From Phaeacidiphilus oryzae TH49 (GTDB lineage Bacteria; Actinomycetota; Actinomycetes; Streptomycetales; Streptomycetaceae), in contig NZ_JQMQ01000005.1 of assembly GCF_000744815.1 (NCBI RefSeq), positions 1,744,055 to 1,808,054 on the forward strand: a stretch of DNA of 64,000 nt. The letters are read 5' to 3'. Below are positions 1 through 64,000 of the stretch, piece by piece. The position numbers were made by a program, and so were the translations under genes. The notes below the pieces were generated by a model. It was not told the origin of the DNA. It saw nothing but the letters and a program-made list of their open reading frames with translations, and searched no databases. Within the stretch, counting starts at the first letter, position 1. Every line of letters begins with the position of its first letter.

Positions 1-2912
1 TCTGCCTGACCTCCAGCCGTGCCGCCTGGGAGGCCTCGGACGCGGCGCTCTCGCCGATGGACGCGGCGATGCAGGTGGCCATCCCGGAGTTCGACGGGCG
101 GATCGTCACCGTGCCGTTCTCCTTCAAGGAGATGGGCGAGGGGGACGTCCCGGTGTACGTGGCCGACCCGGAGCGGGCCGCCCGGGTGGCCGGGATCGCC
201 GTGCGGCATGCGGCGCTGGCGCACAAGGAGAACGCGGAGAAGCGGATCGCGCTGGTCTTCACCGCGTACCCGACCAAGCACTCGCGGGTCGGCAACGCGG
301 TGGGCCTGGACACCCCCGTCTCGGCGGTGCGGCTGCTGGAGGCGCTGCGCGAGGCCGGCTATGTCACCGGTGAACTGCCGGAGACCGGCGACGAGTTGAT
401 CCACCGGCTGATCGCGGCCGGCGGGCACGACGTGGAGTGGCTGACCGAGGAGCAGCTGGCCGCCGCGCCGGCCCGGGTGCCGCTGAAGGACTACCAGGAG
501 TGGTTCGGCCGGCTGGACCCCGAACTGCGGGACGGCGTACTGGAGAAGTGGGGCCCGGCGCCCGGCGAGCTGTACGTGGACGGGGACGAGATCGTCCTCG
601 CGGCGCTGCGGTTCGGCAACGTGATGGTGATGATCCAGCCGCCGCGCGGCTTCGGGGAGAACCCGATCGCGATCTACCACGACCCCGACCTGCCGCCCTC
701 CCACCACTATCTGGCGGCCTACCGCTGGCTGGAGAACTCCTTCGGCGCGGACGCGATCGTTCACATGGGCAAGCACGGGACGATGGAGTGGCTGCCGGGC
801 AAGGGCCTCGGGCTGTCGCGCGGCTGCGCGCCGGACGCGGTGCTGGGCGAACTGCCGCTGGTCTACCCGTTCATCGTCAACGACCCCGGTGAGGGGACGC
901 AGGCCAAGCGGCGCGGGCACGCGACCGTGGTGGACCACCTGGTGCCGCCGATGGCCCGGGCCGACACCTACGGGGACCTGGCCAAGCTGGAGCAACTCCT
1001 CGACGAGTACGCCCTGGTGAGCGATCTGGACCCGACGAAGGCCCCGGCCGTGCGGGCGCAGATCTGGACCCTGGTGAAGGCCGCCGAGCTCCACCACGAC
1101 CTCCATGTGGACGAGCAGCCGGAGGCGGACGAGTTCGACTCCTTCGTGATGCACATCGACGGCTACCTCTGCGAGATCAAGGACGTGCAGATCCGGGACG
1201 GGCTGCATGTGCTGGGCGGGGGGCCGGTCGGCGAGGCGCGGGTCAACCTGGTGCTGGCGGTGCTGCGGTCGGCGCAGGTGTGGGGCGGGCAGGCGGCCGC
1301 GCTGCCGGGGCTGCGGGCGGTGCTCGCGGCCAGGTTCGGGCTGAGCGAGAAGGCGCTGCTCGCCGAGCCCGGGGCGGCGGTGGAGGTCTCCGGGGAGCTG
1401 CGGTCGCTGGTGGAGGGTCCGGCGCGGACCGGCTCCGACGCGATCGACCTACTGGAGCGGCTGTGCCGGCGGATCGCGGAGGCGATGGAGGAGGACGGCT
1501 GGGCGGCGGAGGCCGTCGGGCCCACCCTGTCCCGGATCTTCGGACAGGTCGGGGTGCCCGAAGGGGCCGCGCCCGTGGTGGAGTTCGCCTGCCGGGAGGT
1601 GGTGCCGCGGCTGGCGCGGACCACGGACGAGATCGGGCACGTGCTGCGCGCGCTGCGCGGCGGGTACGTCCCGGCGGGGCCGTCCGGCTCGCCGACCCGG
1701 GGGCTGGTGAACGTGCTGCCGACCGGGCGGAACTTCTACTCGGTCGACCCCAAGGCGATTCCCTCCCGGCTGAGTTGGGAGGTCGGGCAGTCGCTGGCGG
1801 ACTCGCTGATCGCCCGCTACCGGGCGGACAACGGCGGGGAGTACCCGCGCTCGGTGGGCCTGACGGTGTGGGGCACCTCCTGCATGCGGACGCAGGGCGA
1901 CGACATCGCGGAGATCCTGGCGCTGCTGGGCTGCCGGCCGGTGTGGGACGACGCCTCGCGGCGGGTGACCGGCTTCGAGGTGGTGTCGATCGAGGAGCTC
2001 GGGCGCCCCCGGGTCGATGTGACGATGCGCATCTCCGGCTTCTTCCGGGACGCCTTCCCGCATGTGATCGCGCTGGTGGACGACGCGGTGCGGGCGGTGG
2101 CCGCGCTGGACGAGCCGGAGGAGCGGAACTACGTCCGGGCCCATGTCGAGGCGGACGTCCTCGAACACGGCGACCGGCGGCGGGCGAGCTCCCGGATCTT
2201 CGGCTCCAAGCCGGGCGCGTACGGCGCCGGCCTGCTCCCGCTGATCGACGCCCGCAACTGGCGCTCGGACGCGGACCTCGCCGAGGTCTACGCGGTCTGG
2301 GGCGGCTATGCGTACGGGCGCGGGCTGGACGGCGCGGCGGCACGCGGGGACATGGAGCGGGCGTTCCGGCGGATCGCGGTGGCGGCGAAGAATGTCGACA
2401 CACGCGAACATGACATCGCCGATGCCGACGACTACTTCCAGTACCACGGCGGGATGGTGGCGATGGTCCGCCATCTGACGGGGGACTCGCCGGAGGCGTA
2501 CGTCGGCGACTCGGCCGTACCGGACCAGGTGAAGACGCGCACGCTGGGCGAGGAGACCCACCGGGTCTTCCGCGCCCGGGTGGTCAACCCCCGCTGGATG
2601 GCCGCCATGCGGCGGCACGGCTACAAGGGTGCCTTCGAGATGGCCGCGACCGTCGACTACCTGTTCGGCTATGACGCCACCGCGGGGGTGGTCGATGACT
2701 GGATGTACGAGAAGCTGGCGGCGGAGTACGTCTTCGACGCCGAGAACCAGGAGTTCATGCGCAAGTCCAACCCCTGGGCGCTGCGCGGCATCACAGAACG
2801 CCTCCTGGAGGCCGCCGACCGGCGGCTGTGGTCCGAACCGGATCAGGAGACCCTGAACCGGCTGCGTGCCGCCTATCTCGAGCTCGAAGGCGACCTGGAG
2901 GGCGACGAGTGA
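1..2912 (+). CDS. cobN: Cobaltochelatase subunit CobN, 3' part (5' end outside window)
   Basis: Large catalytic subunit of the ATP-dependent chelatase that inserts cobalt into hydrogenobyrinic acid a,c-diamide in the cytoplasm. The reading frame is open from base 3, with residues such as [20 protein letters not shown] before the first internal ATG at base 57, so this is the C-terminal ~970 residues of a protein normally about 1,200 long. CobN/BchH-family landmarks are visible: [38 protein letters not shown] and, near the end, [19 protein letters not shown]. It is followed after 55 bp by the ChlI/ChlD-type ATPase gene that would power it, then cobO and cobB. No frameshift is seen in this part. 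Identification is secure. Confidence 0.96.
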
Positions 2913-2967
2913 GTTCCCCGTTCCACCGACCCTCGCCCGCAGAGTCCCCCGGAGGAGTGATCAGCCT

Positions 2968-5108
2968 GTGACCGCCACCTATCCGTTCACCGCCGTGGTC
3001 GGCATGGACGATCTGCGGCTCTCGCTGCTGCTGAACGCGGTGAGTCCGGCCGTCGGCGGCGTGCTCGTGCGCGGCGAGAAGGGCACCGCCAAGTCCACCG
3101 CCGTGCGGGCGCTGGCCGGGCTGCTGCCGGGACTTGAGGTGGTGGGGGGCTGCCGGTTCGCCTGCGATCCGGAAGCACCGGACCCGGAGTGCCCGGACGG
3201 TCCGCACGACCCGGCCTCCGGGCTGACGGTCTCTCAGCGGCCCACCCCGCTGGTCGAGTTGCCGGTCGGAGCGACCGAGGACCGGCTCACGGGGTCGCTG
3301 GATCTGGAACGGGCGCTCGGCGAGGGCGTGAAGGCGTACGAGCCGGGGCTGCTGGCCGCCGCGCATCGCGGGGTCCTCTATGTGGACGAGGTGAATCTTC
3401 TCGGGGACCACCTGGTCGATTTGCTGCTGGACGCGGCCGCGATGGGCCGCTCGCACATCGAGCGGGAGGGCGTGTCGGTCCGGCATGCCGCGCGGTTCCT
3501 GCTGGTGGGGACGATGAACCCGGAGGAGGGCGAGCTGCGGCCGCAGCTGCTCGACCGGTTCGGGCTCACGGTGGAGGTGACCGCGACCCGGGAGCCGGAG
3601 GAGCGGGCCGAGGTGGTGCGGCGGCGGCTGGCGTACGACGCCGACCCGGACGGCTTCGCCGGGCGGTGGGCGGAGGAGGAGCGCGCCCTCGCCGGGCGGA
3701 TCGTCACGGCCCGGGAGCTGCTGCCGCGGGTGGTCCTCACCGACGCCGCGCTGCGGCAGATCACCGCGGTCTGCGCGGCCTTCGAGGTGGACGGGCTGCG
3801 CGCGGACATCGTGATGGCCAGGACGGCCGTCGCGCTGGCCGCCTGGGCGGGCCGTACGCAGGTGCTGGCCGAGGACGTGCGGACGGCCGCGCGGCTGGCG
3901 CTGCCGCACCGGCGGCGCCGCAACCCCTTCGACGCACCGGGGTTGGACGAGGAGAAGTTGGACGAGACGCTCCAGCAGCACGCGGGCGAGGACCCGTCGG
4001 GGCCGGACGACGACGGTCCGGACAGCGGCGGTCCTGATGGCAGTGGGAACGGCGGCGGCGAGGGTCCGGAGGACGACGGGCCGGAGGGCGGGCCGGGCGG
4101 AGGCGCGCCCGATCCCGCCGAGGGTCAGGGCCCGGAGCAGGACTCCCCGCGCCGCCCGCACCGACCCCGCCCGGCCAGCGGGAAAACGGCGAGAGTGGCG
4201 AGAGCGCGACCGGCCCCGGCCAGGCCCCCGCGAGACCGCCCCGGTCGCCGCCGACGAGGCCTTCAAGCCGCAGCTGCTGAAGGTGCCCGGCACCGGCAAG
4301 GGCGCGCGGGGACGCCGCTCCCGCGCGCGTACCGACAGCGGGCGGACGATCCGCGCCGCGCGCCCCCAAGGGCCCCTGATGCACCTCCACCTCTCCGCGA
4401 CCCTCCAGGCCGCCGCCCGTACCAGCTCGCCCGGGGCGCAGCGGCCGGGCGCTGGTGCTGCGCCGGGACGACTTCCGGACGCAGGTCCGCGAGGGCCACG
4501 AGTCCAACCTGGTCCTCTTCGTGGTGGACGCCTCCGGCTCGATGGCCGCCCGCAAGCGGATGTCAGCCGTCAAGGGGGCCGTCCTCTCCCTCCTCACCGA
4601 CGCCTACCAGCGCCGGGACAAGGTCGGGCTGATCACCTTCCGGGGCCGGGAGGCCGAGCTGGCGCTGCCCCCGACCTCCTCCGTCGAGGCCGGTGCGGCC
4701 CGCCTGGCCGCGCTCCCCACCGGCGGACGCACGCCCCTCGCCGCCGGTCTGCTGCGCGCTCACGAGACGCTGCGGGTCGAGGCGATGCGGGATCCCGCCC
4801 GCCGCCCGCTGCTGGTGGTGGTCACCGACGGCCGGGCCACCGGCGGCCGGGACGCACTGGCCGACGCCGGCCGGGCGGCGGACCTGCTGGCCGCGCGCGG
4901 CACCGCCGCCGTGGTGGTGGACTGCGAGTCCGGTCCGGTCCGGCTCGGGCTCGCCGGCGAGCTGGCGGTCCGGCTCGGCGGGCAGGCCGTCCGGCTGGAC
5001 GAGCTGCGCGCGGACGCGATGGCCTCGCTCGTCCACTCCGTACGCCAGGACGCCCGCGGCAACCGCCGCGACGACCGCCGCGAGAACTCCCGGAAGGAAG
5101 CCGCCTGA
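2968..5108 (+). pseudogene. Cobalt/magnesium chelatase ATPase + VWA subunit (ChlI/ChlD-type), four frameshifts in the linker
   Basis: Motor/adaptor subunit expected to drive CobN. The GTG start follows GGAGGAG (2951-2957). The N-terminal AAA+ domain (about 2968-4000) is intact: Walker [10 protein letters not shown], Walker [11 protein letters not shown] and sensor [19 protein letters not shown]. The C-terminal von Willebrand A domain (about 4455-5105) is intact in another frame, with MIDAS DASGSM and [10 protein letters not shown]. Between them, protein similarity moves through successive frames (1>3>2>1>3): [17 protein letters not shown], then [13 protein letters not shown] and the [10 protein letters not shown] region, then PYQLARG, then [11 protein letters not shown]. 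Each step is explained by one missing G or C, near 4155-4160, 4232-4236, 4418-4422 and 4440-4446. The repaired protein would be about 710 residues. Either the linker is mis-sequenced or the gene is broken; intact domains on both sides favour sequence error. cobO overlaps the stop by one base. Confidence 0.85.
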
Positions 5109-5704
5109 TGCCGCAGGGACAGCCGACCACCGTCCCCGAGGACGGGCTGACCACCCGTCAGCGCCGCACCCTCCCCGTGCTGGCCGTCCACACCGGCCCC
5201 GGCAAGGGGAAGTCCACCGCCGCCTTCGGGCTCGCCCTGCGGGCCTGGAACCAGGGCTGGCCGATCGGGGTCTTCCAGTTCGTCAAGTCCGCCAAGTGGA
5301 AGGTCGGCGAGGAGCACGCGCTGCGGGTGCTGGGCGCCAGCGGCGAGGGCGGCACGGTGGACTGGCACAAGATGGGCGAGGGCTGGTCCTGGGTCCAGCG
5401 GAGGATCGAGGACAGCGAGCAGGCCGCGGTGGAGGGCTGGGCGCAGGTCAAGCGCGATCTGGCCGCCGAGACCTACCGCCTCTACGTGCTGGACGAGTTC
5501 ACCTACCCCATGCACTGGGGCTGGATCGACACCCAGGAGGTGCTGGAGGTGCTGGCCGCCCGCCCCGGCAGCCAGCATGTGGTGATCACCGGGCGGAACG
5601 CCCCGCAGCCGCTGGTCGACGCGGCCGACCTGGTCACCGAGATGACCAAGGTCAAGCACCCGATGGACGCCGGCCGCAAGGGCCAGCGCGGGATCGAGTG
5701 GTAG
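5108..5704 (+). CDS. cobO: Cob(I)yrinic acid a,c-diamide adenosyltransferase CobO
   Basis: Transfers the 5'-deoxyadenosyl group of ATP to cobalt in corrinoids (CobA/CobO/BtuR type). It is 198 aa. The P-loop TGPGKGKSTAAFG lies near residues 30-42, followed by QFVKSAKW, the acidic motif LYVLDEFTYPM and the C-terminal MDAGRKGQRGIEW typical of the family. The ATG overlaps the stop of the chelatase gene (TGATG), and the 3' end overlaps the cobB start, so the genes are translationally coupled. Length and motifs match the family, with nothing unusual seen. Confidence 0.96.
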   Translation: MPQGQPTTVPEDGLTTRQRRTLPVLAVHTGPGKGKSTAAFGLALRAWNQGWPIGVFQFVKSAKWKVGEEHALRVLGASGEGGTVDWHKMGEGWSWVQRRIEDSEQAAVEGWAQVKRDLAAETYRLYVLDEFTYPMHWGWIDTQEVLEVLAARPGSQHVVITGRNAPQPLVDAADLVTEMTKVKHPMDAGRKGQRGIEW

Positions 5705-7074
5705 CCCGGGTACCGCGGCTGGTGATCGCGGCGCCGTCCTCCGGGAGCGGCAAGACCACCGTGGCCACCGGGATCATGGCCGCGCTCACCGCGCGCGGGG
5801 TGCGGGTCTCCCCGCACAAGGTCGGCCCGGACTACATCGACCCCGGCTACCACGCGCTGGCCACCGGCCGGCCCGGGCGCAATCTGGACCCCTTCCTCTC
5901 CGGCCCGGAGCGGATCGCCCCGCTGCTGGCGCACGGGGCCGCCGGGGCCGACCTCGCCGTGGTCGAGGGCGTGATGGGCCTTTTCGACGGGGCCGCCGGA
6001 CGCGGGGAGCTGGCCTCCACCGCCCATGTGGCCAAGCTGCTGCGGGCACCGGTGGTGCTGGTGGTGGACGCCTCCGCACAGAGCCGTTCGGTCGCCGCGC
6101 TGGTGCACGGCTTCGCCTCCTGGGACCCGGAGGTGCGGCTGGCCGGGGTCGTCCTCAACCGGGTCGGCTCGGACCGGCACGAGCGGTTGCTGCGCGAGGC
6201 GCTGGAGTCCGGCGGCGGGGTCCCGGTGCTGGGCGTGCTGCGGCGGACGGACGGGGTCCGGGTGCCGAGCCGGCATCTGGGCCTGGTGCCGGCCGTGGAG
6301 CGGGACGCGGCGGCGGTGGCCGCGGTGCGCGAGATGGGCGAGCTGGTACGGGCCGGGGTGGACCTGGAGGCGCTGGTCCGACTCGCCCGCAGCGCACCGG
6401 AGTTGACCGAGCCGGCCTGGGATCCGGCGGCCGAGGCGAGCCCGGTCGGCGCGCCCCGCCGCCCCAGGATCGCGCTGGCCGGCGGGGCCGCGTTCTCCTT
6501 CTCCTACGCGGAGAACGCCGAACTGCTGGCCGCGGCCGGCGCCGAGGTGGTGCCGTTCGACCCGTTGCGGGACGAGAAGCTGCCGGCGGAGGCGGCCGGA
6601 CTGGTCATCGGCGGCGGCTTCCCCGAGGTGTACGCGGCGGAGCTGTCCGAGAACGCGGCACTCCGCTCGGCCGTCCGCGAACTCGCCGCGACCGGCGCCC
6701 CGGTGGCCGCCGAGTGCGCCGGAATGCTCTATCTGGGACGGGAGTTGGACGGCAGGCCGATGTGCGGGGTGCTGGACTGCACGGCCGGGATGGGCGAGCG
6801 GCTCACCCTCGGCTACCGGGAGGCGGTGGCCCTCTCCCCCAGCCCGCTCGGCCCGCCGGGCCTGCGGGTGGCCGGCCACGAGTTCCACCGCACGGTCACC
6901 GCACCCGGCGCGGGCGAGTCCCCGGCCTGGGGCTGGCGCGGACCGTCGGGGGCGCGGACGGAGGGCTTCACCACGCCCACCGTGCACGCCTCCTACCTCC
7001 ATCTCCACTGGACGGGCGCGCCGGCGATCCCGCGCGCCCTGGTCGCGGCGGCGAGCGCGAGAATCGGAGCATGA
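5698..7074 (+). CDS. cobB: Cobyrinic acid a,c-diamide synthase / hydrogenobyrinic acid diamide synthase (CobB/CbiA)
   Basis: ATP- and glutamine-dependent amidation of the a and c carboxylates of the corrin ring. It is 458 aa from GTG 5698, chosen because the product then starts MVARVPRLVIAAPSSGSG like its relatives. N-terminal P-loop APSSGSGKTTVATG, then KVGPDYIDPGYH and VEGVMGLFDG. The C-terminal class I glutamine amidotransferase-like domain (from about residue 255) has the nucleophile Cys in AAECAGMLYLG, and late histidines in GHEFHRT and HASYLHLHW. It overlaps cobO by 7 bp and the next gene by 4 bp (ATGA). Confidence 0.95.
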   Translation: MVARVPRLVIAAPSSGSGKTTVATGIMAALTARGVRVSPHKVGPDYIDPGYHALATGRPGRNLDPFLSGPERIAPLLAHGAAGADLAVVEGVMGLFDGAAGRGELASTAHVAKLLRAPVVLVVDASAQSRSVAALVHGFASWDPEVRLAGVVLNRVGSDRHERLLREALESGGGVPVLGVLRRTDGVRVPSRHLGLVPAVERDAAAVAAVREMGELVRAGVDLEALVRLARSAPELTEPAWDPAAEASPVGAPRRPRIALAGGAAFSFSYAENAELLAAAGAEVVPFDPLRDEKLPAEAAGLVIGGGFPEVYAAELSENAALRSAVRELAATGAPVAAECAGMLYLGRELDGRPMCGVLDCTAGMGERLTLGYREAVALSPSPLGPPGLRVAGHEFHRTVTAPGAGESPAWGWRGPSGARTEGFTTPTVHASYLHLHWTGAPAIPRALVAAASARIGA

Positions 7075-7514
7075 GCAGAAGCCGCGACTCCCGCAAGGCC
7101 CGCGAGTCCCGCCGGACCCGACCGCCCACCGCCTGCCCCTGCGGTTCCGGCCGGGCGTACGCCGACTGCTGCAAGCCCGCGCACACCGGCGCGCGCCCGG
7201 CGCCCACCGCCGAGGCGCTGATGCGGTCGCGGTATTCCGCCTTCGTCCTCGGGGACGCCGGATACCTCCTGCGGAGCTGGGATCCGGCCACCCGCCCGGC
7301 GCGGCTGGAGCTGGACGCCGGGGTGCGCTGGACCGGGCTGGAGATCCTGCGGACCGAGGGCGGCGGCGAGGGGCCGTTCCACACCGCGGGGACGGTGGAG
7401 TTCACCGCCCACTCCTCGCAGGGCGACCTCCACGAGGTGAGCCGCTTCGGCCGGGACGCGGCGGGGCGATGGGTGTATGTGGACGGGGTGGTGACGGACA
7501 CCCAGAGCGGGTAG
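7071..7514 (+). CDS. YchJ-like (UPF0225) SEC-C motif protein
   Basis: Small 147-aa cytoplasmic protein. The N terminus is Arg/Ser-rich and is followed by the zinc-binding Cys cluster CPCGSGRAYADCCKPAH, then the YchJ signature with ALMRSRYSAFVLGDAGYLL and RSWDPATRP, and a C-terminal NTF2-like part (GTVEFTAHSSQG, FGRDAAGRWVYVDG). The biochemical role of this family is not established. The ATG sits in an ATGA overlap with cobB, so it is probably co-translated with the cobalamin genes. That is an operon association, not evidence of a cobalamin role. Confidence 0.88.
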   Translation: MSRSRDSRKARESRRTRPPTACPCGSGRAYADCCKPAHTGARPAPTAEALMRSRYSAFVLGDAGYLLRSWDPATRPARLELDAGVRWTGLEILRTEGGGEGPFHTAGTVEFTAHSSQGDLHEVSRFGRDAAGRWVYVDGVVTDTQSG

Positions 7515-7900
7515 ACGCGGGGAAGACCCCCTTGGATGCGGGGGGTGGGCCTGCCCGGCCGATACGACGCAGGTCCCCCGCTACTCGACGCGGCGGGCGC
7601 GGCACCGTCGCGGCGGTGGCACGGGGGGCGGCCGGGCAGGCCGTACTGCCGGCCGGGGTCCGCCGCTCCGCATGGGACTCAGGGACGTGGGGGTGCCGCT
7701 GGTGCTGTGCGGTGGCGGTCCCCGGCCGCGTTGAGGCGCCGGGCCACCGTGGACAAGCCGCCGCCCGAAACGAACGGCGGGCCCTCCTGTCGTGCGGCGG
7801 CCCGGCGGACCACAGCTTCCCAAGGCTGTCACCTGCGGCGCCATTGGTAACCCCGGGCTTCGGTATACCGACTTTCCGAGCCCGTGCCGACTACGCATAC
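7515..7900. other. Intergenic region, no gene recognised
   Basis: 386 bp between the convergent ends of the YchJ-like gene and the LuxR-type regulator. No reading frame here looks like a protein family, and no tRNA or known RNA consensus was seen. It contains a weak inverted pair (ACCCCC/GGGGGT around 7524-7546) that may help termination of the cobalamin part A operon, and a perfect 12-bp palindrome TCGGTATACCGA at 7860-7871 just beyond the regulator stop. Confidence 0.5.
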
Positions 7901-10540
7901 CTACTGGAGGCGGTCCACCGGGCCCGCGGGGTCCGCCGACTGGTCCGCCGTCTGAGCCGCCGCCTGGTCCGCCGCCCGGTCCAGGACGGCGATGATCTCG
8001 TTGCGGGAGCTGAAGCGCAGCTTGGCCAGGATGTGCTCGACATGGGCGTCCGCCGTCCGCTTGGAGATCACCAGCTCGGCGGCGATCTGGCGGTTGGAGA
8101 GCCCGCGCGCGACCAGCTCGGCGACCTCGCGCTCCCGCCGGGTGAGCGCGGCCAGCGCCTCCGCGGCGGCGGAGGAGCGGGCGGCTCCGCCGTCCCGGCC
8201 GCTGTCCCGCCCGGCCGCCGGCCGGCGCTGGGCCGGCGGCGTCTCGAAGATCCCCGGGGGCAGCGCCGGGCGCGGCTCCTCCCCTTCGGCGGCGGGCGGG
8301 ACCGAGAGCACCGCGTCGACCAGCCGGTCCAGCGGGAAGCGGCCGCCGCGGTCGTAGAGCGCCTGCGCCCGGTCCTCGCCGATCAGTCCGCGGAGCTCCT
8401 CGACCAGCGCCTCATGGATCCGGTGCATCGCCTCGGTCCCGCTGTTCATCCGGCCGCCGGAGTGCTCCCAGACCCGGTCCGCCGCGCCGACCAGCCACAG
8501 CGCGGTCTCCGGGCGGCCCGCCGCGTACTCCGACCAGGCCAGCAGTTCGAGGCAGTAGCCGTGGCCCACGACGTCCCGCAGGTCCGCCTGGAGACGCAGG
8601 TAGGCGTGGGAGTCCGCGACGCAGCCTGCGGCGTCGCCGGCGAAGATCCGGGCGAAGCCGCGGACCAGGTGGAGGGTGCCGGTGCCCAGGCACTCGCCGT
8701 CGTGCGCGGAGAGCCGGTCGATGGCGGCGCCGGTGGTGGCCAGGGCGCCGTCCGCGTCGCCGGTGAGCACCGCGAGGAGGCCGGTCTCGATGGCCAGCAG
8801 GGCGCGTTCCAGCTCGGGGCCGCCGGGCTCCAGGTATCGGCGGGCGGACTCCAGCCGGTCCCGGGCCTCCTCGTGCCGGCCCATGTAGACGAGGGCCGCC
8901 CCGGAGTAGAGCTGGGCGTCGGCGTGGACGTCCGGCCGCACGGCGGCCGGGGCACAGGTGGCGGCCAGCGGCCGGAGCTCCGCCAGCAGGGCCTCGGCGG
9001 CGGTGAAGTCGCCCTGCAGGGCGGCGAAGAAGGCGCCGGCCGCGAGGAGCCGGACCGCCTCGGCACCCCCTGCGCCGGCCGTCAGGTCCTTGGGCGCCGT
9101 CCGCACCCGGTCCATCCAGTACCTGCCCTCGGACAGCTGCCCGGAGGAGTACCAGTACGGCCACAGGCAGCGGGCGAAACGGGAGGCGGCCGCCCACTCC
9201 GGTCCGGCCGTGCCGCCCGCGAGGTGGACGGCGTGCTCCAGCGCGGCCCGGTGGTTGGCGTCCTCGGCGAGGGCGGAGAGGTACAGCTCGGGCTGCCGGG
9301 CGGAGACGTACTCGGCGTACAGCTCCTCGGCCGCGACCCGGTAGCACTCCAGATGCCGGTCCCGGATCGGCCCGCTCTCGCCGAGCTGCTCCAGCCAGTC
9401 GGCGCCGAACTCGCGGAGGGTGTCCAGCAACCGGTAGCGGGTGCGGCCGTCCTGCTCGATGCGCAGCACCACGGACTTGTCGACCAGGCCGATCAGGGTC
9501 TCCAGCACGTCCTCCACCGGCAGGCCCGGACCCGAGCACACCTCCTCGGCGGCGGACAGGTCGAAGCCGCCGGCGAAGACCGAGAGCCTGGCCCAGAGCA
9601 GCCGCTCCTCCGGGGAGCACAGCTCGTGGCTCCAGCCGATCGCGGTGCGCAGCGTCTGGTGCCTGGGCAGGGCCGTCCGGCGGCCGCCGGTGAGCAGCCG
9701 GAAGCGGTCCTCCAGGCGGGCGGCCAGCTCCTCCAGCGGGAGGGCGCGCAGCCGTACCGTGGCCAGTTCGATGGCCAGCGGGATGCCGTCCAGCCGCCGG
9801 CAGAGCCGGAGCACCTGCCCGCGGTTCTCCGCGGTGACCGCGAAGCCCGGCACGACGGCGGCCGCCCGCTCGGCGAACAGCCGCACCGCGTCGCCGAGTC
9901 GGGCCAGATCGCCCGGCCAGGCCGGATCGCCGGGGCGGGCCGGATCGCCGGGCTGCCCGGGCACCCCGGAGCGGTCCGGCGCCGGGCGGTACGGGTCGGG
10001 GGCGCCGTACCGGCGGCCGCCCGGCGGCTCCGGCTCCAGCTGCATCGGGGTCACCGGGAAGGTGTGCTCGCCGGGGACGTCCAGCGGCTGCCGGCTGGTG
10101 GCCAGCACGGTCACCCCGGGCGCGGCTCTCAGCACCACGTCGACCAGCATCGCGCAGGTGTCGACCAGGTGTTCGCAGGTGTCCAGGATGAGCAGCAGCC
10201 GGCGCTCGGCGAGATAGCCGACCAACTGCTCCAGGGCGTCCCCGTGGCCCTGGCCGGAGAGGCCGAGGACCGCGCAGAGGGTGCGCGGCAGCAGCTCCTG
10301 GTCGGTAAGCCCGGAGAGCTCGGCCAGGTGGACGCCGTCCGGGTACTCCGCCCTGGCCTCGGCCGCGGAGCGGAGCGCGATCCTGGTCTTGCCCACCCCG
10401 CCCGGCCCGGTCAGGGTCAGCAGCCTGGCCCGGCCCAGGAGTTCGCGCACCGCGGAGAGCTCGGCGGTGCGGCCGACGAAGGAGGTGGTCTCGACCGGCA
10501 GGGCGCCGCGCCGGTGGCCGGGCCGTGGGGCTGTGATCAT
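7901..10540 (-). CDS. Large ATPase-type LuxR transcriptional regulator
   Basis: Predicted cytoplasmic DNA-binding switch of 879 aa. ATG 10540 is preferred over a TTG 16 codons upstream because GAGGAA lies at proper spacing before the ATG. N-terminal STAND/NB-ARC-like NTPase: Walker A LTGPGGVGKTRIAL near residue 45, LLLILDTCEHLVD, and the RLDGIPLAIELA (GxP) region. The centre (about 380-780) is helical and TPR-like. The C-terminal LuxR helix-turn-helix (about 800-860) reads LTRREREVAELVARGLSNR with SKRTADAHVEHILAKL. A low-complexity PGDPAR/AWPGD stretch interrupts the NTPase near residue 205. It is transcribed divergently from the GT2-membrane fusion gene, which makes it the obvious candidate regulator of the glycan block; that link is inference. 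Confidence 0.9.
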   Translation of the reverse strand: MITAPRPGHRRGALPVETTSFVGRTAELSAVRELLGRARLLTLTGPGGVGKTRIALRSAAEARAEYPDGVHLAELSGLTDQELLPRTLCAVLGLSGQGHGDALEQLVGYLAERRLLLILDTCEHLVDTCAMLVDVVLRAAPGVTVLATSRQPLDVPGEHTFPVTPMQLEPEPPGGRRYGAPDPYRPAPDRSGVPGQPGDPARPGDPAWPGDLARLGDAVRLFAERAAAVVPGFAVTAENRGQVLRLCRRLDGIPLAIELATVRLRALPLEELAARLEDRFRLLTGGRRTALPRHQTLRTAIGWSHELCSPEERLLWARLSVFAGGFDLSAAEEVCSGPGLPVEDVLETLIGLVDKSVVLRIEQDGRTRYRLLDTLREFGADWLEQLGESGPIRDRHLECYRVAAEELYAEYVSARQPELYLSALAEDANHRAALEHAVHLAGGTAGPEWAAASRFARCLWPYWYSSGQLSEGRYWMDRVRTAPKDLTAGAGGAEAVRLLAAGAFFAALQGDFTAAEALLAELRPLAATCAPAAVRPDVHADAQLYSGAALVYMGRHEEARDRLESARRYLEPGGPELERALLAIETGLLAVLTGDADGALATTGAAIDRLSAHDGECLGTGTLHLVRGFARIFAGDAAGCVADSHAYLRLQADLRDVVGHGYCLELLAWSEYAAGRPETALWLVGAADRVWEHSGGRMNSGTEAMHRIHEALVEELRGLIGEDRAQALYDRGGRFPLDRLVDAVLSVPPAAEGEEPRPALPPGIFETPPAQRRPAAGRDSGRDGGAARSSAAAEALAALTRREREVAELVARGLSNRQIAAELVISKRTADAHVEHILAKLRFSSRNEIIAVLDRAADQAAAQTADQSADPAGPVDRLQ

Positions 10541-10598
10541 GCGGTTCCTCGCAGCTCGCAACGGGGTGGCGGAGAGGGGGATCTCCAAGCGTACGCAG

Positions 10599-10619
10599 TT
10601 GCTGACATGCGGTCAGCAA
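10599..10619. promoter_or_regulatory. Perfect inverted repeat (candidate operator)
   Basis: TTGCTGAC (10599-10606), 5-nt spacer, GTCAGCAA (10612-10619): perfect 8-bp arms, 58 bp upstream of the regulator ATG and about 170 bp upstream of the divergent GT2 fusion. Size and placement suit a dimeric helix-turn-helix protein, possibly autoregulation by the adjacent LuxR-type regulator. The binding protein is unknown. Confidence 0.45.
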
Positions 10620-10739
10620 GGCGTCCGAGAACGGCCGGTGATCTCACCCGCCGGCCGAACCGGCGGAGGCGCCTGATCCGGCTCGTGAGGGGGCCGGAAA
10701 AGTATCCCGAGTGCTCGGACGCGGGAGCACTTCGCTCCG

Positions 10740-10745
10740 TATGCT
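10740..10745 (+). promoter_or_regulatory. Possible -10 element (TATGCT) for the GT2 fusion
   Basis: TATGCT fits the actinobacterial TAnnnT -10 pattern and is followed by GGTGTGGGGGATT, 40 bp before the ATG at 10786. No convincing -35 box lies at 17-18 bp, so this is tentative. Confidence 0.3.
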
Positions 10746-10785
10746 GGTGTGGGGGATTCTCAAGCCGTACCAGTGGGGGGAACAC

Positions 10786-13700
10786 ATGGTGCAGCAGGCG
10801 ACGCCTGCCGACGGCGCCGCGGGCGCCGCGAGCCCGGACACGGCAGACCGGGCGGACCCGATCGACACCGGCGAGGCCGCCACGGGGAAGGCGGCCGCCG
10901 AGGGCGCGCCGAGGGCGCCCGAGGCGCCCGGCACGCCGGGCCGCGTCGAGGCGGGAGAGGGCCCGGAGGCGCCCGGAGCCGTCCTGGAGGCGATCCGACT
11001 GACGCTGAGCGTGGTGGTCTGCGCATACACCGAGGACCGGTGGGACGACATCCGCGGCGCCGTCAACTCGCTGCGCGGACAGTACCTCCCACCGGATCAG
11101 ATCCTGCTGGTGGTCGACTACAACGAGGCCCTGCGCCGCCGCGCCGCGGCCGAACTGCGCGGGGTCGAAATCCTGGCCAACGCCGAGCAGAAGGGCCTCT
11201 CCGGCGCCCGCAACACCGGCCTGGCCGCCGCCACCGGGGACGTGGTCGCCTTCGTCGACGACGACGCGGCGGCCGAACGCGACTGGACCGTCCGGCTGCT
11301 GACGGCGTATCAGGACCCGGACGTGATGGCGGTCGGCGGCCGGATCGTGCCGGCCTGGGCGGCCGGGCGGCCGGACTGGTTCCCGCCCGAGTTCGACTGG
11401 GTGGTCGGCTGCACCTACACCGGGATGCCGCAGGAGGCGGCGCCGGTGCGGAACGTGATCGGCGCCAACATGTCCTTCCGCCGCGAACTCCTCGGCGAGC
11501 TGGGCGGGTTCATCCACGGCCTGGGCCGGATCGGCAACCGCCCGCTGGGCTGCGAGGAGACCGAGCTGTGCATCCGGGCCGGTGAGCACCACCCGGACCG
11601 GGTGATCCTCTACCAGCCGGCCGCGGCCGTCCACCACCACGTGCCCGCGGTCCGCGGCACCTGGGGGTACTTCCGCGCCCGGTGCTGGAACGAGGGCCTG
11701 TCCAAGGCGGCCGTCTCCCGGATGCGCGGGCCGCAGCAGGCGCTCGCCTCCGAACGCGCCTACCTGCGGCGGGCCATCCCGCGGGCGATCGGCCAGGCGC
11801 TGCGGCCGGGGCCGGAACGGCGGGCGCTGTCCACCGTCCCGGCGGTGGCGGCCGGGGTGGCGATCACCGCGGCCGGTTACCTCACCGGGCGGCTGCGGCC
11901 GGTGCACTACTCCGGCGAGGCGGGGGCGCGGGCGAGCGGCGGGGGCGGCGCGAACGCCGGGGGCGGACTGAAGTCCGGTGGGGCACGCAATCCGGGAACG
12001 GGCCCTCCGAGACCCTCGGCCGCGGGCAGGCCCGCAGGCAAGACCGCGGGCGCAGGCGCGGGCGCGGCCCACCCGGCGGCGCCGCACGGGGGCGAGTCCG
12101 GGCCCGGCGCCCCGCCCCGCGGCCCCCTGGTGCCCGCGCTGCTGCTGGCACTGCTGGGAACGGCGGTGACACTGTGGCTGCTGGCGCTTCCCCGTACGAA
12201 CATCGACAACCTGGGCGGTTTCGGGCTGACCGACCGGCTGCCGGTGCTCTTCTGGACCTCGCTGGTGCTGCTGTGCACCGGATTCGTGATCTCGCTGCAC
12301 CATCCGCGGCGGCATCTGGGCTGGCCGATCGCCTACACCGTGGCGCTGATCGCCTTCGAACGCGCGACCAGCGCACTGGTCTACCCGACCCTCCTCTACT
12401 CCTGGGCCTGGAAGCACGTCGACATCATCGACCGGCTGGCCGCCAACGGCGGCCACCTCCAGCTCAACAACTCGCTAGGGGAGATGTCCGCCTACGACCA
12501 GTGGGCCGGCTTCTTCTCCGCGAACACCGCGCTGGTCAAGCTGCTCGGGGTGCACGACGCCCTCTCCTACGCCCGCTGGGCCCCGCTGATCTCCAGCCTG
12601 CTGCTGCTCGCCCCGCTGGTGCTGATCTACCGGGTGTTCAGCCGCGACCGGCGGCTGGTGTGGACCGCGGTCTGGATCTTCTACCTGGGCAACTGGGTGG
12701 GCCAGGACTACTTCTCCCCGCAGGCCTACGCGTTCGTCCTCTACCTGGGCGTCCTCGCGGTGGTCTTCCGGCGGATGGCCCGGCCGGCGCGGCTCGGCAA
12801 GCACCACGCCGGCGACTCCGTCCACCCGCTGACCGCCCCCACCCCGCCCCCGCAGGACCGGCGGACGCGGTGGCTGTGGACGCTGCTGCTGCTGGTCCCG
12901 ATCGCCGCGATCTCGGCCGCGCACCAGCTCACCCCGCTGATGCTGGGCGCAGGACTGGCCGGGGTCTCGCTCACCCGGCGGTACCGCAACTGGCCGCTGG
13001 CGGTGATCGCGCTGGCCTTCCCGGTGGTCTGGGACAGCACGGTCGCGCTGCCCTTCGTCAGCATCAACATCAAGCAGATCATCCAGGACTTCGGCGATCT
13101 GATGGCCAACTCCTCGGCCACCACGGGCGCCACGCCCACCGGGACCGGCCAGATCGTCGTCTCCTACCTGGACCGGGGGCTGTCCGCAGGGGTCGCCGTG
13201 CTGGCCGTCGCCGGCGCGCTGCGGCATCCGGCGCTGCGCCGGACCGCGCTGCCGCTGATGCTGATCGGCGCGACCGCGCTGCCGATGCTCGTCGCCAACA
13301 ACTACGGCGGCGAGATGATCTTCCGGGTGTTCCTCTTCACCCTGCCGGCGCTGGCCTTCTTCGGCGCGGCCGCCCTGCAGCCCCGGCCGCACCAGGTGCA
13401 GCTGCCCACGCCGGTCGGGCAGGGCTCCCGGTTCGCGCTGCCTGCGGCCCGGCCGAGCCTGCGGGCGGCGGCGATGATCCTGCCGGCCCTGCTGGTCCTC
13501 GGCGGGGCCTTCGTCCCCAGCTACTTCGGCAAGGACGCGCTCAACTACTACCCGCCGGGCGAGATCCAGCTGGTGCAGAAGCTCTGGCGGATCGCGCCGA
13601 CCGGGGCGTACATCGTCGCCGGGGACAGCGACTTCCCGGACGCCAACCGGCGGTACGCGACCTCTCCGCACTACTGGATCGACGAGGACACCCCGGCGGC

Positions 13701-13971
13701 GGTCAAGCAGCTGATGGCCGACCCGCAGAAGCAGCTGGCGCACGACTTCGCCTGGGTGGACCCGAAGACCGGCGGGTACCTGATCATCACCCGGTCCCAG
13801 TACAACGACGCCGAGTTGGCGGGGCTGCTGCCGGCCGGCGGGCTCAAGCGGATCGAACGGGCCGCGGAGAGCTCCCCGCGGTTCCGGGTGGTCGCCCGGA
13901 ACCAGTACGGGGTCGTCTTCCGGTACGTACCGCCGAGCACCGCGCCGGCGAAGCCGAAGGGGGTGCGGTGA
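10786..13971 (+). CDS. Bifunctional GT2 glycosyltransferase fused to a polytopic membrane domain
   Basis: 1,061 aa; ATG 10786 is chosen for the GGGGGG purine run directly upstream. Residues 1-70 are Ala/Pro/Gly-rich. A GT2 domain follows (about 72-340): LSVVVCAYTEDRWDD, GLSGARNTGLAAATGD, metal/nucleotide site VAFVDDDAAAE near 158, and acceptor-side CEETELCIRAG near 256. A hydrophobic segment near 350 and a Gly/Ala-rich linker (about 378-445) lead to a membrane domain with roughly a dozen transmembrane helices (about 446-920), including the loop SPQAYAFVLYLG and the charged motif NNYGGEMIFRVFLF. A soluble C-terminal tail contains ATSPHYWIDEDTPAA. This suggests a cytoplasmic transferase joined to a GT-C-like or transporter-like unit for surface glycan synthesis. 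The next gene overlaps by 1 bp. Family assignment of the membrane half is uncertain. Confidence 0.82.
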   Translation: MVQQATPADGAAGAASPDTADRADPIDTGEAATGKAAAEGAPRAPEAPGTPGRVEAGEGPEAPGAVLEAIRLTLSVVVCAYTEDRWDDIRGAVNSLRGQYLPPDQILLVVDYNEALRRRAAAELRGVEILANAEQKGLSGARNTGLAAATGDVVAFVDDDAAAERDWTVRLLTAYQDPDVMAVGGRIVPAWAAGRPDWFPPEFDWVVGCTYTGMPQEAAPVRNVIGANMSFRRELLGELGGFIHGLGRIGNRPLGCEETELCIRAGEHHPDRVILYQPAAAVHHHVPAVRGTWGYFRARCWNEGLSKAAVSRMRGPQQALASERAYLRRAIPRAIGQALRPGPERRALSTVPAVAAGVAITAAGYLTGRLRPVHYSGEAGARASGGGGANAGGGLKSGGARNPGTGPPRPSAAGRPAGKTAGAGAGAAHPAAPHGGESGPGAPPRGPLVPALLLALLGTAVTLWLLALPRTNIDNLGGFGLTDRLPVLFWTSLVLLCTGFVISLHHPRRHLGWPIAYTVALIAFERATSALVYPTLLYSWAWKHVDIIDRLAANGGHLQLNNSLGEMSAYDQWAGFFSANTALVKLLGVHDALSYARWAPLISSLLLLAPLVLIYRVFSRDRRLVWTAVWIFYLGNWVGQDYFSPQAYAFVLYLGVLAVVFRRMARPARLGKHHAGDSVHPLTAPTPPPQDRRTRWLWTLLLLVPIAAISAAHQLTPLMLGAGLAGVSLTRRYRNWPLAVIALAFPVVWDSTVALPFVSINIKQIIQDFGDLMANSSATTGATPTGTGQIVVSYLDRGLSAGVAVLAVAGALRHPALRRTALPLMLIGATALPMLVANNYGGEMIFRVFLFTLPALAFFGAAALQPRPHQVQLPTPVGQGSRFALPAARPSLRAAAMILPALLVLGGAFVPSYFGKDALNYYPPGEIQLVQKLWRIAPTGAYIVAGDSDFPDANRRYATSPHYWIDEDTPAAVKQLMADPQKQLAHDFAWVDPKTGGYLIITRSQYNDAELAGLLPAGGLKRIERAAESSPRFRVVARNQYGVVFRYVPPSTAPAKPKGVR

Positions 13972-14351
13972 TGAACCGCTGGTCCACGCCCTCGCCCAGC
14001 GCCCGGCTGCTGCTGGCCGCGACCGGGTGGCTGACCGTGCTGGCCGCGACCGAGCTGCCGGCGAACTCGGCGCCGCGGCTGGCCGTGGTCGGGCTGTACC
14101 TCTTCCTCGGGCCTGGCGCGGCGCTGCAACTGCCGTTGCGGCCCGCGCTGATGGGCGGGCGGCGGATCGTCGAGCGCCGGGAGACCCGGCTGGAGAGCTG
14201 GATGCTGGCGGCCATGCTGAGCATCTCGGCGCTGGTGCTGGTCGCCGTGGGGCTGATGATGGCCGGCGGGTTCTCCGCGCTGACGACGCTGGTGGTCCTG
14301 GCGATCATCACCACGGTGGGCGCGCTGCTGCCGTCCGTGCGGGCCGGATAG
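13971..14351 (+). CDS. Small integral membrane protein, unknown function
   Basis: 126 aa, starting in a TGATG overlap with the GT2-membrane fusion and therefore translationally coupled. Four hydrophobic segments are visible: LLLAATGWLTVLAATEL, AVVGLYLFLGPGAALQL, MLAAMLSISALVLVAVGL and TTLVVLAIITTVGALL. A short charged loop IVERRETRLESW separates the second and third. No catalytic motif is apparent. Coupling to the fusion suggests an accessory membrane subunit, but this is inference. A strong hairpin terminator follows 24 bp after the stop. Confidence 0.75.
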   Translation: MNRWSTPSPSARLLLAATGWLTVLAATELPANSAPRLAVVGLYLFLGPGAALQLPLRPALMGGRRIVERRETRLESWMLAAMLSISALVLVAVGLMMAGGFSALTTLVVLAIITTVGALLPSVRAG

Positions 14352-14374
14352 CACGCGGCGGTGGGGATCGGCGG

Positions 14375-14400
14375 GCGGGGGCGTCCGAAGACGCCCCCGC
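14375..14400. terminator. Bidirectional hairpin terminator
   Basis: Perfect 11-bp stem GCGGGGGCGTC/GACGCCCCCGC closed by the tetraloop CGAA, between the convergent ends of the small membrane protein gene (+) and the deacetylase gene (-). No U-tract, as is common in actinobacteria. Confidence 0.85.
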
Positions 14401-14411
14401 GCCGCCCCGCA

Positions 14412-15263
14412 CTACCCGCGCCGCCCCCGCAACCCCCGCGCCCCGCGCCGGTACAGCGCGAAGCCCTTCGTCAGCGTGCGCGCCCGCGCGTACTCCCGGG
14501 CGATCCCCTCGCCGGAGGCGACCGCGCGGAACGCGGCCTCGGTGGTGGACGGCCCGACGGTCAACCGCGCCAGCGCGTACGGGCTCTGCCGGCCCGGCGC
14601 GGCCAGCGCGTTCGCCACCGCGCACGCGCCCTCGTAACCCGCCGCTCGCACCACCTCGCGCACCCGCGCGTCCGAGTAGCCGAACGGGTACCCGAAGGTC
14701 CCCGGCTCGGTACCGGCCCACTCGGCCAGCAGATCGCGGTTGCGGAGCACCTCGTCCCGCAGCCGCTCCGGCCGCAGCCGGTCCAGCTGCGGATGGCTGT
14801 GGCTGTGGCCGCCGATCTCGACGTCCTCGGCCGCGCACTCGGCGAGTTGGCCCCGGCTGAGCATCGGCGCCAGCGGCCGCCCGGCCGCCGCCGGGCCGGC
14901 GTCCGCCAGCCAGCCGGTGGTCACGTACAGCGTGGCCGGCACCCGGTAGCCGGTCAGCATCGGCAGCACCGTGTCGTGGAAGTCCCGGTAGCCGTCGTCG
15001 AAGGTCAGCACCACGGGCCTGGACGGCAGTGCGGACTTCTCCCGGCGCGAGCACGCCCGCCAGTGCCGGACCAGCCGCCGCATGGTGACGGCGTGGAGGC
15101 CCAGCTCCTCCAGGATCTCCAGCTGGCGGGCGAAGGCTCCCACCGGCACGGACAGCGCCCTGGTCCCGCGGGTGGGCCGGTCGTTGACCGAGTGGTACAT
15201 CAGCACCGGCACCGTCCGCGGTTCCACCCCGGTCCCGGACTCCTCGATCCTGGGCTGCTTCAC
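14412..15263 (-). CDS. Polysaccharide deacetylase (NodB/CE4 domain)
   Basis: 283 aa from GTG 15263, which overlaps the upstream GT2 stop as GTGA and has GGAGGG just before it. CE4 landmarks: MT1 LTFDDGYRDFHDTVLPML with the metal-binding Asp pair, MT2 IGGHSHSHPQLD with the metal histidines, then FGYPFGYSDARVREVV and AVANALAAPGRQSPYALARL. There is no signal peptide or membrane segment, so it may act on a cytoplasmic lipid-linked intermediate or leave the cell by another route. Predicted to remove N- or O-acetyl groups from a glycan. It is paired with a GT2 gene in one transcript. Confidence 0.9.
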   Translation of the reverse strand: MKQPRIEESGTGVEPRTVPVLMYHSVNDRPTRGTRALSVPVGAFARQLEILEELGLHAVTMRRLVRHWRACSRREKSALPSRPVVLTFDDGYRDFHDTVLPMLTGYRVPATLYVTTGWLADAGPAAAGRPLAPMLSRGQLAECAAEDVEIGGHSHSHPQLDRLRPERLRDEVLRNRDLLAEWAGTEPGTFGYPFGYSDARVREVVRAAGYEGACAVANALAAPGRQSPYALARLTVGPSTTEAAFRAVASGEGIAREYARARTLTKGFALYRRGARGLRGRRG

Positions 15264-16393
15264 CTGGCTCCCTCCGTCTCCGCGCGGCTCCCGCTCCGCG
15301 CGGAGATCGCGCCCGCCCCGTAGCCGGCCACCGTGACCAGGAAGCCGGCCACGATCGCCCCGGCCATCGCCGCCCCGGACAGGTCCCCGCGGGCGGCCCG
15401 GCCGAGTCCGCGCAGGACGCCCAGCGGCAGCGTCCGGGTCACGTACTGCCGCTCGGTGGAGAGGCCCGCCGCCGCTCCGACGTGACCGGCCACCGCCGCC
15501 TTCGAGAGCCCCTCCGCCCAGCAGCGGCGCACCAGGTACCCGAACCGCTCGCGCTCCAGCGGCACCTTGTGGTGGATCACCGCGCGGTCCTCGAAGAGGA
15601 AGACCGCCGCCGGGTCGATCTGCTGCATCCGGATGCACAGCTCGGTCTCCTCGCCGCCGAGCGGGCGGACCGCCCGCCGCCGGACCAGCCCCAGCCCGCG
15701 CCGCGGGGCGGAACGATTCGTCCCGGCGCGGTCCGTGCGCGGGCGCGCCCCCGCGCCCGCGTCCGCTCCCCGTCCGAGACCGGTGTCGAATCCGCCGACC
15801 TCGACCAGCGCCGACCGCCGGAACGAGGCATTGCCGCCGAGGACGTTGCGCACCCGGGCGGAGCCGGTCGGCATCCCCCGGTACGAGGCACCGTGCACCC
15901 AGTCGAACTCCTCCGGGTACCAGTTCGGGCGCCGCCCGGACTGCCAGGCCGGCACCGTGCGCCCGCCGACACCGCGGACCTCGGGACCGGTGTAGCTGTC
16001 CGCGAACCAGCTCAGCCAGTCCTCGCAGGCCACCGCGTCGTCGTCGAGAAATGCGATGATCTCTCCGCGCGCCTCGGCAATTCCGGTATTACGGGCTCCC
16101 GAAAGCCCGCGTTCGAATCTACTGGCGATCACCCGCACTTCCGGCAGATCGCCGGAAGGTTCCTGCGGGCCTGAAGTGGCCGGCGGTTCGGTTTTCCGGT
16201 CCTCTACAGGAGGGCCACAGTCCGTCAACTCCGCGCGCAACCTCTCGAAGAGCACGGGATTGTGGTCCACCACCACCAGCACCTCGAGCGGTGCCACCTT
16301 CTGCCGCCTGGCCGATCGGACCGCCGCGAGCAGGTCTTCCCACCGTTCCTCGGTGTAACCGCACACGACGACAGAGACGCTTGCTCTCCCCAT
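15260..16393 (-). CDS. GT2 family glycosyltransferase
   Basis: 377 aa. N-terminal VSVVVCGYTEERWEDLL, then FERGLSGARNTGIAEARGE, the metal site IAFLDDDAVACEDW, FDWVHGASYRGMP and GGEETELCIRMQ. A hydrophobic stretch near the C terminus (GAIVAGFLVTVAGYGAGA) may anchor it to the membrane. It is clearly paralogous to the GT2 half of the 10786-13971 fusion, sharing VVVC.YTE.RW, GLSGARNTG, FDWV and EETELCIR in order. It differs by an Arg-rich insert of roughly 30 residues just before GGEETELC, and an acidic/Pro-rich insert near residue 60. The ATG at 16393 is followed downstream by the coupled deacetylase. It probably adds a sugar to a surface polymer; donor unknown. Confidence 0.88.
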   Translation of the reverse strand: MGRASVSVVVCGYTEERWEDLLAAVRSARRQKVAPLEVLVVVDHNPVLFERLRAELTDCGPPVEDRKTEPPATSGPQEPSGDLPEVRVIASRFERGLSGARNTGIAEARGEIIAFLDDDAVACEDWLSWFADSYTGPEVRGVGGRTVPAWQSGRRPNWYPEEFDWVHGASYRGMPTGSARVRNVLGGNASFRRSALVEVGGFDTGLGRGADAGAGARPRTDRAGTNRSAPRRGLGLVRRRAVRPLGGEETELCIRMQQIDPAAVFLFEDRAVIHHKVPLERERFGYLVRRCWAEGLSKAAVAGHVGAAAGLSTERQYVTRTLPLGVLRGLGRAARGDLSGAAMAGAIVAGFLVTVAGYGAGAISARSGSRAETEGAR

Positions 16394-16752
16394 CGGTTGA
16401 CCCCCCTCTTAACCCCCTGTGTCCAAGGTACGAATCCGGCCATGGAACTGACAACCCATCACCCGATCGAGCGTTCCTTCTCGCCCCGGACTCCCCTGGC
16501 AAAAAGGTAGTCTAGAAAGTTGACGGGAGATGAACTTCCAACGGAGAGTGAGGGGCCCGCCGCAGGGGGGGACGGCAGCGGCGGGACGAACACAGGGCGC
16601 GCGGTTCGCTACTTCCGGAACCGATCGCACCGGAAGCACCCGCCGTCCGCTGGGGGAAGTCCGCGAGGGGTGGGGTGTTCCGCACCCGCCCGGCCACCGA
16701 ACGGTCGGCACGGAGTAGTTGAGGCACAGGATGCCCGGGGGGGCTCACACAG
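16394..16752. other. Divergent intergenic region with inverted repeat
   Basis: 359 bp separating the GT2 gene (-) from the PRTase-kinase-HAD gene (+), so promoters for both should lie here. It includes a less GC-rich tract around 16498-16530 (GGCAAAAAGGTAGTCTAG). A perfect 7-bp inverted repeat CTTCCGG (16612-16618)/CCGGAAG (16630-16636) with an 11-nt spacer could be an operator. No coding frame here resembles a protein. Confidence 0.5.
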
Positions 16753-19700
16753 ATGACCAATGCGCCGTTGATGCCTGCGACCACAGAGGCGGAGGCTCCC
16801 GTGCCGTCGCCGGTACCGCTGGATCCGCTGATGGACGCGCGGGAGCTGCTCGCGCCCCTGCCCGCCGCGGTCGCCGACGGGCGGCTGCTGGACGCCTATC
16901 TGCTGGCCGCCGGAGCGCTCCAGGTCGGCGAGGACGTCGTCGAGGGCAGCGGCTGGCGGACCAGGCGGCTCCAGGACCACTTCGAGGGCCGGGTGCGGAA
17001 GAGCGCCGAGGGCGCCGGCGGCGCGAAGAGCGGCGGGGCCGCCCGCGGCCTGCCCGCCCAGGCGCTGGCGCTCCCCCTCTCGGCCTCCCGCCGGGTGCTG
17101 GACGGCTGGACGGAGGCGGCGCTGCGCGCCGACCCGGACCGCCGGGCGCTGCGCGGCTGGTGCGCCGCCGTCTCGGTGCTCACCGGCGAGCTGGCCGACC
17201 TGCTGGTCCGGGACGACTGGGCGCGCGAGGACTGGGCCCGCGGCGAGGGGGCGCACGGCGAGGGGACGCGCGGCGACGGCGCCCGCGACGAGGGGGCGCC
17301 CGCGCCCAGCGGGGTCGTCGACCTGACCGAGGTCCAGGACCGCCGCCGGCTGCTGCGCTCGGCCCGCGCGCTGGCCGACTCCCTGGACCGGCTGCCGGCC
17401 GGGGCCGCGCGGCTGCTGGAGGGCGAGATCGTGCGGCAGCCGTCCTGCTTCCGCAGCTTCGACCTCCACCCCGCGGACGCGGTGGAACTGGTCCGCCGGT
17501 TCGCCGACCGGCATCCGGGGCGCGAGCGCCGGCTGCTGGTCGTCGGCGTCCGCACCTCGGGCAGCTATCTCGCGCCCCTGGCCGGCGCCGCGCTGCGCCG
17601 GCTCGGCTACCGGGACGTCACGGTGGCCACCTCGCGGCCGCGCGCGGCCCTGCTGCCCGGCCGGGCGCCGCTGGTCCGCTCGGTGGCGGCGGCGGGCGGC
17701 GCCGTACTGCTGCTGGACGATCCGCCGGTGACCGGCAACGCGGTGGCCACCGTGGCCCGCCGGGCCGAGGAGGCGGGCTTCCCCGCCGACTCCGTCGTCC
17801 CGCTGCTGCCCGTCTTCGGCGACGAGGGCGCGCTTCCCGCGCCGCTGGCCGGGTATCCGTGCGTGCTGCTGCCCGGCCAGGACTGGGAGGTACGGACCCG
17901 ACTGCGGTCCAAGGCGCTGGGCGACGCGGTCGCCGCGCTGCTGCCGCCCGGGGAGCGGGTGCTGGCCGCGACCGCGGGCCCGCAGGGCGAGTTGACCCGG
18001 TGGCGGCATCTCTCGGTGCCGCTGGACGTGCGGGTGGAGGAGCGGTCGCGCCGATCCGGGGGCGCGGGCGGCTCGGGCGGCGGCCCAGGCGGTGCGGGCG
18101 GCTCGGGCGGCTCCTCGGTACGGGTCGAGCACCTGGTGGCGGAGTGGTCGGGTGTAGGCCATCTCGGGCGCCAGGCGGCCGAGTTGGCGGCCGAGCTGGC
18201 GGGGCTCGTGCCGCGGGTGCTGGGCTTCGCCGACGGCGTGCTGCTGCGCGAGCGGCTGCCGCAGGAGCCCGGGCCCGAGGGCTTCCGCGCGCGGGAGCTC
18301 GCCGCGGAGGAGCCGCCGGCGGAGAGCTCGGCCGACACCGCGCCGGCCGAACGGCCGCCCACGGAGCTCTCGTCGGCGGACATCCCGCCGGCCGATCTTC
18401 CGCCGGCCGCCGCGGTGGCCGGCTATGTGGCCGCGCGGGCCCGGCTGCTGTCCGCGCCGGAGGACCGCAGCCTCCGGCTGGCCGCCCGGCAGCCGGTCTG
18501 GGAGGTCGCCGCCCGGCTGCTGGCGCCCGGTTTCGGCCGACTCGGCGGCGCCGCGCGCTCACTGCTGCTGGACCGCGAGGCGCAGCGGCTGCTGGCCGCC
18601 GACGGCACGGCATGCCTGGTGGACGGGCAGATGGCGGACCCCCGGCTGTGGTCGAGGGACGGCCGCGGCGGCTGGCGGAAGACCCGCTGGGCCGACGGCT
18701 CGTTCAGCAACCTCGACCTGGCCAGCTACGACCCCCTCTACGACCTGGCCGGGGCGGCCCTCAACACGCCCGACGGCGGGCGCGAACTCCTCGCCGCCTA
18801 CGCCGAGTCGACCGGTCGCCCGGTCGATCCGGGGCGCTGGTGCCTGCTGGTGCTGGTGCAGGGGTGGAACGCGGTCCGGCTGGCCGGATCCGGTGCGCTG
18901 GACGCCTCGGCCGCGCGCCGCGCCCGGCGGGCGCAGGCCCGGGCCGTGCAGGAGTTCCTGGCCGCGATGTACCTGGCCGACCTGCCGGACCTGCCGGACC
19001 GGCCGCCGGGCCCGGGCGGCGGCAGCGGCGGTTTCTGCGTCCTGGACGTGGACGGCGTGCTGGAGCACGACGTCCTCGGCTTCCCGGCCTCCTCCCCGCT
19101 CGGCGCGCTGGCGCTGCGCGCCCTCCGCGCCCACGGCCACCGGGTGCTGCTGGCCACCGGCCGCTCGGCCCCCGAGGTCGCCGACCGCTGCGCCGCGTAC
19201 GGGATCGACGGCGGAGTGGCCGAGTACGGCGCCGCCGCAGTGACGCCGTCAGGGATCACCGCGCTGGAGGGGGGCGGCGGGGAGCACGGCGGCCACCGCC
19301 GGGAGCGCCTGCGCGCCCGGCTGCGCGCCGCCGTGCCGCAAGTGGCCTTCGACCCCCTCTACCGGTCCTGCGTCCGGGCCTCGCTGCGCGGCCGGGGGCT
19401 GCCCGAGGAGGTGGTCCGGTCGGTGCTCGCCGACAGCGAGTTCGGCGAGTGGTTCACGGTCGTCCGCGGGGACGCCCAGACCGACTTCCTGCCGCGCGGG
19501 GTGGGGAAGACCACCGGACTCCAGGGGTTGCTGGAACGGCTCGGCGCGGACCGGGACACCGTGCCGCTGCTGGCGGTCGGCGACGGCGTGGCGGACGTCC
19601 CGATGCTGCGGCTGGCCCGGCTCGGCCTCGCCCCCGGCAACGCCGAGGCGGCCGTGCGCCGGGCCGGGATCACCCGGCTGCGACGGCAGTACCAGGCCGG

Positions 19701-19974
19701 GCTCGGCGACGCGGTCGCCCATGTCATCGGCCACCGCCCGGGCGGCTGCCCGATCTGCCGCCCGGCCTCGTCGAACTGGTCGCCGGAGGCGGTCCCCGGC
19801 GCGGTGACGGCGTCCCCGGCCGCACGGCTGCTGCTCGGCGTCCTCGCCGTACCCGAGGCCGGCCGGACCGCCGCGCTCGGCAGGATGGCCGCGCTGCTCA
19901 GATCCGCCGGGCCGGCCGACCGCCGGGAGGCGCGGGAGCAGAAGCGACAGGGGCGGCAGGGGCGGCAGGGATGA
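16753..19974 (+). CDS. Three-domain protein: PRTase-like, kinase-like and HAD phosphatase
   Basis: 1,073 aa, cytoplasmic. Domain 1 (about 20-400) looks like a phosphoribosyltransferase fold: SCFRSFDLHPADAVELV, LLVVGVRTSGSYLAPLAG, and a PRPP-loop-like AVLLLDDPPVTGNAVATVA near 322 that retains the Asp pair. Domain 2 (about 440-740) resembles a degenerate APH/small-molecule kinase, with WSGVGHLGRQ and ending WADGSFSNLDLASYDPLYD. Domain 3 (about 760-990) is a HAD hydrolase with LDVDGVLEHD, LLATGRS, GVGKTTGL and VGDGVADVPM. A Cys pair CPICRP follows near 999. Between 1 and 2 is a Gly-rich linker, and 310-365 carries PAE/SADIPPADL-type low complexity within domain 2. It overlaps the next kinase gene as ATGA. 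The pathway is unknown; the architecture suggests making and dephosphorylating a ribosyl- or phospho-sugar intermediate. Confidence 0.75.
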   Translation: MTNAPLMPATTEAEAPVPSPVPLDPLMDARELLAPLPAAVADGRLLDAYLLAAGALQVGEDVVEGSGWRTRRLQDHFEGRVRKSAEGAGGAKSGGAARGLPAQALALPLSASRRVLDGWTEAALRADPDRRALRGWCAAVSVLTGELADLLVRDDWAREDWARGEGAHGEGTRGDGARDEGAPAPSGVVDLTEVQDRRRLLRSARALADSLDRLPAGAARLLEGEIVRQPSCFRSFDLHPADAVELVRRFADRHPGRERRLLVVGVRTSGSYLAPLAGAALRRLGYRDVTVATSRPRAALLPGRAPLVRSVAAAGGAVLLLDDPPVTGNAVATVARRAEEAGFPADSVVPLLPVFGDEGALPAPLAGYPCVLLPGQDWEVRTRLRSKALGDAVAALLPPGERVLAATAGPQGELTRWRHLSVPLDVRVEERSRRSGGAGGSGGGPGGAGGSGGSSVRVEHLVAEWSGVGHLGRQAAELAAELAGLVPRVLGFADGVLLRERLPQEPGPEGFRARELAAEEPPAESSADTAPAERPPTELSSADIPPADLPPAAAVAGYVAARARLLSAPEDRSLRLAARQPVWEVAARLLAPGFGRLGGAARSLLLDREAQRLLAADGTACLVDGQMADPRLWSRDGRGGWRKTRWADGSFSNLDLASYDPLYDLAGAALNTPDGGRELLAAYAESTGRPVDPGRWCLLVLVQGWNAVRLAGSGALDASAARRARRAQARAVQEFLAAMYLADLPDLPDRPPGPGGGSGGFCVLDVDGVLEHDVLGFPASSPLGALALRALRAHGHRVLLATGRSAPEVADRCAAYGIDGGVAEYGAAAVTPSGITALEGGGGEHGGHRRERLRARLRAAVPQVAFDPLYRSCVRASLRGRGLPEEVVRSVLADSEFGEWFTVVRGDAQTDFLPRGVGKTTGLQGLLERLGADRDTVPLLAVGDGVADVPMLRLARLGLAPGNAEAAVRRAGITRLRRQYQAGLGDAVAHVIGHRPGGCPICRPASSNWSPEAVPGAVTASPAARLLLGVLAVPEAGRTAALGRMAALLRSAGPADRREAREQKRQGRQGRQG

Positions 19975-21566
19975 GCGCCGAGACCTCCGCGACACCGGTC
20001 GCCCGGACCGCACCCGCCGCCGCCGACGCCGTCGCCGACGGGGGCACGGCGGCCGACGCCGCTCCGGCCGAGTCGGCCCCGGCGGACGCCGCCTCGGCCG
20101 ATACCGTCACGGGGGACGTCACCTCGGGGGGCGCCGCCCCGGGGGATGCCGCCACGGTCGGCGGGGCGCCGGCCGGCGCAGACCTCCGGGCCGTCCCTGC
20201 GCGGCTCGGCGCTCCGGCCGCCCCGAGCGGCCCGGCCGCCCCGAGCCGCCCGGCCGCCACGAGCGGCTTGGTCGCCGCCGGCGGCCCGGTCGCCACGACC
20301 GTCGCCGGCGGCCCGACCCTCCCGACCGCAGCAGGCGCGCCCGCCGCCGCAGACGCGCCCGCCGGGCCCGAGGGCTCCCTCACCGCCCTCGGTGACCGGA
20401 GGCGGCCGGGTGGCGGGGGCGGCCGGCCCGGCGGGCTGCACGAGCTGGTCTCGGTCGTCCGCGGCCGGCTGCCGATGCTGCCGCCCGCCCTCCTCAGCGC
20501 GCCCCTGGACGAGTTGACGATCCGCCGGGTGGCCTGGCGGCTCGGCCTCGCCGCGCCCGGACGGCCGTCGCGCACCACCGCGGACCTCCTGGTGGCCAGG
20601 GTCGGCTCGCTCGCCCTCAAGTACCCGCTGAGCGACCGGGCCGCCGCCGCGCTGGCCCGCGAGGAGCGGGTGCTCGCCAGGCTCGCCGCGGACGAGCGGC
20701 TGGCCCCGGAGTCCAGGGCGCTGCTCCCACCGGTGCTGCCCCAGTCCGCGCCACCGCGCCCGGCGCCGGTGCCCCTCCCGGACCCCTCGGCCCCCTCGGC
20801 CCCGGACACCGTCCCGCCGCACCCGGCCGGACCGGACGACTCGCTCGCCCGGGCCCTCGGCGGCGGCCCCGCCCTCCTCCAGCACTGGATGCCCGGCCGC
20901 CCGGCCTCGTCCTGCGCTCGCCGCGGCACGGACCCAGCCGAGGACCCGGTGACGGCCGCGGCGCTGGCCGCCGTCGCCCGGATCCACCACTCCACCGGCC
21001 AGGTTCGGCGGGTCACCCAGCCGCTGCTGGACACCTGGCTGTTGCCCGGACTCGCCGAGCTCCGCTCGCAGCTGGGGCCGTGGGCCGGCCCGGGCCTGGC
21101 CGCCCTGGAGAGGCGGCTGCGGACCGGGCTGGTCGACCGCGAGGTGCTCTGCGGCTGGACCCACGGCGACTTCCACCCCGGAAACGTGCTGCTGAGGCCC
21201 GGCGCCTCCGGGCCGGTGGCCACGGCCGTGATCGACTGGGTGCAGGGCTGCCCGGACGGCCCGGCCGCCATCGACGGCTGCATGTACCTGCTGGCCCGGC
21301 GGCACGACTCCACCGGCCGCGAGCTCGGCGCCTGCGTGGTGGACGTGCTGCGCTCGGGCGGGCTCGGCCCCGCCGAGCGGAAGCTGCTCGCCGGCACCGG
21401 TTTCGACGCCCCCGCCTACGGGCCGGACGGCGCTCTGCTGCCGCTGCTCACCTGGCTGTGGCACGTCTCGGGGAACCTCGCCAAGTCGGCCAGGTTCGCC
21501 CGCAGCCACCGCTGGGTGGGGAACAACGTCCGCCCGGTCCTGGAGGCGGTGGTCACCAGCGGGTAG
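19971..21566 (+). CDS. APH-like phosphotransferase
   Basis: 531 aa starting in an ATGA overlap with the PRTase-kinase-HAD gene. Residues 1-150 are Ala/Pro-rich and probably disordered. A kinase-like fold follows: VARVGSLALKYPL (nucleotide-side Lys), GWTHGDFHPGNVLL with the catalytic Asp and metal-binding Asn, and AVIDWVQGCPDGPAAID with the second metal Asp. The C-terminal part has LLTWLWHVSGNLAKSARF. It belongs to the aminoglycoside phosphotransferase/choline kinase superfamily, but nothing here indicates antibiotic resistance. Context suggests phosphorylation of a sugar or small metabolite in the same pathway. The last 14 bp overlap the convergent MBL gene. Confidence 0.82.
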   Translation: MSAETSATPVARTAPAAADAVADGGTAADAAPAESAPADAASADTVTGDVTSGGAAPGDAATVGGAPAGADLRAVPARLGAPAAPSGPAAPSRPAATSGLVAAGGPVATTVAGGPTLPTAAGAPAAADAPAGPEGSLTALGDRRRPGGGGGRPGGLHELVSVVRGRLPMLPPALLSAPLDELTIRRVAWRLGLAAPGRPSRTTADLLVARVGSLALKYPLSDRAAAALAREERVLARLAADERLAPESRALLPPVLPQSAPPRPAPVPLPDPSAPSAPDTVPPHPAGPDDSLARALGGGPALLQHWMPGRPASSCARRGTDPAEDPVTAAALAAVARIHHSTGQVRRVTQPLLDTWLLPGLAELRSQLGPWAGPGLAALERRLRTGLVDREVLCGWTHGDFHPGNVLLRPGASGPVATAVIDWVQGCPDGPAAIDGCMYLLARRHDSTGRELGACVVDVLRSGGLGPAERKLLAGTGFDAPAYGPDGALLPLLTWLWHVSGNLAKSARFARSHRWVGNNVRPVLEAVVTSG

Positions 21567-22458
21567 CGGTGAAGTCGACCGCTCGGAGCCGGAGTTCGCG
21601 GGCACGGGCGGCCAGCGCCCGCATCCGGACGGCCATCTCCGCTGCCGGCAGCCGGCGGCGGTCGCCGTGGCCGGGCAGCAGCCACTCGAAGCGCAGCCGG
21701 TCGGCGACCCTGTTCAGCGAGGCGGCCTGCTCGGTGATCGAGTACCAGGTGACGTTGTCGACCACCTCGATGTCGCCGGTGGCGCGGGACCAGTGGAAGC
21801 TGTCGCCGCTGAAGCAGTAGCGGTCGTCGGCGAGGAAGAGCACGCTGCCCCGGGTGTGGCCGGGCAGCGGAACGGCGGTCACCCCGGCCGCGATCTCGGT
21901 CGGATCGGTGCCCCGCAGCACCCGGTCCGCGTCGGGGGCCGAGTCCAGGTCCCCTTCGTGGATCCACAGCCGGGCGCCGTAGCGGTCGGCGTAGGTGCGG
22001 CCGTGTGCGGCGTGGTCCCGGTGGGTGAGGAGGACGTCGGTGATCGGGCCGGCCGCCGCCTCGTACCGGGCGGCCAGCTCCTCGCTCCAGCGGGGCGTGT
22101 CCACCATCATCGCGGTGCCGTCGGGCCGGCGGAGGAGGTAGGCGTTGGCGGCGGCGGTCCGCGGCGAGTTGTGCCCGCAGAGGTATACCTCGGCCGCCTC
22201 GTCCAGCGGCATCGGGAACGGGTCCAGGTCCCTTCGCAGGCGGCCGCCCGGCGGCCGGATCGACCGGGTGTGGCAGGCGTGCGCCGCCGCGTTCAGCGCC
22301 CGGACCTCGGCGTCCGAGGCCGGCTGGCGCAGCACCCGGGAGCGGCCGTCCGCCTCCCCGATCAGGTCCGGGGCGAACTGCCTGGCCACATCGCAGTTGG
22401 TGCACCTCTCGTCCACGTACCAGCCGTCGGCGCCGGTTCGGTCCTCTTGCACGGTCAC
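21553..22458 (-). CDS. MBL-fold metallohydrolase with ferredoxin-like Cys-rich N terminus
   Basis: 301 aa from GTG 22458 (AAGGGGAAG upstream); a second GTG two codons on is also possible. The N terminus has DERCTNCDVARQFAPD and, later, AAHACHTRSIRP: three or four cysteines spaced as in ferredoxin-like iron-sulfur modules. The metallo-beta-lactamase domain (about 75-290) has LLTHRDHAAHGRTYADRYG (an HxxDH-like metal site in which one expected His appears changed), PLPGHTRGSVLFL, DDRYCFSGDSFHW and LLPGHGDRRRLP. It is likely a cytoplasmic hydrolase or redox-coupled enzyme with unknown substrate. It ends 14 bp inside the convergent kinase gene. Confidence 0.85.
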   Translation of the reverse strand: MTVQEDRTGADGWYVDERCTNCDVARQFAPDLIGEADGRSRVLRQPASDAEVRALNAAAHACHTRSIRPPGGRLRRDLDPFPMPLDEAAEVYLCGHNSPRTAAANAYLLRRPDGTAMMVDTPRWSEELAARYEAAAGPITDVLLTHRDHAAHGRTYADRYGARLWIHEGDLDSAPDADRVLRGTDPTEIAAGVTAVPLPGHTRGSVLFLADDRYCFSGDSFHWSRATGDIEVVDNVTWYSITEQAASLNRVADRLRFEWLLPGHGDRRRLPAAEMAVRMRALAARARELRLRAVDFTATRW

Positions 22459-22607
22459 GGTCTTCCCCTTCGTGATGCCACTCCCCTCAGGGGTAACCGA
22501 CCGCACGCGAACAAAGGAAGAGGCCCAGCCCTTGTGCTTCCGGCGGGGGGACGCTCTGGGCTCCGCGCGTCCGGCCGCCGCGGCGCGCCAACCCGCCTCG
22601 CCCCGCC

Positions 22608-23462
22608 TCATCCCGCGAAGGCGGGGCCCTTCACCGCCGTGCGGAGGCGGCGGTACGCGCGCCAGGCGACCGTGCGCGGCCGGTCGGGGAAGGGCGCGAC
22701 CGGGGCCGCCCGGCCGTCCAGCCAGGCGGTGAGGTCGTCGAGGGTGTGCTCGCAGTTCAGCATCAGCCTGCTGATCCGGTACGGCTCGTCCTCCGCCGAG
22801 CTCAGCGCGTTGCGGACGGCCACGGCCGAGGTGTAGCCGGCCGCGGCGACCTGGCGGCGGACCCGCCGGCTGCTGTAGCCGTGCGGATAGGCGAAGGCCG
22901 GGACCTCCTCGCCCAGCACGTCCTCCAGCACCTTCTTCGGCTCGGCGAGTTCGCGGGCCACGGCGCCCGAGCCGAGGGTGTCCAGCTGCGGATGGGTGAT
23001 CGTGTGCGCCCCGACCTCGAGGCCGCAGTCGGTCAGGTCGCCCACCTGACCCAGCGTCATCATGGGTGCGGGGGGCAGCAGTTGAGCCCGGTCCCGGCTG
23101 CCGTCCAGGGCGCCGGTGGTGAGGTAGGCGGTGCCGGTGAGGCCGCGCTCGGCCATCGCGGGGGCGGTGAACGCGGGCAGATCGGCGAAGCCGTCGTCGA
23201 TGGTGATGACGATGGGGTTCTCCGGCAGTCCGGCCGAGCCGGGCTCGGCCAGGCCGCGCACCAGCCGGCTGGCGGTGATCGCGGTGTGCCCGCTGTCCGC
23301 GATGGCGTCCAGCTGGGCGGCGAAGTCCTTGGGGCGGACCGTGTACCGGGCGATCCAGGACGGCGGATCGTCCATCACCGCGTGGTAGAGCAGCACCGGG
23401 ATCGGTCGCCGGACCGCCGTACCCCGCCCAGCCTGTCCGTCGTCCCGCCCGTCACCGCTCAC
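22608..23462 (-). CDS. Polysaccharide deacetylase (NodB/CE4 domain)
   Basis: 284 aa from GTG 23462, preceded by GGAGGA and overlapping the flippase end by 11 bp. CE4 motifs: IPVLLYHAVMDDPP, IVITIDDGFADLPAFTAP (metal Asp pair), VGAHTITHPQLD (metal histidines) and FAYPHGYSSRRVRRQV. It is paralogous to the deacetylase at 14412-15263. There is no obvious signal peptide. It is the last gene of a five-gene minus-strand operon starting at 29174 (GT2, GT2, PRTase-like, flippase, deacetylase), so it probably trims acetyl groups from the polymer made by that operon. Confidence 0.9.
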   Translation of the reverse strand: MSGDGRDDGQAGRGTAVRRPIPVLLYHAVMDDPPSWIARYTVRPKDFAAQLDAIADSGHTAITASRLVRGLAEPGSAGLPENPIVITIDDGFADLPAFTAPAMAERGLTGTAYLTTGALDGSRDRAQLLPPAPMMTLGQVGDLTDCGLEVGAHTITHPQLDTLGSGAVARELAEPKKVLEDVLGEEVPAFAYPHGYSSRRVRRQVAAAGYTSAVAVRNALSSAEDEPYRISRLMLNCEHTLDDLTAWLDGRAAPVAPFPDRPRTVAWRAYRRLRTAVKGPAFAG

Positions 23463-25374
23463 GCTGGTTCCTCCTCGCCGCCACCAGTTCATCGTTCAGC
23501 GCCCAACTGGGCCTGGCGCTCGACCTCTTGCGTCGCCGCGCGGGCGGTCGCCCGCGCTCGGCGCGGTCGCCGGTGAGCTCGGGCTGCGGCGCCGGCCGGG
23601 CCTGCCCGGGCGGCAGGGCGCCGGCCCGGAGGTGCTCGCGCTCGTGCTCGTGCCCGTGCTCGCGCCCGTGCTCAGGACCGGTGGCGCCCGGGCCGCGCCC
23701 GGCGGCGCCGGAAAGACCTGCCCCTGCCTCCGCCCCGGCCACGCGGCCGGTCGCCCGGCCCGCCGCAGCGCCGGGCCCTCCGCCGGCGGCGGCGCCCGCC
23801 GCGGGCCCGCGGCGGAGGGCCTGCCGGATCCCGCGCAGAACGCCCTGCGCACGGGCCCCGGTCCGGGCGCCCGCGCCAGCGCCGAGCACCGCCCCGGCGC
23901 CCCCACCGGAACCCGCGTCACGACCCGCCGCTCCCAGCCCCGCCGCGGCCCCGCCGCGTCGTCCGCGGACCTCCGCGTACGGACCGGCCGGCATCGCGCT
24001 CGCGCCGTCCGCCGGCAGCCAGGTCCTGCGCAGCAGCACCAGCGCGCCCGCCATCAGGAGCTGGGCGGTGAGCCAGGCCAGGCCCATCCCGCTCAGTCCG
24101 AACCGGGGGACGTACAGCACGGCGAAGCCGAAGACCATGAGGGAGACGGTGATGTAGATGGCCATCACCATCCCGGCCCGCCGCTGCACCCGGGCCGCCG
24201 CCAGCGCGGTGGCCATCACCAGGTTGGGCACGGTGGACAGGGCCAGCAGCCGCAGCAGCGTGGTGGCGTGCTCGGGGTAGTCCTCGCCGAACACCCGCAG
24301 CACCAGCGGCGCGGCCAGCACCAGCACCGCGGCCGCCCCCACCAGCAGTCCGCCGGTGTGCCTGAGGACGGTCCTGGCGGCGCTGCCCAGCCGGGCCAGG
24401 TCGCCGGCCGACTCGACCACGATGGACGCCCCCATGTTGGTGCTCACCACCATCAGCATGGTGGTGATCACCCAGCTGATGGAGAAGAACGCCGAGTCCC
24501 GCGGGCCCAGCGTGTTGAGCAGCAGCACCTGCGGCAGCGTCGAGGCGCCCAGCCAGAACAGCCCGCCGAAGTAGGTGAGGGCGGTGAACCGGACGACCCC
24601 GTCGGGGCTCTCGGTGCGCACCGCGAGCGCGCCGGTGACGTCGTCCGGCCGCGGGTCGCGGGCCCAGGAGGGCCGGCGGGCGTAGCGGCTGGCCTCGCGC
24701 ACCCGCCGGGGCACGGCGAAGCCGAAGAGGTAGGTGTTGGTGAAGGCCAGCGAGAAGAGGAGGGCCACCACCCAGGACAGCATGATCCCGGCGCCCCCCG
24801 CGCTCGCCAGCATGAACACCGCGACCAGTTTGACCACCGAGAACAGCGCGTTCTCGACCAGTACCCAGGTCGGCCGGCGCAGCCCGGTGAGCGCCCCGTC
24901 CTGCACCACGAAGATCGCGTAGCTCACGGTGGCCAGGACGAACGCCGGGCCCATGAAACGGGTGTGAAGGAACATCAGCCCCGGCGACACCCACGGGATG
25001 AGGAAGACGAAGACCGTCCCGGTGATCAGCGCCACCACGACCGAGGCCAGGTAGGCGTTGCCGATGATCCGCTTGGTGCGGGTGCCGGCCGAGGGGACGA
25101 AACGGATCAGCACGTCGGAGAGGTTGAGCTGGGAGACGCCGGCGAGGAAGGTCATCATCGAGATCGCCGAGTAGTTCCGGCCGACCGTGGACACCTCGTA
25201 GCGCAGCCCCGCGAGCGACCAGTACGCCGCGCCGAGCACCGAGGTGGCCAGCGCGGCGGCGGTCAGGAGTACGCCGTTCCGCAGCAGCGGATCGCCGCCG
25301 AGGAACCGGCCGACCAGCGGCAGGGCGGCGAGCCGCGCGGTGAACCTCGCCGAGCGGGTCTCCTCCTGCCTCAT
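23452..25374 (-). CDS. Wzx-type polysaccharide flippase (MATE/MVF superfamily) with long disordered tail
   Basis: 640 aa. ATG 25374 is preferred over GTG one codon earlier because GGAGG lies 7 bp upstream. Residues 1-450 contain about 12 hydrophobic helices and the pattern of oligosaccharide flippases, including LAGVSQLNLSDVLIRFVPS, YAIFVVQDGALTGLRRP and MGASIVVESAGDLARLG. It would move a lipid-linked glycan across the membrane. From about residue 455 the protein is low complexity: Gly/Ala-rich, then a His/Glu run EHGREHGHEHEREH, then a basic stretch RRRKRSS. The tail is unusual for the family and may bind metal or a partner. The start overlaps the stop of the PRTase-like gene (TGATG). Confidence 0.88.
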   Translation of the reverse strand: MRQEETRSARFTARLAALPLVGRFLGGDPLLRNGVLLTAAALATSVLGAAYWSLAGLRYEVSTVGRNYSAISMMTFLAGVSQLNLSDVLIRFVPSAGTRTKRIIGNAYLASVVVALITGTVFVFLIPWVSPGLMFLHTRFMGPAFVLATVSYAIFVVQDGALTGLRRPTWVLVENALFSVVKLVAVFMLASAGGAGIMLSWVVALLFSLAFTNTYLFGFAVPRRVREASRYARRPSWARDPRPDDVTGALAVRTESPDGVVRFTALTYFGGLFWLGASTLPQVLLLNTLGPRDSAFFSISWVITTMLMVVSTNMGASIVVESAGDLARLGSAARTVLRHTGGLLVGAAAVLVLAAPLVLRVFGEDYPEHATTLLRLLALSTVPNLVMATALAAARVQRRAGMVMAIYITVSLMVFGFAVLYVPRFGLSGMGLAWLTAQLLMAGALVLLRRTWLPADGASAMPAGPYAEVRGRRGGAAAGLGAAGRDAGSGGGAGAVLGAGAGARTGARAQGVLRGIRQALRRGPAAGAAAGGGPGAAAGRATGRVAGAEAGAGLSGAAGRGPGATGPEHGREHGHEHEREHLRAGALPPGQARPAPQPELTGDRAERGRPPARRRKRSSARPSWALNDELVAARRNQRER

Positions 25375-26966
25375 CACGCCCCTCCGTCCGCTGCTCCGCC
25401 CCCGCCGTCGCCGGCGTCCGCGTCCAGGCCCCGTGGGCTCTCGGCCGAGAGCTCGCTGGGGTTCCCGGCGGCCTCACCCCCCGCGGCGTCACCCCCGGCG
25501 GACCCGTCCGCCCGCCCGCCTCCATTCTCGGTCGGGGAACTGTCGGGTCCAGCACCGATCGCGTCGTTTTCGGACCTCTCGGAGTCGGATCCGGCCGTCT
25601 TCTCGTCCTCCTCCGGATCCTCCTCCGGCAGCCCGCTGATCAGGACGCCGTGGACCACCCCGCGCGGCGGCGGACCGGCCCCCGGCCGGCGGCCGAGGTA
25701 GCCGACGCCGGCGCCCTCGGCCCGCAGGGCGAGCCTCCGCTCCCGGCCGGCCGGGTCCGCGACCACGGCGGTGAAGTCGACCGACCGGTGCGAGCGCCGC
25801 CAGCCCGTCCCCCGGCCACGCGCCGACCGGGCGGCGGCGCCGGCGCCGTCGGCCGGGGCGTCGGCCTCGGCCTCGGCCTCCTCTTCGCCCGCCGTCACCA
25901 CCGACCTGACGGTGTGTCCGGCCGGCAGCAGTTCGCCCAGCGCCTCGGCCAGCGCCGGCGGGCGGAGCAGCTCCGCGATCCGCCACTGCCCGGCCGGCAG
26001 CACGATCGGCTTGTGATGGCGCAGCAGCGCGAGGGGCGTCTCGTCGTCCGCCAGCGACGGGTACATCGGCACCACCCGCTCGGGCGCGAACCCGGCCGCG
26101 GTCAGCCGGCCGGCCACCGAGGCCAGCGAGCCGCCCGTGCGGGGCGGGGCGGCGATCAGCAGCACGAGGCCGCCGACCCGGCGCACCGACTCCGGCAGCC
26201 TCGGCTCCTCCGGCAGGATCGGCCCGCCGGCGCAGGTGGTCCTGGCCACCACGTGCCGGTACTCCAGCTGCGAGAGGGCGGCCGCGGCCAACGGGGCGAG
26301 GTAGGCCCCGGACGATCGCAACCCCAGTACCAGCAGCGGGCGTTCGCGGTCCGGGTACTGGTCGGCGAAGCGCTCGGCGAGCGACAGCACGTCCATCGGA
26401 TGGAGGTCGAGGTCGCGGAACGAGGACGGCGGGCGCAGCGTACTGCCCGCCAGCAGCCGGGCGGCCTGCGGCGGGATCCCGGAGCGGAGCCCGTCCACCG
26501 CGGTGGCCACGGAGAGCAGCACACCGCGGGCGTCCGGCCCGTCGGCCTCCGGCTGATAGTCCCGCAGCACCGCCTCGGCCAGCACATTGGCCAGGTCGCG
26601 CAGCGTCACATGCCATTCGGCCAGCCCCAGCCGGCCCTTGGCGGCGGCCGAGCCGGCGGCCACCGCGTCCAGCGCGCGCAGGGCGATGCCGCGCGGGGCG
26701 GAGAGCGGCGCGCCGGTGGCCCCGGTGCCGGCCAGCACCGCCCGGTGGATCCGGCGGATCTCGCCGTCGGCGCCCTGCAGCCGGTCGGCGACGATCTGGG
26801 CGGCGCCGGCCGCGTTGAGGAAGGCGTCCAGCGGACGGCCCGCGTCGGCGGCGGCGACCAGGCGTTCCAGCACGATGTGGAGTTCCGCCCGGGCGGTCGG
26901 CGCCGGCCTGCGGAGCAGGGCCGCGATCGGGGGCGCGAACGGAGCCGACTGCTGATCAGTTGCCAT
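25374..26966 (-). CDS. PRTase-like protein with degenerate PRPP loop (paralogue of 16753-19974 N-terminus)
   Basis: 530 aa. Residues 1-345 align by eye with domain 1 of the 16753 protein: PPSSFRDLDLHPMDVLSL, LLVLGLRSSGAYLAPLAA and VLLIAAPPRTGGSLASVAG. In that last motif, near residue 268, the acidic pair seen in the paralogue (LLLDDPPVTG) is replaced by Ala-Ala, so PRPP binding or catalysis is doubtful. A short stretch GAGVGYLGRRPG near 415 matches the beginning of the paralogue's kinase-like domain, then the sequence dissolves into an acidic, Gly-rich tail. It thus looks like a truncated paralogue, perhaps a regulatory or scaffold partner. It overlaps the GT2 gene upstream by 11 bp and the flippase downstream by 1 bp. 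Confidence 0.75.
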   Translation of the reverse strand: MATDQQSAPFAPPIAALLRRPAPTARAELHIVLERLVAAADAGRPLDAFLNAAGAAQIVADRLQGADGEIRRIHRAVLAGTGATGAPLSAPRGIALRALDAVAAGSAAAKGRLGLAEWHVTLRDLANVLAEAVLRDYQPEADGPDARGVLLSVATAVDGLRSGIPPQAARLLAGSTLRPPSSFRDLDLHPMDVLSLAERFADQYPDRERPLLVLGLRSSGAYLAPLAAAALSQLEYRHVVARTTCAGGPILPEEPRLPESVRRVGGLVLLIAAPPRTGGSLASVAGRLTAAGFAPERVVPMYPSLADDETPLALLRHHKPIVLPAGQWRIAELLRPPALAEALGELLPAGHTVRSVVTAGEEEAEAEADAPADGAGAAARSARGRGTGWRRSHRSVDFTAVVADPAGRERRLALRAEGAGVGYLGRRPGAGPPPRGVVHGVLISGLPEEDPEEDEKTAGSDSERSENDAIGAGPDSSPTENGGGRADGSAGGDAAGGEAAGNPSELSAESPRGLDADAGDGGGGAADGGA

Positions 26967-28362
26967 TGCGGGGTGCCTCCCAGGGGAGCGGCAGGCCGCG
27001 GACGGTGCGGCGGCTGCGCAGGTAACCGATGGGCCCGTAGAGCAGTCCGCGGCGTTCCAGCCGGGTCAGCCGGGCGGGCCAGAAATCCGGGTCGCCGGCC
27101 GCGTCCTCGGGCGCGGCCTCGGCGGTGGCGGTGCGGGCCAGGGCGTAGCGGACCCCGCCGGGCAGCCTGCGGAGCAGGGCCGGCAGCATCCGGGGTTCGC
27201 GCAGCGCGGCGGCCGTGAGGTAGGCGCCGAGGCCCGCTCCGTAGCCGAAGGCCTGGTTGTCCAGGTCCTCCTGGCGCTCCCGGTGGTGGTGCCAGACCAG
27301 CGCCTCCGGCTGGTACGCCAGGGCGTGCCCGGCGACGATGATCCGGAAGAAGCCGATCAGGTCGTCGCCGCCGCGGGCCGCCGTACCGGTGCCGGTGGCC
27401 GGGTCGAAGCCGCCGATCCCGCGCAGCGCGTCGGCCCGGAAGGCCATGTTGGCCCCCGAGCCCAACCTGCCCGCGGTGAACGGGAAGAGCGGGTCGTCGG
27501 CGGGCGGTTCGGCGAGCGAGTAGCGGCGCGGGACGAAGCCCTTGGCGAAGCCGCCGTGCGCCTCCAGCGAGGCCTGCGCCGGGGTGTCCAGCCGGGCGGG
27601 CAGGATCAGACCGGTGACGCAGGCGATGTCGGGGCCGGCCGCGAAGGCCTCGGCGAGGGCGCTCGCCCAGCGGACGTCGACCACCACGTCGTCGTCGGTG
27701 AAGGCGAGCACCTCTCCGAGGGCCTCCGCGAGCCCGCGGTTGTGGGCGGCGGCGAGTCCGGGCACGGGCTCCCGGACGTACCGGGCCAGCTCGGCGTAGC
27801 GCTCCTTGACCAGCCGCTCGGTGGCGTCGGTCGCGGGGGCGTTGTCGACCACCACGACCTCGTACCGGGGGTGGTCCAGGGCCGCCAGCGAATCCAGGCA
27901 GCGGGCCAGCAGCGCGGGCCGCTCGCGGGTCGCGATCACCACACTGAGCAGGGGCGTCGACGCAGCGTCGACCTTCCTCCGCAGTCTGGCGACCGAACCG
28001 GCGCCGGCGTCGGGACAGGCCGCCCGGGCGGCGGCGAGGAGCGCCCCGGCCGGGTCGTCGGCCGGGAGGACGGTCTGCACCATCCCGACCGGCCGTCCGT
28101 CCGAGCGCACCACCGCCAGCGTCTCGCCGGGGCCCAGCGGCCGGTCGTCGCCCGCCGCGCGGCGGGCGCGGGCGGCCGACTCCTCGGGTCCGCCGCCCAG
28201 TTCGACCTCGGCCACCGCGATCGGCACCTTCCGCGGATCGATCCGCACCTCCGCCGAGGCGGCCCCCGGCAGTGCGGCGCCGCCCGCGGCGATGTCGGCC
28301 TCGGCGGCGCCCGCGGCACCGCCGGCGCCGGGCGCGGACGCCGCGTCGGACGGCGCGGTCAT
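26956..28362 (-). CDS. GT2 family glycosyltransferase with N-terminal extension
   Basis: 468 aa. Residues 1-45 are Ala/Gly-rich. A small domain (about 45-120, with GETLAVVRSDGRPVGMVQ) precedes the GT2 catalytic domain: LLSVVIATRERPALLARCL, VVVVDNAPATDATE, VPGLAAAHNRGLAEALGE, metal site AFTDDDVVVD near 222, and GSGANMAFRADALRGIGGF. The variable C-terminal side has LAYQPEALVWHHHRERQ, a HHH motif common in this GT2 subgroup. The ATG is in an ATGA overlap with the preceding GT2 gene. Likely a cytoplasmic sugar transferase acting before flippase export; donor and acceptor unknown. Confidence 0.88.
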   Translation of the reverse strand: MTAPSDAASAPGAGGAAGAAEADIAAGGAALPGAASAEVRIDPRKVPIAVAEVELGGGPEESAARARRAAGDDRPLGPGETLAVVRSDGRPVGMVQTVLPADDPAGALLAAARAACPDAGAGSVARLRRKVDAASTPLLSVVIATRERPALLARCLDSLAALDHPRYEVVVVDNAPATDATERLVKERYAELARYVREPVPGLAAAHNRGLAEALGEVLAFTDDDVVVDVRWASALAEAFAAGPDIACVTGLILPARLDTPAQASLEAHGGFAKGFVPRRYSLAEPPADDPLFPFTAGRLGSGANMAFRADALRGIGGFDPATGTGTAARGGDDLIGFFRIIVAGHALAYQPEALVWHHHRERQEDLDNQAFGYGAGLGAYLTAAALREPRMLPALLRRLPGGVRYALARTATAEAAPEDAAGDPDFWPARLTRLERRGLLYGPIGYLRSRRTVRGLPLPWEAPRNGN

Positions 28363-29174
28363 CCCGCCGCCTCCGCGGGGACGGTCCGGCCGCGGTGCTC
28401 ACGCAGCAGTGTGCGCAGCACCCGCTGGCCGTCCCGGAAGGTGCGGAGGTTGGACTGGCCGGTGCGGCGCGGGAGTTCCAGCGTCGGCACCTCCGCCACC
28501 CGCAGCCCGCCCAGCAGCGCCCGGACCACCATCTCGGTCTCGATCTCGAATCCGGTGGACTGGAGGTCGAGCCGGTCCAGCGCGTCCCGCCGGAACGCGA
28601 TGAAGCCGTAGCAGAGGTCGGTGAGGGTGCTCTGGTACATCACATTGGTGAGCGCCAGCAGTGCCCTGTTGCCCAGCCGGCGGACGGTGGTGATGTCCAG
28701 TGACCCGCCGCCGCCCATGAAGCGGGACCCCTTGACGAAGTCGTAGCCGTTCTCCAGGAAGTGGACGTAGCGCGGGATCTCGCGGGGCGACATCGAACCG
28801 TCCGCGTCGATCATCACGATGTAGTCGCCCTTGGCCTCCGTGAAGCCGGTGCGCAGAGCGGAGCCCTTGCCCTGGCCGTGCTGGGCGACCACCCGGACGC
28901 CGGGCAGCGAGGCCCGGGCCATCTCCAGGGTGGCGTCGGTGGAGTCGCCGTCGACCAGGATCACCTCGTCGACGCAGTCCGGCATCCGGCTGAGCACCCA
29001 GCCCACGTTGGCCGCCTCGTTGCGGGCCGGGACGATCACGGTGACCGTCCCGGTGCCGACCACGGGACGGGGCTCGCGCTCCGGCAGCGGCGGCTCGGCG
29101 AGGACGGCTGTGGCGACGCCACCGCCCGCGCTTTCGGGCGCACGCAGCAACCGATCGGTTTCGGGTACGTTCAT
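28359..29174 (-). CDS. GT2 glycosyltransferase (dolichyl-phosphate mannose synthase-like)
   Basis: 271 aa from ATG 29174, with AGGTG upstream; an in-frame start 32 codons earlier lacks a good ribosome site. Motifs: VTVIVPARNEAANVGWVL, VILVDGDSTDATLEMA, GKGSALRTGFTEAKGD, metal site VMIDADGSMSPREIP and DLCYGFIAFRRDALDRL. This is the DPM1/polyprenyl-phosphate sugar synthase pattern without C-terminal transmembrane helices. It probably charges a polyprenyl phosphate or starts the chain. It is the first gene of the minus-strand operon ending with the deacetylase at 22608. Confidence 0.9.
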   Translation of the reverse strand: MNVPETDRLLRAPESAGGGVATAVLAEPPLPEREPRPVVGTGTVTVIVPARNEAANVGWVLSRMPDCVDEVILVDGDSTDATLEMARASLPGVRVVAQHGQGKGSALRTGFTEAKGDYIVMIDADGSMSPREIPRYVHFLENGYDFVKGSRFMGGGGSLDITTVRRLGNRALLALTNVMYQSTLTDLCYGFIAFRRDALDRLDLQSTGFEIETEMVVRALLGGLRVAEVPTLELPRRTGQSNLRTFRDGQRVLRTLLREHRGRTVPAEAAG

Positions 29175-29668
29175 GACAGCACCTCTGTTCCCCCCACACG
29201 GCCTGAGCCGTGAACTCCACGGCAATGCTTCAACGCATATGCCGCGCCTCGCATGTATCGCGTGTCGCACCTATTGCATGTACAGGGCCAAGAATTCGCA
29301 GGATCGCTCGTTCGGCCGGACGATCAGCCGACCCACGACCGTCCCGGCGCGCCGACGATCCCCCATGGCGCCGCCGCGGGACGTGCCGAACCGGCCGACG
29401 GCATGCGAGACATCCCCCCGAGCCCCCTGCTCCGCCACGTCAACCCCCCTGCGGCAGCCACGACTTGAACCTCCGCCAGCCCCCCTGAGACCAGCGTACG
29501 GCGGTTCGCATCGGTGGTTTCACCCAGAACGTTACCGTCCACCCGAAGCCGACGAAAGCGATTCTCGCAATCCGGCGACTACACCAGTCAATCCAGGCAC
29601 GTTCACAAAAGAAACATCAAAATCCGTCCTTGTTGCGCAGGTTGGCACAGTTTGCAAAAGCGCCTTCT
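29175..29668. other. Intergenic promoter region of the minus-strand glycan operon
   Basis: About 490 bp, visibly less GC-rich than neighbouring genes, upstream of the GT2 gene starting at 29174. It should hold the promoter for the five-gene operon, but no confident -35/-10 pair was recognised. Short repeats around GCAT and TGCATG occur near 29230-29285. No coding frame here looks real. Confidence 0.45.
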
Positions 29669-29697
29669 GGGGCGCGCGATGCGATATCGCGCGCCCC
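29669..29697 (-). terminator. Strong hairpin terminator of the FAD monooxygenase gene
   Basis: Perfect 12-bp arms GGGGCGCGCGAT/ATCGCGCGCCCC around a 5-nt loop, 15 bp after the FAD gene stop. On the minus strand it is followed by a short T-rich stretch (CTTTTGC), consistent with intrinsic termination. Confidence 0.85.
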
Positions 29698-29711
29698 GAA
29701 CACCGATGCGA

Positions 29712-30989
29712 TCAGCCCGCGATCGACCCCGCGATCCGCCCTGCCGCGAAGCCCGTGCCGGCGACGAACCGCATCAGCGGGCCGAAGGTCGGCGCCGCGG
29801 CGAGACCGGCGAAGTACAGCCCCGGCACACTGGACTGGTAGCCCGGGTCCAGGTCGGGCGAGCCGGTACGGGGCACCAGCCGGACCGAGCGCCGCAACCC
29901 CTCGGCCAGCCACTCGGCGCCCGGCACCGAGACCCGGTAGCCGGTCGCGGCCAGCACGTGGTCGGTCACCAGCACCCCGCCCTCGGAGCCGATCGCCGCC
30001 GAGCGGCTGACCGCCGCGATCGGCGAGTCCAGGGTCAGCACGACCTCCTCGTCCCCGCGCGGCCCGCGCAGCTCGGCCCGGCGGATCCGGCGGCCGGTGC
30101 CGATCGGCAGCACGCCGTCCACCCGCTCCTTCAACCACCAGGCACCGGACGGGCCGAGGATCTGCTTCACCAGCCGCAGCCGTACCGCCACCGGCATCCG
30201 GCGGACCAGCTGGGGGACGTCGCTCACCGTCCGGTGCGACCAGCCGGGGCCGAGCGGGCTGGCCGGCTTCACCGTCCGGTACAGCGCGGACGGGCGGGCG
30301 ACCGGCGGCGGTCCGCCCCACAGCACCCGCGGCCCGCGCGCCAGCACCGTCACCTGTGCGCCGGCCTCGTGCAGCAGTGCCGCGCTCTCCAGCGCCGACT
30401 GCCCGGCGCCGACCACGGCCACCCGGCGGCCGGCGAACGGCGAGAAGTCGGTGTGCTGCGAGGCGTGCGAGACCGGACCCTCCGGATCCGGGCCCTTGGG
30501 CGCGGCGGCTATCAGCTCCGGCGGCACGTAGTCCGCGCCGACCAGGCCGGTGGCCACCACCACCGCCCGCGCCTCGAACTCCTCGCCGCCGGCCAGCGCG
30601 ACCTCGAAGACCCCCTCGCCGCCCGGCGCCCGGGACGCCCTCCGCTGGACGTCGACCACCCGCTCGGCCTCGACCTCGGGCACCAGCCGGCGCTGGAACC
30701 ACTCCCCGTAGGCGATGAAGTGGCCGATCGGGATCGGATGCCGCTCGTCGTACGGAGCGATGTCCTCCGCGCGACAGAAGTCCGCGAAGGACGCCCCCTG
30801 CTCGGGCGCCGACAGGTCGGACGCGTCCGGCGTCGACTTCAGGTACATCCCCGCCGGCATCCGCTGCCGCCAGCTGCTCATCGTGTCGCCGAAGACCCGC
30901 ACCGGCAGGCGGCGGCCCATCAGATGCGCCGCCGTGGACAGCCCGTAGGGCCCCGCGCCGATCACGGCGACAGGCAGAGTTCCAGACAT
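29712..30989 (-). CDS. FAD/NADPH-dependent monooxygenase-like oxidoreductase
   Basis: 425 aa from ATG 30989 with GGGGGAGA upstream. Two dinucleotide-binding folds: FAD site VAVIGAGPYGLSTAAHL at the N terminus and NADPH site VAVVGAGQSALESAALL near residue 195, followed by the ATGY motif VLAATGYRV near 345. Other landmarks are SSWRQRMPAGMYLKS and LYFAGLAAAPTFGPLMRF. This is the layout of flavin N-hydroxylating or Baeyer-Villiger-like monooxygenases and related pyridine nucleotide oxidoreductases. It is single-gene, with its own promoter and terminator, divergent from the ATP-grasp gene. A tailoring oxidation in the block's pathway is inference. Confidence 0.87.
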   Translation of the reverse strand: MSGTLPVAVIGAGPYGLSTAAHLMGRRLPVRVFGDTMSSWRQRMPAGMYLKSTPDASDLSAPEQGASFADFCRAEDIAPYDERHPIPIGHFIAYGEWFQRRLVPEVEAERVVDVQRRASRAPGGEGVFEVALAGGEEFEARAVVVATGLVGADYVPPELIAAAPKGPDPEGPVSHASQHTDFSPFAGRRVAVVGAGQSALESAALLHEAGAQVTVLARGPRVLWGGPPPVARPSALYRTVKPASPLGPGWSHRTVSDVPQLVRRMPVAVRLRLVKQILGPSGAWWLKERVDGVLPIGTGRRIRRAELRGPRGDEEVVLTLDSPIAAVSRSAAIGSEGGVLVTDHVLAATGYRVSVPGAEWLAEGLRRSVRLVPRTGSPDLDPGYQSSVPGLYFAGLAAAPTFGPLMRFVAGTGFAAGRIAGSIAG

Positions 30990-31020
30990 GAATCTCCCCC
31001 TTGGTTCCACCGAACCCCCT

Positions 31021-31039
31021 CGGTTCCCCCCTGGAACCG
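31021..31039. promoter_or_regulatory. Inverted repeat CGGTTCC/GGAACCG in the divergent leader
   Basis: Perfect 7-bp arms (31021-31027 and 31033-31039) with a 5-nt spacer. A further GGTTCC copy starts at 31003, 19 bp from the one at 31022. The group lies in the 5' leader of the FAD gene, just downstream of its predicted promoter. It could be an operator or an RNA hairpin. Confidence 0.4.
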
Positions 31040-31047
31040 ACAGGTCC

Positions 31048-31076
31048 ATGGTGCGGCAGGCGTTCCGTTCTGTCAG
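31048..31076 (-). promoter_or_regulatory. Predicted promoter of the FAD monooxygenase gene
   Basis: On the minus strand, CTGACA (31071-31076), a 17-bp spacer and CACCAT (31048-31053). The -35 is one base from TTGACA; the -10 is weak. The start would fall about 50 bp upstream of the ATG at 30989. Confidence 0.4.
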
Positions 31077-31210
31077 CGGTGCGACCGTGATCGAGTCTCC
31101 TCGCGCCCCGAATGTCACCCTCCGTTCATAGTCCCGCCTCTGTCCCGTGGCCTCCGGGCGCTCTACTCTGCCGCTGGGGGAGACAGCTGTACGGGGGCCG
31201 GGGGGTCGCG

Positions 31211-33532
31211 ATGGCAGACGCGGTGACGCGCAGGTCGCAGCAGAAGGCGCGCGAGGAGAGCGAGGGGCGCGCAACAGCACGCGAGCCACGCGGGGAACCC
31301 GCACCGGGGGACGACGCCGGACCACCCACCGTCCCCGTACAGCGAGCCCCGCAGCCCACGACGCAGCCGGTGCCACCCACCCCGGCGCCGGCGGGGCCGG
31401 GCCTGGCCGCGCCGTCCTCAGAGGCGGCGGGCTCGCCACCTGAGAGCCCGGCTCCAGCGGCCCCGACTCCGACACTCCCGGCCCCAGGGGCCGCAGCGGC
31501 GGAGGGCCCGGCCCTGCTCACCCCGGCCACGCAGGCCCTGGGGCCGGCGACCCCGGACGCGGCCCCGATCGCCGCGCTCGGCGCGGTCGGCGCGGTCGGC
31601 GCGGTCGCGGCCCTGGCCCCGGCCCCGGCCCCGGCCCCGACAACCGTGGACGCGGAGGCCCAGAGCCCGGCGGGCTCAGTCGCACAAGCCACGGGATCGG
31701 CGACCCCCGGCGCCATAGGCGCGGCCCGGCTCGCCTCGGCCGCGCAGGCCCTGGGGTCGGCGACCTGGGACGCCACAGGCACGGCCCCGATCGCCGCTGC
31801 CGCGACCCCGGCCCCGCCCCTGGCAGGCCTGGACGCGGAGGCCCAGGGCCCGGCGGCCGGAGACGTGGCGCCCGCAGGCGCGGCGGTCTTGGTCCCGCTG
31901 GCCCGAGTCCCGGAGGCGCCGGCTCCGGAGGGTTCGGGTATCGCGGGCCCAGGTAGCGCGCTTCCGAGTGCGGCGGCCCCCGGCGGCGCGGGCTTGGTGG
32001 GTCCGGGCGAGGCGGGGGTTTCGGTGGCTGCGCCGGCCGTACCAGCCGTGGCGGAGCCGGCGGCGCGGGCGTCCGCGGTGGCGCCCCGGCGTTCCCGGCG
32101 GCGGGCCGCTCGCGGGCCCGAACTCGACCGGGCCGTACCGGCGTTGATGGTGCGCATCGGCCACTACCCGCTGCACCACGGCACGGTCGGCGCGATCCGC
32201 AGCCTCGGCAGGCTCGGCGTCCCGGTGTACGCGATCACCGAGGACCGGTTCGCGCCGGCGGCGTTCTCCCGGCATCTGCGGGGCCGGATCGACTGGCCGA
32301 CCACCGGCAAGGAGCCGCCCGCCCAGCTGGCCGAGCGGCTGCTCGCCATCGCCGGCCGCCTGCACCGCAGGACCGGTCGCCGCGCCGTCGCGGTGGCCAC
32401 CGACGACGAGGCGGCGGTACTGCTCGCCGAGTACGCCGGGCCGCTCGCCGAGCATCTGCGGCTGACCGCCGTTCCCCCGGCGCTCCCCCGCGCGCTGGCC
32501 GGCAAGCAGTCGCTGCACGAGCTCTGCGTTCGCCACGGTGTTCCCAGCCCGGGATCCCGACTGGTCGGCGGCAGCGGGCAGTTGGCCGAGGCGGCCGAGA
32601 CGCTCGCCTTCCCCCTCGTGGTGAAGAACGACGCCCCGTACGGGCGGCTGTCGGCGCCCGCGGTGTCGGCGACCACCCGGATCGACGACGCCGGGGAGCT
32701 CTTCCGGCTGGCCGCCGAGTGGGAGCAGGGCGAGGTCTTCCCCTCGGTGCTCCTCCAGGAGTACCTCCCCGGGGACGCGGCCGAGGACTGGATCGCCCAC
32801 GTCTACTGCCCCTCACCGTCGGACACGGGGGCCGGCAGTGAGGGCGCGCAGACGGCGCAGGCCGCGCAGACGGCGCAAGCCGCCGCCGAGCCGGTGGTCT
32901 TCACCGGGGTGAAGGTCCGCTCCTGGCCGCCGACAGCCGGTGTCACCGCGCACGCCTACAGCGCCGGCAACGCCGAACTCGCCGCGCTGACCCGGCGGTT
33001 CTGCCAGTCCATCGGCTTCCGCGGGATCGCCGACCTGGACTGGCGGCTGGACCTCCGCGACGGCCGCTACAAGCTCCTGGACTTCAACCCCCGCCTGGGC
33101 GCCCAGTTCCGCCTCTTCGAGACGGTGAACCGGATCGACCTGGTCCGCGCCCAGCACCTCGACCTGACCGGCCGCCCGATCCCGGCCGCCCGCCAGGCCG
33201 AGGGCCGCCGCTTCACCGTCGAGCTCCTCGACCTCCCGGCCCGGCTCGCCGCCCGCGGCGGCCGCGTCTCGGCCCGGGTCCCGGATCCCGGATCCCGGAG
33301 CGCGAGCGCGAGGACGAGGACGAGGACGGAGGCCGTACCGACACCGCCGCCGTCCCCCCTCCCGCTCCCCCTCCCCGTCGACTCGGAACGGCAGCCCGCC
33401 GACGGCCGGCGCGAGCTGGCCTGGGCGTCCGTCGACGACCCGGTGCCCGCATTGGCCGCCGCCGCCCGCTCGGCCGGACCGGCCGTCCACCGGGTGCGCG
33501 CCATCCTGCGCGCCCGCCGGTCGCGGGACTGA
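31211..33532 (+). CDS. ATP-grasp ligase with long disordered N terminus
   Basis: 773 aa from ATG 31211 (GGGGGG upstream). Residues 1-310 are Ala/Pro/Gly low complexity with local repeats such as AVGAVGAV and APAPAPAP, unusual for this family. The ATP-grasp part (about 315-690) has MVRIGHYPLHHGTVGAIR, AVAVATDDEAAVLLAEYAG, KQSLHELCVRHGVPSPGS, LVVKNDAPYGRLSAP (nucleotide-binding Lys), VLLQEYLPGDAAEDW and the metal-binding motif KLLDFNPRLGAQFRLFE. The C-terminal region is again low complexity. It catalyses ATP-dependent carboxylate-amine or carboxylate-thiol ligation via an acyl phosphate; substrates are unknown. It is divergent from the FAD gene and ends the glycan-like block just before the cobalamin riboswitch. 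Confidence 0.85.
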   Translation: MADAVTRRSQQKAREESEGRATAREPRGEPAPGDDAGPPTVPVQRAPQPTTQPVPPTPAPAGPGLAAPSSEAAGSPPESPAPAAPTPTLPAPGAAAAEGPALLTPATQALGPATPDAAPIAALGAVGAVGAVAALAPAPAPAPTTVDAEAQSPAGSVAQATGSATPGAIGAARLASAAQALGSATWDATGTAPIAAAATPAPPLAGLDAEAQGPAAGDVAPAGAAVLVPLARVPEAPAPEGSGIAGPGSALPSAAAPGGAGLVGPGEAGVSVAAPAVPAVAEPAARASAVAPRRSRRRAARGPELDRAVPALMVRIGHYPLHHGTVGAIRSLGRLGVPVYAITEDRFAPAAFSRHLRGRIDWPTTGKEPPAQLAERLLAIAGRLHRRTGRRAVAVATDDEAAVLLAEYAGPLAEHLRLTAVPPALPRALAGKQSLHELCVRHGVPSPGSRLVGGSGQLAEAAETLAFPLVVKNDAPYGRLSAPAVSATTRIDDAGELFRLAAEWEQGEVFPSVLLQEYLPGDAAEDWIAHVYCPSPSDTGAGSEGAQTAQAAQTAQAAAEPVVFTGVKVRSWPPTAGVTAHAYSAGNAELAALTRRFCQSIGFRGIADLDWRLDLRDGRYKLLDFNPRLGAQFRLFETVNRIDLVRAQHLDLTGRPIPAARQAEGRRFTVELLDLPARLAARGGRVSARVPDPGSRSASARTRTRTEAVPTPPPSPLPLPLPVDSERQPADGRRELAWASVDDPVPALAAAARSAGPAVHRVRAILRARRSRD

Positions 33533-33561
33533 CCGCGCCGGTCGGCGCCGGCCACCCCCGG

Positions 33562-33591
33562 TTGACTCCGCGCTCGTTCGCGTGATGGGAT
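33562..33591 (+). promoter_or_regulatory. Predicted promoter of the riboswitch-cobI transcript
   Basis: TTGACT (33562-33567), 18-bp spacer and TGGGAT (33586-33591). Initiation would be near 33598, which is where the recognisable riboswitch leader begins. Confidence 0.45.
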
Positions 33592-33597
33592 TCCGGG

Positions 33598-33795
33598 GCC
33601 ACAAAACCACACACGGCGGCAATGACGAGGAAGTCCGGTGCAAATCCGGCGCGGTCCCGCCACTGTCACCGGGGAGCGCACCCCACCCACGCGCCACGGC
33701 TGCCTCGCGCAGCTGGAAGGCCGGGGGCGCGCGTCGATCCGGAAGCCAGGAGACTCCGGCCGCCGTCACTTCGACCCGGGGCGAGGACCCCGAGT
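33598..33795 (+). ncRNA. Cobalamin riboswitch
   Basis: About 200-nt leader aptamer that binds adenosylcobalamin and turns down the downstream genes. The conserved core GGAAGTCCGGTGCAAATCC (from 33629) continues into GGCGCGGTCCCGCCACTGT (to 33666). The second conserved element GGAAGCCAGGAGACTC is at 33741-33756. Both are near-consensus. The 5' limit is set by the predicted start site and the 3' limit is approximate. It lies about 75 bp upstream of cobI, so control may be by sequestering the translation start of cobI or of the small coupled frame before it. Confidence 0.93.
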
Positions 33796-33808
33796 GAGGA
33801 TCACCGCC

Positions 33809-33874
33809 ATGCCGCGCTGCCCCCTGTCCGCAGCACCCCCCTTCCCCGACTCGGACGAGCGGGCGCGCGGATGA
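33809..33874 (+). CDS. Possible 21-aa leader peptide coupled to cobI
   Basis: A short frame, MPRCPLSAAPPFPDSDERARG, starts 8 bp after a GAGGA purine run. It ends with TGA overlapping the cobI ATG (GGATGACG). It sits directly between the riboswitch and cobI. Its translation would bring ribosomes to cobI, so a riboswitch acting here would control cobI by coupling. It resembles no known protein and may be fortuitous. Confidence 0.3.
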   Translation: MPRCPLSAAPPFPDSDERARG

Positions 33875-34629
33875 CGCCGCGTCTGATCGGCCTGGGCATG
33901 GGGCCCGGCGATCCCGATCTGGTCACCGTCAAGGCAGTCCGGGTGCTGCGCACCGCCCACGCCGTCGTGGTCCCGGTACTGGACACCGGCGAGCGCGGCC
34001 GCGCCGAGGCCACCGTGCTGCACCACGCACCGGACGCCGAGGTGGTGCGCACCGTCTTCGCGCTCAACGAGCGGACCGACCGGGCCCGCCGCGAGGCCGC
34101 CTGGGACGCCGCCGCCGCCCGGGTCGTCGCCCTCCTCACCGGCGACGGAGCCGGGGACGGCGCCGAGCGCGGGGACCGGACGGTGGCCTTCGCCACCATC
34201 GGCGACCCCAACGTCTATTCGACCTTCACCTACCTCGCCCAGACCGTCCGCGGACTGCTTCCCGAGGTGGCGGTGGAGACCGTGCCGGGGATCACCGCGA
34301 TGCAGGACCTGGCCGCCCGCAGCGGCACGGTCCTCGCCGAGGGCACCGAGCCGGTGACCCTGGTCCCGGCCACCGCCGACGGCTCGGTGCTGCGCGAGGC
34401 GCTCGCCGGCACCGGAACCGTGGTCGCCTACAAGTTCGGCCGGATCGCCCCGCAGGTGCGGGCGGCGCTGGAGAAGTCCGGCCGGGACGGGACCGCCGTC
34501 CACGGCTCGGCGCTCGGTCTCCCGGACGAGCGGGTCTCCGCCCCCGGGGAGCCGCTGCCCGACGTCCTGCCGTATCTCTCCACCCTGATCGCCCCCGCAC
34601 CGCGCACCGCCCGTGGAGGAAAGCTGTGA
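33871..34629 (+). CDS. cobI: Precorrin-2 C20-methyltransferase CobI/CbiL
   Basis: SAM-dependent methylation of C-20 of (cobalt-)precorrin-2. It is 252 aa, a tetrapyrrole methylase with RLIGLGMGPGDPDLVTVKA at the N terminus, TIGDPNVYSTFTYLAQTV, TVPGITAMQDLAARSG and YKFGRIAPQVRAALE, all typical of CobI. It is the first gene of the riboswitch-controlled operon. The ATG 33871 overlaps the end of a possible leader peptide, and the 3' end overlaps cobM as GTGA. Confidence 0.95.
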   Translation: MTPRLIGLGMGPGDPDLVTVKAVRVLRTAHAVVVPVLDTGERGRAEATVLHHAPDAEVVRTVFALNERTDRARREAAWDAAAARVVALLTGDGAGDGAERGDRTVAFATIGDPNVYSTFTYLAQTVRGLLPEVAVETVPGITAMQDLAARSGTVLAEGTEPVTLVPATADGSVLREALAGTGTVVAYKFGRIAPQVRAALEKSGRDGTAVHGSALGLPDERVSAPGEPLPDVLPYLSTLIAPAPRTARGGKL

Positions 34630-35489
34630 CCGCCGCCGACGACGCCCGCACCGCTGACACTCCCGCCGCCGCCGGGGCTCCCGCCGCCGCGAAGGTCACC
34701 TTCGTCGGGGCCGGCCCGGGCGCGCCCGACCTGCTGACCTTCCGCGCCGCCCAGGCCATCGCCGAGGCGGACGTGGTGATCTGGGCGGCCAGCCTGGTCC
34801 ATGAGGACGTCCTGCGACACGCCCGCGAGGGTGCCGAGATCGTCGACTCCTCGCTGGTCCCGATGGAGGCCGTCCTCGACCTCTACGCCCGTGCGGTGGC
34901 CGAGAACCTGCGGGTGGCCCGGGTGCACTCCGGCGACCCCTCGCTCTGGGGCGCCGTCCAGGAGCAGCTGGACCACTGCACCGCGCTCGGCCTGGAGACC
35001 GAGATCGTGCCCGGCGTCTCGTCCTTCTCCGCGGTCGCCGCGCTGGCCAAGCGGGAGTTGACGATCCCCGAGGTGGCGCAGTCGGTGGTGCTGACCCGGC
35101 TGGGCGGCGGCAAGACGCCGATGCCGCCGGGCGAGGAGGTCCGCGAGTTCGCCCGGCACGGCACCACCATGGCGGTCTTCCTCTCCGCGGCCCGCTCCAA
35201 GCAGCTCGCCGAGGAGCTGCGGGAGGGCGGCTACCCGGAGGACACCCCGGTGGTCATCGCGTACCAGGCCACCTGGCCGGACGAGTTGCTGCTGCGCTGC
35301 ACGCTGGGGACGCTGGAGGAGACGGTCAAGGAGCACCGGCTCTGGAAGCACACCCTCTTCCTGGTCGGCCCGGCGCTCTCGGCCTCCGGCACCCGCTCGC
35401 ACCTCTACCACCCGGGCCACTTCCACACCTTCCGCCGCGCCGACCCGGGCGCCCGCCGCCGCCTGCGTGCCGAGCACGCCGAGCACTGA
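34626..35489 (+). CDS. cobM: Precorrin-4 C11-methyltransferase CobM/CbiF
   Basis: SAM-dependent C-11 methylation. It is 287 aa from GTG 34626, with GGAGGAAAG upstream and a GTGA overlap with cobI. After a 20-residue Ala-rich extension: KVTFVGAGPGAPDLLTFRA, VVIWAASLVHEDVL, VHSGDPSLWGAVQEQLD, VPGVSSFSAVAALAKREL and SAARSKQLAEELREGGY, matching the CobM/CbiF family. Identification is secure. Confidence 0.95.
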   Translation: MTAADDARTADTPAAAGAPAAAKVTFVGAGPGAPDLLTFRAAQAIAEADVVIWAASLVHEDVLRHAREGAEIVDSSLVPMEAVLDLYARAVAENLRVARVHSGDPSLWGAVQEQLDHCTALGLETEIVPGVSSFSAVAALAKRELTIPEVAQSVVLTRLGGGKTPMPPGEEVREFARHGTTMAVFLSAARSKQLAEELREGGYPEDTPVVIAYQATWPDELLLRCTLGTLEETVKEHRLWKHTLFLVGPALSASGTRSHLYHPGHFHTFRRADPGARRRLRAEHAEH

Positions 35490-35510
35490 CCGGCCTGGTA
35501 CGACAGCCCC

Positions 35511-36887
35511 ATGAGTACGCCAGAGGAACCCCGCGAGCCGGCGGACGCGCCCGCGACGGCGGGCGGGCCCGAGCTCCCCGGGCCCACGCCGAGCGGCTCC
35601 GCGCCGGGCGGCTCCGCGCCCGACGGCCCAGCGCCGGAAGGCGCGAAGCCGGACGGCCCCGAGCTGCGTGAGCCGGATCTACCGCGTACCGCGAAGGTCC
35701 GGCAGAAGGCGCTGCGCACCGGCTGGACCACCGGCACCTGCGCCAGCGCCGCCGCCCGCGCGGCCGCCCTGCTGCTGACCACCGGCCGCCCGCAGCCACT
35801 GGTCGAGGTCGCACTGCCGTCCGGCAACCGCGTCGGCTTCCCCGTCGAGCGCTGCGAACTGCTGCGCCCGGGAAGGGCCGAGGCGGTGGTGGTGAAGGAC
35901 GCCGGGGACGACCCGGACGTCACCCACGGCGCCCACCTCACCGCGACCGTCAGCTGGTCGGACACCCCCGGCGTGCACCTGCACGGCGGGGTCGGCGTGG
36001 GCGTGGTGACCAAGCCGGGGCTCGGCCTGGAGGTCGGCGGCCCGGCGATCAACCCGGTCCCGCGCCGCATGATCACCCAGGCGGTGACCGAGGTGCACGA
36101 CCCCTCGTCCGCGCGCGGGCTGGACGTCACCATCAGCGTCCCGGACGGCGAGCAGCGCGCCCGGAAGACCACCAACGGCCGGCTCGGCATCCTCGGCGGC
36201 ATCTCGATCCTGGGCACCACCGGGATCGTCCGCCCGTTCTCCACCGCCTCCTGGCGGGCCTCGGTGGAGCAGGCGGTGGCGGTGGCCTCGGCGCAGGGCG
36301 AGCGGACGATCGTGCTGTGCACGGGCGGGCGTACCGAGAAGGGCGCCATGGCCATGCTGCCCGAGCTGCCCGAGGTCTGCTTCATCGAGGTCGGCGACTT
36401 CACCGGGGCCGCGCTGCGGCGGGCGGTCGAGGGCGGAATGGAGCGGGCGGTCTTCGTCGGCATGGCGGGCAAGCTCACCAAGCTGGCGGCGGGCGTCCTG
36501 ATGACCCACTACACCCGCTCGCGGATCGACACCGGGGTGCTCGCCGCCATCACCCGCGCGGTCGGCGGCGCCGAGCCGCTGGCCTCCGAGGTCGCGGCGG
36601 CGAACACGGCTCGGCACGCCTACGAACTCTGGGAGTCCGCGGGCCTGTTGGGGCCGGCGGGCGCCGAGCTGTGCGGCCGGGTGGCCGCGGTGATGTCCCG
36701 CTTCACCGAGGGCGCGCTGACGACGGAGGCCGCCATGGTCGACTTCACCGGCGCCCGCCTGATCGCCGCCACCCCGAACGGCCTGCTGCCCGCGCCGCAG
36801 GGACCGGAAGGGAAAGCGCCGACCCGGCCGGGCAGCGGCACCCGGCGCCGCGAGGGCGGCCCGGACGCCGAGGGGACGGACCGATGA
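35511..36887 (+). CDS. cbiD: Cobalt-precorrin-5B C1-methyltransferase CbiD
   Basis: Methylates C-1 with loss of the two-carbon fragment in the early-cobalt pathway; CbiD is unrelated to the tetrapyrrole methylase fold. It is 458 aa. The first 55 residues are Pro/Gly/Ala-rich with repeated SAPGGSAPDGPAPEG-type units and are not part of the conserved domain. The conserved part begins ALRTGWTTGTCASAAARAA and continues with KDAGDDPDVTHGAHL, GGPAINPVPRRMI, GRLGILGGISILGTTGIV and VGMAGKLTKLAAGVLMTHY. ATG 35511 lacks a clear ribosome site. It overlaps cobL by 4 bp. Confidence 0.94.
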   Translation: MSTPEEPREPADAPATAGGPELPGPTPSGSAPGGSAPDGPAPEGAKPDGPELREPDLPRTAKVRQKALRTGWTTGTCASAAARAAALLLTTGRPQPLVEVALPSGNRVGFPVERCELLRPGRAEAVVVKDAGDDPDVTHGAHLTATVSWSDTPGVHLHGGVGVGVVTKPGLGLEVGGPAINPVPRRMITQAVTEVHDPSSARGLDVTISVPDGEQRARKTTNGRLGILGGISILGTTGIVRPFSTASWRASVEQAVAVASAQGERTIVLCTGGRTEKGAMAMLPELPEVCFIEVGDFTGAALRRAVEGGMERAVFVGMAGKLTKLAAGVLMTHYTRSRIDTGVLAAITRAVGGAEPLASEVAAANTARHAYELWESAGLLGPAGAELCGRVAAVMSRFTEGALTTEAAMVDFTGARLIAATPNGLLPAPQGPEGKAPTRPGSGTRRREGGPDAEGTDR

Positions 36888-38329
36888 CCCCCGCCGCCGC
36901 CCGGGTCACCGTCGTCGGCCTCGGCACCTCCGGGGCCGAGCTGCCCGCCGAGGCCCAACACGCCCTCGCCGGGGCGCAGTTGGTGATCGGCGCGGCCCGG
37001 CACCTGGCCGCCGCCGAAGCGGCCGGCGCGATACCCGACTCCGCCCACCGGATCACGCTGGGCCCCCTGGCCCCGGCGCTGAACGCGCTGACCGGCCTGC
37101 TCACCCCGACCACGCCGAACACCCCGCCAGCCCCGACCACCCCAAAAACCCCGGAGACCCCGACCGTCCCGAACCCCTCGGTAACCCCGGCTACCCCTGC
37201 CCCCTCGGTCCCGCCGTGCGCCCCGAGTGCCCCGAGCGCCCCCGCCGCGCCCGCCGCGCCGCGAGCCGTCGTGCTCGCCTCCGGGGACCCCGGGTTCTTC
37301 GGGATCGTCCGCGCCCTCGCCGAACGGCTCGGGCCGGAGGAGCTGAACGTCATCCCCTCCCCCTCCTCGGTCGCCATGGCCTTCGCCCGGCTGGGCATTC
37401 CCTGGGATGACGCCGTCGTGGTCAGCGCCCACGGCCGCGAGCTGCGCACCGCCGCCAACCTCTGCCGCGCCCACCGCAAGGTGGCCGTACTGACCGCCCC
37501 CGGCGCCGGCCCCGCCGAGCTCGGCGCGGCCCTCCTCGCCACCCCGGGCGTCGAGCGCCGCCTGATCGTCGCCGCCGACCTCGGCGGCCCTGCCGAGCGT
37601 CTGGACTACTGCACCCCCGCCGAGGCCGCCGAACGCAGCTGGCCCGCCGTCAACCTGGTGCTCTGCCTGGGCACGGAGGCCGCCACCCGGCCCGCGCCGG
37701 CGATGCGGACGATCGCCGCGCTGCCCGCGGCCCCCGACACCTGGGCGCTGCCCGAGTCCGCCTTCGCCCACCGCGACTCGATGGTGACCAAGGCCGAGGT
37801 GCGCGCCCTGGCCCTGGCCCGGCTCGGCCCGCGCCCCGGCGACCTCGTCTGGGACGTGGGCGCGGGCAGCGGCTCGGTCGCGGTGGAGTGCGCACGGCTG
37901 GGGGCGGCGGCGGTCGCCGTCGAACGGGCGGCAGACGGCATCGATCGGATCCGGGCCAACGCCGCCGCGCACGGCGTCGACGTCTCCGCCGTCCACGGCG
38001 AGGCGCCGGAGGCCCTGGCCGCACTCCCCTCCCCGGACAGCGTGTTCATCGGCGGCGGCGGTTCCGGCGTGGCGGCCCTCGCGGCGTACTGCGCGGACCG
38101 GGCCCGCCGCACGGTGGTGGTCACCCTCGCCGCGCTGGACCGGGTGCCCGCCGTCCGGGCCGCGCTCGCCGGTGCGGGCCTGGACGTGGACGGGGTGCTC
38201 CTGCAGTCCTCACGGCTGGCCCCGCTGCCCGGCGAGGTCACCCGGCTCGCCGCCACCAACCCGGTCTTCGTCCTCTGGGGCAGCAGGCCCTCAGCCAGGT
38301 ACCGACAGCAAGGAGCGACCCCATCGTGA
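36884..38329 (+). CDS. cobL: Precorrin-6Y C5,15-methyltransferase (decarboxylating) CobL (CbiE-CbiT fusion)
   Basis: 481 aa, starting in an ATGA overlap with cbiD. The N-terminal CbiE-like tetrapyrrole methylase has VTVVGLGTSGAELPAE, VLASGDPGFFGIVRAL and VIPSPSSVAMAFARLG. The C-terminal CbiT methyltransferase (from about 285) has MVTKAEVRALALARLG and the SAM loop VWDVGAGSGSVAVECARLG. It methylates C-5 and C-15 and decarboxylates the C-12 acetate. Residues about 72-126 are a Thr/Pro-rich insert (for example TTPNTPPAPTTPKTPETP) between the first strand region and the GDPGFFG loop; it is absent from typical family members and looks like repeat expansion. The reading frame is intact through it. 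Confidence 0.94.
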   Translation: MTPAAARVTVVGLGTSGAELPAEAQHALAGAQLVIGAARHLAAAEAAGAIPDSAHRITLGPLAPALNALTGLLTPTTPNTPPAPTTPKTPETPTVPNPSVTPATPAPSVPPCAPSAPSAPAAPAAPRAVVLASGDPGFFGIVRALAERLGPEELNVIPSPSSVAMAFARLGIPWDDAVVVSAHGRELRTAANLCRAHRKVAVLTAPGAGPAELGAALLATPGVERRLIVAADLGGPAERLDYCTPAEAAERSWPAVNLVLCLGTEAATRPAPAMRTIAALPAAPDTWALPESAFAHRDSMVTKAEVRALALARLGPRPGDLVWDVGAGSGSVAVECARLGAAAVAVERAADGIDRIRANAAAHGVDVSAVHGEAPEALAALPSPDSVFIGGGGSGVAALAAYCADRARRTVVVTLAALDRVPAVRAALAGAGLDVDGVLLQSSRLAPLPGEVTRLAATNPVFVLWGSRPSARYRQQGATPS

Positions 38330-40050
38330 TCGGCCTACTCGCCGCCACCGCCGCCGGCCGGCGCGCCGCCGCCGACCTGGCCGGCCGCCTCCCCGACGCG
38401 CGCCAGTACGAAGGCCCGGTCGGGGTGGAGCTCCCGCGCGCCTTCGCCGAGTGCGACCGGCTGGTGGTCTTCCTCGCGGTCGGCGCGACCGTGCGGCTGC
38501 TCGCCCCGCTGCTCCGGGACAAGGCCGGCGACCCGGGGGTGGTCTGCGTCGACGAGGCCGGCCGGTTCGCCGTGCCGGTGCTCGGCGGCCACGCCGGCGG
38601 GGCCAACGAGCTGGCCGACCGGATCGGTGAACTCCTCGGCGCCGTACCGGTGTCGACCACCGCCACCGACGCGGCCGGCATCCCCGGTCTGGACACCCTC
38701 GACCCCCTGGGCTGGACCGCCGAGGGCGAGGTCGCCGCCGTCACCCGGGCGGTGCTGGACGGCGATCCGGTCCGGCTGGTCGCCGATCGGAGGTATCCGC
38801 TGCCCGCTCTCCCGGCCAACGTCCGGGAGGACGCGGCGCCCGGCGCGCCGGTCCTCCGGGTCAGCGACCGCACGGCGGCCGTCGAGAGCGCCGGTGCCCC
38901 CGTGCTCACCCTCCGCCCCCGCGACCTGGTCGTCGGCGTGGGCGCCAGCCGCGGCGCGAGCGCCGAGGAGATCACCGCGCTCGTCGACTCGGTCCTGGCC
39001 GAGGCCGGCCTCTCCCGGCGCTCCGTCACCGCGCTGGCCACCGTGGACGCCAAGGCCGAGGAGCCCGGCATCCTGGCCGCCGCCGAGGCGCTGGGCGTCC
39101 GGCTGGTCACCCACCCCGCCGAGGCCCTGGCCTCGATCGAGGTGCCCAACCCCTCCGACGCCCCGCTGGCCGCCGTCGGCACCCCGAGCGTGGCCGAGGC
39201 CGCCGCGCTCGCCACCGCCCCGGGCGGCGAACTCCTGGTCCCCAAGCGGAAGTCCGCCCCCGCCGAGGCCGGCGCGGCGCCGATGGCCACCGCCGCCGTC
39301 GCCCGCCGCCCGGTACGCGGGCGGCTCGCGCTGGTCGGCCTCGGCCCCGGCGCGCGCGACCTCCTCACCGAGCGCGCGCGCAACGAGCTGCGCCGGGCGT
39401 CCGTCGTCGTCGGCCTGGACCAGTACCTGGACCAGATCCGCGACCTCCTCCGCCCCGGCACCCGGATCGAGTCCACCGGCCTCGGCGCCGAGGAGGCCCG
39501 GGCCCGCAGCGCCGTCCGACTCGCCCAGCAGGGCCACGCCGTGGCCCTGATCGGCAGCGGCGACGCGGGCGTCTACGCGATGGCCTCCCCGGCGCTGGCC
39601 GAGGCCGGCGACGACATCGACGTGGTCGGCGTCCCCGGCGTGACCGCCGCGCTCGCCGCCGGCTCGCTGCTCGGCGCCCCGCTCGGCCACGACCACGTCA
39701 GCATCTCCCTCTCCGACCTCCACACCCCGTGGGAGGTGATCGAGCGGCGGGTCCGCGCGGCGGCCGAGGCCGACCTGGTGGTCACCTTCTACAACCCACG
39801 CAGCCGGGGCCGGGACTGGCAGCTGCCGAAGGCGCTGGCGATCCTCTCCGAGCACCGGGAGCCGGCCGCCACCCCGGTCGGCGTGGCCCACTCGGTCTCC
39901 CGCCCGGACGAGTGGCACACCGTCACCACCCTCGCCGAGGTCGACGTCCGTACCGTCGACATGACCACCGTGGTGGTCGTCGGCAACACCGCCTCCCGCC
40001 GGATCGCCGGCCGCTTCGTCACCCCGCGCGGTTACCGATGGCAGTCATGA
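38326..40050 (+). CDS. CbiG-CobJ fusion: cobalt-precorrin-5A hydrolase and precorrin-3B C17-methyltransferase
   Basis: 574 aa from GTG 38326 (AAGGAG upstream, GTGA overlap with cobL). The N-terminal CbiG half has VVFLAVGATVRLLAPLL, VPVLGGHAGGANELA and the C-terminal CbiG signature LVVGVGASRGASAEEI with VTHPAEALASIEVPNPSD; it opens the delta-lactone and releases acetaldehyde. The CobJ/CbiH half (from about 335) has RLALVGLGPGARDLLTERA, VALIGSGDAGVYAMASPAL, VPGVTAALAAGSLLGAPLG and VTFYNPRSRGRDWQL; it methylates C-17 with ring contraction. Fusion of these two steps occurs in actinobacteria. CbiG with CbiD points to the early-cobalt chemistry even though CobN is also present. Confidence 0.93.
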   Translation: MIGLLAATAAGRRAAADLAGRLPDARQYEGPVGVELPRAFAECDRLVVFLAVGATVRLLAPLLRDKAGDPGVVCVDEAGRFAVPVLGGHAGGANELADRIGELLGAVPVSTTATDAAGIPGLDTLDPLGWTAEGEVAAVTRAVLDGDPVRLVADRRYPLPALPANVREDAAPGAPVLRVSDRTAAVESAGAPVLTLRPRDLVVGVGASRGASAEEITALVDSVLAEAGLSRRSVTALATVDAKAEEPGILAAAEALGVRLVTHPAEALASIEVPNPSDAPLAAVGTPSVAEAAALATAPGGELLVPKRKSAPAEAGAAPMATAAVARRPVRGRLALVGLGPGARDLLTERARNELRRASVVVGLDQYLDQIRDLLRPGTRIESTGLGAEEARARSAVRLAQQGHAVALIGSGDAGVYAMASPALAEAGDDIDVVGVPGVTAALAAGSLLGAPLGHDHVSISLSDLHTPWEVIERRVRAAAEADLVVTFYNPRSRGRDWQLPKALAILSEHREPAATPVGVAHSVSRPDEWHTVTTLAEVDVRTVDMTTVVVVGNTASRRIAGRFVTPRGYRWQS

Positions 40051-40298
40051 CGGCCCCCGTAGAGGTCACCGCCGCCTGCGCCGGCTGCGGCGCCTGTCTG
40101 CTGACCTGCCCGACCCACGCGATCCGCCCGACGGGCGGCGGGAACACCGGCGGTGGGAACACCGACGGCGGGACGACCGGAGGCAGGACGACCGGCAGCG
40201 GCCCGCTGCGCGTCCTCGACTCGCTCTGCACCGCCTGCCTGGAATGCATCGAGGTCTGCCCCGTCGACGCCATCACCACCACCGAGGAGGCGAGTTGA
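40047..40298 (+). CDS. 2x[4Fe-4S] ferredoxin
   Basis: 83 aa from ATG 40047, which gives the ATGA overlap used throughout this operon; an ATG three codons earlier is also in frame. Two cluster-binding motifs are seen: CAGCGACLLTCP near residue 11 and CTACLECIEVCP near residue 62. A Gly/Thr repeat spacer (GGGNTGGGNTDGGTTGG) separates them and is longer than in ordinary bacterial ferredoxins. It probably supplies electrons to a reductive corrin step, or relates to the cobalt reduction needed before adenosylation by CobO. Confidence 0.9.
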   Translation: MTAPVEVTAACAGCGACLLTCPTHAIRPTGGGNTGGGNTDGGTTGGRTTGSGPLRVLDSLCTACLECIEVCPVDAITTTEEAS

Positions 40299-40906
40299 CC
40301 GCCCGTCAGCCCCGCGCCACACCCCGCGCAGTGCACCCGATCGAGCAGCGCTCGTACGAGATCCTGCGCTCCCGCGCGGACACCTCCGCGCTGCCCCCGC
40401 TGACCCGTGCGGTCACCGAGCGGGTGGTGCACGCGAGCGCGGACCTCGACTACCTCTCCGACCTGGTGCTCTCCCCGGAGCCCCGACTCCGTTCCGCCGC
40501 CGAGGCACTGGCCTCCGGCGAGGCCCGACTGGTCGCCGACGTGGAGATGGTCGCCGCCGGCATCACCACCCGGGACGCCATCTGCCGGGTCCGCCAGGCG
40601 AAGTCCGACCCGGCGACCGGCCTGACCCGCTCGGCCGCCGCCATCCGGCTGGCCTATGAGGAGGTCGGGCCCGGCGCGGTCTGGGTGATCGGCTGCGCCC
40701 CGACCGCGCTCTTCGAACTGATCGAGCTGGACGTCCGGCCCGCCCTGGTGATCGGCCTCCCGGTCGGCTTCGTCGGCGCCGCCGAGTCCAAGCAGGCGCT
40801 GCGCGAGTCCGGCCTGCCGGCCGTCAGCAACCGCTCGGAGAAGGGCGGTTCGGCGGTCGCCGCCGCGGCGGCCAACGCCCTCCTCTATCCCGACCTGTAC
40901 GCCTGA
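40295..40906 (+). CDS. cobH: Precorrin-8X methylmutase CobH/CbiC
   Basis: 203 aa from a TTG start at 40295, in a TTGA overlap with the ferredoxin gene and with GGAGG correctly spaced; no ATG or GTG gives the full conserved N terminus. It moves the C-11 methyl to C-12 to give (cobalt-hydrogeno)byrinic acid. Motifs: HPIEQRSYEILRSRAD with the catalytic His, RVVHASADLDY, DVEMVAAGITTRDAI, VIGCAPTALFELIEL and GLPVGFVGAAESKQALRES. Identification is secure. Confidence 0.94.
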   Translation: MTARQPRATPRAVHPIEQRSYEILRSRADTSALPPLTRAVTERVVHASADLDYLSDLVLSPEPRLRSAAEALASGEARLVADVEMVAAGITTRDAICRVRQAKSDPATGLTRSAAAIRLAYEEVGPGAVWVIGCAPTALFELIELDVRPALVIGLPVGFVGAAESKQALRESGLPAVSNRSEKGGSAVAAAAANALLYPDLYA

Positions 40907-40970
40907 CGCCGCCTCACCGCCCCCTGATCCGCCCTCAGCAGCCCCGCACCACCCCCAGGAGTCCCCTCTC

Positions 40971-41927
40971 ATGACATCTCCCGGCACCACCACCGACCCC
41001 GCCCTCCTCCTCGTCGGCCACGGCACCCGGGACGAGGCCGGCGCGGCCGCCTTCCGCGAGTTCGTGGCCGAGCTCGCCGGCCATCTGCCGGCCGGCACTC
41101 CGGTCGGCGGCGGCTTCATCGAGCTCTCCCCGCCGCCGCTGGCGGACGCCGTCTCCGCGCTGGTCGAGCAGGGCGCCCGGCGGTTCGCGGCCGTGCCGCT
41201 GGTACTGGTCTCGGCGGGGCACGCCAAGGGCGACATCCCGGCCGCCCTCACCCGGGAGAAGCTCCGGCACCCCGGCACCGAGTACACCTACGGCCGCCCC
41301 CTCGGCCCCCACCCCCACCTGCTGACCGTCCTGGAACGCCGCCTCGACGAGGTGCTCGACCCGGCCGACCGCGCCGACACCACCGTCCTCCTGGTCGGGC
41401 GGGGCTCGACCGACCCCGACGCCAACGCCGAGGTGGTGAAGGTCGCCCGGCTCCTCTGGGAGGGACGGGGGCTGGCCGGCGTCGAGACCTCCTTCATCTC
41501 CCTCGCCGCCCCGGACGTGCCGGCCGGCCTGGAGCGCTGCGCCCGCCTGGGCGCCCGGCGGATCGTGGTCCTCCCCTACTTCCTCTTCACCGGCATCCTG
41601 CCGGACCGCGTGGTCGAGCAGTCCCGCGCCTGGGCGGACGCCCATCCGGAGGTCGACGTCCGCAACGCCGGCGTCCTGGGCGCCACCCCCGAGCTGGCCG
41701 AGCTCGTCCTGGAGCGTTACCGCGAGACCATCGCCGGCGACCTGCGGATGAACTGCGACACCTGCGTCTACCGGATCGCCATGCCGGGCTTCGAGGACCG
41801 CGTAGGCCTTCCCCAGCAGCCCCACCACCACCCCGACGACCCCGGCCACCATCACGGCCACGACGGTCACCACCACGGCCACGGCGACCACCACACCCAT
41901 GACGACCACCCCTCCCATGCCCACTGA
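40971..41927 (+). CDS. cbiX: Sirohydrochlorin cobaltochelatase CbiX (long form, His-rich tail)
   Basis: 318 aa. Early cobalt insertion into sirohydrochlorin. Two CbiX-like halves are present: LLLVGHGTRDEAGAAAF and VPLVLVSAGHAKGDIPAAL supply the metal histidines, then LLVGRGSTDPDANAE and VVLPYFLFTGILPDRVV. The C-terminal MNCDTC fits the MxCxxC motif linked to an iron-sulfur centre in long CbiX proteins. It is followed by an extreme His/Asp tail (for example HHHGHDGHHHGHGDHH) of about 35 residues that probably stores or delivers cobalt. ATG 40971 follows AGGAG by 9 bp. The 3' end overlaps the next gene by 29 bp, within the tail. Confidence 0.94.
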   Translation: MTSPGTTTDPALLLVGHGTRDEAGAAAFREFVAELAGHLPAGTPVGGGFIELSPPPLADAVSALVEQGARRFAAVPLVLVSAGHAKGDIPAALTREKLRHPGTEYTYGRPLGPHPHLLTVLERRLDEVLDPADRADTTVLLVGRGSTDPDANAEVVKVARLLWEGRGLAGVETSFISLAAPDVPAGLERCARLGARRIVVLPYFLFTGILPDRVVEQSRAWADAHPEVDVRNAGVLGATPELAELVLERYRETIAGDLRMNCDTCVYRIAMPGFEDRVGLPQQPHHHPDDPGHHHGHDGHHHGHGDHHTHDDHPSHAH

Positions 41928-42960
41928 CCACGACCTCCGCCACCACGGCGACGCCGAGACCGCCCCCGGACTGGTCGACCTCGCGGTCAACGTCCGCACC
42001 GGCACTCCCCCGCAGTGGCTGCGCGAGACCCTCGCCGCCTCCCTCGCCGACCTGGCCGCGTACCCGGACGGGACGGCGGCCCGGGCCGCCGTCGCGGCCC
42101 ACCACGACCGCCCGTCGGCCGAGGTTCTGCTGACGGCCGGCGCGGCGGAGGCGTTCGTCCTCCTCGCCCGCGCGCTGACACCCCGTCACCCCCTGATCGT
42201 CCACCCCCAGTTCACCGAGCCCGAAGCCGCTCTCCGGGACGCCGGACACAAGCCGGACCGGCTGGTCCTCCGCCCCGAGGACGGCTTCCGGCTCACCCCC
42301 GAGGCGATCGCCTCCGTGCCGGACTCCGCCGACCTCGTGGTCATCGGCAACCCGACCAACCCCACCTCCGTCCTCCACCCCGCCGAGGCGGTGGCCCGAC
42401 TCGCCCGGCCCGGGCGGACCCTGATCGTCGACGAGGCCTTCGCCGACACCGTCCCCGGCGAGCCGGAGTCACTGGCCACCCGCCGCGACATCCCCGGCCT
42501 GGTCGTCCTGCGCAGCCTGACCAAGACCTGGGGCCTGGCCGGCCTCCGGATCGGCTACCTCCTGGCCGAGGCCGACACCGTCGCCCGCCTCTCCCTGGCC
42601 CAGCCGCTGTGGCCGGTCTCGACCCCGGCGCTGACCGCCGCGATCGCCTGCGTCTCCCCCCGAGCCGTGGCAGAAGCCAATCACGCGGCACTGACAATCC
42701 AGGCGGACCGCGAATACCTCCGCTCCGCCCTCGCCCGCTTCCCCGGGATCCGCGTCCACGGCGAGCCCCGGGCCTCCTTCCTCCTCCTGGAGGTCGCCGA
42801 CGGCGCCGCACTCCGCGAAGCCCTCCGGGAGGCCGGCTTCGCCACCCGCCGGGCCGACACCTTCCCCGGCCTAGACGAGAACTGGCTCCGCATAGCGGTC
42901 CGCCCGCCCGAGACCACGAACGCCTTCGTCCACGCCCTGACCATGCTCCTCCGCACCTGA
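41899..42960 (+). CDS. CobC-like pyridoxal-phosphate aminotransferase/decarboxylase
   Basis: 353 aa from ATG 41899; an ATG six codons on is an alternative. Fold-type I PLP enzyme: LVDLAVNVRTGTPPQWL, LTAGAAEAFVLLARAL, VVIGNPTNPTSVLHPAE, IVDEAFADTVPGE and the PLP-lysine motif VLRSLTKTWGLAGLRIGYL. It resembles the histidinol-phosphate aminotransferase-like CobC/CobD proteins that make the aminopropanol-phosphate arm of cobalamin by threonine-phosphate decarboxylation. The exact reaction cannot be told from sequence alone. It is the last gene of the riboswitch operon. Confidence 0.88.
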   Translation: MTTTPPMPTDHDLRHHGDAETAPGLVDLAVNVRTGTPPQWLRETLAASLADLAAYPDGTAARAAVAAHHDRPSAEVLLTAGAAEAFVLLARALTPRHPLIVHPQFTEPEAALRDAGHKPDRLVLRPEDGFRLTPEAIASVPDSADLVVIGNPTNPTSVLHPAEAVARLARPGRTLIVDEAFADTVPGEPESLATRRDIPGLVVLRSLTKTWGLAGLRIGYLLAEADTVARLSLAQPLWPVSTPALTAAIACVSPRAVAEANHAALTIQADREYLRSALARFPGIRVHGEPRASFLLLEVADGAALREALREAGFATRRADTFPGLDENWLRIAVRPPETTNAFVHALTMLLRT

Positions 42961-43070
42961 GCGCGCCCCGGAGTGGCAGCGAATCAAGGGCGCGGGGAAT
43001 CACGCGCCCAGCGCGCAACGGCGCCGCACCCCGGCAACGGCATAGAAGCCGCAGTCCGGCCGCTCGACTG

Positions 43071-43084
43071 TTCACGTACGTGAA
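43071..43084. promoter_or_regulatory. 14-bp palindrome TTCACGTACGTGAA (candidate operator)
   Basis: Perfect 14-bp palindrome located 14 bp upstream of the predicted -35 of the polysaccharide lyase gene, in a short intergenic region. The position suits an activator or repressor dimer. The cognate regulator is not known. Confidence 0.5.
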
Positions 43085-43098
43085 AAGCGTACAGACCC

Positions 43099-43128
43099 TT
43101 GACTGCGCAGCGCACCACCCCATGGGAT
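43099..43128 (+). promoter_or_regulatory. Predicted promoter of the PL8 lyase gene (leaderless?)
   Basis: TTGACT (43099-43104), 18-bp spacer and TGGGAT (43123-43128): the same hexamers and spacing as the predicted cobI promoter. Seven bases separate the -10 from the lyase ATG, so transcription would begin at or next to the start codon. Confidence 0.4.
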
Positions 43129-43135
43129 TACCCCC

Positions 43136-45505
43136 ATGCGCGCCCCACTCCCACTCAATAGACGCCGCTTCCTCACCACCGGCGCCGCCGCCACGGCCGG
43201 CACCGCGTTCCTCGGCGGACTGAGCAGCACCCCAGCCGCCGCGTCGCCGGCAACCGCCACCACTGCCGCCCCTGCCGCCGCCACCACCGACCAGTTCGAC
43301 CAACTCCGCACCACCTGGTCGGACATCCTCACCGGCGGCCCCGCCGTGGACCCCACCGATCCCGACTTCGCCGCAGCGATCCAGCAGGTGGACGCCACCG
43401 CCGCAGCCGCCGTCGCCGCCTACGACGACTCCTCCGCCCCCACCTCCGTCTACACCGACCTCCCCTTCACCCAGATCGAGAACGCCACCGCCACCTACAC
43501 CCGGCTCCTCCAGACCGCGATCGCCTGGGCCACCCCCGGCTCGCACTACCACCAGGACCAGTCCACCGCCGACCGCCTGGTCAGCGCCCTCCGCCTGATC
43601 GGCACCGCCTACTTCCACGGCGACCAGACCGAGGTCGGCAACTGGTACCACTGGGAGATCGGCTCACCCCAGCCCCTGGTCAACACCCTGGCGATCCTCG
43701 GCGACCAGGTCCCGGCCGCCGACCTGGCGAGCCACCTCGCCACCGTCGCCTACTTCGACCCGGACCCCACCGTCCAGCAGGGCAGGACCACCACCACCGG
43801 CGCCAACCGCTCCGACAAGTGCCAGATCACGATCCTCCGCGGCATCCTCGCCAAGGACGCCTCGCTGGTCACCCTCGGCCGGGACAAGCTCTCCGACATC
43901 TTCCCGTACGTCACCGAGGGCGACGGCTACTACCGGGACGGCGGCTACTTCCAGCACACGAACATCCCCTACAACGGCCACTACGCCTACGTCCTGCTCA
44001 ACGACCTCAGCCAGCTGGCCCGCCTGCTCACCGGCTCGGACTTCGCCATCACCGACCCGCAGTTCGCGACCACGATCCTGTCCTCCATCGACCTCACCTA
44101 CGCGCCCTTCATGCGCGACGGCCTGGTGATGGACGTGGCCCGCGGCCGCTTCCTGTCCCGTCAGGGCGAGACCGACCACGACGCCGGCCACGCCATCACC
44201 GAGGCGGTCCTCGGCCTGATCCCGCTCGGCGCCCGCGAGCAGCAGAAGCGCTGGAAGTCCCTGGCCAAGGCGTGGATCACCGGCGAGACCTACGCCCCGA
44301 TCCTGCGCTCGGCCACCCCGGCCCGGGTCGCCCTGGTCAAGACGGTGCTGGACGACCCGCTGGTCAGCCCGGCCCCCGCCACCGCCGACCACCGCCAACT
44401 CCCGTCCATAGCAAGGGCGGTGCACACCCGCCCGGAGTGGTCCTGGACGGTCGGCCTCTCCGGACGCAAGATCGCCCGCTTCGAGGCGATCAACGGCGAG
44501 AACCAGCGCGGCTGGCACACCGGCGACGGCGCCACCTACCTCTACGACGCCGACAACGGCCACTACACGGACGCCTACTGGCCCACCGTCGACTGCCGGC
44601 GCCTGCCCGGCACCACCGTCGACTCGCTGCCGCTCGCCACCAGCGCCGGCGCCCAGACCCTCCCCCCGACCGCCTTCGCCGGCGGCGCCGCCCTGGACGC
44701 AGCCCTCGGCGGCTACGGCGCCCTCGGCCTGGACCTGGTTCCGTACGGATCGCCGATGCGCGCCCGCAAGTCCTGGTTCTGCCTGGACGACTGCGTGGTG
44801 GCGCTCGGCGCCGGCATCACCGGCGGCAGCGGCCACCCGATCGAGACCATCGTGGAGAACCGCAACCTCGGCGAGTCCGGCGCCAACCGGCTCACCGTCG
44901 ACGGCCGTCCGCAGCCCACCGCGCCCGGCTGGTCGGCCGAGTTCACCGGCGCCCGATGGGCTCATCTGGACGGCGTGGCCGGCTACGTCTTCCCGGGCCC
45001 CCGCGGCGCCGACCTCAGGGCGCTCCGCGAGGCCCGCACGGGCGCCTGGTCCGACATCGACGACGGGCCCAGCACCGGCGGCACCACGACCCCCTACACC
45101 CGCCGCTACGCGACCCTCTGGTTCGACCACGGCACGGCGCCCGACAACGCCTCCTACGCCTACCTGGTGCTGCCGGGCGCCGGCGTCGCCAAAACCCTGG
45201 CCACCGCGGTCGCCAACCCGGTCGAGATCCTCGCCGCCACCGCCTCCCAGCAGGCGATCCGGGTCCGCTCACTCGGCCTGACCGCGGTGGTCTTCTTCGC
45301 CGCGGGCAGCGCTGCCGGCATCACCGTCAGCGCCCCCTGCACCGTGCTGACCAGGACCGTCCGGGGACGTACGGTGCTGGCCGCGGCCGATGCCACGCTC
45401 AGCCTCACGTCGCTGACGGTGACCGTCGGCCGCCGCAGGCCGCTCACCGTGGACCTCACCCAGGGCCTCCCGGGCGCCACCCACCAGCTCCAGCTGACAG
45501 ACTGA
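43136..45505 (+). CDS. Tat-exported polysaccharide lyase family 8 (hyaluronate/chondroitin/xanthan lyase-like)
   Basis: 789 aa. Twin-arginine signal NRRRFLTTGAAATAGTAFL, with cleavage probably after AAA near residue 36. The alpha/alpha-toroid domain carries PL8 active-site regions: GNWYHWEIGSPQPLVNTL (Asn and stacking Trp), GDGYYRDGGYFQHTNIPYN with catalytic His and Tyr GHYAYVLLNDL, then MRDGLVMDVARGRFLSRQ (Arg). The super-beta-sandwich domain includes GINGENQRGWHTGDG-like sequence (FEAINGENQRGW) and LDDCVVALGAGITG. Cleaves uronic-acid-containing polysaccharide by beta-elimination outside the cell; the substrate is not predictable. It may be leaderless. Confidence 0.9.
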   Translation: MRAPLPLNRRRFLTTGAAATAGTAFLGGLSSTPAAASPATATTAAPAAATTDQFDQLRTTWSDILTGGPAVDPTDPDFAAAIQQVDATAAAAVAAYDDSSAPTSVYTDLPFTQIENATATYTRLLQTAIAWATPGSHYHQDQSTADRLVSALRLIGTAYFHGDQTEVGNWYHWEIGSPQPLVNTLAILGDQVPAADLASHLATVAYFDPDPTVQQGRTTTTGANRSDKCQITILRGILAKDASLVTLGRDKLSDIFPYVTEGDGYYRDGGYFQHTNIPYNGHYAYVLLNDLSQLARLLTGSDFAITDPQFATTILSSIDLTYAPFMRDGLVMDVARGRFLSRQGETDHDAGHAITEAVLGLIPLGAREQQKRWKSLAKAWITGETYAPILRSATPARVALVKTVLDDPLVSPAPATADHRQLPSIARAVHTRPEWSWTVGLSGRKIARFEAINGENQRGWHTGDGATYLYDADNGHYTDAYWPTVDCRRLPGTTVDSLPLATSAGAQTLPPTAFAGGAALDAALGGYGALGLDLVPYGSPMRARKSWFCLDDCVVALGAGITGGSGHPIETIVENRNLGESGANRLTVDGRPQPTAPGWSAEFTGARWAHLDGVAGYVFPGPRGADLRALREARTGAWSDIDDGPSTGGTTTPYTRRYATLWFDHGTAPDNASYAYLVLPGAGVAKTLATAVANPVEILAATASQQAIRVRSLGLTAVVFFAAGSAAGITVSAPCTVLTRTVRGRTVLAAADATLSLTSLTVTVGRRRPLTVDLTQGLPGATHQLQLTD

Positions 45506-45525
45506 TACCCGCGCGGCGGGGGGCG

Positions 45526-45568
45526 GTTCCCCGGGGGCGGCTCCCCGGGGGCGCTCACCCCGGGGAAC
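45526..45568. terminator. Inverted repeat between convergent genes (probable terminator)
   Basis: GTTCCCCGGGG (45526-45536) and CCCCGGGGAAC (45558-45568) are perfect 11-bp arms with a 21-nt spacer that itself contains another CCCCGGGGG copy. They lie between the lyase gene (+) and the beta-helix-like gene (-). Confidence 0.65.
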
Positions 45569-45605
45569 TCCGGGTAACCGCCGGCGACCCCGGGCGACCG
45601 CTCCC

Positions 45606-47411
45606 CTAGGCCCCGGCCCCGTTGGAGTACCGCTTCATGAAGTAGGTCCCGAACCCGTTCTCCACCGGCCCCCCGGCGTCGTTGACGCAGTGGAGGATGC
45701 CGCCGCCGCCCGCGCCGTTGAGGCAGACGATCATCAGATCCGTGAAGACGACCCCGGGGGTGTCCGGGACCTCGTACGCCCGGTCGGTGTAGATGTTCGC
45801 GTTGAGGTCGAAGTAGCAGTAGCTGCCCAGGCCCCAGGCCTGATGGTCGGTCACGTGATCGCCGACCTTGTAGGCGGCGTAGCCGTTGGTGCCGCCGTGC
45901 ACCCACGCCGCCTGCGTCGGCACGTCGTAGGGGTGCTCGTTCTGGAAGAAGTAGGTGCGGCCGTGGTTGCCGTTCCAGAGCACCTCGTACTTCTGGTAGT
46001 GCTCGACGGCCAGCCCGTAGGCGGTCACCCGGTCGCCGTTGACCAGGAAGCCGGTGTCGGCGGGGTTCACCGCCCAGCCGACCGTGCCGTCCTCGCCGTG
46101 GTCCGCCCGCCACAGCCAGAGGTTGTCGCAGATCACGTCATTGCTGTCGATCTGCACGCTGACCGCCGCGCCGCCGGCGACGGCGCCGCCGATCCGGGCG
46201 TAGACGTCGAACAGCACGGTGGGATCGAGATCGTGCCGGACCGCGCTCCGGCCGCGGCCGACCCGGAGCAGCGCCGGCGAGCCCGCGGAGCCCGCCTCCA
46301 GCAACACGCCCGCGACCGAGACCCCGCCGACGTCGGCCACCTCGATCAGCGCGTTCCCCCGGGTCGCCCGCAGGGTGGCGAGCCCCAGGCCGAGCACCAC
46401 CGTGCCGGGCCGGTTCACCCGCAGCGGCGAGGAGAGCGGGTACACGCCGGGGGTCAGCAGCAGATGCCGGCCGAGGGCCAGCGCCTCGTTGATGGACGCG
46501 GCGGAGTCGCCCGGCCGGGCCACATGGAAGAGCGAGAGCGGCAGGCTGCGTCCGGCGGCCGGACGCCCGGAGCCCCAGGTGGTGCCGGTGGAGTCGCGGC
46601 GGACGGCGGGCACGAAGACGCGGTAGCCGCCCTTGCCGTCGGTGGTGAGGAATGGTTTCTCCCGGACGACCGGGGTCCGGTCGACGGTGGTGTACGGCGG
46701 GCTGGGGAAGCTCTGCGCGGGTGCGCCCTCCACACCGACGAAGACCATGTTCCAGTTGGACCCGGTCCAGCTGCCGAAGGTGTCGTTGCGGGAGAGCCAC
46801 TGCTGCTGCGAGCCGGAGTCCACCTGGCCGTCCACCACGCTGTCGGCCAGGAAGCCGCCGCTGGACCAGCGGTTTCCCGGCGGGCTCGGCCAGAGCGTCA
46901 TGTCGCCCTTGATGTGCGCCCGGCGCATCGGGCCGGCCTGCGCCACCGCCCAGCGCTCCAGGCCGTCCGGCGGGACGATGCACAGGTTCTCCGCGCAGCG
47001 CCAGAAGTCCTGGGTGCCGTTGCCGTCCAGCCACTGGGCGTCGACGGTGACATGACCGTTGATCACCACGTCGTCCGGGCTCTCCCCGAGCCCCAGCACA
47101 TGGGTGTAGAAGCCGACGTTGACGTCCACGTGGTAGGTGCCCGGCAGGAACGCCAGGGCGTACCGCTCGGAGCCGAACTGGTTGGACTGCTGGGTCGCGA
47201 AGACCGCGTCCACCTTGGCCTGGATCGCCGCGTCCCCCATCGAGGGGTCGAAGACCAGGACGTTGGGGCCAAGCCCGGCCGCGGGGCCCGCGGCCGGGGC
47301 GGCGAAGGCCGGCCCGGCGGCGAACCCGCCGGCCAGCGAGGCGGTCGCGGCGGCAGCGGCGGAGAAGGCGGCGCCGCGCAGCACGGTACGACGGTTGGGG
47401 GCGACGGACAT
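45606..47411 (-). CDS. Tat-exported pectate-lyase-like beta-helix protein
   Basis: 601 aa. Twin-arginine signal NRRTVLRGAAFSAAAAATA, with a cleavage region near PAFAAPAAG. The mature part starts VLVFDPSMGDAAIQAKVDA, then FLPGTYHVDVNVGFYTHVLG, and repeated beta-helix-type stretches such as GTVVLGLGLATLRATRGNA and VSVAGVLLEAGSAGSPALL. Late conserved blocks include YQKYEVLWNGNHGRTYFFQ and NEHPYDVPTQAAWV. Relatives in streptomycetes are often labelled adenylyl cyclase or coagulation-factor-like, but no cyclase motif is visible here. It is probably an extracellular carbohydrate-binding or -cleaving protein. A LacI-type operator-like palindrome lies at its promoter. Confidence 0.82.
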   Translation of the reverse strand: MSVAPNRRTVLRGAAFSAAAAATASLAGGFAAGPAFAAPAAGPAAGLGPNVLVFDPSMGDAAIQAKVDAVFATQQSNQFGSERYALAFLPGTYHVDVNVGFYTHVLGLGESPDDVVINGHVTVDAQWLDGNGTQDFWRCAENLCIVPPDGLERWAVAQAGPMRRAHIKGDMTLWPSPPGNRWSSGGFLADSVVDGQVDSGSQQQWLSRNDTFGSWTGSNWNMVFVGVEGAPAQSFPSPPYTTVDRTPVVREKPFLTTDGKGGYRVFVPAVRRDSTGTTWGSGRPAAGRSLPLSLFHVARPGDSAASINEALALGRHLLLTPGVYPLSSPLRVNRPGTVVLGLGLATLRATRGNALIEVADVGGVSVAGVLLEAGSAGSPALLRVGRGRSAVRHDLDPTVLFDVYARIGGAVAGGAAVSVQIDSNDVICDNLWLWRADHGEDGTVGWAVNPADTGFLVNGDRVTAYGLAVEHYQKYEVLWNGNHGRTYFFQNEHPYDVPTQAAWVHGGTNGYAAYKVGDHVTDHQAWGLGSYCYFDLNANIYTDRAYEVPDTPGVVFTDLMIVCLNGAGGGGILHCVNDAGGPVENGFGTYFMKRYSNGAGA

Positions 47412-47466
47412 GGCTCTCCCAGGCGAGGTGGGTGGGAAGGGAGCTACGGCTGTTCCTCACGTGCAA

Positions 47467-47478
47467 GAGAGCGCTCTC
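47467..47478. promoter_or_regulatory. 12-bp palindrome GAGAGCGCTCTC (LacI-family operator-like)
   Basis: Perfect palindrome with central GCGC, of the type bound by LacI/GalR sugar regulators such as CebR in streptomycetes. It is 56 bp upstream of the beta-helix gene ATG and just downstream of a predicted -10, a repressing position. Confidence 0.55.
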
Positions 47479-47485
47479 GCGGGGA

Positions 47486-47514
47486 AGTGAAGCATTGTGA
47501 CCAGAGTGCGTCAA
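47486..47514 (-). promoter_or_regulatory. Predicted promoter of the beta-helix protein gene
   Basis: Minus-strand TTGACG (47509-47514), 17-bp spacer and TTCACT (47486-47491). The palindrome at 47467-47478 covers the expected start site. Confidence 0.45.
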
Positions 47515-47660
47515 TAGCCTGTAGAGACACGGCGATTGAGCGCCCTCCCGGCTTCACTAAATGAACGTTCGCCGCCCTCGGCGCCCCGGCCCCCGCGCGC
47601 CCCCGGCCCCGCCGTCGGCCTCCGCCGCCGTCACCTCCGCGCGGTCCGCCTCCGCCGCCG

Positions 47661-48632
47661 TCACCTCCGCGCGGCTCGCCTCCGCCGCCGCACCCCCAGT
47701 GACACCGCGGCCCCCAGCGCCACCAGCACGGCCCCGGCCGCGACCAGGTACCCCGCTCCGCCGCCACCGCCCGACTCCGCCAGCCGGGTCGTCCTCGCCG
47801 CCACCGCGGCCTCGCCGACCGGCGTCGGGGACGCGCCCCCCACCGGCGCGGACGCCGGCGCCGACCGCTGGGGACCGCCCGCAGCTCCCCCGCTGCCCGT
47901 CGCCCCCGAGCCCCCACTGCCCGGGCCGCCACCCGTCGCCGCCGCCTTCCGGCAGCTCACCTGGCCCAGCGTCACCGTGCCCGTCACCTGCGCCACGTTC
48001 AGCTTCAGCGGGTTGACCGACACCGTCAGCCGGAGCGCGCTCGCCGCCGCCGAATCGCTGTCGCTGCGATGCTCCGACAGCCCCAGTGCCACCGACCCGA
48101 TCCCCGGCACCGCCACCCGCACCGGCCCGTACGCGGTCAGCCTCACCGGGCGGCCGAGAAGGGTGACCCGCCCCAGGATGTCGGCCGAGGAGCTCGGCCG
48201 GCCGGCCGCCGGGCAGCTCGCCACCGCGCTGACCTCGTCGAGCCCGAGGACGTCCGTGAACGGCAGCCCCGGCAGCCGGAGCCGGGCGTGCAGCAGGTCG
48301 ACCGAGGCCCGCGAGCCGTCCGCGTCCGCCGTCGCCGAGGTCCGCCCGACGTCGGACCGCACCAGCTCCAGAGATCCGCCCTCCACCCCGTCGATCCGCG
48401 CGGAGAGACTGGCCGCCGTCCGCGAGGTGTCACCGGGCGCGCGTATCTCGTTGAGCGCCAGCGCGACCGGTACGTCCACCCCGCCGTTCAGCAGCTTGAC
48501 GTCGAGCCCCACCCACGCGGTCGTGGCAGCGGCCGTCCCGTGATCCGCCGCCCCCGCCGCCCTCGCACTCCCCGGCGCGGCCCCCACCACCAGCGCGGCC
48601 GCGGCCGCGCACATCCCGATCCTCGACAACAT
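47661..48632 (-). CDS. SCO1860-like secreted, sortase-anchored (LAESG) protein
   Basis: 323 aa. N-terminal Sec signal (MCAAAAALVVGAAPGSARA). The mature region is a beta-rich, low-Cys domain: AWVGLDVKLLNGGVDVPVAL, GGSLELVRSDVGRTSATAD, LRLPGLPFTDVLGLDEVSAV and VSVNPLKLNVAQVTGTV. A Gly/Ser linker and then a cell-wall sorting signal: LAESG at 284-288, hydrophobic YLVAAGAVLVALGAAVSLG, and RRRRRAARR. The usual actinobacterial class E sortase motif is LAxTG; here Ser replaces Thr. The gene neighbours the cobalamin cluster in other streptomycetes too (SCO1860 in S. coelicolor, from memory). Function unknown. Confidence 0.85.
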   Translation of the reverse strand: MLSRIGMCAAAAALVVGAAPGSARAAGAADHGTAAATTAWVGLDVKLLNGGVDVPVALALNEIRAPGDTSRTAASLSARIDGVEGGSLELVRSDVGRTSATADADGSRASVDLLHARLRLPGLPFTDVLGLDEVSAVASCPAAGRPSSSADILGRVTLLGRPVRLTAYGPVRVAVPGIGSVALGLSEHRSDSDSAAASALRLTVSVNPLKLNVAQVTGTVTLGQVSCRKAAATGGGPGSGGSGATGSGGAAGGPQRSAPASAPVGGASPTPVGEAAVAARTTRLAESGGGGGAGYLVAAGAVLVALGAAVSLGVRRRRRAARR

Positions 48633-49429
48633 GCGCTCATGCTGTCGAACAGTGCGTCACCCCGCTGCCACACAACATCACTTCACCCGGAAGGGTGATG
48701 ACACCCCACAAGCTTGACGTCCCGACTGGCCGACTCACCCTGAGACAGCCCAAACGGACCCGCCGCTCGCGCCGAGGCAACGGCCGCGTATATTTCGGCG
48801 ATGAGGGCGAAACAGATGGGTGTTCGAACGACGATTTCATGGCCGATCGGATACTGTCGAACCAACCCCGACGTTAACGCGACTCCCGCAAGGACCTGAT
48901 CCCCCTCAGCCTTGCCGCCGCCCTGTGCTTCGACATTCTTCCCATCAAACCCACCATGTCGGATGCGGCCCGAAATCGAATACCCCATACCATCCCGTCG
49001 CTCGCCGGGTGAGGCCTCAAGGATCACGCGAGGTGAGCGGCCGAGTAAGCGCTGGCCATATCTGCCGGAATAAGCCGCCGCCAGTGTATGCGCCCACGGA
49101 ACACGGGCGGATAATTGGACCCGAAGAATCCGGATCCACAGATACTCTTCATAGCCTTCATTCGAGGGTTGACGCGCATAGATCCAGCGTGCACCCTGGA
49201 GGATCAATACACGGTGCCGCAGTCGGAGCAGAATCCGGAGACGGTACGGGGAATCCCTTCGGGGACGGGGTGGCGCCGACTGGTGCCACTCTGCGGCCTG
49301 GACCAACCCTTCACCTCAGGCCGCATATTCGGATTGATTTGGCGTGGAGCGCACGCGCTTCGCTGGCGATGATCCATGGGCACAACGGGGGATCTCTGCG
49401 TCCGGGGGGCTGCGCGGGGAGGTCGACTT
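48633..49429. other. Long intergenic region, less GC-rich, upstream of the second glycan operon
   Basis: About 800 bp between divergent genes. Base composition is visibly lower in G+C than the flanks, and the open frames do not show the codon bias of real genes or any family. It should contain promoters for the SCO1860-like gene (-) and the glycan operon (+), but none was assigned with confidence. A small hairpin TCACCC/GGGTGA with loop GGAA lies at 48683-48698. Confidence 0.5.
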
Positions 49430-50230
49430 ATGCTTTCTCTTTCGGCTCAGCGGCCGGAGCGACTGGATTTATTGTTCGCTTCCAGTGTGGATGACGAGAT
49501 CTTGCGGATGTGTCGGCGTCCGCCCGTGGAGCTAGAGGTGATCATTCCGGCCCTCAACGAGGAGTGGCGCCTTCCGGATACCCTTTCGCAGGTAATCGGA
49601 CATCTGTCCACCCTTGCTTGGCCGTCGGCGGTCGTAGTGGTGGACAATGGGAGCGTCGATCGCACCGCGGAAACCATCGACCGTTTTCGAAACGAGACCG
49701 TCCGGGTCTTTGCGATCGGTTGTAGTGAACGCGGCAAAGGCGCTGCGGTGCGACGCGGCATTCTGACCTCCTCGGCGAAGTTCCTCGGTTTCATCGATGC
49801 CGACAATGCCACTCCGATCACCGCCGTGGATGACGCCCTGCAGCTCCTGCACGCCGGATACGATGCGGCCATAGCGTCTCGGCACGCCCTCGGCGCGCGC
49901 TACGAGGTCGAACAGCCCCTGGTGCGGAGGGGAGGCTCCTGGCTCTTCCGCAGGATCGTCCGGATGTCCCTGCCCGAGTTCACCGATACACAGTGCGGTT
50001 TCAAGTTCTTTGACGGCCGACTGGTACGCGAGATCGCCGCGGGGTGCCGGATCGACGGCTTCGCCTTCGATGTGGAGATGCTCGTCCGCATGGTACGTGC
50101 CGGCCACACCTTCGCAGAGGTGCCTGTCGCCTGGTCGGACGTCGCCGGATCGACCTTCTCGGTCCGGCGCGACGCTCTCCGGACCATGGCGGATCTGCTG
50201 CGGATCAGTGCTCCCGGGGGCCTGAAATGA
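49430..50230 (+). CDS. GT2 glycosyltransferase (DPM1-like), TTA-containing
   Basis: 266 aa from ATG 49430; GGGAGG lies 8 bp upstream, whereas the ATG 18 codons earlier has no such site. GT2 motifs: LEVIIPALNEEWRLPDTL, VVVVDNGSVDRTAETID, RGKGAAVRRGILTSSAK, metal site GFIDADNATPITAVDDA, ASRHALGARYEVEQPLVR and DTQCGFKFFDGRLVREIA. It resembles polyprenyl-phosphate sugar synthases. Codon 14 is TTA (49469-49471), a codon read in streptomycetes only by the bldA tRNA. It is the first gene of the operon, so translation and coupled downstream genes may be developmentally timed. It overlaps the next gene as ATGA. Confidence 0.9.
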   Translation: MLSLSAQRPERLDLLFASSVDDEILRMCRRPPVELEVIIPALNEEWRLPDTLSQVIGHLSTLAWPSAVVVVDNGSVDRTAETIDRFRNETVRVFAIGCSERGKGAAVRRGILTSSAKFLGFIDADNATPITAVDDALQLLHAGYDAAIASRHALGARYEVEQPLVRRGGSWLFRRIVRMSLPEFTDTQCGFKFFDGRLVREIAAGCRIDGFAFDVEMLVRMVRAGHTFAEVPVAWSDVAGSTFSVRRDALRTMADLLRISAPGGLK

Positions 50231-51660
50231 GCGCACTGGACCAACTAGCGGGCGCCCACGCACTCTTTCTGAACTGGCGGGATCCCCGGCATCCGCAGGC
50301 CGGCGGAGCGGAAGTGTACTGCCACGAGATCGCCCGACGCTGGGTCGCGGCAGGAATCCGGGTCACCCTCCTCACCGCGCGCTTCGGCGGGGCAGCGGGA
50401 TGGGAGACCTTGGACGGCGTGGAGATCCGTCGGGCGGGCGGGACTTTCGGGGTCTACGCCGCAGCCGCCCACCACCTTCGCACGCATCGTCACGAGTACG
50501 ACCTGGTGGTCGACTTCCAGAACGGCATTCCGTTCTTCTCACCGCTCTTCGCAGGCCAGTGGACACCCTGCGTCTGCGTCATCCACCACGTCCACCAGGA
50601 TCAGTTCGACCTGAGGTTCCACTGGCCGATGAACACGATCGGCCGGAGCCTGGAGAAGCCGGTGAGCCGGTGGGTCTACCGGGGGCGCCCCGTCATCGCG
50701 GTATCTCCCTCGACCCGCGAGCAGATCCGGCGCAGGCTGGGCTTCACCAACCCGGTTCACCTGGTGCCGAGCGGCTCTTCGCCCCCGCTTGCCGGGTTGC
50801 CGCCGAGAAGCGCCGCACCGCGCATCGCGGTGGTGAGCCGGCTGGTTCCGCACAAGCGAATGGCCCTGTTGCTGGACGCCGTTCCGGCTGTGCTGCGGCA
50901 CTGGCCGGACCTGCGGATCGACATCGCCGGCGACGGCAGTGAGCTGCCCAGCCTGCGCAAACAGGCTGCGGCACTCGGTCTTGGGCTCAGTACGATCCTC
51001 CACGGGCGGGTGAGCGAGGAGCAGAAGTGCGCACTGCTCGCGCAGGCATGGCTCACTGTGCTGCCCTCCAGCGGAGAGGGCTGGGGTCTGGGCGTGATCG
51101 AGGCCAATTCCGTGGGGACACCCGCGCTCGCCTTCGACGTCCCCGGCCTCCGCGATGCCGTCGAGCCCGGCCGCACCGGATGGCTGCTGCCTCCCGGGGC
51201 GGACCTCGCCGCCGGCATCGACCATGCGCTGGAGGACTGCGCGAATCCCGGGGTGGCCCGAAGACTGGCCGAGGAATGCCATACCTGGGCCGCGGGATTC
51301 TCCTGGGACAGCAGTGCGCTGAGACTGGCCGAAGTGGTGCTGGCGGAGTCGAGGCGCACTCAGCGGCACCGCCACTCCCGCCGCAGCCCCTGCGATCTCG
51401 CGGTCGTGGCGGACTTCGAGGCGGTGGACGGCGACGCGCTGGAGCGGCTGATGGGCAGCGCACTGCGGAGAACGGACAGCTGGATCCGCGCGGGCGACCG
51501 GTTCCGTGTGCTGCTGGACAGCTGCGACGAGGTGCGTGCCCTGCGCGTGCTGAACCGCCTCGGGGTCAGGAACGCCACCGTCACCCTGGCCGGCCGGGCC
51601 GACCTCCTGCACCGTCTCGACCAGGGCCGGTCGTGGCCGGCCCCCGGTCTGCCGACGTGA
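50227..51660 (+). CDS. GT4 glycosyltransferase with GGDEF-like C-terminal domain
   Basis: 477 aa. GT-B GT4 enzyme: RDPRHPQAGGAEVYCHE with a donor-side Gly loop, VCVIHHVHQDQFDLRFHW, VVSRLVPHKRMALLLDAV, IDIAGDGSELPSLRK and the E-x7-E motif SSGEGWGLGVIEANSVGTP. After about residue 395 comes an extra 80-residue domain, LAVVADFEAVDGDALERLM, then RTDSWIRAGDRFRVLLDS, whose order and spacing resemble a diguanylate cyclase (GGDEF) core with the signature changed to AGDRF. If so, it is catalytically dead and could sense a nucleotide. It overlaps its neighbours at both ends (ATGA, GTGA). Confidence 0.88.
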   Translation: MSALDQLAGAHALFLNWRDPRHPQAGGAEVYCHEIARRWVAAGIRVTLLTARFGGAAGWETLDGVEIRRAGGTFGVYAAAAHHLRTHRHEYDLVVDFQNGIPFFSPLFAGQWTPCVCVIHHVHQDQFDLRFHWPMNTIGRSLEKPVSRWVYRGRPVIAVSPSTREQIRRRLGFTNPVHLVPSGSSPPLAGLPPRSAAPRIAVVSRLVPHKRMALLLDAVPAVLRHWPDLRIDIAGDGSELPSLRKQAAALGLGLSTILHGRVSEEQKCALLAQAWLTVLPSSGEGWGLGVIEANSVGTPALAFDVPGLRDAVEPGRTGWLLPPGADLAAGIDHALEDCANPGVARRLAEECHTWAAGFSWDSSALRLAEVVLAESRRTQRHRHSRRSPCDLAVVADFEAVDGDALERLMGSALRRTDSWIRAGDRFRVLLDSCDEVRALRVLNRLGVRNATVTLAGRADLLHRLDQGRSWPAPGLPT

Positions 51661-53063
51661 CGGCGTCCGCGAGCACGAGCGCGGCTGCGGCCCTGCGCGG
51701 CGCCCGCTGGTACACGGCGGCCTTCACCGCCGTCGGGGTCCTCAACTACGGGTATGCGCTGCTGCTCACACGGTTGCTGGATGTCGCCGACTACACGCGT
51801 TTCGCCGCTGGGCAGGGGTTGGTGCTGGGCGCCTCCGCGGTGGCCACCGTGATGGTGCCCTGGGTGCTGGCCCAGACTCTGGCACGAGCCGGCACCGGGG
51901 CGGAGCGCGAGGATGCGATCCGCTTCGCCGGCATCAGCAGCGTCATCGGCGGGGGCCTCGCGGCCGGCGTGGTGGCCGCCGTGGCCAGCCGGTTCGCCGG
52001 TCCGGCCGCAAGCTCGGCGGTGGCCGCCAGTACGCTGCTCATCTTTCTCAGCACGGTCGCCTTCGGGAGGCTGCAGGGGACGGAACGGCAGCGCGCCATG
52101 TCGGCGCTGACGATCGCCGAGGTCTGCCTGAAGTGCGCGGCCGGTGTACTGCTGGTCACGGTCGCCCGGCTGGGCGACGTCGGTGCGCTGGCCGCCTTCG
52201 GCGTCGGAGCCCTACCGTGCCTGCTGTGGTGGCCCCTGCCGCGAAGGGGAAGCGGCGCGCTGTGGCGCAACGCTGTGGCCGACCGGGACCTGTGGCGTCG
52301 AGCGCTCGGAGTGGGCGGCGTGCAGGGCATGGTGGCTTTGCTCGGTGCCATCGACCCGGTCATGGTGACCGTGCTCCCCGATGACCGGGCGGCTGCCGCG
52401 AGTTACCAGGCCAGCGTGGTACTTGCGCGGGTTCCGGTGTTTCTGGCCTCGGCGATCTCGATGGCCTTCCTGCCTGCGCTCTCCCGGCGTCGGAGCAGCC
52501 GGATGCTCGTGCGCCGGGCTATCGGTCTGTATCTGGTCGTCGCGCTGCCGGTGTCCGCCGTGTTCGCCACCGCGCCGGGGGCCGTCCTCGCGGTGGCGTT
52601 CCCGGCTCGGTACGCGATGATCTCGGTGCTGCTGAGGTACACGGCGATCAGCGGCTTCGCGATCGGCGGCCTCAGTCTGCTGACCACGTTCTTCCAGGCG
52701 GTGGACGATTTCAGCTGCCTGTGGTGGCAGTGCGTCGGGCTACTCGGTTACGCCATCGCGCTGGGGGCCGGCTGGACCCTCGGCGGGGTGCCAGGCCTAG
52801 CGGCCGGCGCGGCGTGCGGTGCCCTCGGCGCGCTGCTTCTGCTCGCCTGCCGGCTCGTGCGCCGCAGTGGCTGGGAGGTTCTCGGCCGCATCCCGCTGCT
52901 CGAACTCCTGGTGTTGATCGCCCTGTTGGCGGCCACCAGGCCGTACCCGGCGCTCTGGCTGGTCACAGCCGCGCTGGCCGGGCTCCGCGCTGCCGCGCGC
53001 TTCCTGCGCCGATCGGAGTCGCTGGATGACACACCGCCCCGATCGGGGCTGCCGGAGGGATAA
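51657..53063 (+). CDS. Polysaccharide flippase/exporter (MATE/Wzx-like)
   Basis: 468 aa from GTG 51657 in a GTGA overlap. Roughly 12-14 hydrophobic helices, for example WYTAAFTAVGVLNYGYALL, ASTLLIFLSTVAFGRLQGT, MALLGAIDPVMV-like region (VALLGAIDPVMVTVLP), and VFLASAISMAFLPALSRR. The spacing and the loop LQGTERQRAM resemble oligosaccharide flippases. Predicted to move the lipid-linked product of the operon across the membrane. It lacks the long tail found on the flippase at 23452-25374 and is not an obvious recent duplicate of it. Confidence 0.86.
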   Translation: MTASASTSAAAALRGARWYTAAFTAVGVLNYGYALLLTRLLDVADYTRFAAGQGLVLGASAVATVMVPWVLAQTLARAGTGAEREDAIRFAGISSVIGGGLAAGVVAAVASRFAGPAASSAVAASTLLIFLSTVAFGRLQGTERQRAMSALTIAEVCLKCAAGVLLVTVARLGDVGALAAFGVGALPCLLWWPLPRRGSGALWRNAVADRDLWRRALGVGGVQGMVALLGAIDPVMVTVLPDDRAAAASYQASVVLARVPVFLASAISMAFLPALSRRRSSRMLVRRAIGLYLVVALPVSAVFATAPGAVLAVAFPARYAMISVLLRYTAISGFAIGGLSLLTTFFQAVDDFSCLWWQCVGLLGYAIALGAGWTLGGVPGLAAGAACGALGALLLLACRLVRRSGWEVLGRIPLLELLVLIALLAATRPYPALWLVTAALAGLRAAARFLRRSESLDDTPPRSGLPEG

Positions 53064-53080
53064 GGGATAGGGGGTTCGAC

Positions 53081-54019
53081 ATGACGCGACCGATGGGGAG
53101 AGACGGGACGGGCCCGCCCCTGGAGACGCTCGGGCTGCTGGCCGACGCGGTCTGGCGGGGGCATGCTCGGCCGGCCATGGACGCCGAGCTGGGACCCGCC
53201 CTGGAACTGGCGCGGCGGAATCAGGTCGAGGGACGGCTGGCCCGTGCCTATCCGGGTCAGCTGGCAGGGATCGCCGCCGAAGTGGAGGAGGCCGGTGCAC
53301 GGTTCCGCCGGAATCTGGGCGAGGCCACCGGGCGACTCGGTGCCAGAGGGGTCCAGGCGGTCCTGATCAAGGCCGATCCGAAGAGCGACTACGTGTACTC
53401 CAACTTCGACCTCGTGCTGCCGGAAGACCAGTGGAAGGCCGCACGAATAGCCCTGGAAGGGTGGTACGCGCACCAGTCGACGTACTGGCTGGAGCGCACG
53501 ACCAAGGTCCTCCTCGAGCCGCCCGTCGGGCCGGCCGCCCATCTGCACCGGGCGGTGTCCTGGTTCGGCATCACGGTGATCCCCGCCGCACGGCTCTTCG
53601 CTTGCTCCGCACCGGACGGCGGGAATCCCTGGCTGATCCCCGGCCCCGCTGCGCGGCTGCGCATCTGGCTAGCCCACGGGCTCTTCCAGAACCTGGAATT
53701 GGATCTCTCGGAGCTGTTGGCGGTGCGGGAACTGCTCGTCCCGGAGGTGGTGGCCCAGGCTCGCGCGGAGGCGGCCCAGGAAGGCTGGGCGAGAGCGTTC
53801 GACGGGGCGTTGGCGACGGCCTCCGGAGCCATCGCTCGGCTCGATCGCGGCAGCTCGGTCCGGCTTCCGGTCCCGCTGCCGCTACCCGTGGCCTTGAGAG
53901 CCGGCGCGGAGCACGCGGTGTTCCTGCTGCGCGGAGGACGTCCTCGGGAGGCGGTGCGGGAAGCCGCGCTGCGGCTCCCGCTGGTGGCGGCCAAACGGCG
54001 AAGGATGCTCAGCCGATGA
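53081..54019 (+). CDS. Nucleotidyltransferase-like protein, function unknown
   Basis: 312 aa from ATG 53081, 17 bp after the flippase stop. It is helical in its first 90 residues (ELGPALELARRNQVEGRLA). A central stretch VQAVLIKADPKSDYVYSNF, then DLVLPEDQWKAA, recalls the uncharacterised nucleotidyltransferase-like proteins found beside thymidylate-kinase-like genes in exopolysaccharide clusters. The usual acidic metal triad is not clearly complete. The remainder has VSWFGITVIPAARLFA and LAHGLFQNLELDLSELLAV. It overlaps the kinase-GT4 gene as ATGA, supporting a joint role. The call is tentative. Confidence 0.55.
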   Translation: MTRPMGRDGTGPPLETLGLLADAVWRGHARPAMDAELGPALELARRNQVEGRLARAYPGQLAGIAAEVEEAGARFRRNLGEATGRLGARGVQAVLIKADPKSDYVYSNFDLVLPEDQWKAARIALEGWYAHQSTYWLERTTKVLLEPPVGPAAHLHRAVSWFGITVIPAARLFACSAPDGGNPWLIPGPAARLRIWLAHGLFQNLELDLSELLAVRELLVPEVVAQARAEAAQEGWARAFDGALATASGAIARLDRGSSVRLPVPLPLPVALRAGAEHAVFLLRGGRPREAVREAALRLPLVAAKRRRMLSR

Positions 54020-55806
54020 ACAGGCCGCTGGTCGTCGCCGTATCCGGCCCGGACGGGGCCGGGAAGTCCTCGCTGGTCGCGCGCCTGGAAGCGGCGCTGT
54101 CCGCTCAGGGCCGCCACCCCGACACCGCCTACTGCTACGGCTGCTTCGTCTGCCGTCGGCTCCCGAAGCGCACGAGCCGTCGGCGCCACCGGGGCAGCGC
54201 CGGGTCGGGGCGGATCGTTCGGGCCTGCCTGACCGTCCATGTCCTGCTGGACGCCGCCGAGCTGGCGCTGCGGATGAGCGCCGCGGTGTTCCGTGCCCGA
54301 TGGCGGAGCGACCGCAAAGAGCACGCCGGTGGGCCGGGCGAGCGCGCCGTGGTCCTCACCGACCGCGGTCCGCTCGACGCCCTGGCGAAGTTCGACCCGC
54401 CGCCCGGCTCCCGTACCGCTACTCTCCTCACCCGCCTGGCGGACCGGTACGACGCCGTACTGCTCCTCGATGCCGATCCGGTACGACTCGCCGCCCGAGA
54501 CGGCGAGCACACGGCCGAGGAACTGGCCGACGCCCGGGCCCGCTACCGGGTTTGGGGAAAGTCACTGCCCTCCGTCGTGGTGCTGGACGCCCGGGCCGCA
54601 GCCTCGGCGGTGGAGGCCGAGGCGCTTCGCGCCCTTGCCGCGGCGCGGGCCCGCAGGCACGTGGTGCTCTCCATCTACGACGACGCCGGCAATCCGCACT
54701 ACCACGGCGGCGGGGCGGTGGTCGCAGAACGAGTGGCCCGGCGGCTCTCCGAGGAGTTCCGGATGACGGTGGTCACGGCCGGGCGGCGAGGCGGAACACG
54801 CACCCGGGCGGGCGTGCGCTACCGCTACCTGCCCGTCGGCTGGGCCGGGCCGCGAGCCGGGCAGTTGCTCTACCACGCGCTGCTGCCGGTGGTGGTCCGC
54901 CGGTTGCCGCACGATCTGTGGCTGGAGAGCTTCACACCGCCGTTCTCGACCGGCTTCGTCCCGCTGTTCTCGTCCGCACCGGTCGTCGGGATTGCTCAGA
55001 TGCTCGGCGGCCGAGCCATGGCGCAGCGATACCACCTCCCCTTCGGCCTTGTGGAACGGTTCGGACTGCGGTGCTATCGGGACGTCGTCACCCTGAACGA
55101 GGCAGACGGCGCGATCGTCCGCCGGCGGAGTCCGGGCACCACCGTCCACGTCATCCCGAACGGGGTCGACCCACGGGAGATCGACGGGGACCGGATCGGC
55201 CATGGCGATCACCTGCTGTACCTGGGCCGGATCGACATCCTTGGTAAGGGCCTGGACCTGCTGCTGTCCGCCTACGCCAAGGCGGCGACGGCGATGCCGC
55301 TGCTGATCGCCGGCGCCGGCCCGGCGCGCGAGGAGCGGCGGCTGGCGGACCTCCTGGCCGACGCCGGGCCGCGGGTCCACTGGCTGGGCCGGGTCGAGGG
55401 CGCCCGCAAGCAGCGGCTGCTGGAGGAGTGCGCCTTCCTGGTGCTGCCCTCCCGGTCCGAGGCGTTCGGCATCGCGGCGCTGGAGGCGATGGCGTGCGGC
55501 AAGCCGGTCCTCCACTTCGACCTGCCCGGACTGAGCTGGATGCGGGGCGCCGGCGACGTAGCGGTATCGCCCTTCGACGTGGCCGAACTCGCTGCTCGAA
55601 TAAGCGAATTGGCGTCGGACGTAGAGCTGCGGCGGGCCGCCGGCAGGCAGGCTTACCGGGCCGCGCGGCGGCACGGCTGGGAGCAGACCACCGGCGGCTA
55701 TCTGGCCCTCGCCCGTCGCCTGCTCGACCCGCTGGGCCCTGTCGGCCCGGCCGTTCCCGCGCCGGCCGAATCGGAAGGAGGACCCCGATGCCCATTGATC
55801 GGCTGA
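54016..55806 (+). CDS. P-loop (thymidylate-kinase-like) kinase fused to GT4 glycosyltransferase
   Basis: 596 aa in one uninterrupted frame. Residues 1-205: P-loop kinase with VAVSGPDGAGKSSLVARL, VVLTDRGPLDALAKF (DR motif) and VLLLDADPVRLAARDGEHT, resembling thymidylate kinase-like proteins. Residues about 215-580: GT4 enzyme with HVVLSIYDDAGNPHYHGGG, HVIPNGVDPREIDGDR, LLYLGRIDILGKGLDLLL, VHWLGRVEGARKQRLLEEC and PSRSEAFGIAALEAMACG. The fusion may couple phosphorylation of an acceptor (for example a polyprenol or sugar) to its glycosylation. It overlaps the next gene by 19 bp. Confidence 0.86.
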   Translation: MNRPLVVAVSGPDGAGKSSLVARLEAALSAQGRHPDTAYCYGCFVCRRLPKRTSRRRHRGSAGSGRIVRACLTVHVLLDAAELALRMSAAVFRARWRSDRKEHAGGPGERAVVLTDRGPLDALAKFDPPPGSRTATLLTRLADRYDAVLLLDADPVRLAARDGEHTAEELADARARYRVWGKSLPSVVVLDARAAASAVEAEALRALAAARARRHVVLSIYDDAGNPHYHGGGAVVAERVARRLSEEFRMTVVTAGRRGGTRTRAGVRYRYLPVGWAGPRAGQLLYHALLPVVVRRLPHDLWLESFTPPFSTGFVPLFSSAPVVGIAQMLGGRAMAQRYHLPFGLVERFGLRCYRDVVTLNEADGAIVRRRSPGTTVHVIPNGVDPREIDGDRIGHGDHLLYLGRIDILGKGLDLLLSAYAKAATAMPLLIAGAGPAREERRLADLLADAGPRVHWLGRVEGARKQRLLEECAFLVLPSRSEAFGIAALEAMACGKPVLHFDLPGLSWMRGAGDVAVSPFDVAELAARISELASDVELRRAAGRQAYRAARRHGWEQTTGGYLALARRLLDPLGPVGPAVPAPAESEGGPRCPLIG

Positions 55807-56696
55807 CTGCCGCGATCGAGGACGGCAGGCCACTCCTGGTGCTCTCCCCCCACCTGGACGACGCCGTGCTGTCCTGCGGTGCGCTGCTTTCGCACGCCTG
55901 CAGACGGGTTCCGGTCACCGTAGCCACGGTCTTCAGCGAAGGGGCGCCCCCTCCGTACACGCTCTCCGCACGACGGTTTTTGAAGCAGACCGGCGCGGGC
56001 GACGCGGAGCAGCTCTACGAGGCCCGGCGGGCCGAGGACCGGGAGGTCTTGGAAGGAATGGGAGTCGGTTGGCTGCACGCCGGATTCACCGAGGCGCTGT
56101 TCCGCCGCGAGCCGGAGCCACCGCAGGCCGGCTTGTCCAGGTCGCTGGCACTGATCGGCCGTCTGCTGCCGGAGGTCGTGCATCTCTACCCGACCTACCG
56201 CCTGCACATCACCTCGGGACGGCTCGCGGCCCGAGACGTGGAGACGCTGCACCGCGTCTGCACTCTCACCGACCGCCTGCTGCACCCGCAAGACGACCCC
56301 GCAGCCCGGGGCAGCTCCCGTACCGCGGCCCGAGCGAAGGCCCAGCAGACTCTGCTGCTGGCGCCCCTGGCGGTCGGCGGCCACGTAGACCATCTCCTCG
56401 TCCGTACCGCCGCGGAGCTGGCCGAGTCACCCGTCGCCTACTACAGCGACTTTCCCTACAACCGCCGGCACACCGCCGACCGGCGCTTCGTCAGCCGGCA
56501 CACGCTGGTCCCCTTCGAGTGGACACAGGGACTGGCCGCCAAGGAGGCGCTCGTGCGGGGATACCGCACCCAGGTGGACGCCCTCTTCCCCGGAGGGCGC
56601 ATCCCCACCGCTCCCGAGGTCTATCTGATGCCGGCCGGCCCCGGCGCGTCCACCCCGACGCCGGCCGAACCGGTGCCCCCGGGAGGGATGGGATGA
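55788..56696 (+). CDS. PIG-L family deacetylase
   Basis: 302 aa from ATG 55788, preceded by GGAAGGAGG. Zinc-dependent N-acetyl sugar deacetylase fold (MshB/GlcNAc-PI deacetylase type): LLVLSPHLDDAVLSCG with the His-Pro-Asp-Asp metal motif, VTVATVFSEGAPP, the second metal region LAVGGHVDHLLVRTAAEL, and VAYYSDFPYNRRH. It probably de-N-acetylates a sugar nucleotide or lipid-linked sugar made by the operon. It overlaps the following gene as ATGA. Confidence 0.92.
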   Translation: MPIDRLTAAIEDGRPLLVLSPHLDDAVLSCGALLSHACRRVPVTVATVFSEGAPPPYTLSARRFLKQTGAGDAEQLYEARRAEDREVLEGMGVGWLHAGFTEALFRREPEPPQAGLSRSLALIGRLLPEVVHLYPTYRLHITSGRLAARDVETLHRVCTLTDRLLHPQDDPAARGSSRTAARAKAQQTLLLAPLAVGGHVDHLLVRTAAELAESPVAYYSDFPYNRRHTADRRFVSRHTLVPFEWTQGLAAKEALVRGYRTQVDALFPGGRIPTAPEVYLMPAGPGASTPTPAEPVPPGGMG

Positions 56697-58291
56697 CCGC
56701 CGACTCCCAGGCCCCTCCCAAGTGGACGGCACCGGTGCTGCTCCTCCGCACTCACCGCCCCAGGTGGCGGGCCGCAGCTCTGGCCGGTACCGCAGGTGCG
56801 CTGGCTGCCCTGCTGCGGCTGGTGAGGCTGGGGCGCTCCGGCGACGTCTTCGTCGACGAGATCATCTACCGCGACCTCGGCCGCAGTGCCGCCTCCGGGG
56901 AGTTCCCGCGCACCGCGCAGGGGCCGTTCTTCCTCCATCCGCCCGGCTTCTTCTATCTGGAAGCGGGATGGGGGCGGCTGTTCGGCTTCCGTCCCGACCT
57001 CATCGCCGGCGTCGATCAGTTTCGGATGCTCAACGCCATGCTGGCCGGCGGCACCGCGGCGCTCCTCGTCCTGCTGGTCTTCCGGGCAAGCGGGTCGCTG
57101 CCCGTGGCAGGCGCGGTCGGGGCGGTGTTCGCCCTGGATCCCTTCTGCATCCGCCAGAACGACCGGGTGCTGATGGAGACCGCAGTGCTGTTCTGGGTGC
57201 TGGCCGGGTACCTCGTCCTGCTGCCCCTGACGGGAGGGGAAGTCCCGGCGAAGGCCCGACTACGAGCGATCTTCGCCGGACTGTTGTTCGGTGCCGCGGT
57301 GCTGACCAAGGACGAGGCGGCGCTGGTCACGATCCTTCCGCTGGCCGTGGCGGCGCTGTCCCGTTGGCGGCCGCGGCGCGAGCCGCTGGTGCTCAGCTGT
57401 GTCGCCTCCGCAGTGCCGTACGGCGTGTACTTCGCTTTTGTGGTCGCCTTCCATCACTTCCAGGACTTCAAGGCGGCCAAGAGCTCGGGCATCGCGCGGC
57501 TCCTGGGGGAGACGCAGCCCACGGGGTTCAACGCACACGGCGCGCCCTCGCTGACCTCGCGCCTGCTCGCCGAGGCCCCCGGGTACGCGACCACCTATGC
57601 CCTGCTGCTGATCGGTCCGCTCGGGTGGCTGGTGATCCGCCGACTCGGCGGTCCCGAACTGCGTCTGCTGGGCCTCTACTACGGATCGGCCTTCCTCGCC
57701 CTCGGCTACGCCCTCACCGTGGGAACCCTGGAGGAGCAGGCCCTCTACCTGCTCTATGTGCCCACCTTGCTCATCGTCGGCCCGGCAATACGACTGTGGA
57801 TCCGGAGTCGGGAGGAACGGCACACCGTGCACTGGCAGCGGGCCACCGCCGCCGTCACAGCCGCCGCGCTGCTGTGCACCGCCACCCTCTACACCACCGG
57901 ACGACTGCACTCGGACAACGGGTACGCCCAGCTGCGTGCCTATCTGGCGGCGCGGGTGCCGCCCGGCAGCGCGATCACCTTCGTGGACGGCTCCACCGAA
58001 CTCGGCATCTCTTACTGGGCTCTGCGGGACAGATACCGAGTCGGCCGCTGGATCACCCCACTGGACCGAGCCAGGTACGGAGTGCACTACGTGGTGGTGC
58101 CCTGGAAGACGATCTCGCAAGGCTACTCCTCGCTCACCAGCGCGCAGGTGCGGCAACTGGTCGCCCCGGGCCGGATGCTCTTCTCCCGCCAGGGCAGCAC
58201 CTACGGCCTGCTCGCGCTCTACTGGCTCCCGCTCCCTCGAACGACCCAGCCCAGCGGAAGACCGGGGTCGGGAGGCGCACATGTCCGGTAG
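56693..58291 (+). CDS. GT-C membrane glycosyltransferase (PMT/ArnT-like, GT39/GT83 type)
   Basis: 532 aa, with about ten transmembrane helices. The first extracytoplasmic loop bears GDVFVDEIIYRDLGRSA, containing the Asp-Glu pair typical of GT-C catalysis, and HPPGFFYLEAGWGRLFG matches the PMT-like second motif. A charged cytoplasmic-side motif RQNDRVLMETAVLF and a C-terminal soluble domain (ISYWALRDRYRVGRW) follow. It would transfer a sugar from polyprenyl phosphate to an acceptor outside the membrane, fitting the DPM1-like GT2 at the start of the operon. It overlaps the next gene by 11 bp. Confidence 0.88.
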   Translation: MTADSQAPPKWTAPVLLLRTHRPRWRAAALAGTAGALAALLRLVRLGRSGDVFVDEIIYRDLGRSAASGEFPRTAQGPFFLHPPGFFYLEAGWGRLFGFRPDLIAGVDQFRMLNAMLAGGTAALLVLLVFRASGSLPVAGAVGAVFALDPFCIRQNDRVLMETAVLFWVLAGYLVLLPLTGGEVPAKARLRAIFAGLLFGAAVLTKDEAALVTILPLAVAALSRWRPRREPLVLSCVASAVPYGVYFAFVVAFHHFQDFKAAKSSGIARLLGETQPTGFNAHGAPSLTSRLLAEAPGYATTYALLLIGPLGWLVIRRLGGPELRLLGLYYGSAFLALGYALTVGTLEEQALYLLYVPTLLIVGPAIRLWIRSREERHTVHWQRATAAVTAAALLCTATLYTTGRLHSDNGYAQLRAYLAARVPPGSAITFVDGSTELGISYWALRDRYRVGRWITPLDRARYGVHYVVVPWKTISQGYSSLTSAQVRQLVAPGRMLFSRQGSTYGLLALYWLPLPRTTQPSGRPGSGGAHVR

Positions 58292-59456
58292 ATCGAAGTC
58301 CGCGCCGGTCCCAGGATCCGTGGTGGGCGCCTGCGACGCCCACCGGCCCTCCGTCCTCCTCTTCACCAGCAGCCCGCTGGGAGGCGCCACCGGGGCCGAC
58401 AAACAACTCGCCATCGCGATCGCGAATGGGGTTCCGGATGTCGACTTCACCTGGTTCAGCCGCTGGCCCGGTCGTGGCCGAGGAGAGTTGACGCAGGGTC
58501 GGAGGATTCCGATCCTCTCCTCGGACGGCGTCCCCCGTACGCCGGAACGCCTCCAGGTCTGCGCCGCGGGCGCGGCTCTCGCGCGCCGATCCGATCTGGT
58601 GCACGCCGTGCTGACGATCGGGAGCGGTTTTCCACTCTTCTCCCGGTGGCGGCGTCGACTGCTGGGGGACAGGCCGGTACTGCACACCGTCCCCGGGGTG
58701 ATGGATCCCCGGCACCTGGAGCACGCCCGGCCGCTCGGCCCGACCATCGCACTGTCTGAGACCACCGCCGGCCTGCTCCGAGCAGCCGGATTCGGCGAGG
58801 TTCGGGTCATCCCTCCCGGGATTCCGCTGGACCAATGGCCGCGGAGGCCCCGACGGCCGGACGCGACAGCGACGGGCGAAATGCCGGACGCGGTCGCCGT
58901 CCCCAATGTGCTGTTCGCCGGTCATCACGACCCCGGTGGTGGTGCCGCGGAGGCGATCGCCGCGGCGGCTGCCGCCGTCCGTGCGGGCACTCGCTGCCGG
59001 CTCCTGCTGGCCATGCGCCCGCGGCCGGGGCAGGACGAGCGTGCGCTCCAGGCCGCGCTCCGAGAACTGGCCCGGAAAGCCGGGCTGCCCGATGTGGAGG
59101 TGATCGGCCATGTCGACGACATGCCGACTCTGCTCGAATCGGTCGACGCCCTGCTGTTCCCGCCCCGCGCGCTGAGCGGAAAGGCCGACGTTCCGCTGAC
59201 GGTGTTGGAGGCGCTGGCCGTCGGTCGTCCCGCGATCGTCAGCGACTTACCGGAGTTCGCGGCGCTCGGGAACGCCGTACTCCGCGCCCCGGTCGGGGAC
59301 TGCGAACGGACCGGTCTGCTGCTGGCGGAGCTACTGGGCCGGCCGAGGCGCTGGGAGGAACTCGCCGGCCGAGGACGCGCCCTGGTGGAGGAACGCTTCG
59401 GAGCGATTCGCCTTGCCGAGCGGTACGCGCGGCTGTACCGAGGACTGCTGCCCTGA
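58281..59456 (+). CDS. GT4 glycosyltransferase, TTA-containing
   Basis: 391 aa from ATG 58281 with GGGAGG upstream. GT-B/GT4 pattern: VLLFTSSPLGGATGADKQL, LVHAVLTIGSGFPLF, VRVIPPGIPLDQWPR, NVLFAGHHDPGGGAAEAI, VEVIGHVDDMPTLLESVD, and the donor-binding stretch PLTVLEALAVGRPAIVSD. Codon 323 is TTA (59247-59249), the second TTA in this operon. It probably adds a sugar on the cytoplasmic side. Confidence 0.88.
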   Translation: MSGRSKSAPVPGSVVGACDAHRPSVLLFTSSPLGGATGADKQLAIAIANGVPDVDFTWFSRWPGRGRGELTQGRRIPILSSDGVPRTPERLQVCAAGAALARRSDLVHAVLTIGSGFPLFSRWRRRLLGDRPVLHTVPGVMDPRHLEHARPLGPTIALSETTAGLLRAAGFGEVRVIPPGIPLDQWPRRPRRPDATATGEMPDAVAVPNVLFAGHHDPGGGAAEAIAAAAAAVRAGTRCRLLLAMRPRPGQDERALQAALRELARKAGLPDVEVIGHVDDMPTLLESVDALLFPPRALSGKADVPLTVLEALAVGRPAIVSDLPEFAALGNAVLRAPVGDCERTGLLLAELLGRPRRWEELAGRGRALVEERFGAIRLAERYARLYRGLLP

Positions 59457-59462
59457 AAGCGC

Positions 59463-60845
59463 ATGTGGGACAAACGATCGGGGCCGGGGATGGACGCAAG
59501 GGAGACGGACGGACGAGGATGCGGCAGACTCCTGTGGACTGCCCTGGTCATCGTCCTGGGGCTGATCACCGCAGCGCTGGTGGCGACCACGAGCAAAGGG
59601 CACGGGCAGGCCGAGCACTACTACTTCGGCACTCTGACGACGGATCCGGCGAAGGCCGGCCAGGAGCACGACCGCGGCATCGAGGTGGCCCAGCTGAATC
59701 TGCGCTGGGACCTGTACGAGCCGGCTCCAGGTGTCTACGACCGCGACTACCTCGCGGAACTCAGCCGCACGCTGCGGACCCTGCACCGGGCCGGCTCCAG
59801 GATCGAGGTCGGTCTCGGCCTGAACCATCCGCCCGGCTGGCTGTTCGACCGCTTTCCGGATGCCGCGTACGTCGACCAGTACGGCAACCGGTACACCGGA
59901 ACGGCGAACATCGTGTTCAGCGCAGCCGTCCGGGGAGAGGCACAGGCCTATCTGGCCCGGGTGCAGCGGGACATCGGGCTCGGCACGTTCTGGGCGATCC
60001 GCGTCGGCGTGGACGCCGAAGGAGAGTTCCTCTACCCACCGGCCAACACCGGCGGCGGATCCATCAACTACTGGGCCTTCGACTCGAACGCCCAGGGCGG
60101 GGCCGCCGATCCCGGAAGGCCTGCCACCATCCTCCCCGATCCCTTCCCCGGCTGGCGCCCGGGCTCGCACGAGTACCGGGGAAGGGCCTTCAGCACGGCC
60201 GAGGTGGCGCAGTGGTACCACTGGTACCTCGGCTCCCTCGCGGACGCGGTCGACTGGCAGATCGGCTTCTACCGGTCCCTCGGCTACCAGGGATACCTGA
60301 AAGTCCTCGTCCCCGGTTCCGGCTACTACCCGGCGAGCCTGCAGGAGGCGATCGGACACTTCCTACAGGGCGCGACCACGCCTGGCCTGCTCGGCAGCGG
60401 GGCCGGGTTCTTCAAAACGCTGGCGCTGATCAAACAGCGGGCGGGCGTCGTGATCACCTCGACCTCGCTCGTCGACGGCTCGGGCACGCCCCGCAACAAC
60501 GGCTGCGCACGGTCCGATCTGAAGGTGGACATCCTGGCGCTGCCGGCGGACCCGGTGATCTACTCCTGGTCCTCGGTCCGCTGGATCGCGAACATCGCCG
60601 TGCGCGACGGGTTCACCCGGCTCAGCGGAGAGAGCGCCGGCGCGCAGGTGGCCGACTACTACCCCGGCGTCATGGACGACGCGGCCCGCCAGATGTCCAG
60701 CTGCGGACTCCGGGGACTGATGTGGGCCTTCGACGAGAGCCTCTACGACGGTACGCCGGGCTCATCCCTCGCGGACTACGCCTCGGTCGTCCGCCGTTAC
60801 CGGCAGGCGCCAGTCGACGGGTTGGGCGCCCTGGCGGGCCAGTAG
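59463..60845 (+). CDS. Membrane-anchored TIM-barrel glycoside hydrolase-like protein
   Basis: 460 aa from ATG 59463; an ATG nine codons later is an alternative. An N-terminal signal anchor ([19 protein letters not shown]) places the rest outside the cell. The barrel resembles GH42/GH5-type hydrolases: [54 protein letters not shown] with a possible acid/base Glu, and [14 protein letters not shown] with a possible nucleophile Glu. It may trim or release the polymer made by the operon. It is the last gene of the operon, and its final 84 bp overlap the 3' end of the convergent uracil-DNA glycosylase gene. Confidence 0.78.
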
Positions 60846-61475
60846 GTCGTTCGTTCGGGTGAAGGGCCGGGAGCCGAAGAAACCACGATCGGCGGACATC
60901 GGGCTGGGGTGGGCCGACTCGATCGCCGGATAGTCCGCGAGGAGGGGGCGGAGGTTGCGGGCGTCGCGACCCCACAGGACGGCGACCAGCGGAGTGCCGC
61001 GCGCGGCCAGCGCCCGGATGGCCTGCTCCGTGACCTCCTCCCAGCCCTTGCCGCGGTGGGCGGCCGGCTTGCGGGGGGCGGTGGTCAGGGCCCTGTTGAG
61101 GAGGAGCACGCCCTGCTTGGTCCACGGCGTGAGGTCGCCGTTGAGCGGCGCGGGGTAGCCCAGGTCGCGCTGGTACTCGGTGTAGATGTTCACCAGGCTC
61201 GGCGGCAGCGGCCGCACCTCGGGGGCCACCGAGAAGCTCAGCCCGACGGCGTGCCCCGGGGTGGGGTAGGGGTCCTGACCGACGATCAGCACCCGTACCT
61301 CGTCGAAGGGCTGCTGGAAGGCCCGCAGGACGTTCTGCCCGCTGGGCAGGTAGGTGCGGCCGGCGGCGATCTCCGCCCGCAGGAAGTCGCCCATCAGGGT
61401 GATCCTCCCGGCGACGGGGGCCAGCGCCCGCGCCCAGCCGGCCTCCACGATCTCGTTCAGCGGTCGTCCTGCCAT
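60762..61475 (-). CDS. ung: Uracil-DNA glycosylase (family 1)
   Basis: 237 aa from ATG 61475. Removes uracil from DNA. Motif [20 protein letters not shown] contains the catalytic Asp, [18 protein letters not shown] and [11 protein letters not shown] follow, and motif [20 protein letters not shown] has the catalytic His. The family-typical end is around QPVDWRLP; about 12 further residues ([12 protein letters not shown]) follow and are encoded opposite the glycoside hydrolase gene. The ribosome site is weak. Function is secure. Confidence 0.95.
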
Positions 61476-61608
61476 GGCGCTTGAGCCTACCGTCACCCCA
61501 ACGGCCGTATCCGACCCACCCGGGTTCCGGTCGGTTCCACCGGCCCGGCCGGTCCGCCGCGGCCCCCCTCCCCCGCCGTTCGAGACGGCGTTCGGTGAGA
61601 CTGTTCCC

Positions 61609-62538
61609 ATGACCGCGACGCCCCCGCCCGGTCCGGGCGGGCCCCCGGAGCCCGTACCCGGTACCGACGCCGGCACCGGTACCGGCACAGGCGCGGGCGC
61701 CGGCCTGGGCCCTCGCCCTGGCCCAGGCCCCCGCCCAGGTGCCACCGCACGCGGCGCGACCGCCGCCGCCAGCGCCCCCGGCGCGCCTCTCCGCACCCGC
61801 GCGCCGTTCGGCGTCCGCGCCGCCCGGGCGCTACGGTCCGCCCGCCGCTATGTCAGGCGCGCCCCGGGCACCTTCCTCTGGCTGGCCATCCTGGCAGTGA
61901 CCACCGCGATCATGCACAGCATGGCGCCGGACGCGCTGGAGGACTTCCTGCGCCAGCGGTCCACCAACCTCCACCAGCTGGAGACGGACCCGGTCCGGGT
62001 GCTCTTCGTCTCCGCGCTCTGGATCGCCGGACGCATCTGGCTGCCGTACTTCTTCCTCTACAACCTCTTCCATGTGCCGGCCGAGCGCTGGCTCGGCACC
62101 GCCCGCTGGCTGGCCGTCGCGGTGATCGCCCACGTCGGCGCCACCTACGCCAGCCAGGGCGTCCTCTACTGGGCGATCCAGCACGGCCACGCCCCGGCCT
62201 CCGCCGCCAACACCCTGGACGTGGGCGTCAGTTACGCGCTGGCCGGCGTCCAGGGCGTGCTGGTCTACCTGATCGTCTCCCCGTGGCGGTACGTCTACCT
62301 GGCCGGGCTGCTCGCCTTCTACGGCGGGATCCTGGTGTACTCCAGGACCTTCACCGACGTCGGTCACTTCACCTCGGTGCTGCTCGGCCTGGCCTGCTAC
62401 CCGCTGGTCCCCGGCTGCCGGAGGCGCGGCTACCACTGGGACCCGGTCGACTCGGCGCGCCGCCTCCGCGCCGGCTGGCGCGCCCGCCGCCAGCGCGCCA
62501 GCCATCAGCGCACCCGGCCCCGCAGCACCACGGCCTGA
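61609..62538 (+). CDS. Rhomboid-like membrane protein
   Basis: 309 aa. Residues 1-75 are Gly/Pro/Thr-rich with GTGTGTGAGAG and [11 protein letters not shown] repeats. About six transmembrane helices follow: [88 protein letters not shown] and [16 protein letters not shown]. Candidate catalytic residues are the Ser of [10 protein letters not shown] and the His of [10 protein letters not shown], in the order expected for a rhomboid Ser-His dyad but with GVSY in place of GxSG. Proteolytic activity is therefore uncertain. The last 34 bp overlap the convergent amidohydrolase gene. Confidence 0.78.
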
Positions 62539-63599
62539 GGGTCCGTCAACACCCGTACGTCGTCCCGCGGATCGGCCCCGTAGACGACCAGGTCGGCGGA
62601 GGCCCCCTCCTCGATGCCGGGGCGCCCCAGCCACTCCCGCGCGCTCCAGGTGGCCGCGGAGATCGCCGCCAGCGGCGGCAGCCCCGCCCGGACCAGCTCG
62701 CCGACCTCCTCCCCGGCCAGGCCGTGCGCCAGCGAACCGCCCGCGTCGGTCCCCACGAAGACCGGGATCCCCGCCTCGTAGGCCGCCGCCACGGTCGCGT
62801 ACCGCCGCTCGTAGAGCCGCCGCATATGGTCCGCGTAGGCCGGGAACCGGGCCTCGCCCTGGGCCGCGATGTCTGGGAAGGTCAGGATGTTGACCAGGGT
62901 CGGGACGATCGCCACGCCCCGCTCGGCGAAGAGCGGGATGGTCTCCTCGGTCAGCCCGGTGGCGTGCTCGATGCAGTCGATGCCCGCCTCGACCAGGTCG
63001 GCGAGCGAGTTCTCGGCGAAGCAGTGGGCGGTGACCCGGGCGCCCTCCTCGTGGGCGGCCGAGATCGCCGCCCGCACGGCCTCCAGCGGCCAGCACGGGC
63101 CCAGATCGCCGACCTCCCGGTCGATCCAGTCCCCCACCAGCTTCACCCAGCCGTCCCCGCGCCGGGCCTCCTGCCGGACGTAGCCGACCAGCTCGTCCGG
63201 CTCGATCTCGTGGGCGAAGTCCCGGATGTAGCGCTTGGTCCGGGCGATGTGCCGGCCGGCCCGGATGATCCGGGGCAGGTCCTCGCGGTCGTCCACCCAG
63301 CGGGTGTCGGTGGGCGCCCCGGCGTCCCGGATCAGCAGGGTGCCGGCGTCCCGGTCGGTGAGCGCCTGCTTCTCCGCGGTCTCCGCGTCCACCGGGCCGC
63401 GCGCGCCGAGCCCGACGTGGCAGTGGGCGTCGACCAGCCCCGGCAGCACCCAGCCCTCGACGGTCTGCACGTCCAGCCCGGCCCCGACGGGCCGGCTGAA
63501 CGTCACCTTCCCGTCCACGACCCAGAGTTCGTCCCGCACCTGGTCCGGATCCGGCCCGAGGAGTATCCGCCCCCGGACCCGCAGCACCTCACCGCTCAC
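62505..63599 (-). CDS. Amidohydrolase family metal-dependent hydrolase
   Basis: 364 aa from GTG 63599 (GTGA overlap with pepN). TIM-barrel amidohydrolase: the first metal site LPGLVDAHCHVGLGARG (HxH), WVKLVGDWIDREVGDLG with a bridging-type Lys, ARVTAHCFAENSLADLV, DCIEHATGLTEETIPL and the final metal Asp in PVFVGTDAGGSLAHGLAG. The C-terminal small beta domain has GIEEGASADLVVYGADP. The imidazolonepropionase/prolidase-like subgroup is likely; the natural substrate is unknown. It is encoded directly downstream of pepN. Confidence 0.9.
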   Translation of the reverse strand: MSGEVLRVRGRILLGPDPDQVRDELWVVDGKVTFSRPVGAGLDVQTVEGWVLPGLVDAHCHVGLGARGPVDAETAEKQALTDRDAGTLLIRDAGAPTDTRWVDDREDLPRIIRAGRHIARTKRYIRDFAHEIEPDELVGYVRQEARRGDGWVKLVGDWIDREVGDLGPCWPLEAVRAAISAAHEEGARVTAHCFAENSLADLVEAGIDCIEHATGLTEETIPLFAERGVAIVPTLVNILTFPDIAAQGEARFPAYADHMRRLYERRYATVAAAYEAGIPVFVGTDAGGSLAHGLAGEEVGELVRAGLPPLAAISAATWSAREWLGRPGIEEGASADLVVYGADPRDDVRVLTDPQAVVLRGRVR

Positions 63600-64000
63600 T
63601 CCGCACCCTCCGTCTTCCCGCCTGCGCCCGCCGCGCCCGCGCCCGCGCCCGGGCCCGCCGACGCTCCACCCGCACTAACCGCGCTACCCGCGCTACCCGC
63701 GCTACCCGCACTACCCGCACTACCCGCACCAGCCAAACCAGCCCCGCCCGCCGCGAGTTCCCGCACCCGCACCGCCCGGCGCAGATCGTCCGCCGAGTCG
63801 GCCATCGCCCGGCGCAGGGCTTCGGTCAGCCCTTCCTCCGAGGCCAGGCACTTCTCGGCCCGCCCGAGGGTGCGCGGATCGGCCGCGTGCCCGGGGAAGC
63901 CGAGGCTGCCCAGCGCCTTGCCGACGGCCGGCCCGCGCCGCCCGGCCGCCCCCGGCGCCTGCGCGAAGTACCGCTCCACATAAGGCTCCAGCAGCTCCGC
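63596..64000 (-). CDS. pepN: Aminopeptidase N, C-terminal fragment (5' end outside window)
   Basis: The frame is open to the window edge and begins AELLEPYVERYFAQAPG. The sequence KCLASEEGLTEALRRAMAD, SADDLRRAVRVREL matches the last helices of the ERAP1-like C-terminal domain of actinobacterial aminopeptidase N. About 134 codons are visible, so the catalytic domain lies outside. The C terminus ends in a Gly/Ser/Ala repeat tail encoded by a 9-bp tandem repeat, not part of the usual fold. The stop overlaps the amidohydrolase GTG. Confidence 0.85.
   Translation of the reverse strand, partial: AELLEPYVERYFAQAPGAAGRRGPAVGKALGSLGFPGHAADPRTLGRAEKCLASEEGLTEALRRAMADSADDLRRAVRVRELAAGGAGLAGAGSAGSAGSAGSAGSAVSAGGASAGPGAGAGAAGAGGKTEGAE
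63671..63724. repeat. 9-bp tandem repeat in the pepN 3' end
   Basis: Six consecutive 9-bp units of CGC(G/A)CTACC, the first reading CGCACTAAC, followed by a partial unit. On the coding strand they give the Gly-Ser-Ala tail of PepN. Since the unit is a multiple of three, copy-number change would alter tail length without breaking the frame. Confidence 0.85.

Follow-up and report, generated by a model that had tools for sequence, protein, structure and literature searches.

The window, the whole stretch of 64,000 nucleotides of DNA from the soil actinomycete Phaeacidiphilus oryzae TH49 that was analyzed, carries a polysaccharide-assembly locus that makes up the bulk of positions 7.9 to 33.5 kb (Table 1). 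It comprises GT2 glycosyltransferases, a flippase, predicted cytoplasmic NodB deacetylases, a multi-TM domain, an ATP-grasp enzyme, and an FAD enzyme, and it is flanked on both sides by cobalamin genes, as judged from sequence reading and synteny. Gene calls were codon-based, domains were assigned by Pfam and NCBIfam scans of the region proteins, and gene starts are uncertain throughout the region. TM segments were predicted by a simple hydropathy count.

Table 1. Features called in the 7.9 to 33.5 kb region of the window
Gene	Feature	Position	Strand	Basis
	LuxR-family regulator (NTPase + GerE)	7901..10540	-	Pfam GerE 8.5e-16
g08	GT2 (res. 90-254) fused to multi-TM domain (res. ~440-1076)	10741..13971	+	PF00535 1.6e-23, ~8 TM
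g09	Small membrane protein	13971..14351	+	
g10	NodB deacetylase 1, no TM predicted	14412..15263	-	PF01522 3.1e-28; motifs TFDDG/HSHSHP
g11	GT2	15260..16393	-	PF00535 2.1e-18
g12	PRT1: helical N-terminus, type I PRTase, middle domain, HAD-IIB	16801..19974	+	PF00156/PF08282 in relatives
g13	APH-family kinase, overlaps PRT1 end	19971..21566	+	PF01636 6.3e-10; HGDFHPGN...DW
g14	4Fe-4S ferredoxin + MBL-fold protein, outside conserved system	21553..22458	-	Pfam
g15	NodB deacetylase 2, core, start uncertain	22608..23492	-	PF01522 3.6e-16
g16	Wzx-like flippase	23452..25374	-	~9 TM; PF01943 in 3/10 relatives
g17	PRT2: pseudo-PRTase, degenerate PRPP loop AAPPRTG	25374..26966	-	
g18	GT2, distantly MftF/EpsD-like, under NCBIfam cut-offs, core	26956..28362	-	
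g19	GT2, AglJ/PpgS-like (polyprenyl-phosphate-sugar synthases), below cut-off, core	28359..29174	-	TIGR04182 4.6e-46, NF058614 4.4e-18
g20	FAD/NAD(P)-binding oxidoreductase, glycan-core associated	29712..30989	-	PF07992 5.4e-16
g21	ATP-grasp enzyme, glycan-core associated	32147..33532	+	profile match to biotin carboxylase 1.2e-8

The glycosyltransferases and the polysaccharide flippase, the latter recognized through its relatives, are features of a Wzx-type assembly locus. The scans of the region proteins detected no initiating phosphoglycosyltransferase, which may be encoded elsewhere in the genome. A preliminary description of this DNA had listed four GT2 domains (g08, g11, g18, and g19), two NodB deacetylases, a flippase, an APH-like kinase, an ATP-grasp enzyme, and an FAD enzyme, and all of these are present. 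The g08 GT2 is joined to a multi-TM C-terminal domain that had no match in Pfam or the PDB and may have a GT-C or polymerase-like role; in two related loci (L014 and L022) the two parts are separate genes. In L014, the g09 homologue (L014:4311-5654) combines a DUF1616-like membrane protein with a GH16 glycanase in a single fusion inside the glycan cluster. Among close relatives, g19 shows 60 to 83% identity. The only PDB matches of the g16 flippase profile were designed TIM barrels, and these were taken as chance. The LuxR-family gene at the left edge is possibly a regulator of the locus, its membership being uncertain; in L092, this cluster likewise has a 62% homologue at its flank. Outside this region, positions 49748-60845 of the window hold a second glycan-like cluster with GT4 genes, a P-loop kinase-like region fused to a GT4, a PIG-L deacetylase, a PMT-like GT-C, and a GH42-like protein.

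PRT1 is one protein in which a helical N-terminus is followed by a type I phosphoribosyltransferase (PRTase) domain (residues ~205-375), a middle domain (~396-740), and a HAD-IIB phosphatase domain (~745-1000); an alternative upstream start lies at 16753. The HAD phosphatase that had been described as a gene of its own is thus real, but it is the C-terminus of PRT1. Homologue sets were seeded from conserved PRT1 motifs, and 19 PRT1 proteins were aligned over their length. In this alignment, the PPi loop R251-T-S-G was invariant, as were D306-D307, P309, and G312 of the PRPP loop (DDPPVTG). The acidic pair of the latter was DD in 28 of 31 PRT1 frames, DE in two, and DA in one. HAD motifs I to IV were conserved (D749/D751, T786, K903, and G927-D928-D932), with D749/D751, K903, and G927-D928/D932 among the residues invariant in the 19 proteins. 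PF08282 matched 19/19 of the proteins, the phosphatase being of the Cof-like HAD-IIB type, and PF00156 matched 13/19 (best, 1.2e-5). Searched against the PDB, the PRTase profile returned PyrR as the best match together with APRT, OPRT, and HPRT (best E, 1.1e-3). A fold check had been proposed for PRT1, and it agreed with this assignment: Foldseek placed human HGPRT first (E, 6e-3; probability, 1.00) for the AlphaFold model, which is reliable over parts of the N-terminus and the PRTase only. The acidic-pair PRPP loop, the PPi loop, and the predicted fold identify PRT1 as a putative type I phosphoribosyltransferase, and the conserved motifs of its C-terminus are those of a HAD-IIB phosphatase.

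The middle domain had no detectable relatives in a PDB profile search or in a comparison with the APH family. A reading of its motifs as a degenerate APH kinase was rejected, as hhalign against the APH family gave a probability near zero and the PDB search gave nothing. On an Actinospica contig (L010, the same contig as L023), PRT1 shares a single open frame with a GT2, which points to a fused GT2-PRTase-HAD protein. A distant Streptomycetaceae family (L067:247-2196, L068:1150-3225, and L069:931-2946) forms a long branch in the tree; it carries related PRTase motifs (RTGG, DDPP in L067/L068), and no HAD domain was recognized in it.

The second PRTase-like protein, PRT2, is related to PRT1 in the tree, as the preliminary description had proposed for the pair, but only PRT1 has the PRPP loop of a catalytic PRTase. 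The loop reads AAPP in the PRT2 of the window, compared with DDPP in PRT1, and the acidic pair is lost in all PRT2 copies read (GA, GG, SG, AG, AA, or DG); a lone DD in the tally belongs to L045, a PRT1 truncated by a contig end. By this loop, PRT2 falls outside the type I PRTases. The copies retain the fold signature G-[LV]-R-x2-G-x2-L-A-P-L, and most retain PPxTG. They are monophyletic (support, 100/100) and nested among the Streptomycetaceae PRT1 proteins, and some genomes carry PRT2 without PRT1. Pairwise dN/dS values were ~0.07 to 0.46 for PRT2 (all <0.5), similar to those of PRT1 (~0.2 to 0.4), indicating that PRT2 is under purifying selection. Because the acidic pair is lost and dN/dS is nevertheless low, PRT2 is probably a retained, noncatalytic paralogue; it offers a clear example of a pseudo-PRTase that has been conserved. 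An AlphaFold model of PRT2 built from 4 sequences was poor (pLDDT, 46), and a fold search with that model gave nothing informative.

Conservation of PRT2 despite the lost acidic pair, along with PyrR as the top profile match of PRT1, would suit PRTase domains that act as PRPP sensors or regulators and tune glycan synthesis with no transfer of ribose. We consider this unlikely, since the PRT1 chain keeps both the PPi and the PRPP loops plus an intact HAD phosphatase, and Pfam found no recognizable DNA- or RNA-binding domain in the 19 PRT1 proteins.

When named genomes were searched, PRT1 turned up in Streptomyces, Streptacidiphilus, Actinospica, Amycolatopsis, Rhodococcus, Pseudonocardia, Acidimicrobiales, Thermoleophilia, and one Chloroflexi MAG; it is rare, occurring in 1 of 395 other genomes sampled across the phylum. 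We counted 27 PRT1 loci, several of them on contigs that were cut short and a few obtained via g19. The genes found near PRT1 were g18 (22 loci), the flippase (21), a g08-type GT2 (21), g19 (20), either NodB deacetylase (19), the APH kinase (18), the multi-TM domain (17), GH16 (17), GNAT (8), EAL (8), ATP-grasp (3), and FAD (2). Glycan genes were scarce or absent within 10 kb of PRT1 at several loci (L034, L037, and L039). Twelve comparison loci were picked for their similarity to g19 in genomes lacking both PRT1 and PRT2 (one of them, G184, has a distant family member only). All 12 contained g19, g18, the flippase, the multi-TM domain, NodB, and a further GT2 (g08 or g11 type); GH16 was present in 11 (absent in L083), ATP-grasp in 8, and FAD in 5. 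The APH kinase was found at 18/27 PRT1 loci versus 1/12 loci without PRT1 or PRT2 (Fisher P = 0.001). From this contrast and the presence of the core genes in 12/12 loci, we distinguish a core glycan set from an accessory module of PRT1 and the APH kinase, which is found again next to these glycan genes in lineages ranging from Streptomycetaceae to Thermoleophilia and in one Chloroflexi MAG.

The ATP-grasp gene showed the reverse trend (8/12 loci without PRT1 or PRT2 versus 3/27 with PRT1; P = 0.0009), a contrast that is partly positional because the windows were centered on different genes. Together with the FAD enzyme, it goes with the glycan core, also where PRT1 and PRT2 are absent. The ferredoxin-MBL gene was found at 0/27 PRT1 loci. 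This fusion, which had been taken for an Fe-S-like MBL of the pathway, is real, but it is widespread as a separate gene (44/150 family genomes) and lies, for example, 4.8 Mb from PRT1 in G026. Its absence from the PRT1 loci and its unlinked position in other genomes rule out a part in the pathway, and it is a chance neighbor unrelated to the glycan system. Chance juxtaposition of unrelated genes thus fits the MBL gene, but as an account of the locus it is extremely improbable, because the same set (the core and PRT1-APH) is met again in other families and classes, where some of its genes share open frames. In four loci (L018, L020, L092, and L093, with L092 and L093 at the same cobalamin site), the corresponding locus has no PRT1-APH-MBL segment between g09 and g15, and the window copy of this segment therefore looks like an insertion. 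The genes are real and conserved, yet they do not form the single pathway that had been suggested, because relatives without PRT1 or PRT2 keep the glycan set; the glycan core and PRT1-APH each recur, and the whole set does not do so as one unit.

In g13, the catalytic HGDxHxxN motif and the metal-binding aspartate are intact (HGDFHPGN...IDW), as in the APH kinase family. The flippase and the APH kinase share one open frame in five loci (L014, L016, L027, L035, and L036), which suggests that phosphorylation is coupled to export. PRT1, PRT2, the APH kinase, and both NodB deacetylases have no predicted TM segment, so all of them are expected to be cytoplasmic, alongside PRPP. Neighbors in relatives include GH16, GH26, GNAT, and EAL/GGDEF proteins; glycoside hydrolases, GNAT, and EAL/GGDEF proteins are common in exopolysaccharide loci.

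Set beside these domains, motifs, gene neighborhoods, and shared frames, and the selection on PRT2 after its loop loss, we infer the acceptor, the ribosyl transfer, the order of steps, and the roles of the kinase and PRT2 as follows. The locus product would be a lipid-carried, partly de-N-acetylated glycan. The polyprenyl carrier may be loaded by g19, judging from its below-cut-off resemblance to AglJ and a mycobacterial-type polyprenyl-P-GalNAc synthase. The GT2s would build the glycan in the cytoplasm, and NodB would deacetylate it at the inner face. The PRTase domain of PRT1 would then transfer 5-phosphoribosyl from PRPP to a cytoplasmic lipid-linked glycan or amino-sugar acceptor, and its HAD-IIB domain would strip the 5-phosphate to leave a ribofuranosyl residue. 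The APH kinase may phosphorylate the lipid-linked product around export, next to the Wzx-like flippase that would export it, and a membrane-embedded transferase or polymerase would act afterward, with PRT2 kept as a noncatalytic binding or scaffold subunit. We put this scheme, a lipid-carried glycan ribosylated by PRT1, phosphorylated by the APH kinase, and served by a noncatalytic PRT2, at slightly under an even chance.

The scheme is supported by the PRTase profile and model matches, the invariant RTSG and DD, and the conserved HAD motifs, as well as by co-location with glycan genes, the flippase-APH frames, the association of APH with PRT1, and the predicted cytoplasmic enzymes. An exported-glycan locus with a PRTase-HAD enzyme is conserved across Actinomycetota, and this fits the ribosyl-type modification of a surface polymer that the preliminary description had put forward. 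Type I PRTases mostly take nitrogen acceptors, which speaks against it. A middle domain to which the scheme gives no part, the missing initiating phosphoglycosyltransferase of the region, and the glycan-poor loci also count against it. So do genomes with PRT2 alone, which operate a similar locus with no PRTase catalysis, so that the locus does not need ribosylation. By analogy, two-step ribosylation of glycans by a phosphoribosyltransferase and a HAD phosphatase has precedents (PMC11127046, PMC10299916).

Two other products of PRT1 were weighed. The flippase, the multi-TM (possibly GT-C) domain, and the HAD phosphatase of the same locus would also serve a polyprenyl-phosphate-ribofuranose that is made by PRT1, flipped, and used outside by a membrane transferase, as in three-component pentofuranose systems. 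This is quite unlikely: the known synthases are UbiA-type membrane proteins (PMC11127046), none of which was found among the region proteins by Pfam or NCBIfam, PRT1 has no TM segment, and g19 already resembles a polyprenyl-P-sugar synthase. The other product would be a soluble metabolite resembling a nucleoside, of the sort predicted for Ter-linked modules, which would act independently of the glycan or be attached at a later step; nucleotides are the usual products of type I PRTases, and a PRTase with a HAD phosphatase would give a nucleoside. We regard it as distinctly improbable, since the PRTase family of the Ter modules (PRTase_2, PF15609) is absent from the genome, no TerD gene lies within 100 kb (the closest is ~107 kb away), glycan genes are the conserved partners, and ATP-grasp does not follow PRT1.

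These findings, with no Ter-family Pfam match among the 19 PRT1 proteins and ATP-grasp going with the glycan core, rule out the Ter link that had been raised earlier. The likeness to the Ter-linked module (PRTase_2, ATP-grasp, and HAD) is a loose list of enzyme classes; families, neighbors, and partner enzymes differ. Butirosin BtrL/BtrP carry out PRPP-dependent O-ribosylation of an amino-sugar acceptor and then dephosphorylation, as separate proteins and on an antibiotic, not a polymer; the two steps are like those proposed for PRT1. Literature searching turned up nothing of use on BtrL/BtrP or on comparable Streptomyces loci. Three-component polyprenyl-phosphoribose systems (PMC11127046) and mycobacterial DPR synthesis have PRPP as ribose source, a phosphatase, and a flippase in common with our scheme. 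The Klebsiella O-antigen gPRT-PRP (PMC11127046) resembles PRT1 in combining a PRPP-using transferase with a HAD phosphatase in a single protein encoded in a polysaccharide locus, whereas PRT1 has a type I PRTase by profile and fold, a Cof-like HAD-IIB phosphatase, and an extra middle domain. In the Haemophilus influenzae type b capsule enzyme Bcs3, CriT-CrpP transfers ribofuranosyl-5-phosphate from PRPP and then removes the 5-phosphate with a HAD domain in one chain (PMC10299916). Bcs3 differs in its additional CroT and SH3b domains and a mostly helical CrpP cap. No gPRT or CriT chain was among the matches of the PDB profile searches with PRT1. If our inference holds, PRT1 therefore resembles gPRT-PRP and Bcs3 in chemistry and is not a member of either by sequence. 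The gPRT fold is reportedly unlike other PRTases. To our knowledge, PRPP-dependent ribosylation of a polymer comes so far only from enzymes unrelated to PRT1. PRT1 may tentatively be viewed, well short of an even chance, as a polymer ribosyltransferase of independent origin, in which a canonical type I PRTase is combined with a HAD-IIB phosphatase and a middle domain not described before. On this view, its acceptor would be an amino-sugar glycan on a lipid carrier, to be phosphorylated next by a flippase-fused kinase, and a derived pseudo-PRTase clade would retain a noncatalytic role in loci of this type. Actinomycete exopolysaccharides are poorly understood, and a PRT1 that ribosylates a polymer would provide an annotation marker for ribose-containing glycans and a type I PRTase turned to sugar acceptors. 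If that polymer is an exopolysaccharide, PRPP-dependent polymer ribosylation would have arisen more than once, on the unrelated domains of PRT1, gPRT-PRP, and Bcs3.

Follow-up and report, generated by a model that had tools for sequence, protein, structure and literature searches.

A conserved pseudo-phosphoribosyltransferase encoded in overlap with glycosyltransferase genes, a candidate accessory protein of sugar assembly

Butirosin is ribosylated in two steps by a phosphoribosyltransferase (PRTase) and a phosphatase (BtrL/BtrP), and PRTase_2 (PF15609) proteins are part of tellurium-resistance-associated operons. Literature searches on tellurium-type PRTase/ATP-grasp/HAD operons, Streptacidiphilus exopolysaccharide and butirosin ribosylation returned nothing usable at listing level. 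An inactive PRTase paralog is described in Trypanosoma brucei: APRT2 shows no detectable activity next to its paralog APRT1, retains DD in its PRPP motif (VLIVDDFIGTGST) and does not form an active APRT1:APRT2 hetero-dimer (PMC8836349). The partial texts returned by our full-text literature search do not describe PRTase-fold pseudoenzymes that lack the acidic pair but stay conserved where no active paralog occurs, and such proteins seem rare.

We analyzed a 64,000-nucleotide stretch of the Phaeacidiphilus oryzae TH49 genome (the window), where ORF, homology and motif evidence identify a short-form pseudo-PRTase gene of 530 codons (25374..26966, minus strand; the 25374 protein). The ORF starts with ATG, runs without interruption and has a strong coding bias (GC3 0.93). 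A helical N-terminal part of the protein is followed by a PRTase-like core (residues ~176-352), a middle-domain remnant (~393-444) and a low-complexity acidic tail. Its long paralog of 1073 amino acid residues (16753..19974, plus strand; the 16753 protein), delineated by family profiles and structure comparison, consists of N-terminal helices, a type I PRTase domain (~228-400), a middle domain (~405-750) and a HAD-IIB phosphatase-like domain (~757-991); in its relatives, too, PRTase, middle and HAD domains are fused.

The original prediction that the two proteins share sequence blocks and differ in the PRPP loop (AAPPRTGG versus DDPPVTGN) was confirmed, with similarity far above chance: they align at 36% over 377 columns (E 7e-42, single BLASTP comparison), and the 16753 protein was the sole other match to the 25374 protein at E <= 1 in a whole-genome search (E 2.4e-39). 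The short-form blocks DLDLHP, GLRSSGAYLAPL (residues 215-226), IAAPPRTGGS (271-280) and GVGYLGR correspond to FDLHP, GVRTSGSYLAPL, LDDPPVTGNA and GVGHLGR in the long form, and in multiple alignments the similarity extends beyond them, from residue ~30 into the remnant of the post-PRTase domain. GVGYLGR had been taken as the trace of a lost kinase-like domain. Descent from a longer protein stands, as a remnant of the next domain remains, but comparison with Pfam and with PDB sequences lent the "kinase-like" label no support: no Pfam kinase family was among the matches of 11 long forms (E <= 0.1), and the middle domain had no match to PDB sequences at E <= 5. An APH-family kinase homolog, recognized by sequence match, does adjoin the long form (19971..21566, plus strand) and is present in seven of the 10 other long-form loci read; the hhalign probability between it and the middle domain was under 1%, in an alignment padded by long ORF extensions.

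Judging from its modelled fold and its PRPP loop LDDPPVTGN (17713..17739, plus strand), where the acidic pair is intact (residues 322-323), the 16753 protein appears to be a PRTase, as had been proposed. The PRTase part of its model (residues ~234-376, ~120-135 residues aligned, chains re-aligned by VIA) matched PyrR at Z up to 11.5, APRT at 11.2, PurF at 10.5 and HPRT at 10.2; Foldseek matches of the long model to PRTases were weak (best E 0.042, probability 0.99). When a long-form profile was searched against PDB, eight of 11 matches were PyrR or orotate PRTases with DD aligned, with weak E values of 0.037-0.42. The Pfam model PF00156 was found in one of 11 long forms (4.3e-4), and the 16753 protein had no match to it at E <= 1, short of the curated cut-off. 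A bridging relative, G088 (L076), matched PF00156 at 6.8e-6 (25.9 bits, just below the cut-off of 26.3) and aligned with a long form across the PRTase and middle domains at E 1e-9; its weak match in the genome search was counted as neither short nor long. Both profile and fold identify the HAD part of the 16753 protein, which scored 42.6 bits with PF08282 (cut-off 20.9) and matched HAD-IIB chains at Z up to 11.8; all but one of the 11 long forms matched PF08282 at E <= 0.1.

Aligned PRTase_2 members carry a DDE-x-STG PRTase loop, and the window locus, like the operons of that family, also carries HAD and ATP-grasp-like parts. Ter-associated PRTase_2 was rejected as the parent family: neither the 25374 nor the 16753 protein matched PF15609 at E <= 1, the other window proteins had no match to it either, the two weak PF15609 matches of the genome lie outside the window, and the hhalign probability was under 1%.

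A PRTase fold had been predicted for both proteins. For the 16753 protein it is upheld by the structural matches (Z ~10-11.5), whereas the AlphaFold model of the 25374 protein (pLDDT 63, alignment of 5 sequences) is too weak to prove the fold alone; its PRTase matches (Z 5.7-6.2) were tied with RNase J and other folds, and a Foldseek search with it returned nothing at E <= 0.001. In the structure jobs, only the part of the L036 copy from residue ~180 onward was used. A short-form profile retrieved no PRTase from PDB, only three unrelated weak matches, and a direct PDB sequence search had no match. Pfam gave one chance-level match for the 25374 protein (Chorion, E 0.25), a Pfam scan that covered 11 of the 12 short forms gave none at E <= 0.1, and NCBIfam, PHROGs and PADLOC had no match for it. 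A PRTase fold of the 25374 protein is nevertheless expected from homology to the long form.

Like type I PRTases (PF00156; PyrR, OPRT, HPRT, PurF), the long paralog has the fold and a PRPP motif with DD. In seven of 12 copies, the homologous short form still has the pyrophosphate-loop block, which reads RS[SC]G there and RPEG in the other five; the short form differs from type I PRTases in the missing acidic pair and Pfam match. In the window's copy, the pyrophosphate-loop equivalent GLRSSGAYLAP is kept (26292..26324, minus strand), and the PRPP-loop equivalent reads I-AAPPRTGG (26130..26156, minus strand), with AA at residues 272-273 (codons 26148-26153, minus strand) in place of the acidic pair, so that the D-D-x-x-x-T/S-G pattern of active type I PRTases is absent. 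Loss of the PRPP/metal-binding pair had been proposed from this single sequence, and it holds in all 12 genomes in which short forms were found: searching for orthologs that keep the pair, we found both acids in none of 12 (the G101 copy retains a single Asp), whereas all 11 long forms have D-D or D-E.

The short forms have conserved features of their own. All 12 share both Glu residues of an LPEE motif (26205..26216, minus strand), which long forms do not conserve, and the residue that follows PP in the loop is R in 10 of 12 and H in one. Invariant core columns number 52 of 155 in 12 short forms versus 41 of 155 in nine long forms, at an equal mean identity of 0.64 and with the first few residues of the L036 (Streptacidiphilus sp. 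4-A2) core row out of frame in the motif and conservation alignments, including A11; 37 of the 155 core positions are invariant in short forms only. These features and the strong constraint on the short form would also fit a protein that is still an enzyme, with a new site (e.g. the LPEE pair plus PPRTG) that binds metal or another phosphorylated sugar in a PRPP-independent step. We consider this unlikely: the pyrophosphate loop is RPEG in five of 12 copies, the model is too poor for placing the LPEE and PPRTG residues, and we know of no catalytic precedent for such a layout.

The gene directly upstream of the pseudo-PRTase encodes a GT2 glycosyltransferase (26956..28362, minus strand; PF00535, 3.8e-23), and by their ORF ends the end of this gene and the short-form ATG overlap by 11 nt (26956..26966). 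An overlap with the upstream glycosyltransferase gene was present in 11 of 11 loci checked, of 11 nt in six and 8 nt in five; the frame-broken Streptacidiphilus sp. 4-A2 copy was excluded from this count and from alignment A9. The upstream gene was a 26956-type GT2 in six loci and an AglJ-like GT2 in five. Start codons were inferred, and nine of the 11 loci have a further in-frame GTG or TTG near the short-form ATG. On sequence grounds, the overlap suggests translational coupling, and coupling together with synteny hints at, but does not prove, a physical complex. In L015, the same operon slot is taken by a long form. The window's second GT2 (28359..29270, minus strand) resembles AglJ and polyprenyl-phosphate-sugar synthases in profile matches below curated cut-offs and is the best conserved glycosylation gene (81-84% over ~211-219 amino acids in 10 of the 11 short-form loci; in L066, 67% across a longer alignment). 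On the other side, a membrane protein (23452..25377, minus strand) has nine hydrophobic segments by a simple hydropathy count, and its longest ORF (GTG start) overlaps the short-form stop by 4 nt; it had no family match and is flippase-like in our own reading. The gene cluster looks built for a surface sugar polymer.

In a tree built without the motif columns (earlier part of L064 blanked), the short and long forms lay one on each side of a 100/100 branch, and their separation into two lineages marks the short form as an old pseudo-PRTase. With all candidates per genome scored, seven of the 12 short-form genomes yielded no long form; of these seven, G097 is only 76% complete. In four of the other five, the two forms are on different contigs and in different clusters, and the window's genome is the sole one to carry them in a single locus. 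Four genomes of the same family carry the long form alone; the earlier family-level genome search scored the best candidates, up to 27 per genome.

These distributions bear on the original prediction that an active/inactive pair in one locus suggests a hetero-complex, in which the inactive subunit would regulate or structure the active 16753 protein. The two proteins are homologous, their genes lie 5.4 kb apart in one cluster of the window's genome, and inactive partners that activate active paralogs ("prozymes") are described in trypanosomes (PMC8836349). As a general model, however, the pairing is not supported by genomes that mostly have no detected long form or keep it elsewhere; the two window genes are also on opposite strands, and the short form overlaps a glycosyltransferase gene wherever checked. 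We regard the hetero-complex as improbable. The 25374 protein resembles APRT2 as a putatively inactive PRTase paralog beside an apparently active one, but its lineage lacks DD and often the active paralog as well, whereas APRT2 keeps DD (PMC8836349).

The short-form core is under purifying selection, with dN/dS of 0.07-0.53 in 17 pairs by a method uncorrected for codon bias; with the same uncorrected method, the N-terminal part gave 0.09-0.68 in short and 0.31-0.69 in long forms. The pairs behind these region-limited values were formed within groups, three of them short (covering 11 of 12 short forms) and two long (covering six of 11 long forms). Values were highest in the group to which the window's protein belongs, reaching 0.53 for the core, 0.68 for the N-terminal part and 0.70 for whole rows; the whole-row estimates include L061, L065, L066 and L067, taken as longest ORFs with upstream extensions. 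The high values of the window's copy, its low-complexity tail and the C-terminal erosion of the lineage (the middle-domain remnant is present in five of 12 short forms and gone in seven) would fit a decaying leftover kept only through its position in a translationally coupled operon. This seems very unlikely to us given the core dN/dS, and the identity between the window and G073 (67% for the 25374 protein) falls within the range of the neighbors (GT2 61%, membrane protein 64%, deacetylase 68%, AglJ-like GT2 83%). Moreover, 11 of 12 short copies are open throughout; the twelfth, L036 (listed also as L064, a single record of Streptacidiphilus sp. 4-A2), contains a frame break that was left unmended and comes from an assembly with breaks in several genes.

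A protein that has lost its acidic residues, is well conserved and is tied to a glycosyltransferase is probably a helper and not a catalyst. We therefore favor, at what we judge to be an even chance, the reading that the 25374 protein is a pseudo-PRTase turned non-catalytic, PRTase-fold accessory subunit of polyprenol-linked sugar assembly. Sequence, tree and synteny show that the short form arose by shortening of a PRTase–middle-domain–HAD enzyme of exopolysaccharide-type clusters and that its type I PRTase-derived domain has lost the PRPP/metal acidic pair. Selection maintains it, and its gene start overlaps the end of the upstream glycosyltransferase gene, together with whose product it would be made. 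Most likely its fold would engage either this glycosyltransferase or some phosphorylated ligand, thereby tuning or scaffolding sugar transfer. More tentatively, and with somewhat less than even confidence, we propose that this PRTase-fold lineage dropped PRPP chemistry altogether and is now a fixed, coupled glycosyltransferase subunit in the building of a polyprenol-linked exopolysaccharide; a conserved charged signature of new type (LPEE, PPRTG, HVV-x-R) would have replaced the old active site. If true, the target of this PRTase pseudoenzyme would be glycosyl transfer, not a partner PRTase. Seven genomes that have the pseudo-form but no detected long form, four with both in separate clusters and four with the long form alone make a natural control set, so that whether a dead PRTase can serve a glycosyltransferase is directly testable by gene deletion.

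The long relatives probably use PRPP. Their domain content suggests transfer of 5-phosphoribose to an acceptor by the PRTase domain, followed by removal of the phosphate by the fused HAD domain. Like BtrL/BtrP of butirosin, the long form unites a PRTase with a phosphatase-like (HAD) domain, but it does so in one polypeptide with an extra domain and in a polysaccharide-type cluster. The fusion hints that actinobacterial polysaccharides may undergo phosphoribosylation. In a 148-genome class-wide sample, a query with the long PRTase and middle domains recovered only the window's genome among the best first-look candidates (at most 10 per genome), and a scan of genome contigs confirmed at least three loci.

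The minus-strand open reading frame at 25374-26966 begins with ATG and has 530 codons with a GC3 of 0.93, a codon bias typical of real genes here. Its product matches the 16753 protein (16753-19974, plus strand, 1,073 residues) with 36% identity over 377 columns (BLASTP, E 7e-42), and a genome-wide search found these two as the sole copies at E <= 1. The blocks quoted for both proteins in the original prediction are present as written, including the change of the PRPP loop from DDPPVTGN in the 16753 protein to AAPPRTGG. In type I PRTases, the acidic pair of this loop binds PRPP and metal. We refer to the 25374 protein and its orthologues as the short form, and to the 16753 protein and its relatives as the long form.

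In the long form, an N-terminal helical region precedes a PRTase domain, which is followed by a middle domain and a HAD-IIB phosphatase-like domain. AlphaFold models the 16753 protein well in parts only (mean pLDDT 58); in blocks of ten residues between 241 and 390 the pLDDT is mostly 67-91. Foldseek searches with this model returned HAD phosphatases at the top, four at E <= 0.001, and PRTases below them (HPRT, E 0.042, probability 0.99). When VIA-align was applied to 995 of the Foldseek chains, residues about 234-376 resembled type I PRTases (Z up to 11.5 for PyrR, 11.2 for APRT, 10.5 for PurF and 10.2 for HPRT) and residues about 757-991 resembled HAD-IIB phosphatases (Z up to 11.8). The profile of 11 long-form PRTase domains matched 11 PDB sequences at E <= 1, eight of them PyrR or orotate PRTases; these matches are weak (E 0.037 to 0.42), and the DD of the PRPP loop is aligned in all three alignments displayed. 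PF00156 matches one of the 11 long forms (4.3e-4) and, slightly below the curated cut-off, a distant relative in genome G088 (6.8e-6), which aligns to a long form across the PRTase and middle domains (E 1e-9). Because these lines of evidence combine, we firmly identify the long form as a PRTase. Its domain content suggests phosphoribosyl transfer by the PRTase followed by dephosphorylation by the HAD domain, for which butirosin is reportedly a precedent; a literature search on this precedent found nothing. The G088 protein (locus L076, 8517-10547) has an intact VDDPPLTG and no HAD match in the Pfam scan, and its gene adjoins methyltransferase-like and radical-SAM-like genes; judging these neighbors by eye, the PRTase–middle module occurs outside polysaccharide clusters too.

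The middle domain had been described as kinase-like; we found no family for it, and the kinase homolog is the adjoining gene, 19971-21566, of the APH family (PF01636, E 6.3e-10). This gene has homologs in seven of the ten other long-form loci read (L014, L015, L070, L071, L072, L074 and L075), and none was found in L073; in L069 the contig ends past the long gene, and L007 is a contig of 3.3 kb.

At least 17 of the 121 genomes in the family sample contain a match. All 14 available species in the same genus as G073, which also takes in the Streptacidiphilus records, were searched, and 12 have matches. Short forms occur in 12 genomes: in 11 of the 14 species and in the window's genome. We gathered long forms from 11 genomes: the window's, four of the G073 genus that also have a short form (G065, G077, G085 and G101), G093 of the same genus, three of genus g14 (G026, G064 and G092) and two of genus g21 (G044 and G047, one of them matching an Actinospica record). 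All 11 long forms have the acidic pair, as D-D or D-E, and none of the 12 short forms does; in these, the first position is A, G or S (D once, in G101) and the second A or G. The predicted loss of the pair thus holds in every short form found. The pyrophosphate-loop block reads RSSG or RSCG in seven short forms and RPEG in five.

A tree computed without the motif columns separates short from long forms by one branch with 100/100 support. The short form is therefore an old lineage rather than a recent copy of the 16753 gene. Five short forms (the window's and L061-L064) retain part of the middle domain, two of them aligning with the long form as far as the GFADGVLL block; in the other seven it is gone. 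The slot between the GT2 and membrane-protein genes, held elsewhere by the short form, is filled in L015 by a long form whose longest ORF overlaps the GT2 ORF by 8 nt. Because of these remnants, the PRTase and middle domain in G088 and the L015 slot, the long form is likely the ancestral state.

The short form is under purifying selection, with core dN/dS of 0.07-0.53 (17 pairs within three short groups) next to 0.24-0.32 for the long form (seven pairs, two long groups). Set against the 11 long forms together, the short forms alone are invariant at 37 positions (among them E253 and E254 of LPEE, H238, R242, R262, R263, R297 and Y302) and the long forms alone at 18, a contrast that alone overstates constraint because the short set is less diverged. 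The fair comparison, at an equal mean identity of 0.64, gives 52 of 155 invariant core columns in 12 short forms versus 41 of 155 in nine long forms. The loop position following PP is R in 10 of the 12 short forms. The window copy, at the high end of dN/dS (0.62-0.70 over whole rows), might be read as a decaying gene, which we consider unlikely; it is 67% identical to the G073 ortholog, with several neighbors at 61-68% and the AglJ-like GT2 (28359-29270, minus strand) at 83%.

The active/inactive pair in one locus had been taken to suggest a hetero-complex, a proposal that the genomic distribution does not favor. With all first-look candidates scored, seven of the 12 short-form genomes (one of them, G097, 76% complete) gave no match to the middle-plus-HAD part of the long form at E <= 1e-5, nor a second PRTase match at E <= 1e-6. 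The long form of G065, G077, G085 and G101 is on a different contig, in a second glycosylation cluster, and among the 12 genomes only the window's has both forms in one locus.

The short form is tied instead to a glycosyltransferase gene. In all 11 loci checked (the frame-broken twelfth was left out), the upstream glycosyltransferase ORF runs past the short-form ATG, for an overlap of 11 nt in six, where this gene is the 26956-type GT2 (26956-28362, minus strand), and of 8 nt in five, where it is the AglJ-like GT2. The overlapping ATG is the sole ATG near each junction; the start codon is nevertheless a predicted one, since further in-frame GTG or TTG codons lie nearby in nine of the 11. Downstream, the window gene overlaps the longest ORF of the membrane protein (23452-25377, minus strand) by 4 nt. 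Other cluster genes encode further GT2s, polysaccharide deacetylases, a flavoprotein, an ATP-grasp-like protein (a weak match for the window copy; PF02786, 4.6e-6 for the L013 homolog) and, in L062, a GH26 hydrolase by Pfam, with ORFs in L011, L013 and L063 that look similar by eye. This gene content would fit an exopolysaccharide locus.

We call the short form a pseudoenzyme. Since the acidic pair is missing, it would perform no PRPP chemistry, and its role may be that of a subunit for binding, scaffolding or ligand sensing in polyprenol-linked sugar assembly. Among the described cases known to us, the nearest is Trypanosoma brucei APRT2, an inactive PRTase paralog that keeps the DD motif and is described there as forming no active hetero-dimer with APRT1 (PMC8836349). 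A preprint describes pseudoenzymes of PRPP synthetase as recurrent and proposes that they act on the retained active enzyme (PMC13252144). Unlike these cases, the short form lacks DD, often has no active paralog in its genome and is tied to a glycosyltransferase gene.

The short-form cluster is set beside cobalamin genes in the window and in other genomes; the window flanks, at 4037-5704 and 33622-38329, carry a CobO-type gene on one side and tetrapyrrole methylases and CbiD on the other. L012 and L065-L068 represent a second cluster version. Its membrane protein is distantly related (about 30% identity), the 26956-type GT2 has no match in its slot, the short form overlaps the AglJ-like GT2 gene, and the pyrophosphate loop reads RPEG. 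In Streptacidiphilus sp. 4-A2 (L036/L064) several cluster genes give broken matches, probably due to an assembly error, so this copy was used in part only. Beside the long-form cassette, 21553-22611 encodes a metallo-beta-lactamase-fold protein fused to a ferredoxin-type 4Fe-4S domain (PF00753, PF13370), with no homolog in the other loci searched. The window has the long form, APH kinase and metallo-beta-lactamase genes (16753-22611) where L011, L013, L062 and L063 have the GH26-like hydrolase gene (by Pfam for L062 only), which adjoins a deacetylase gene in all four, as if one cassette had been exchanged for the other.
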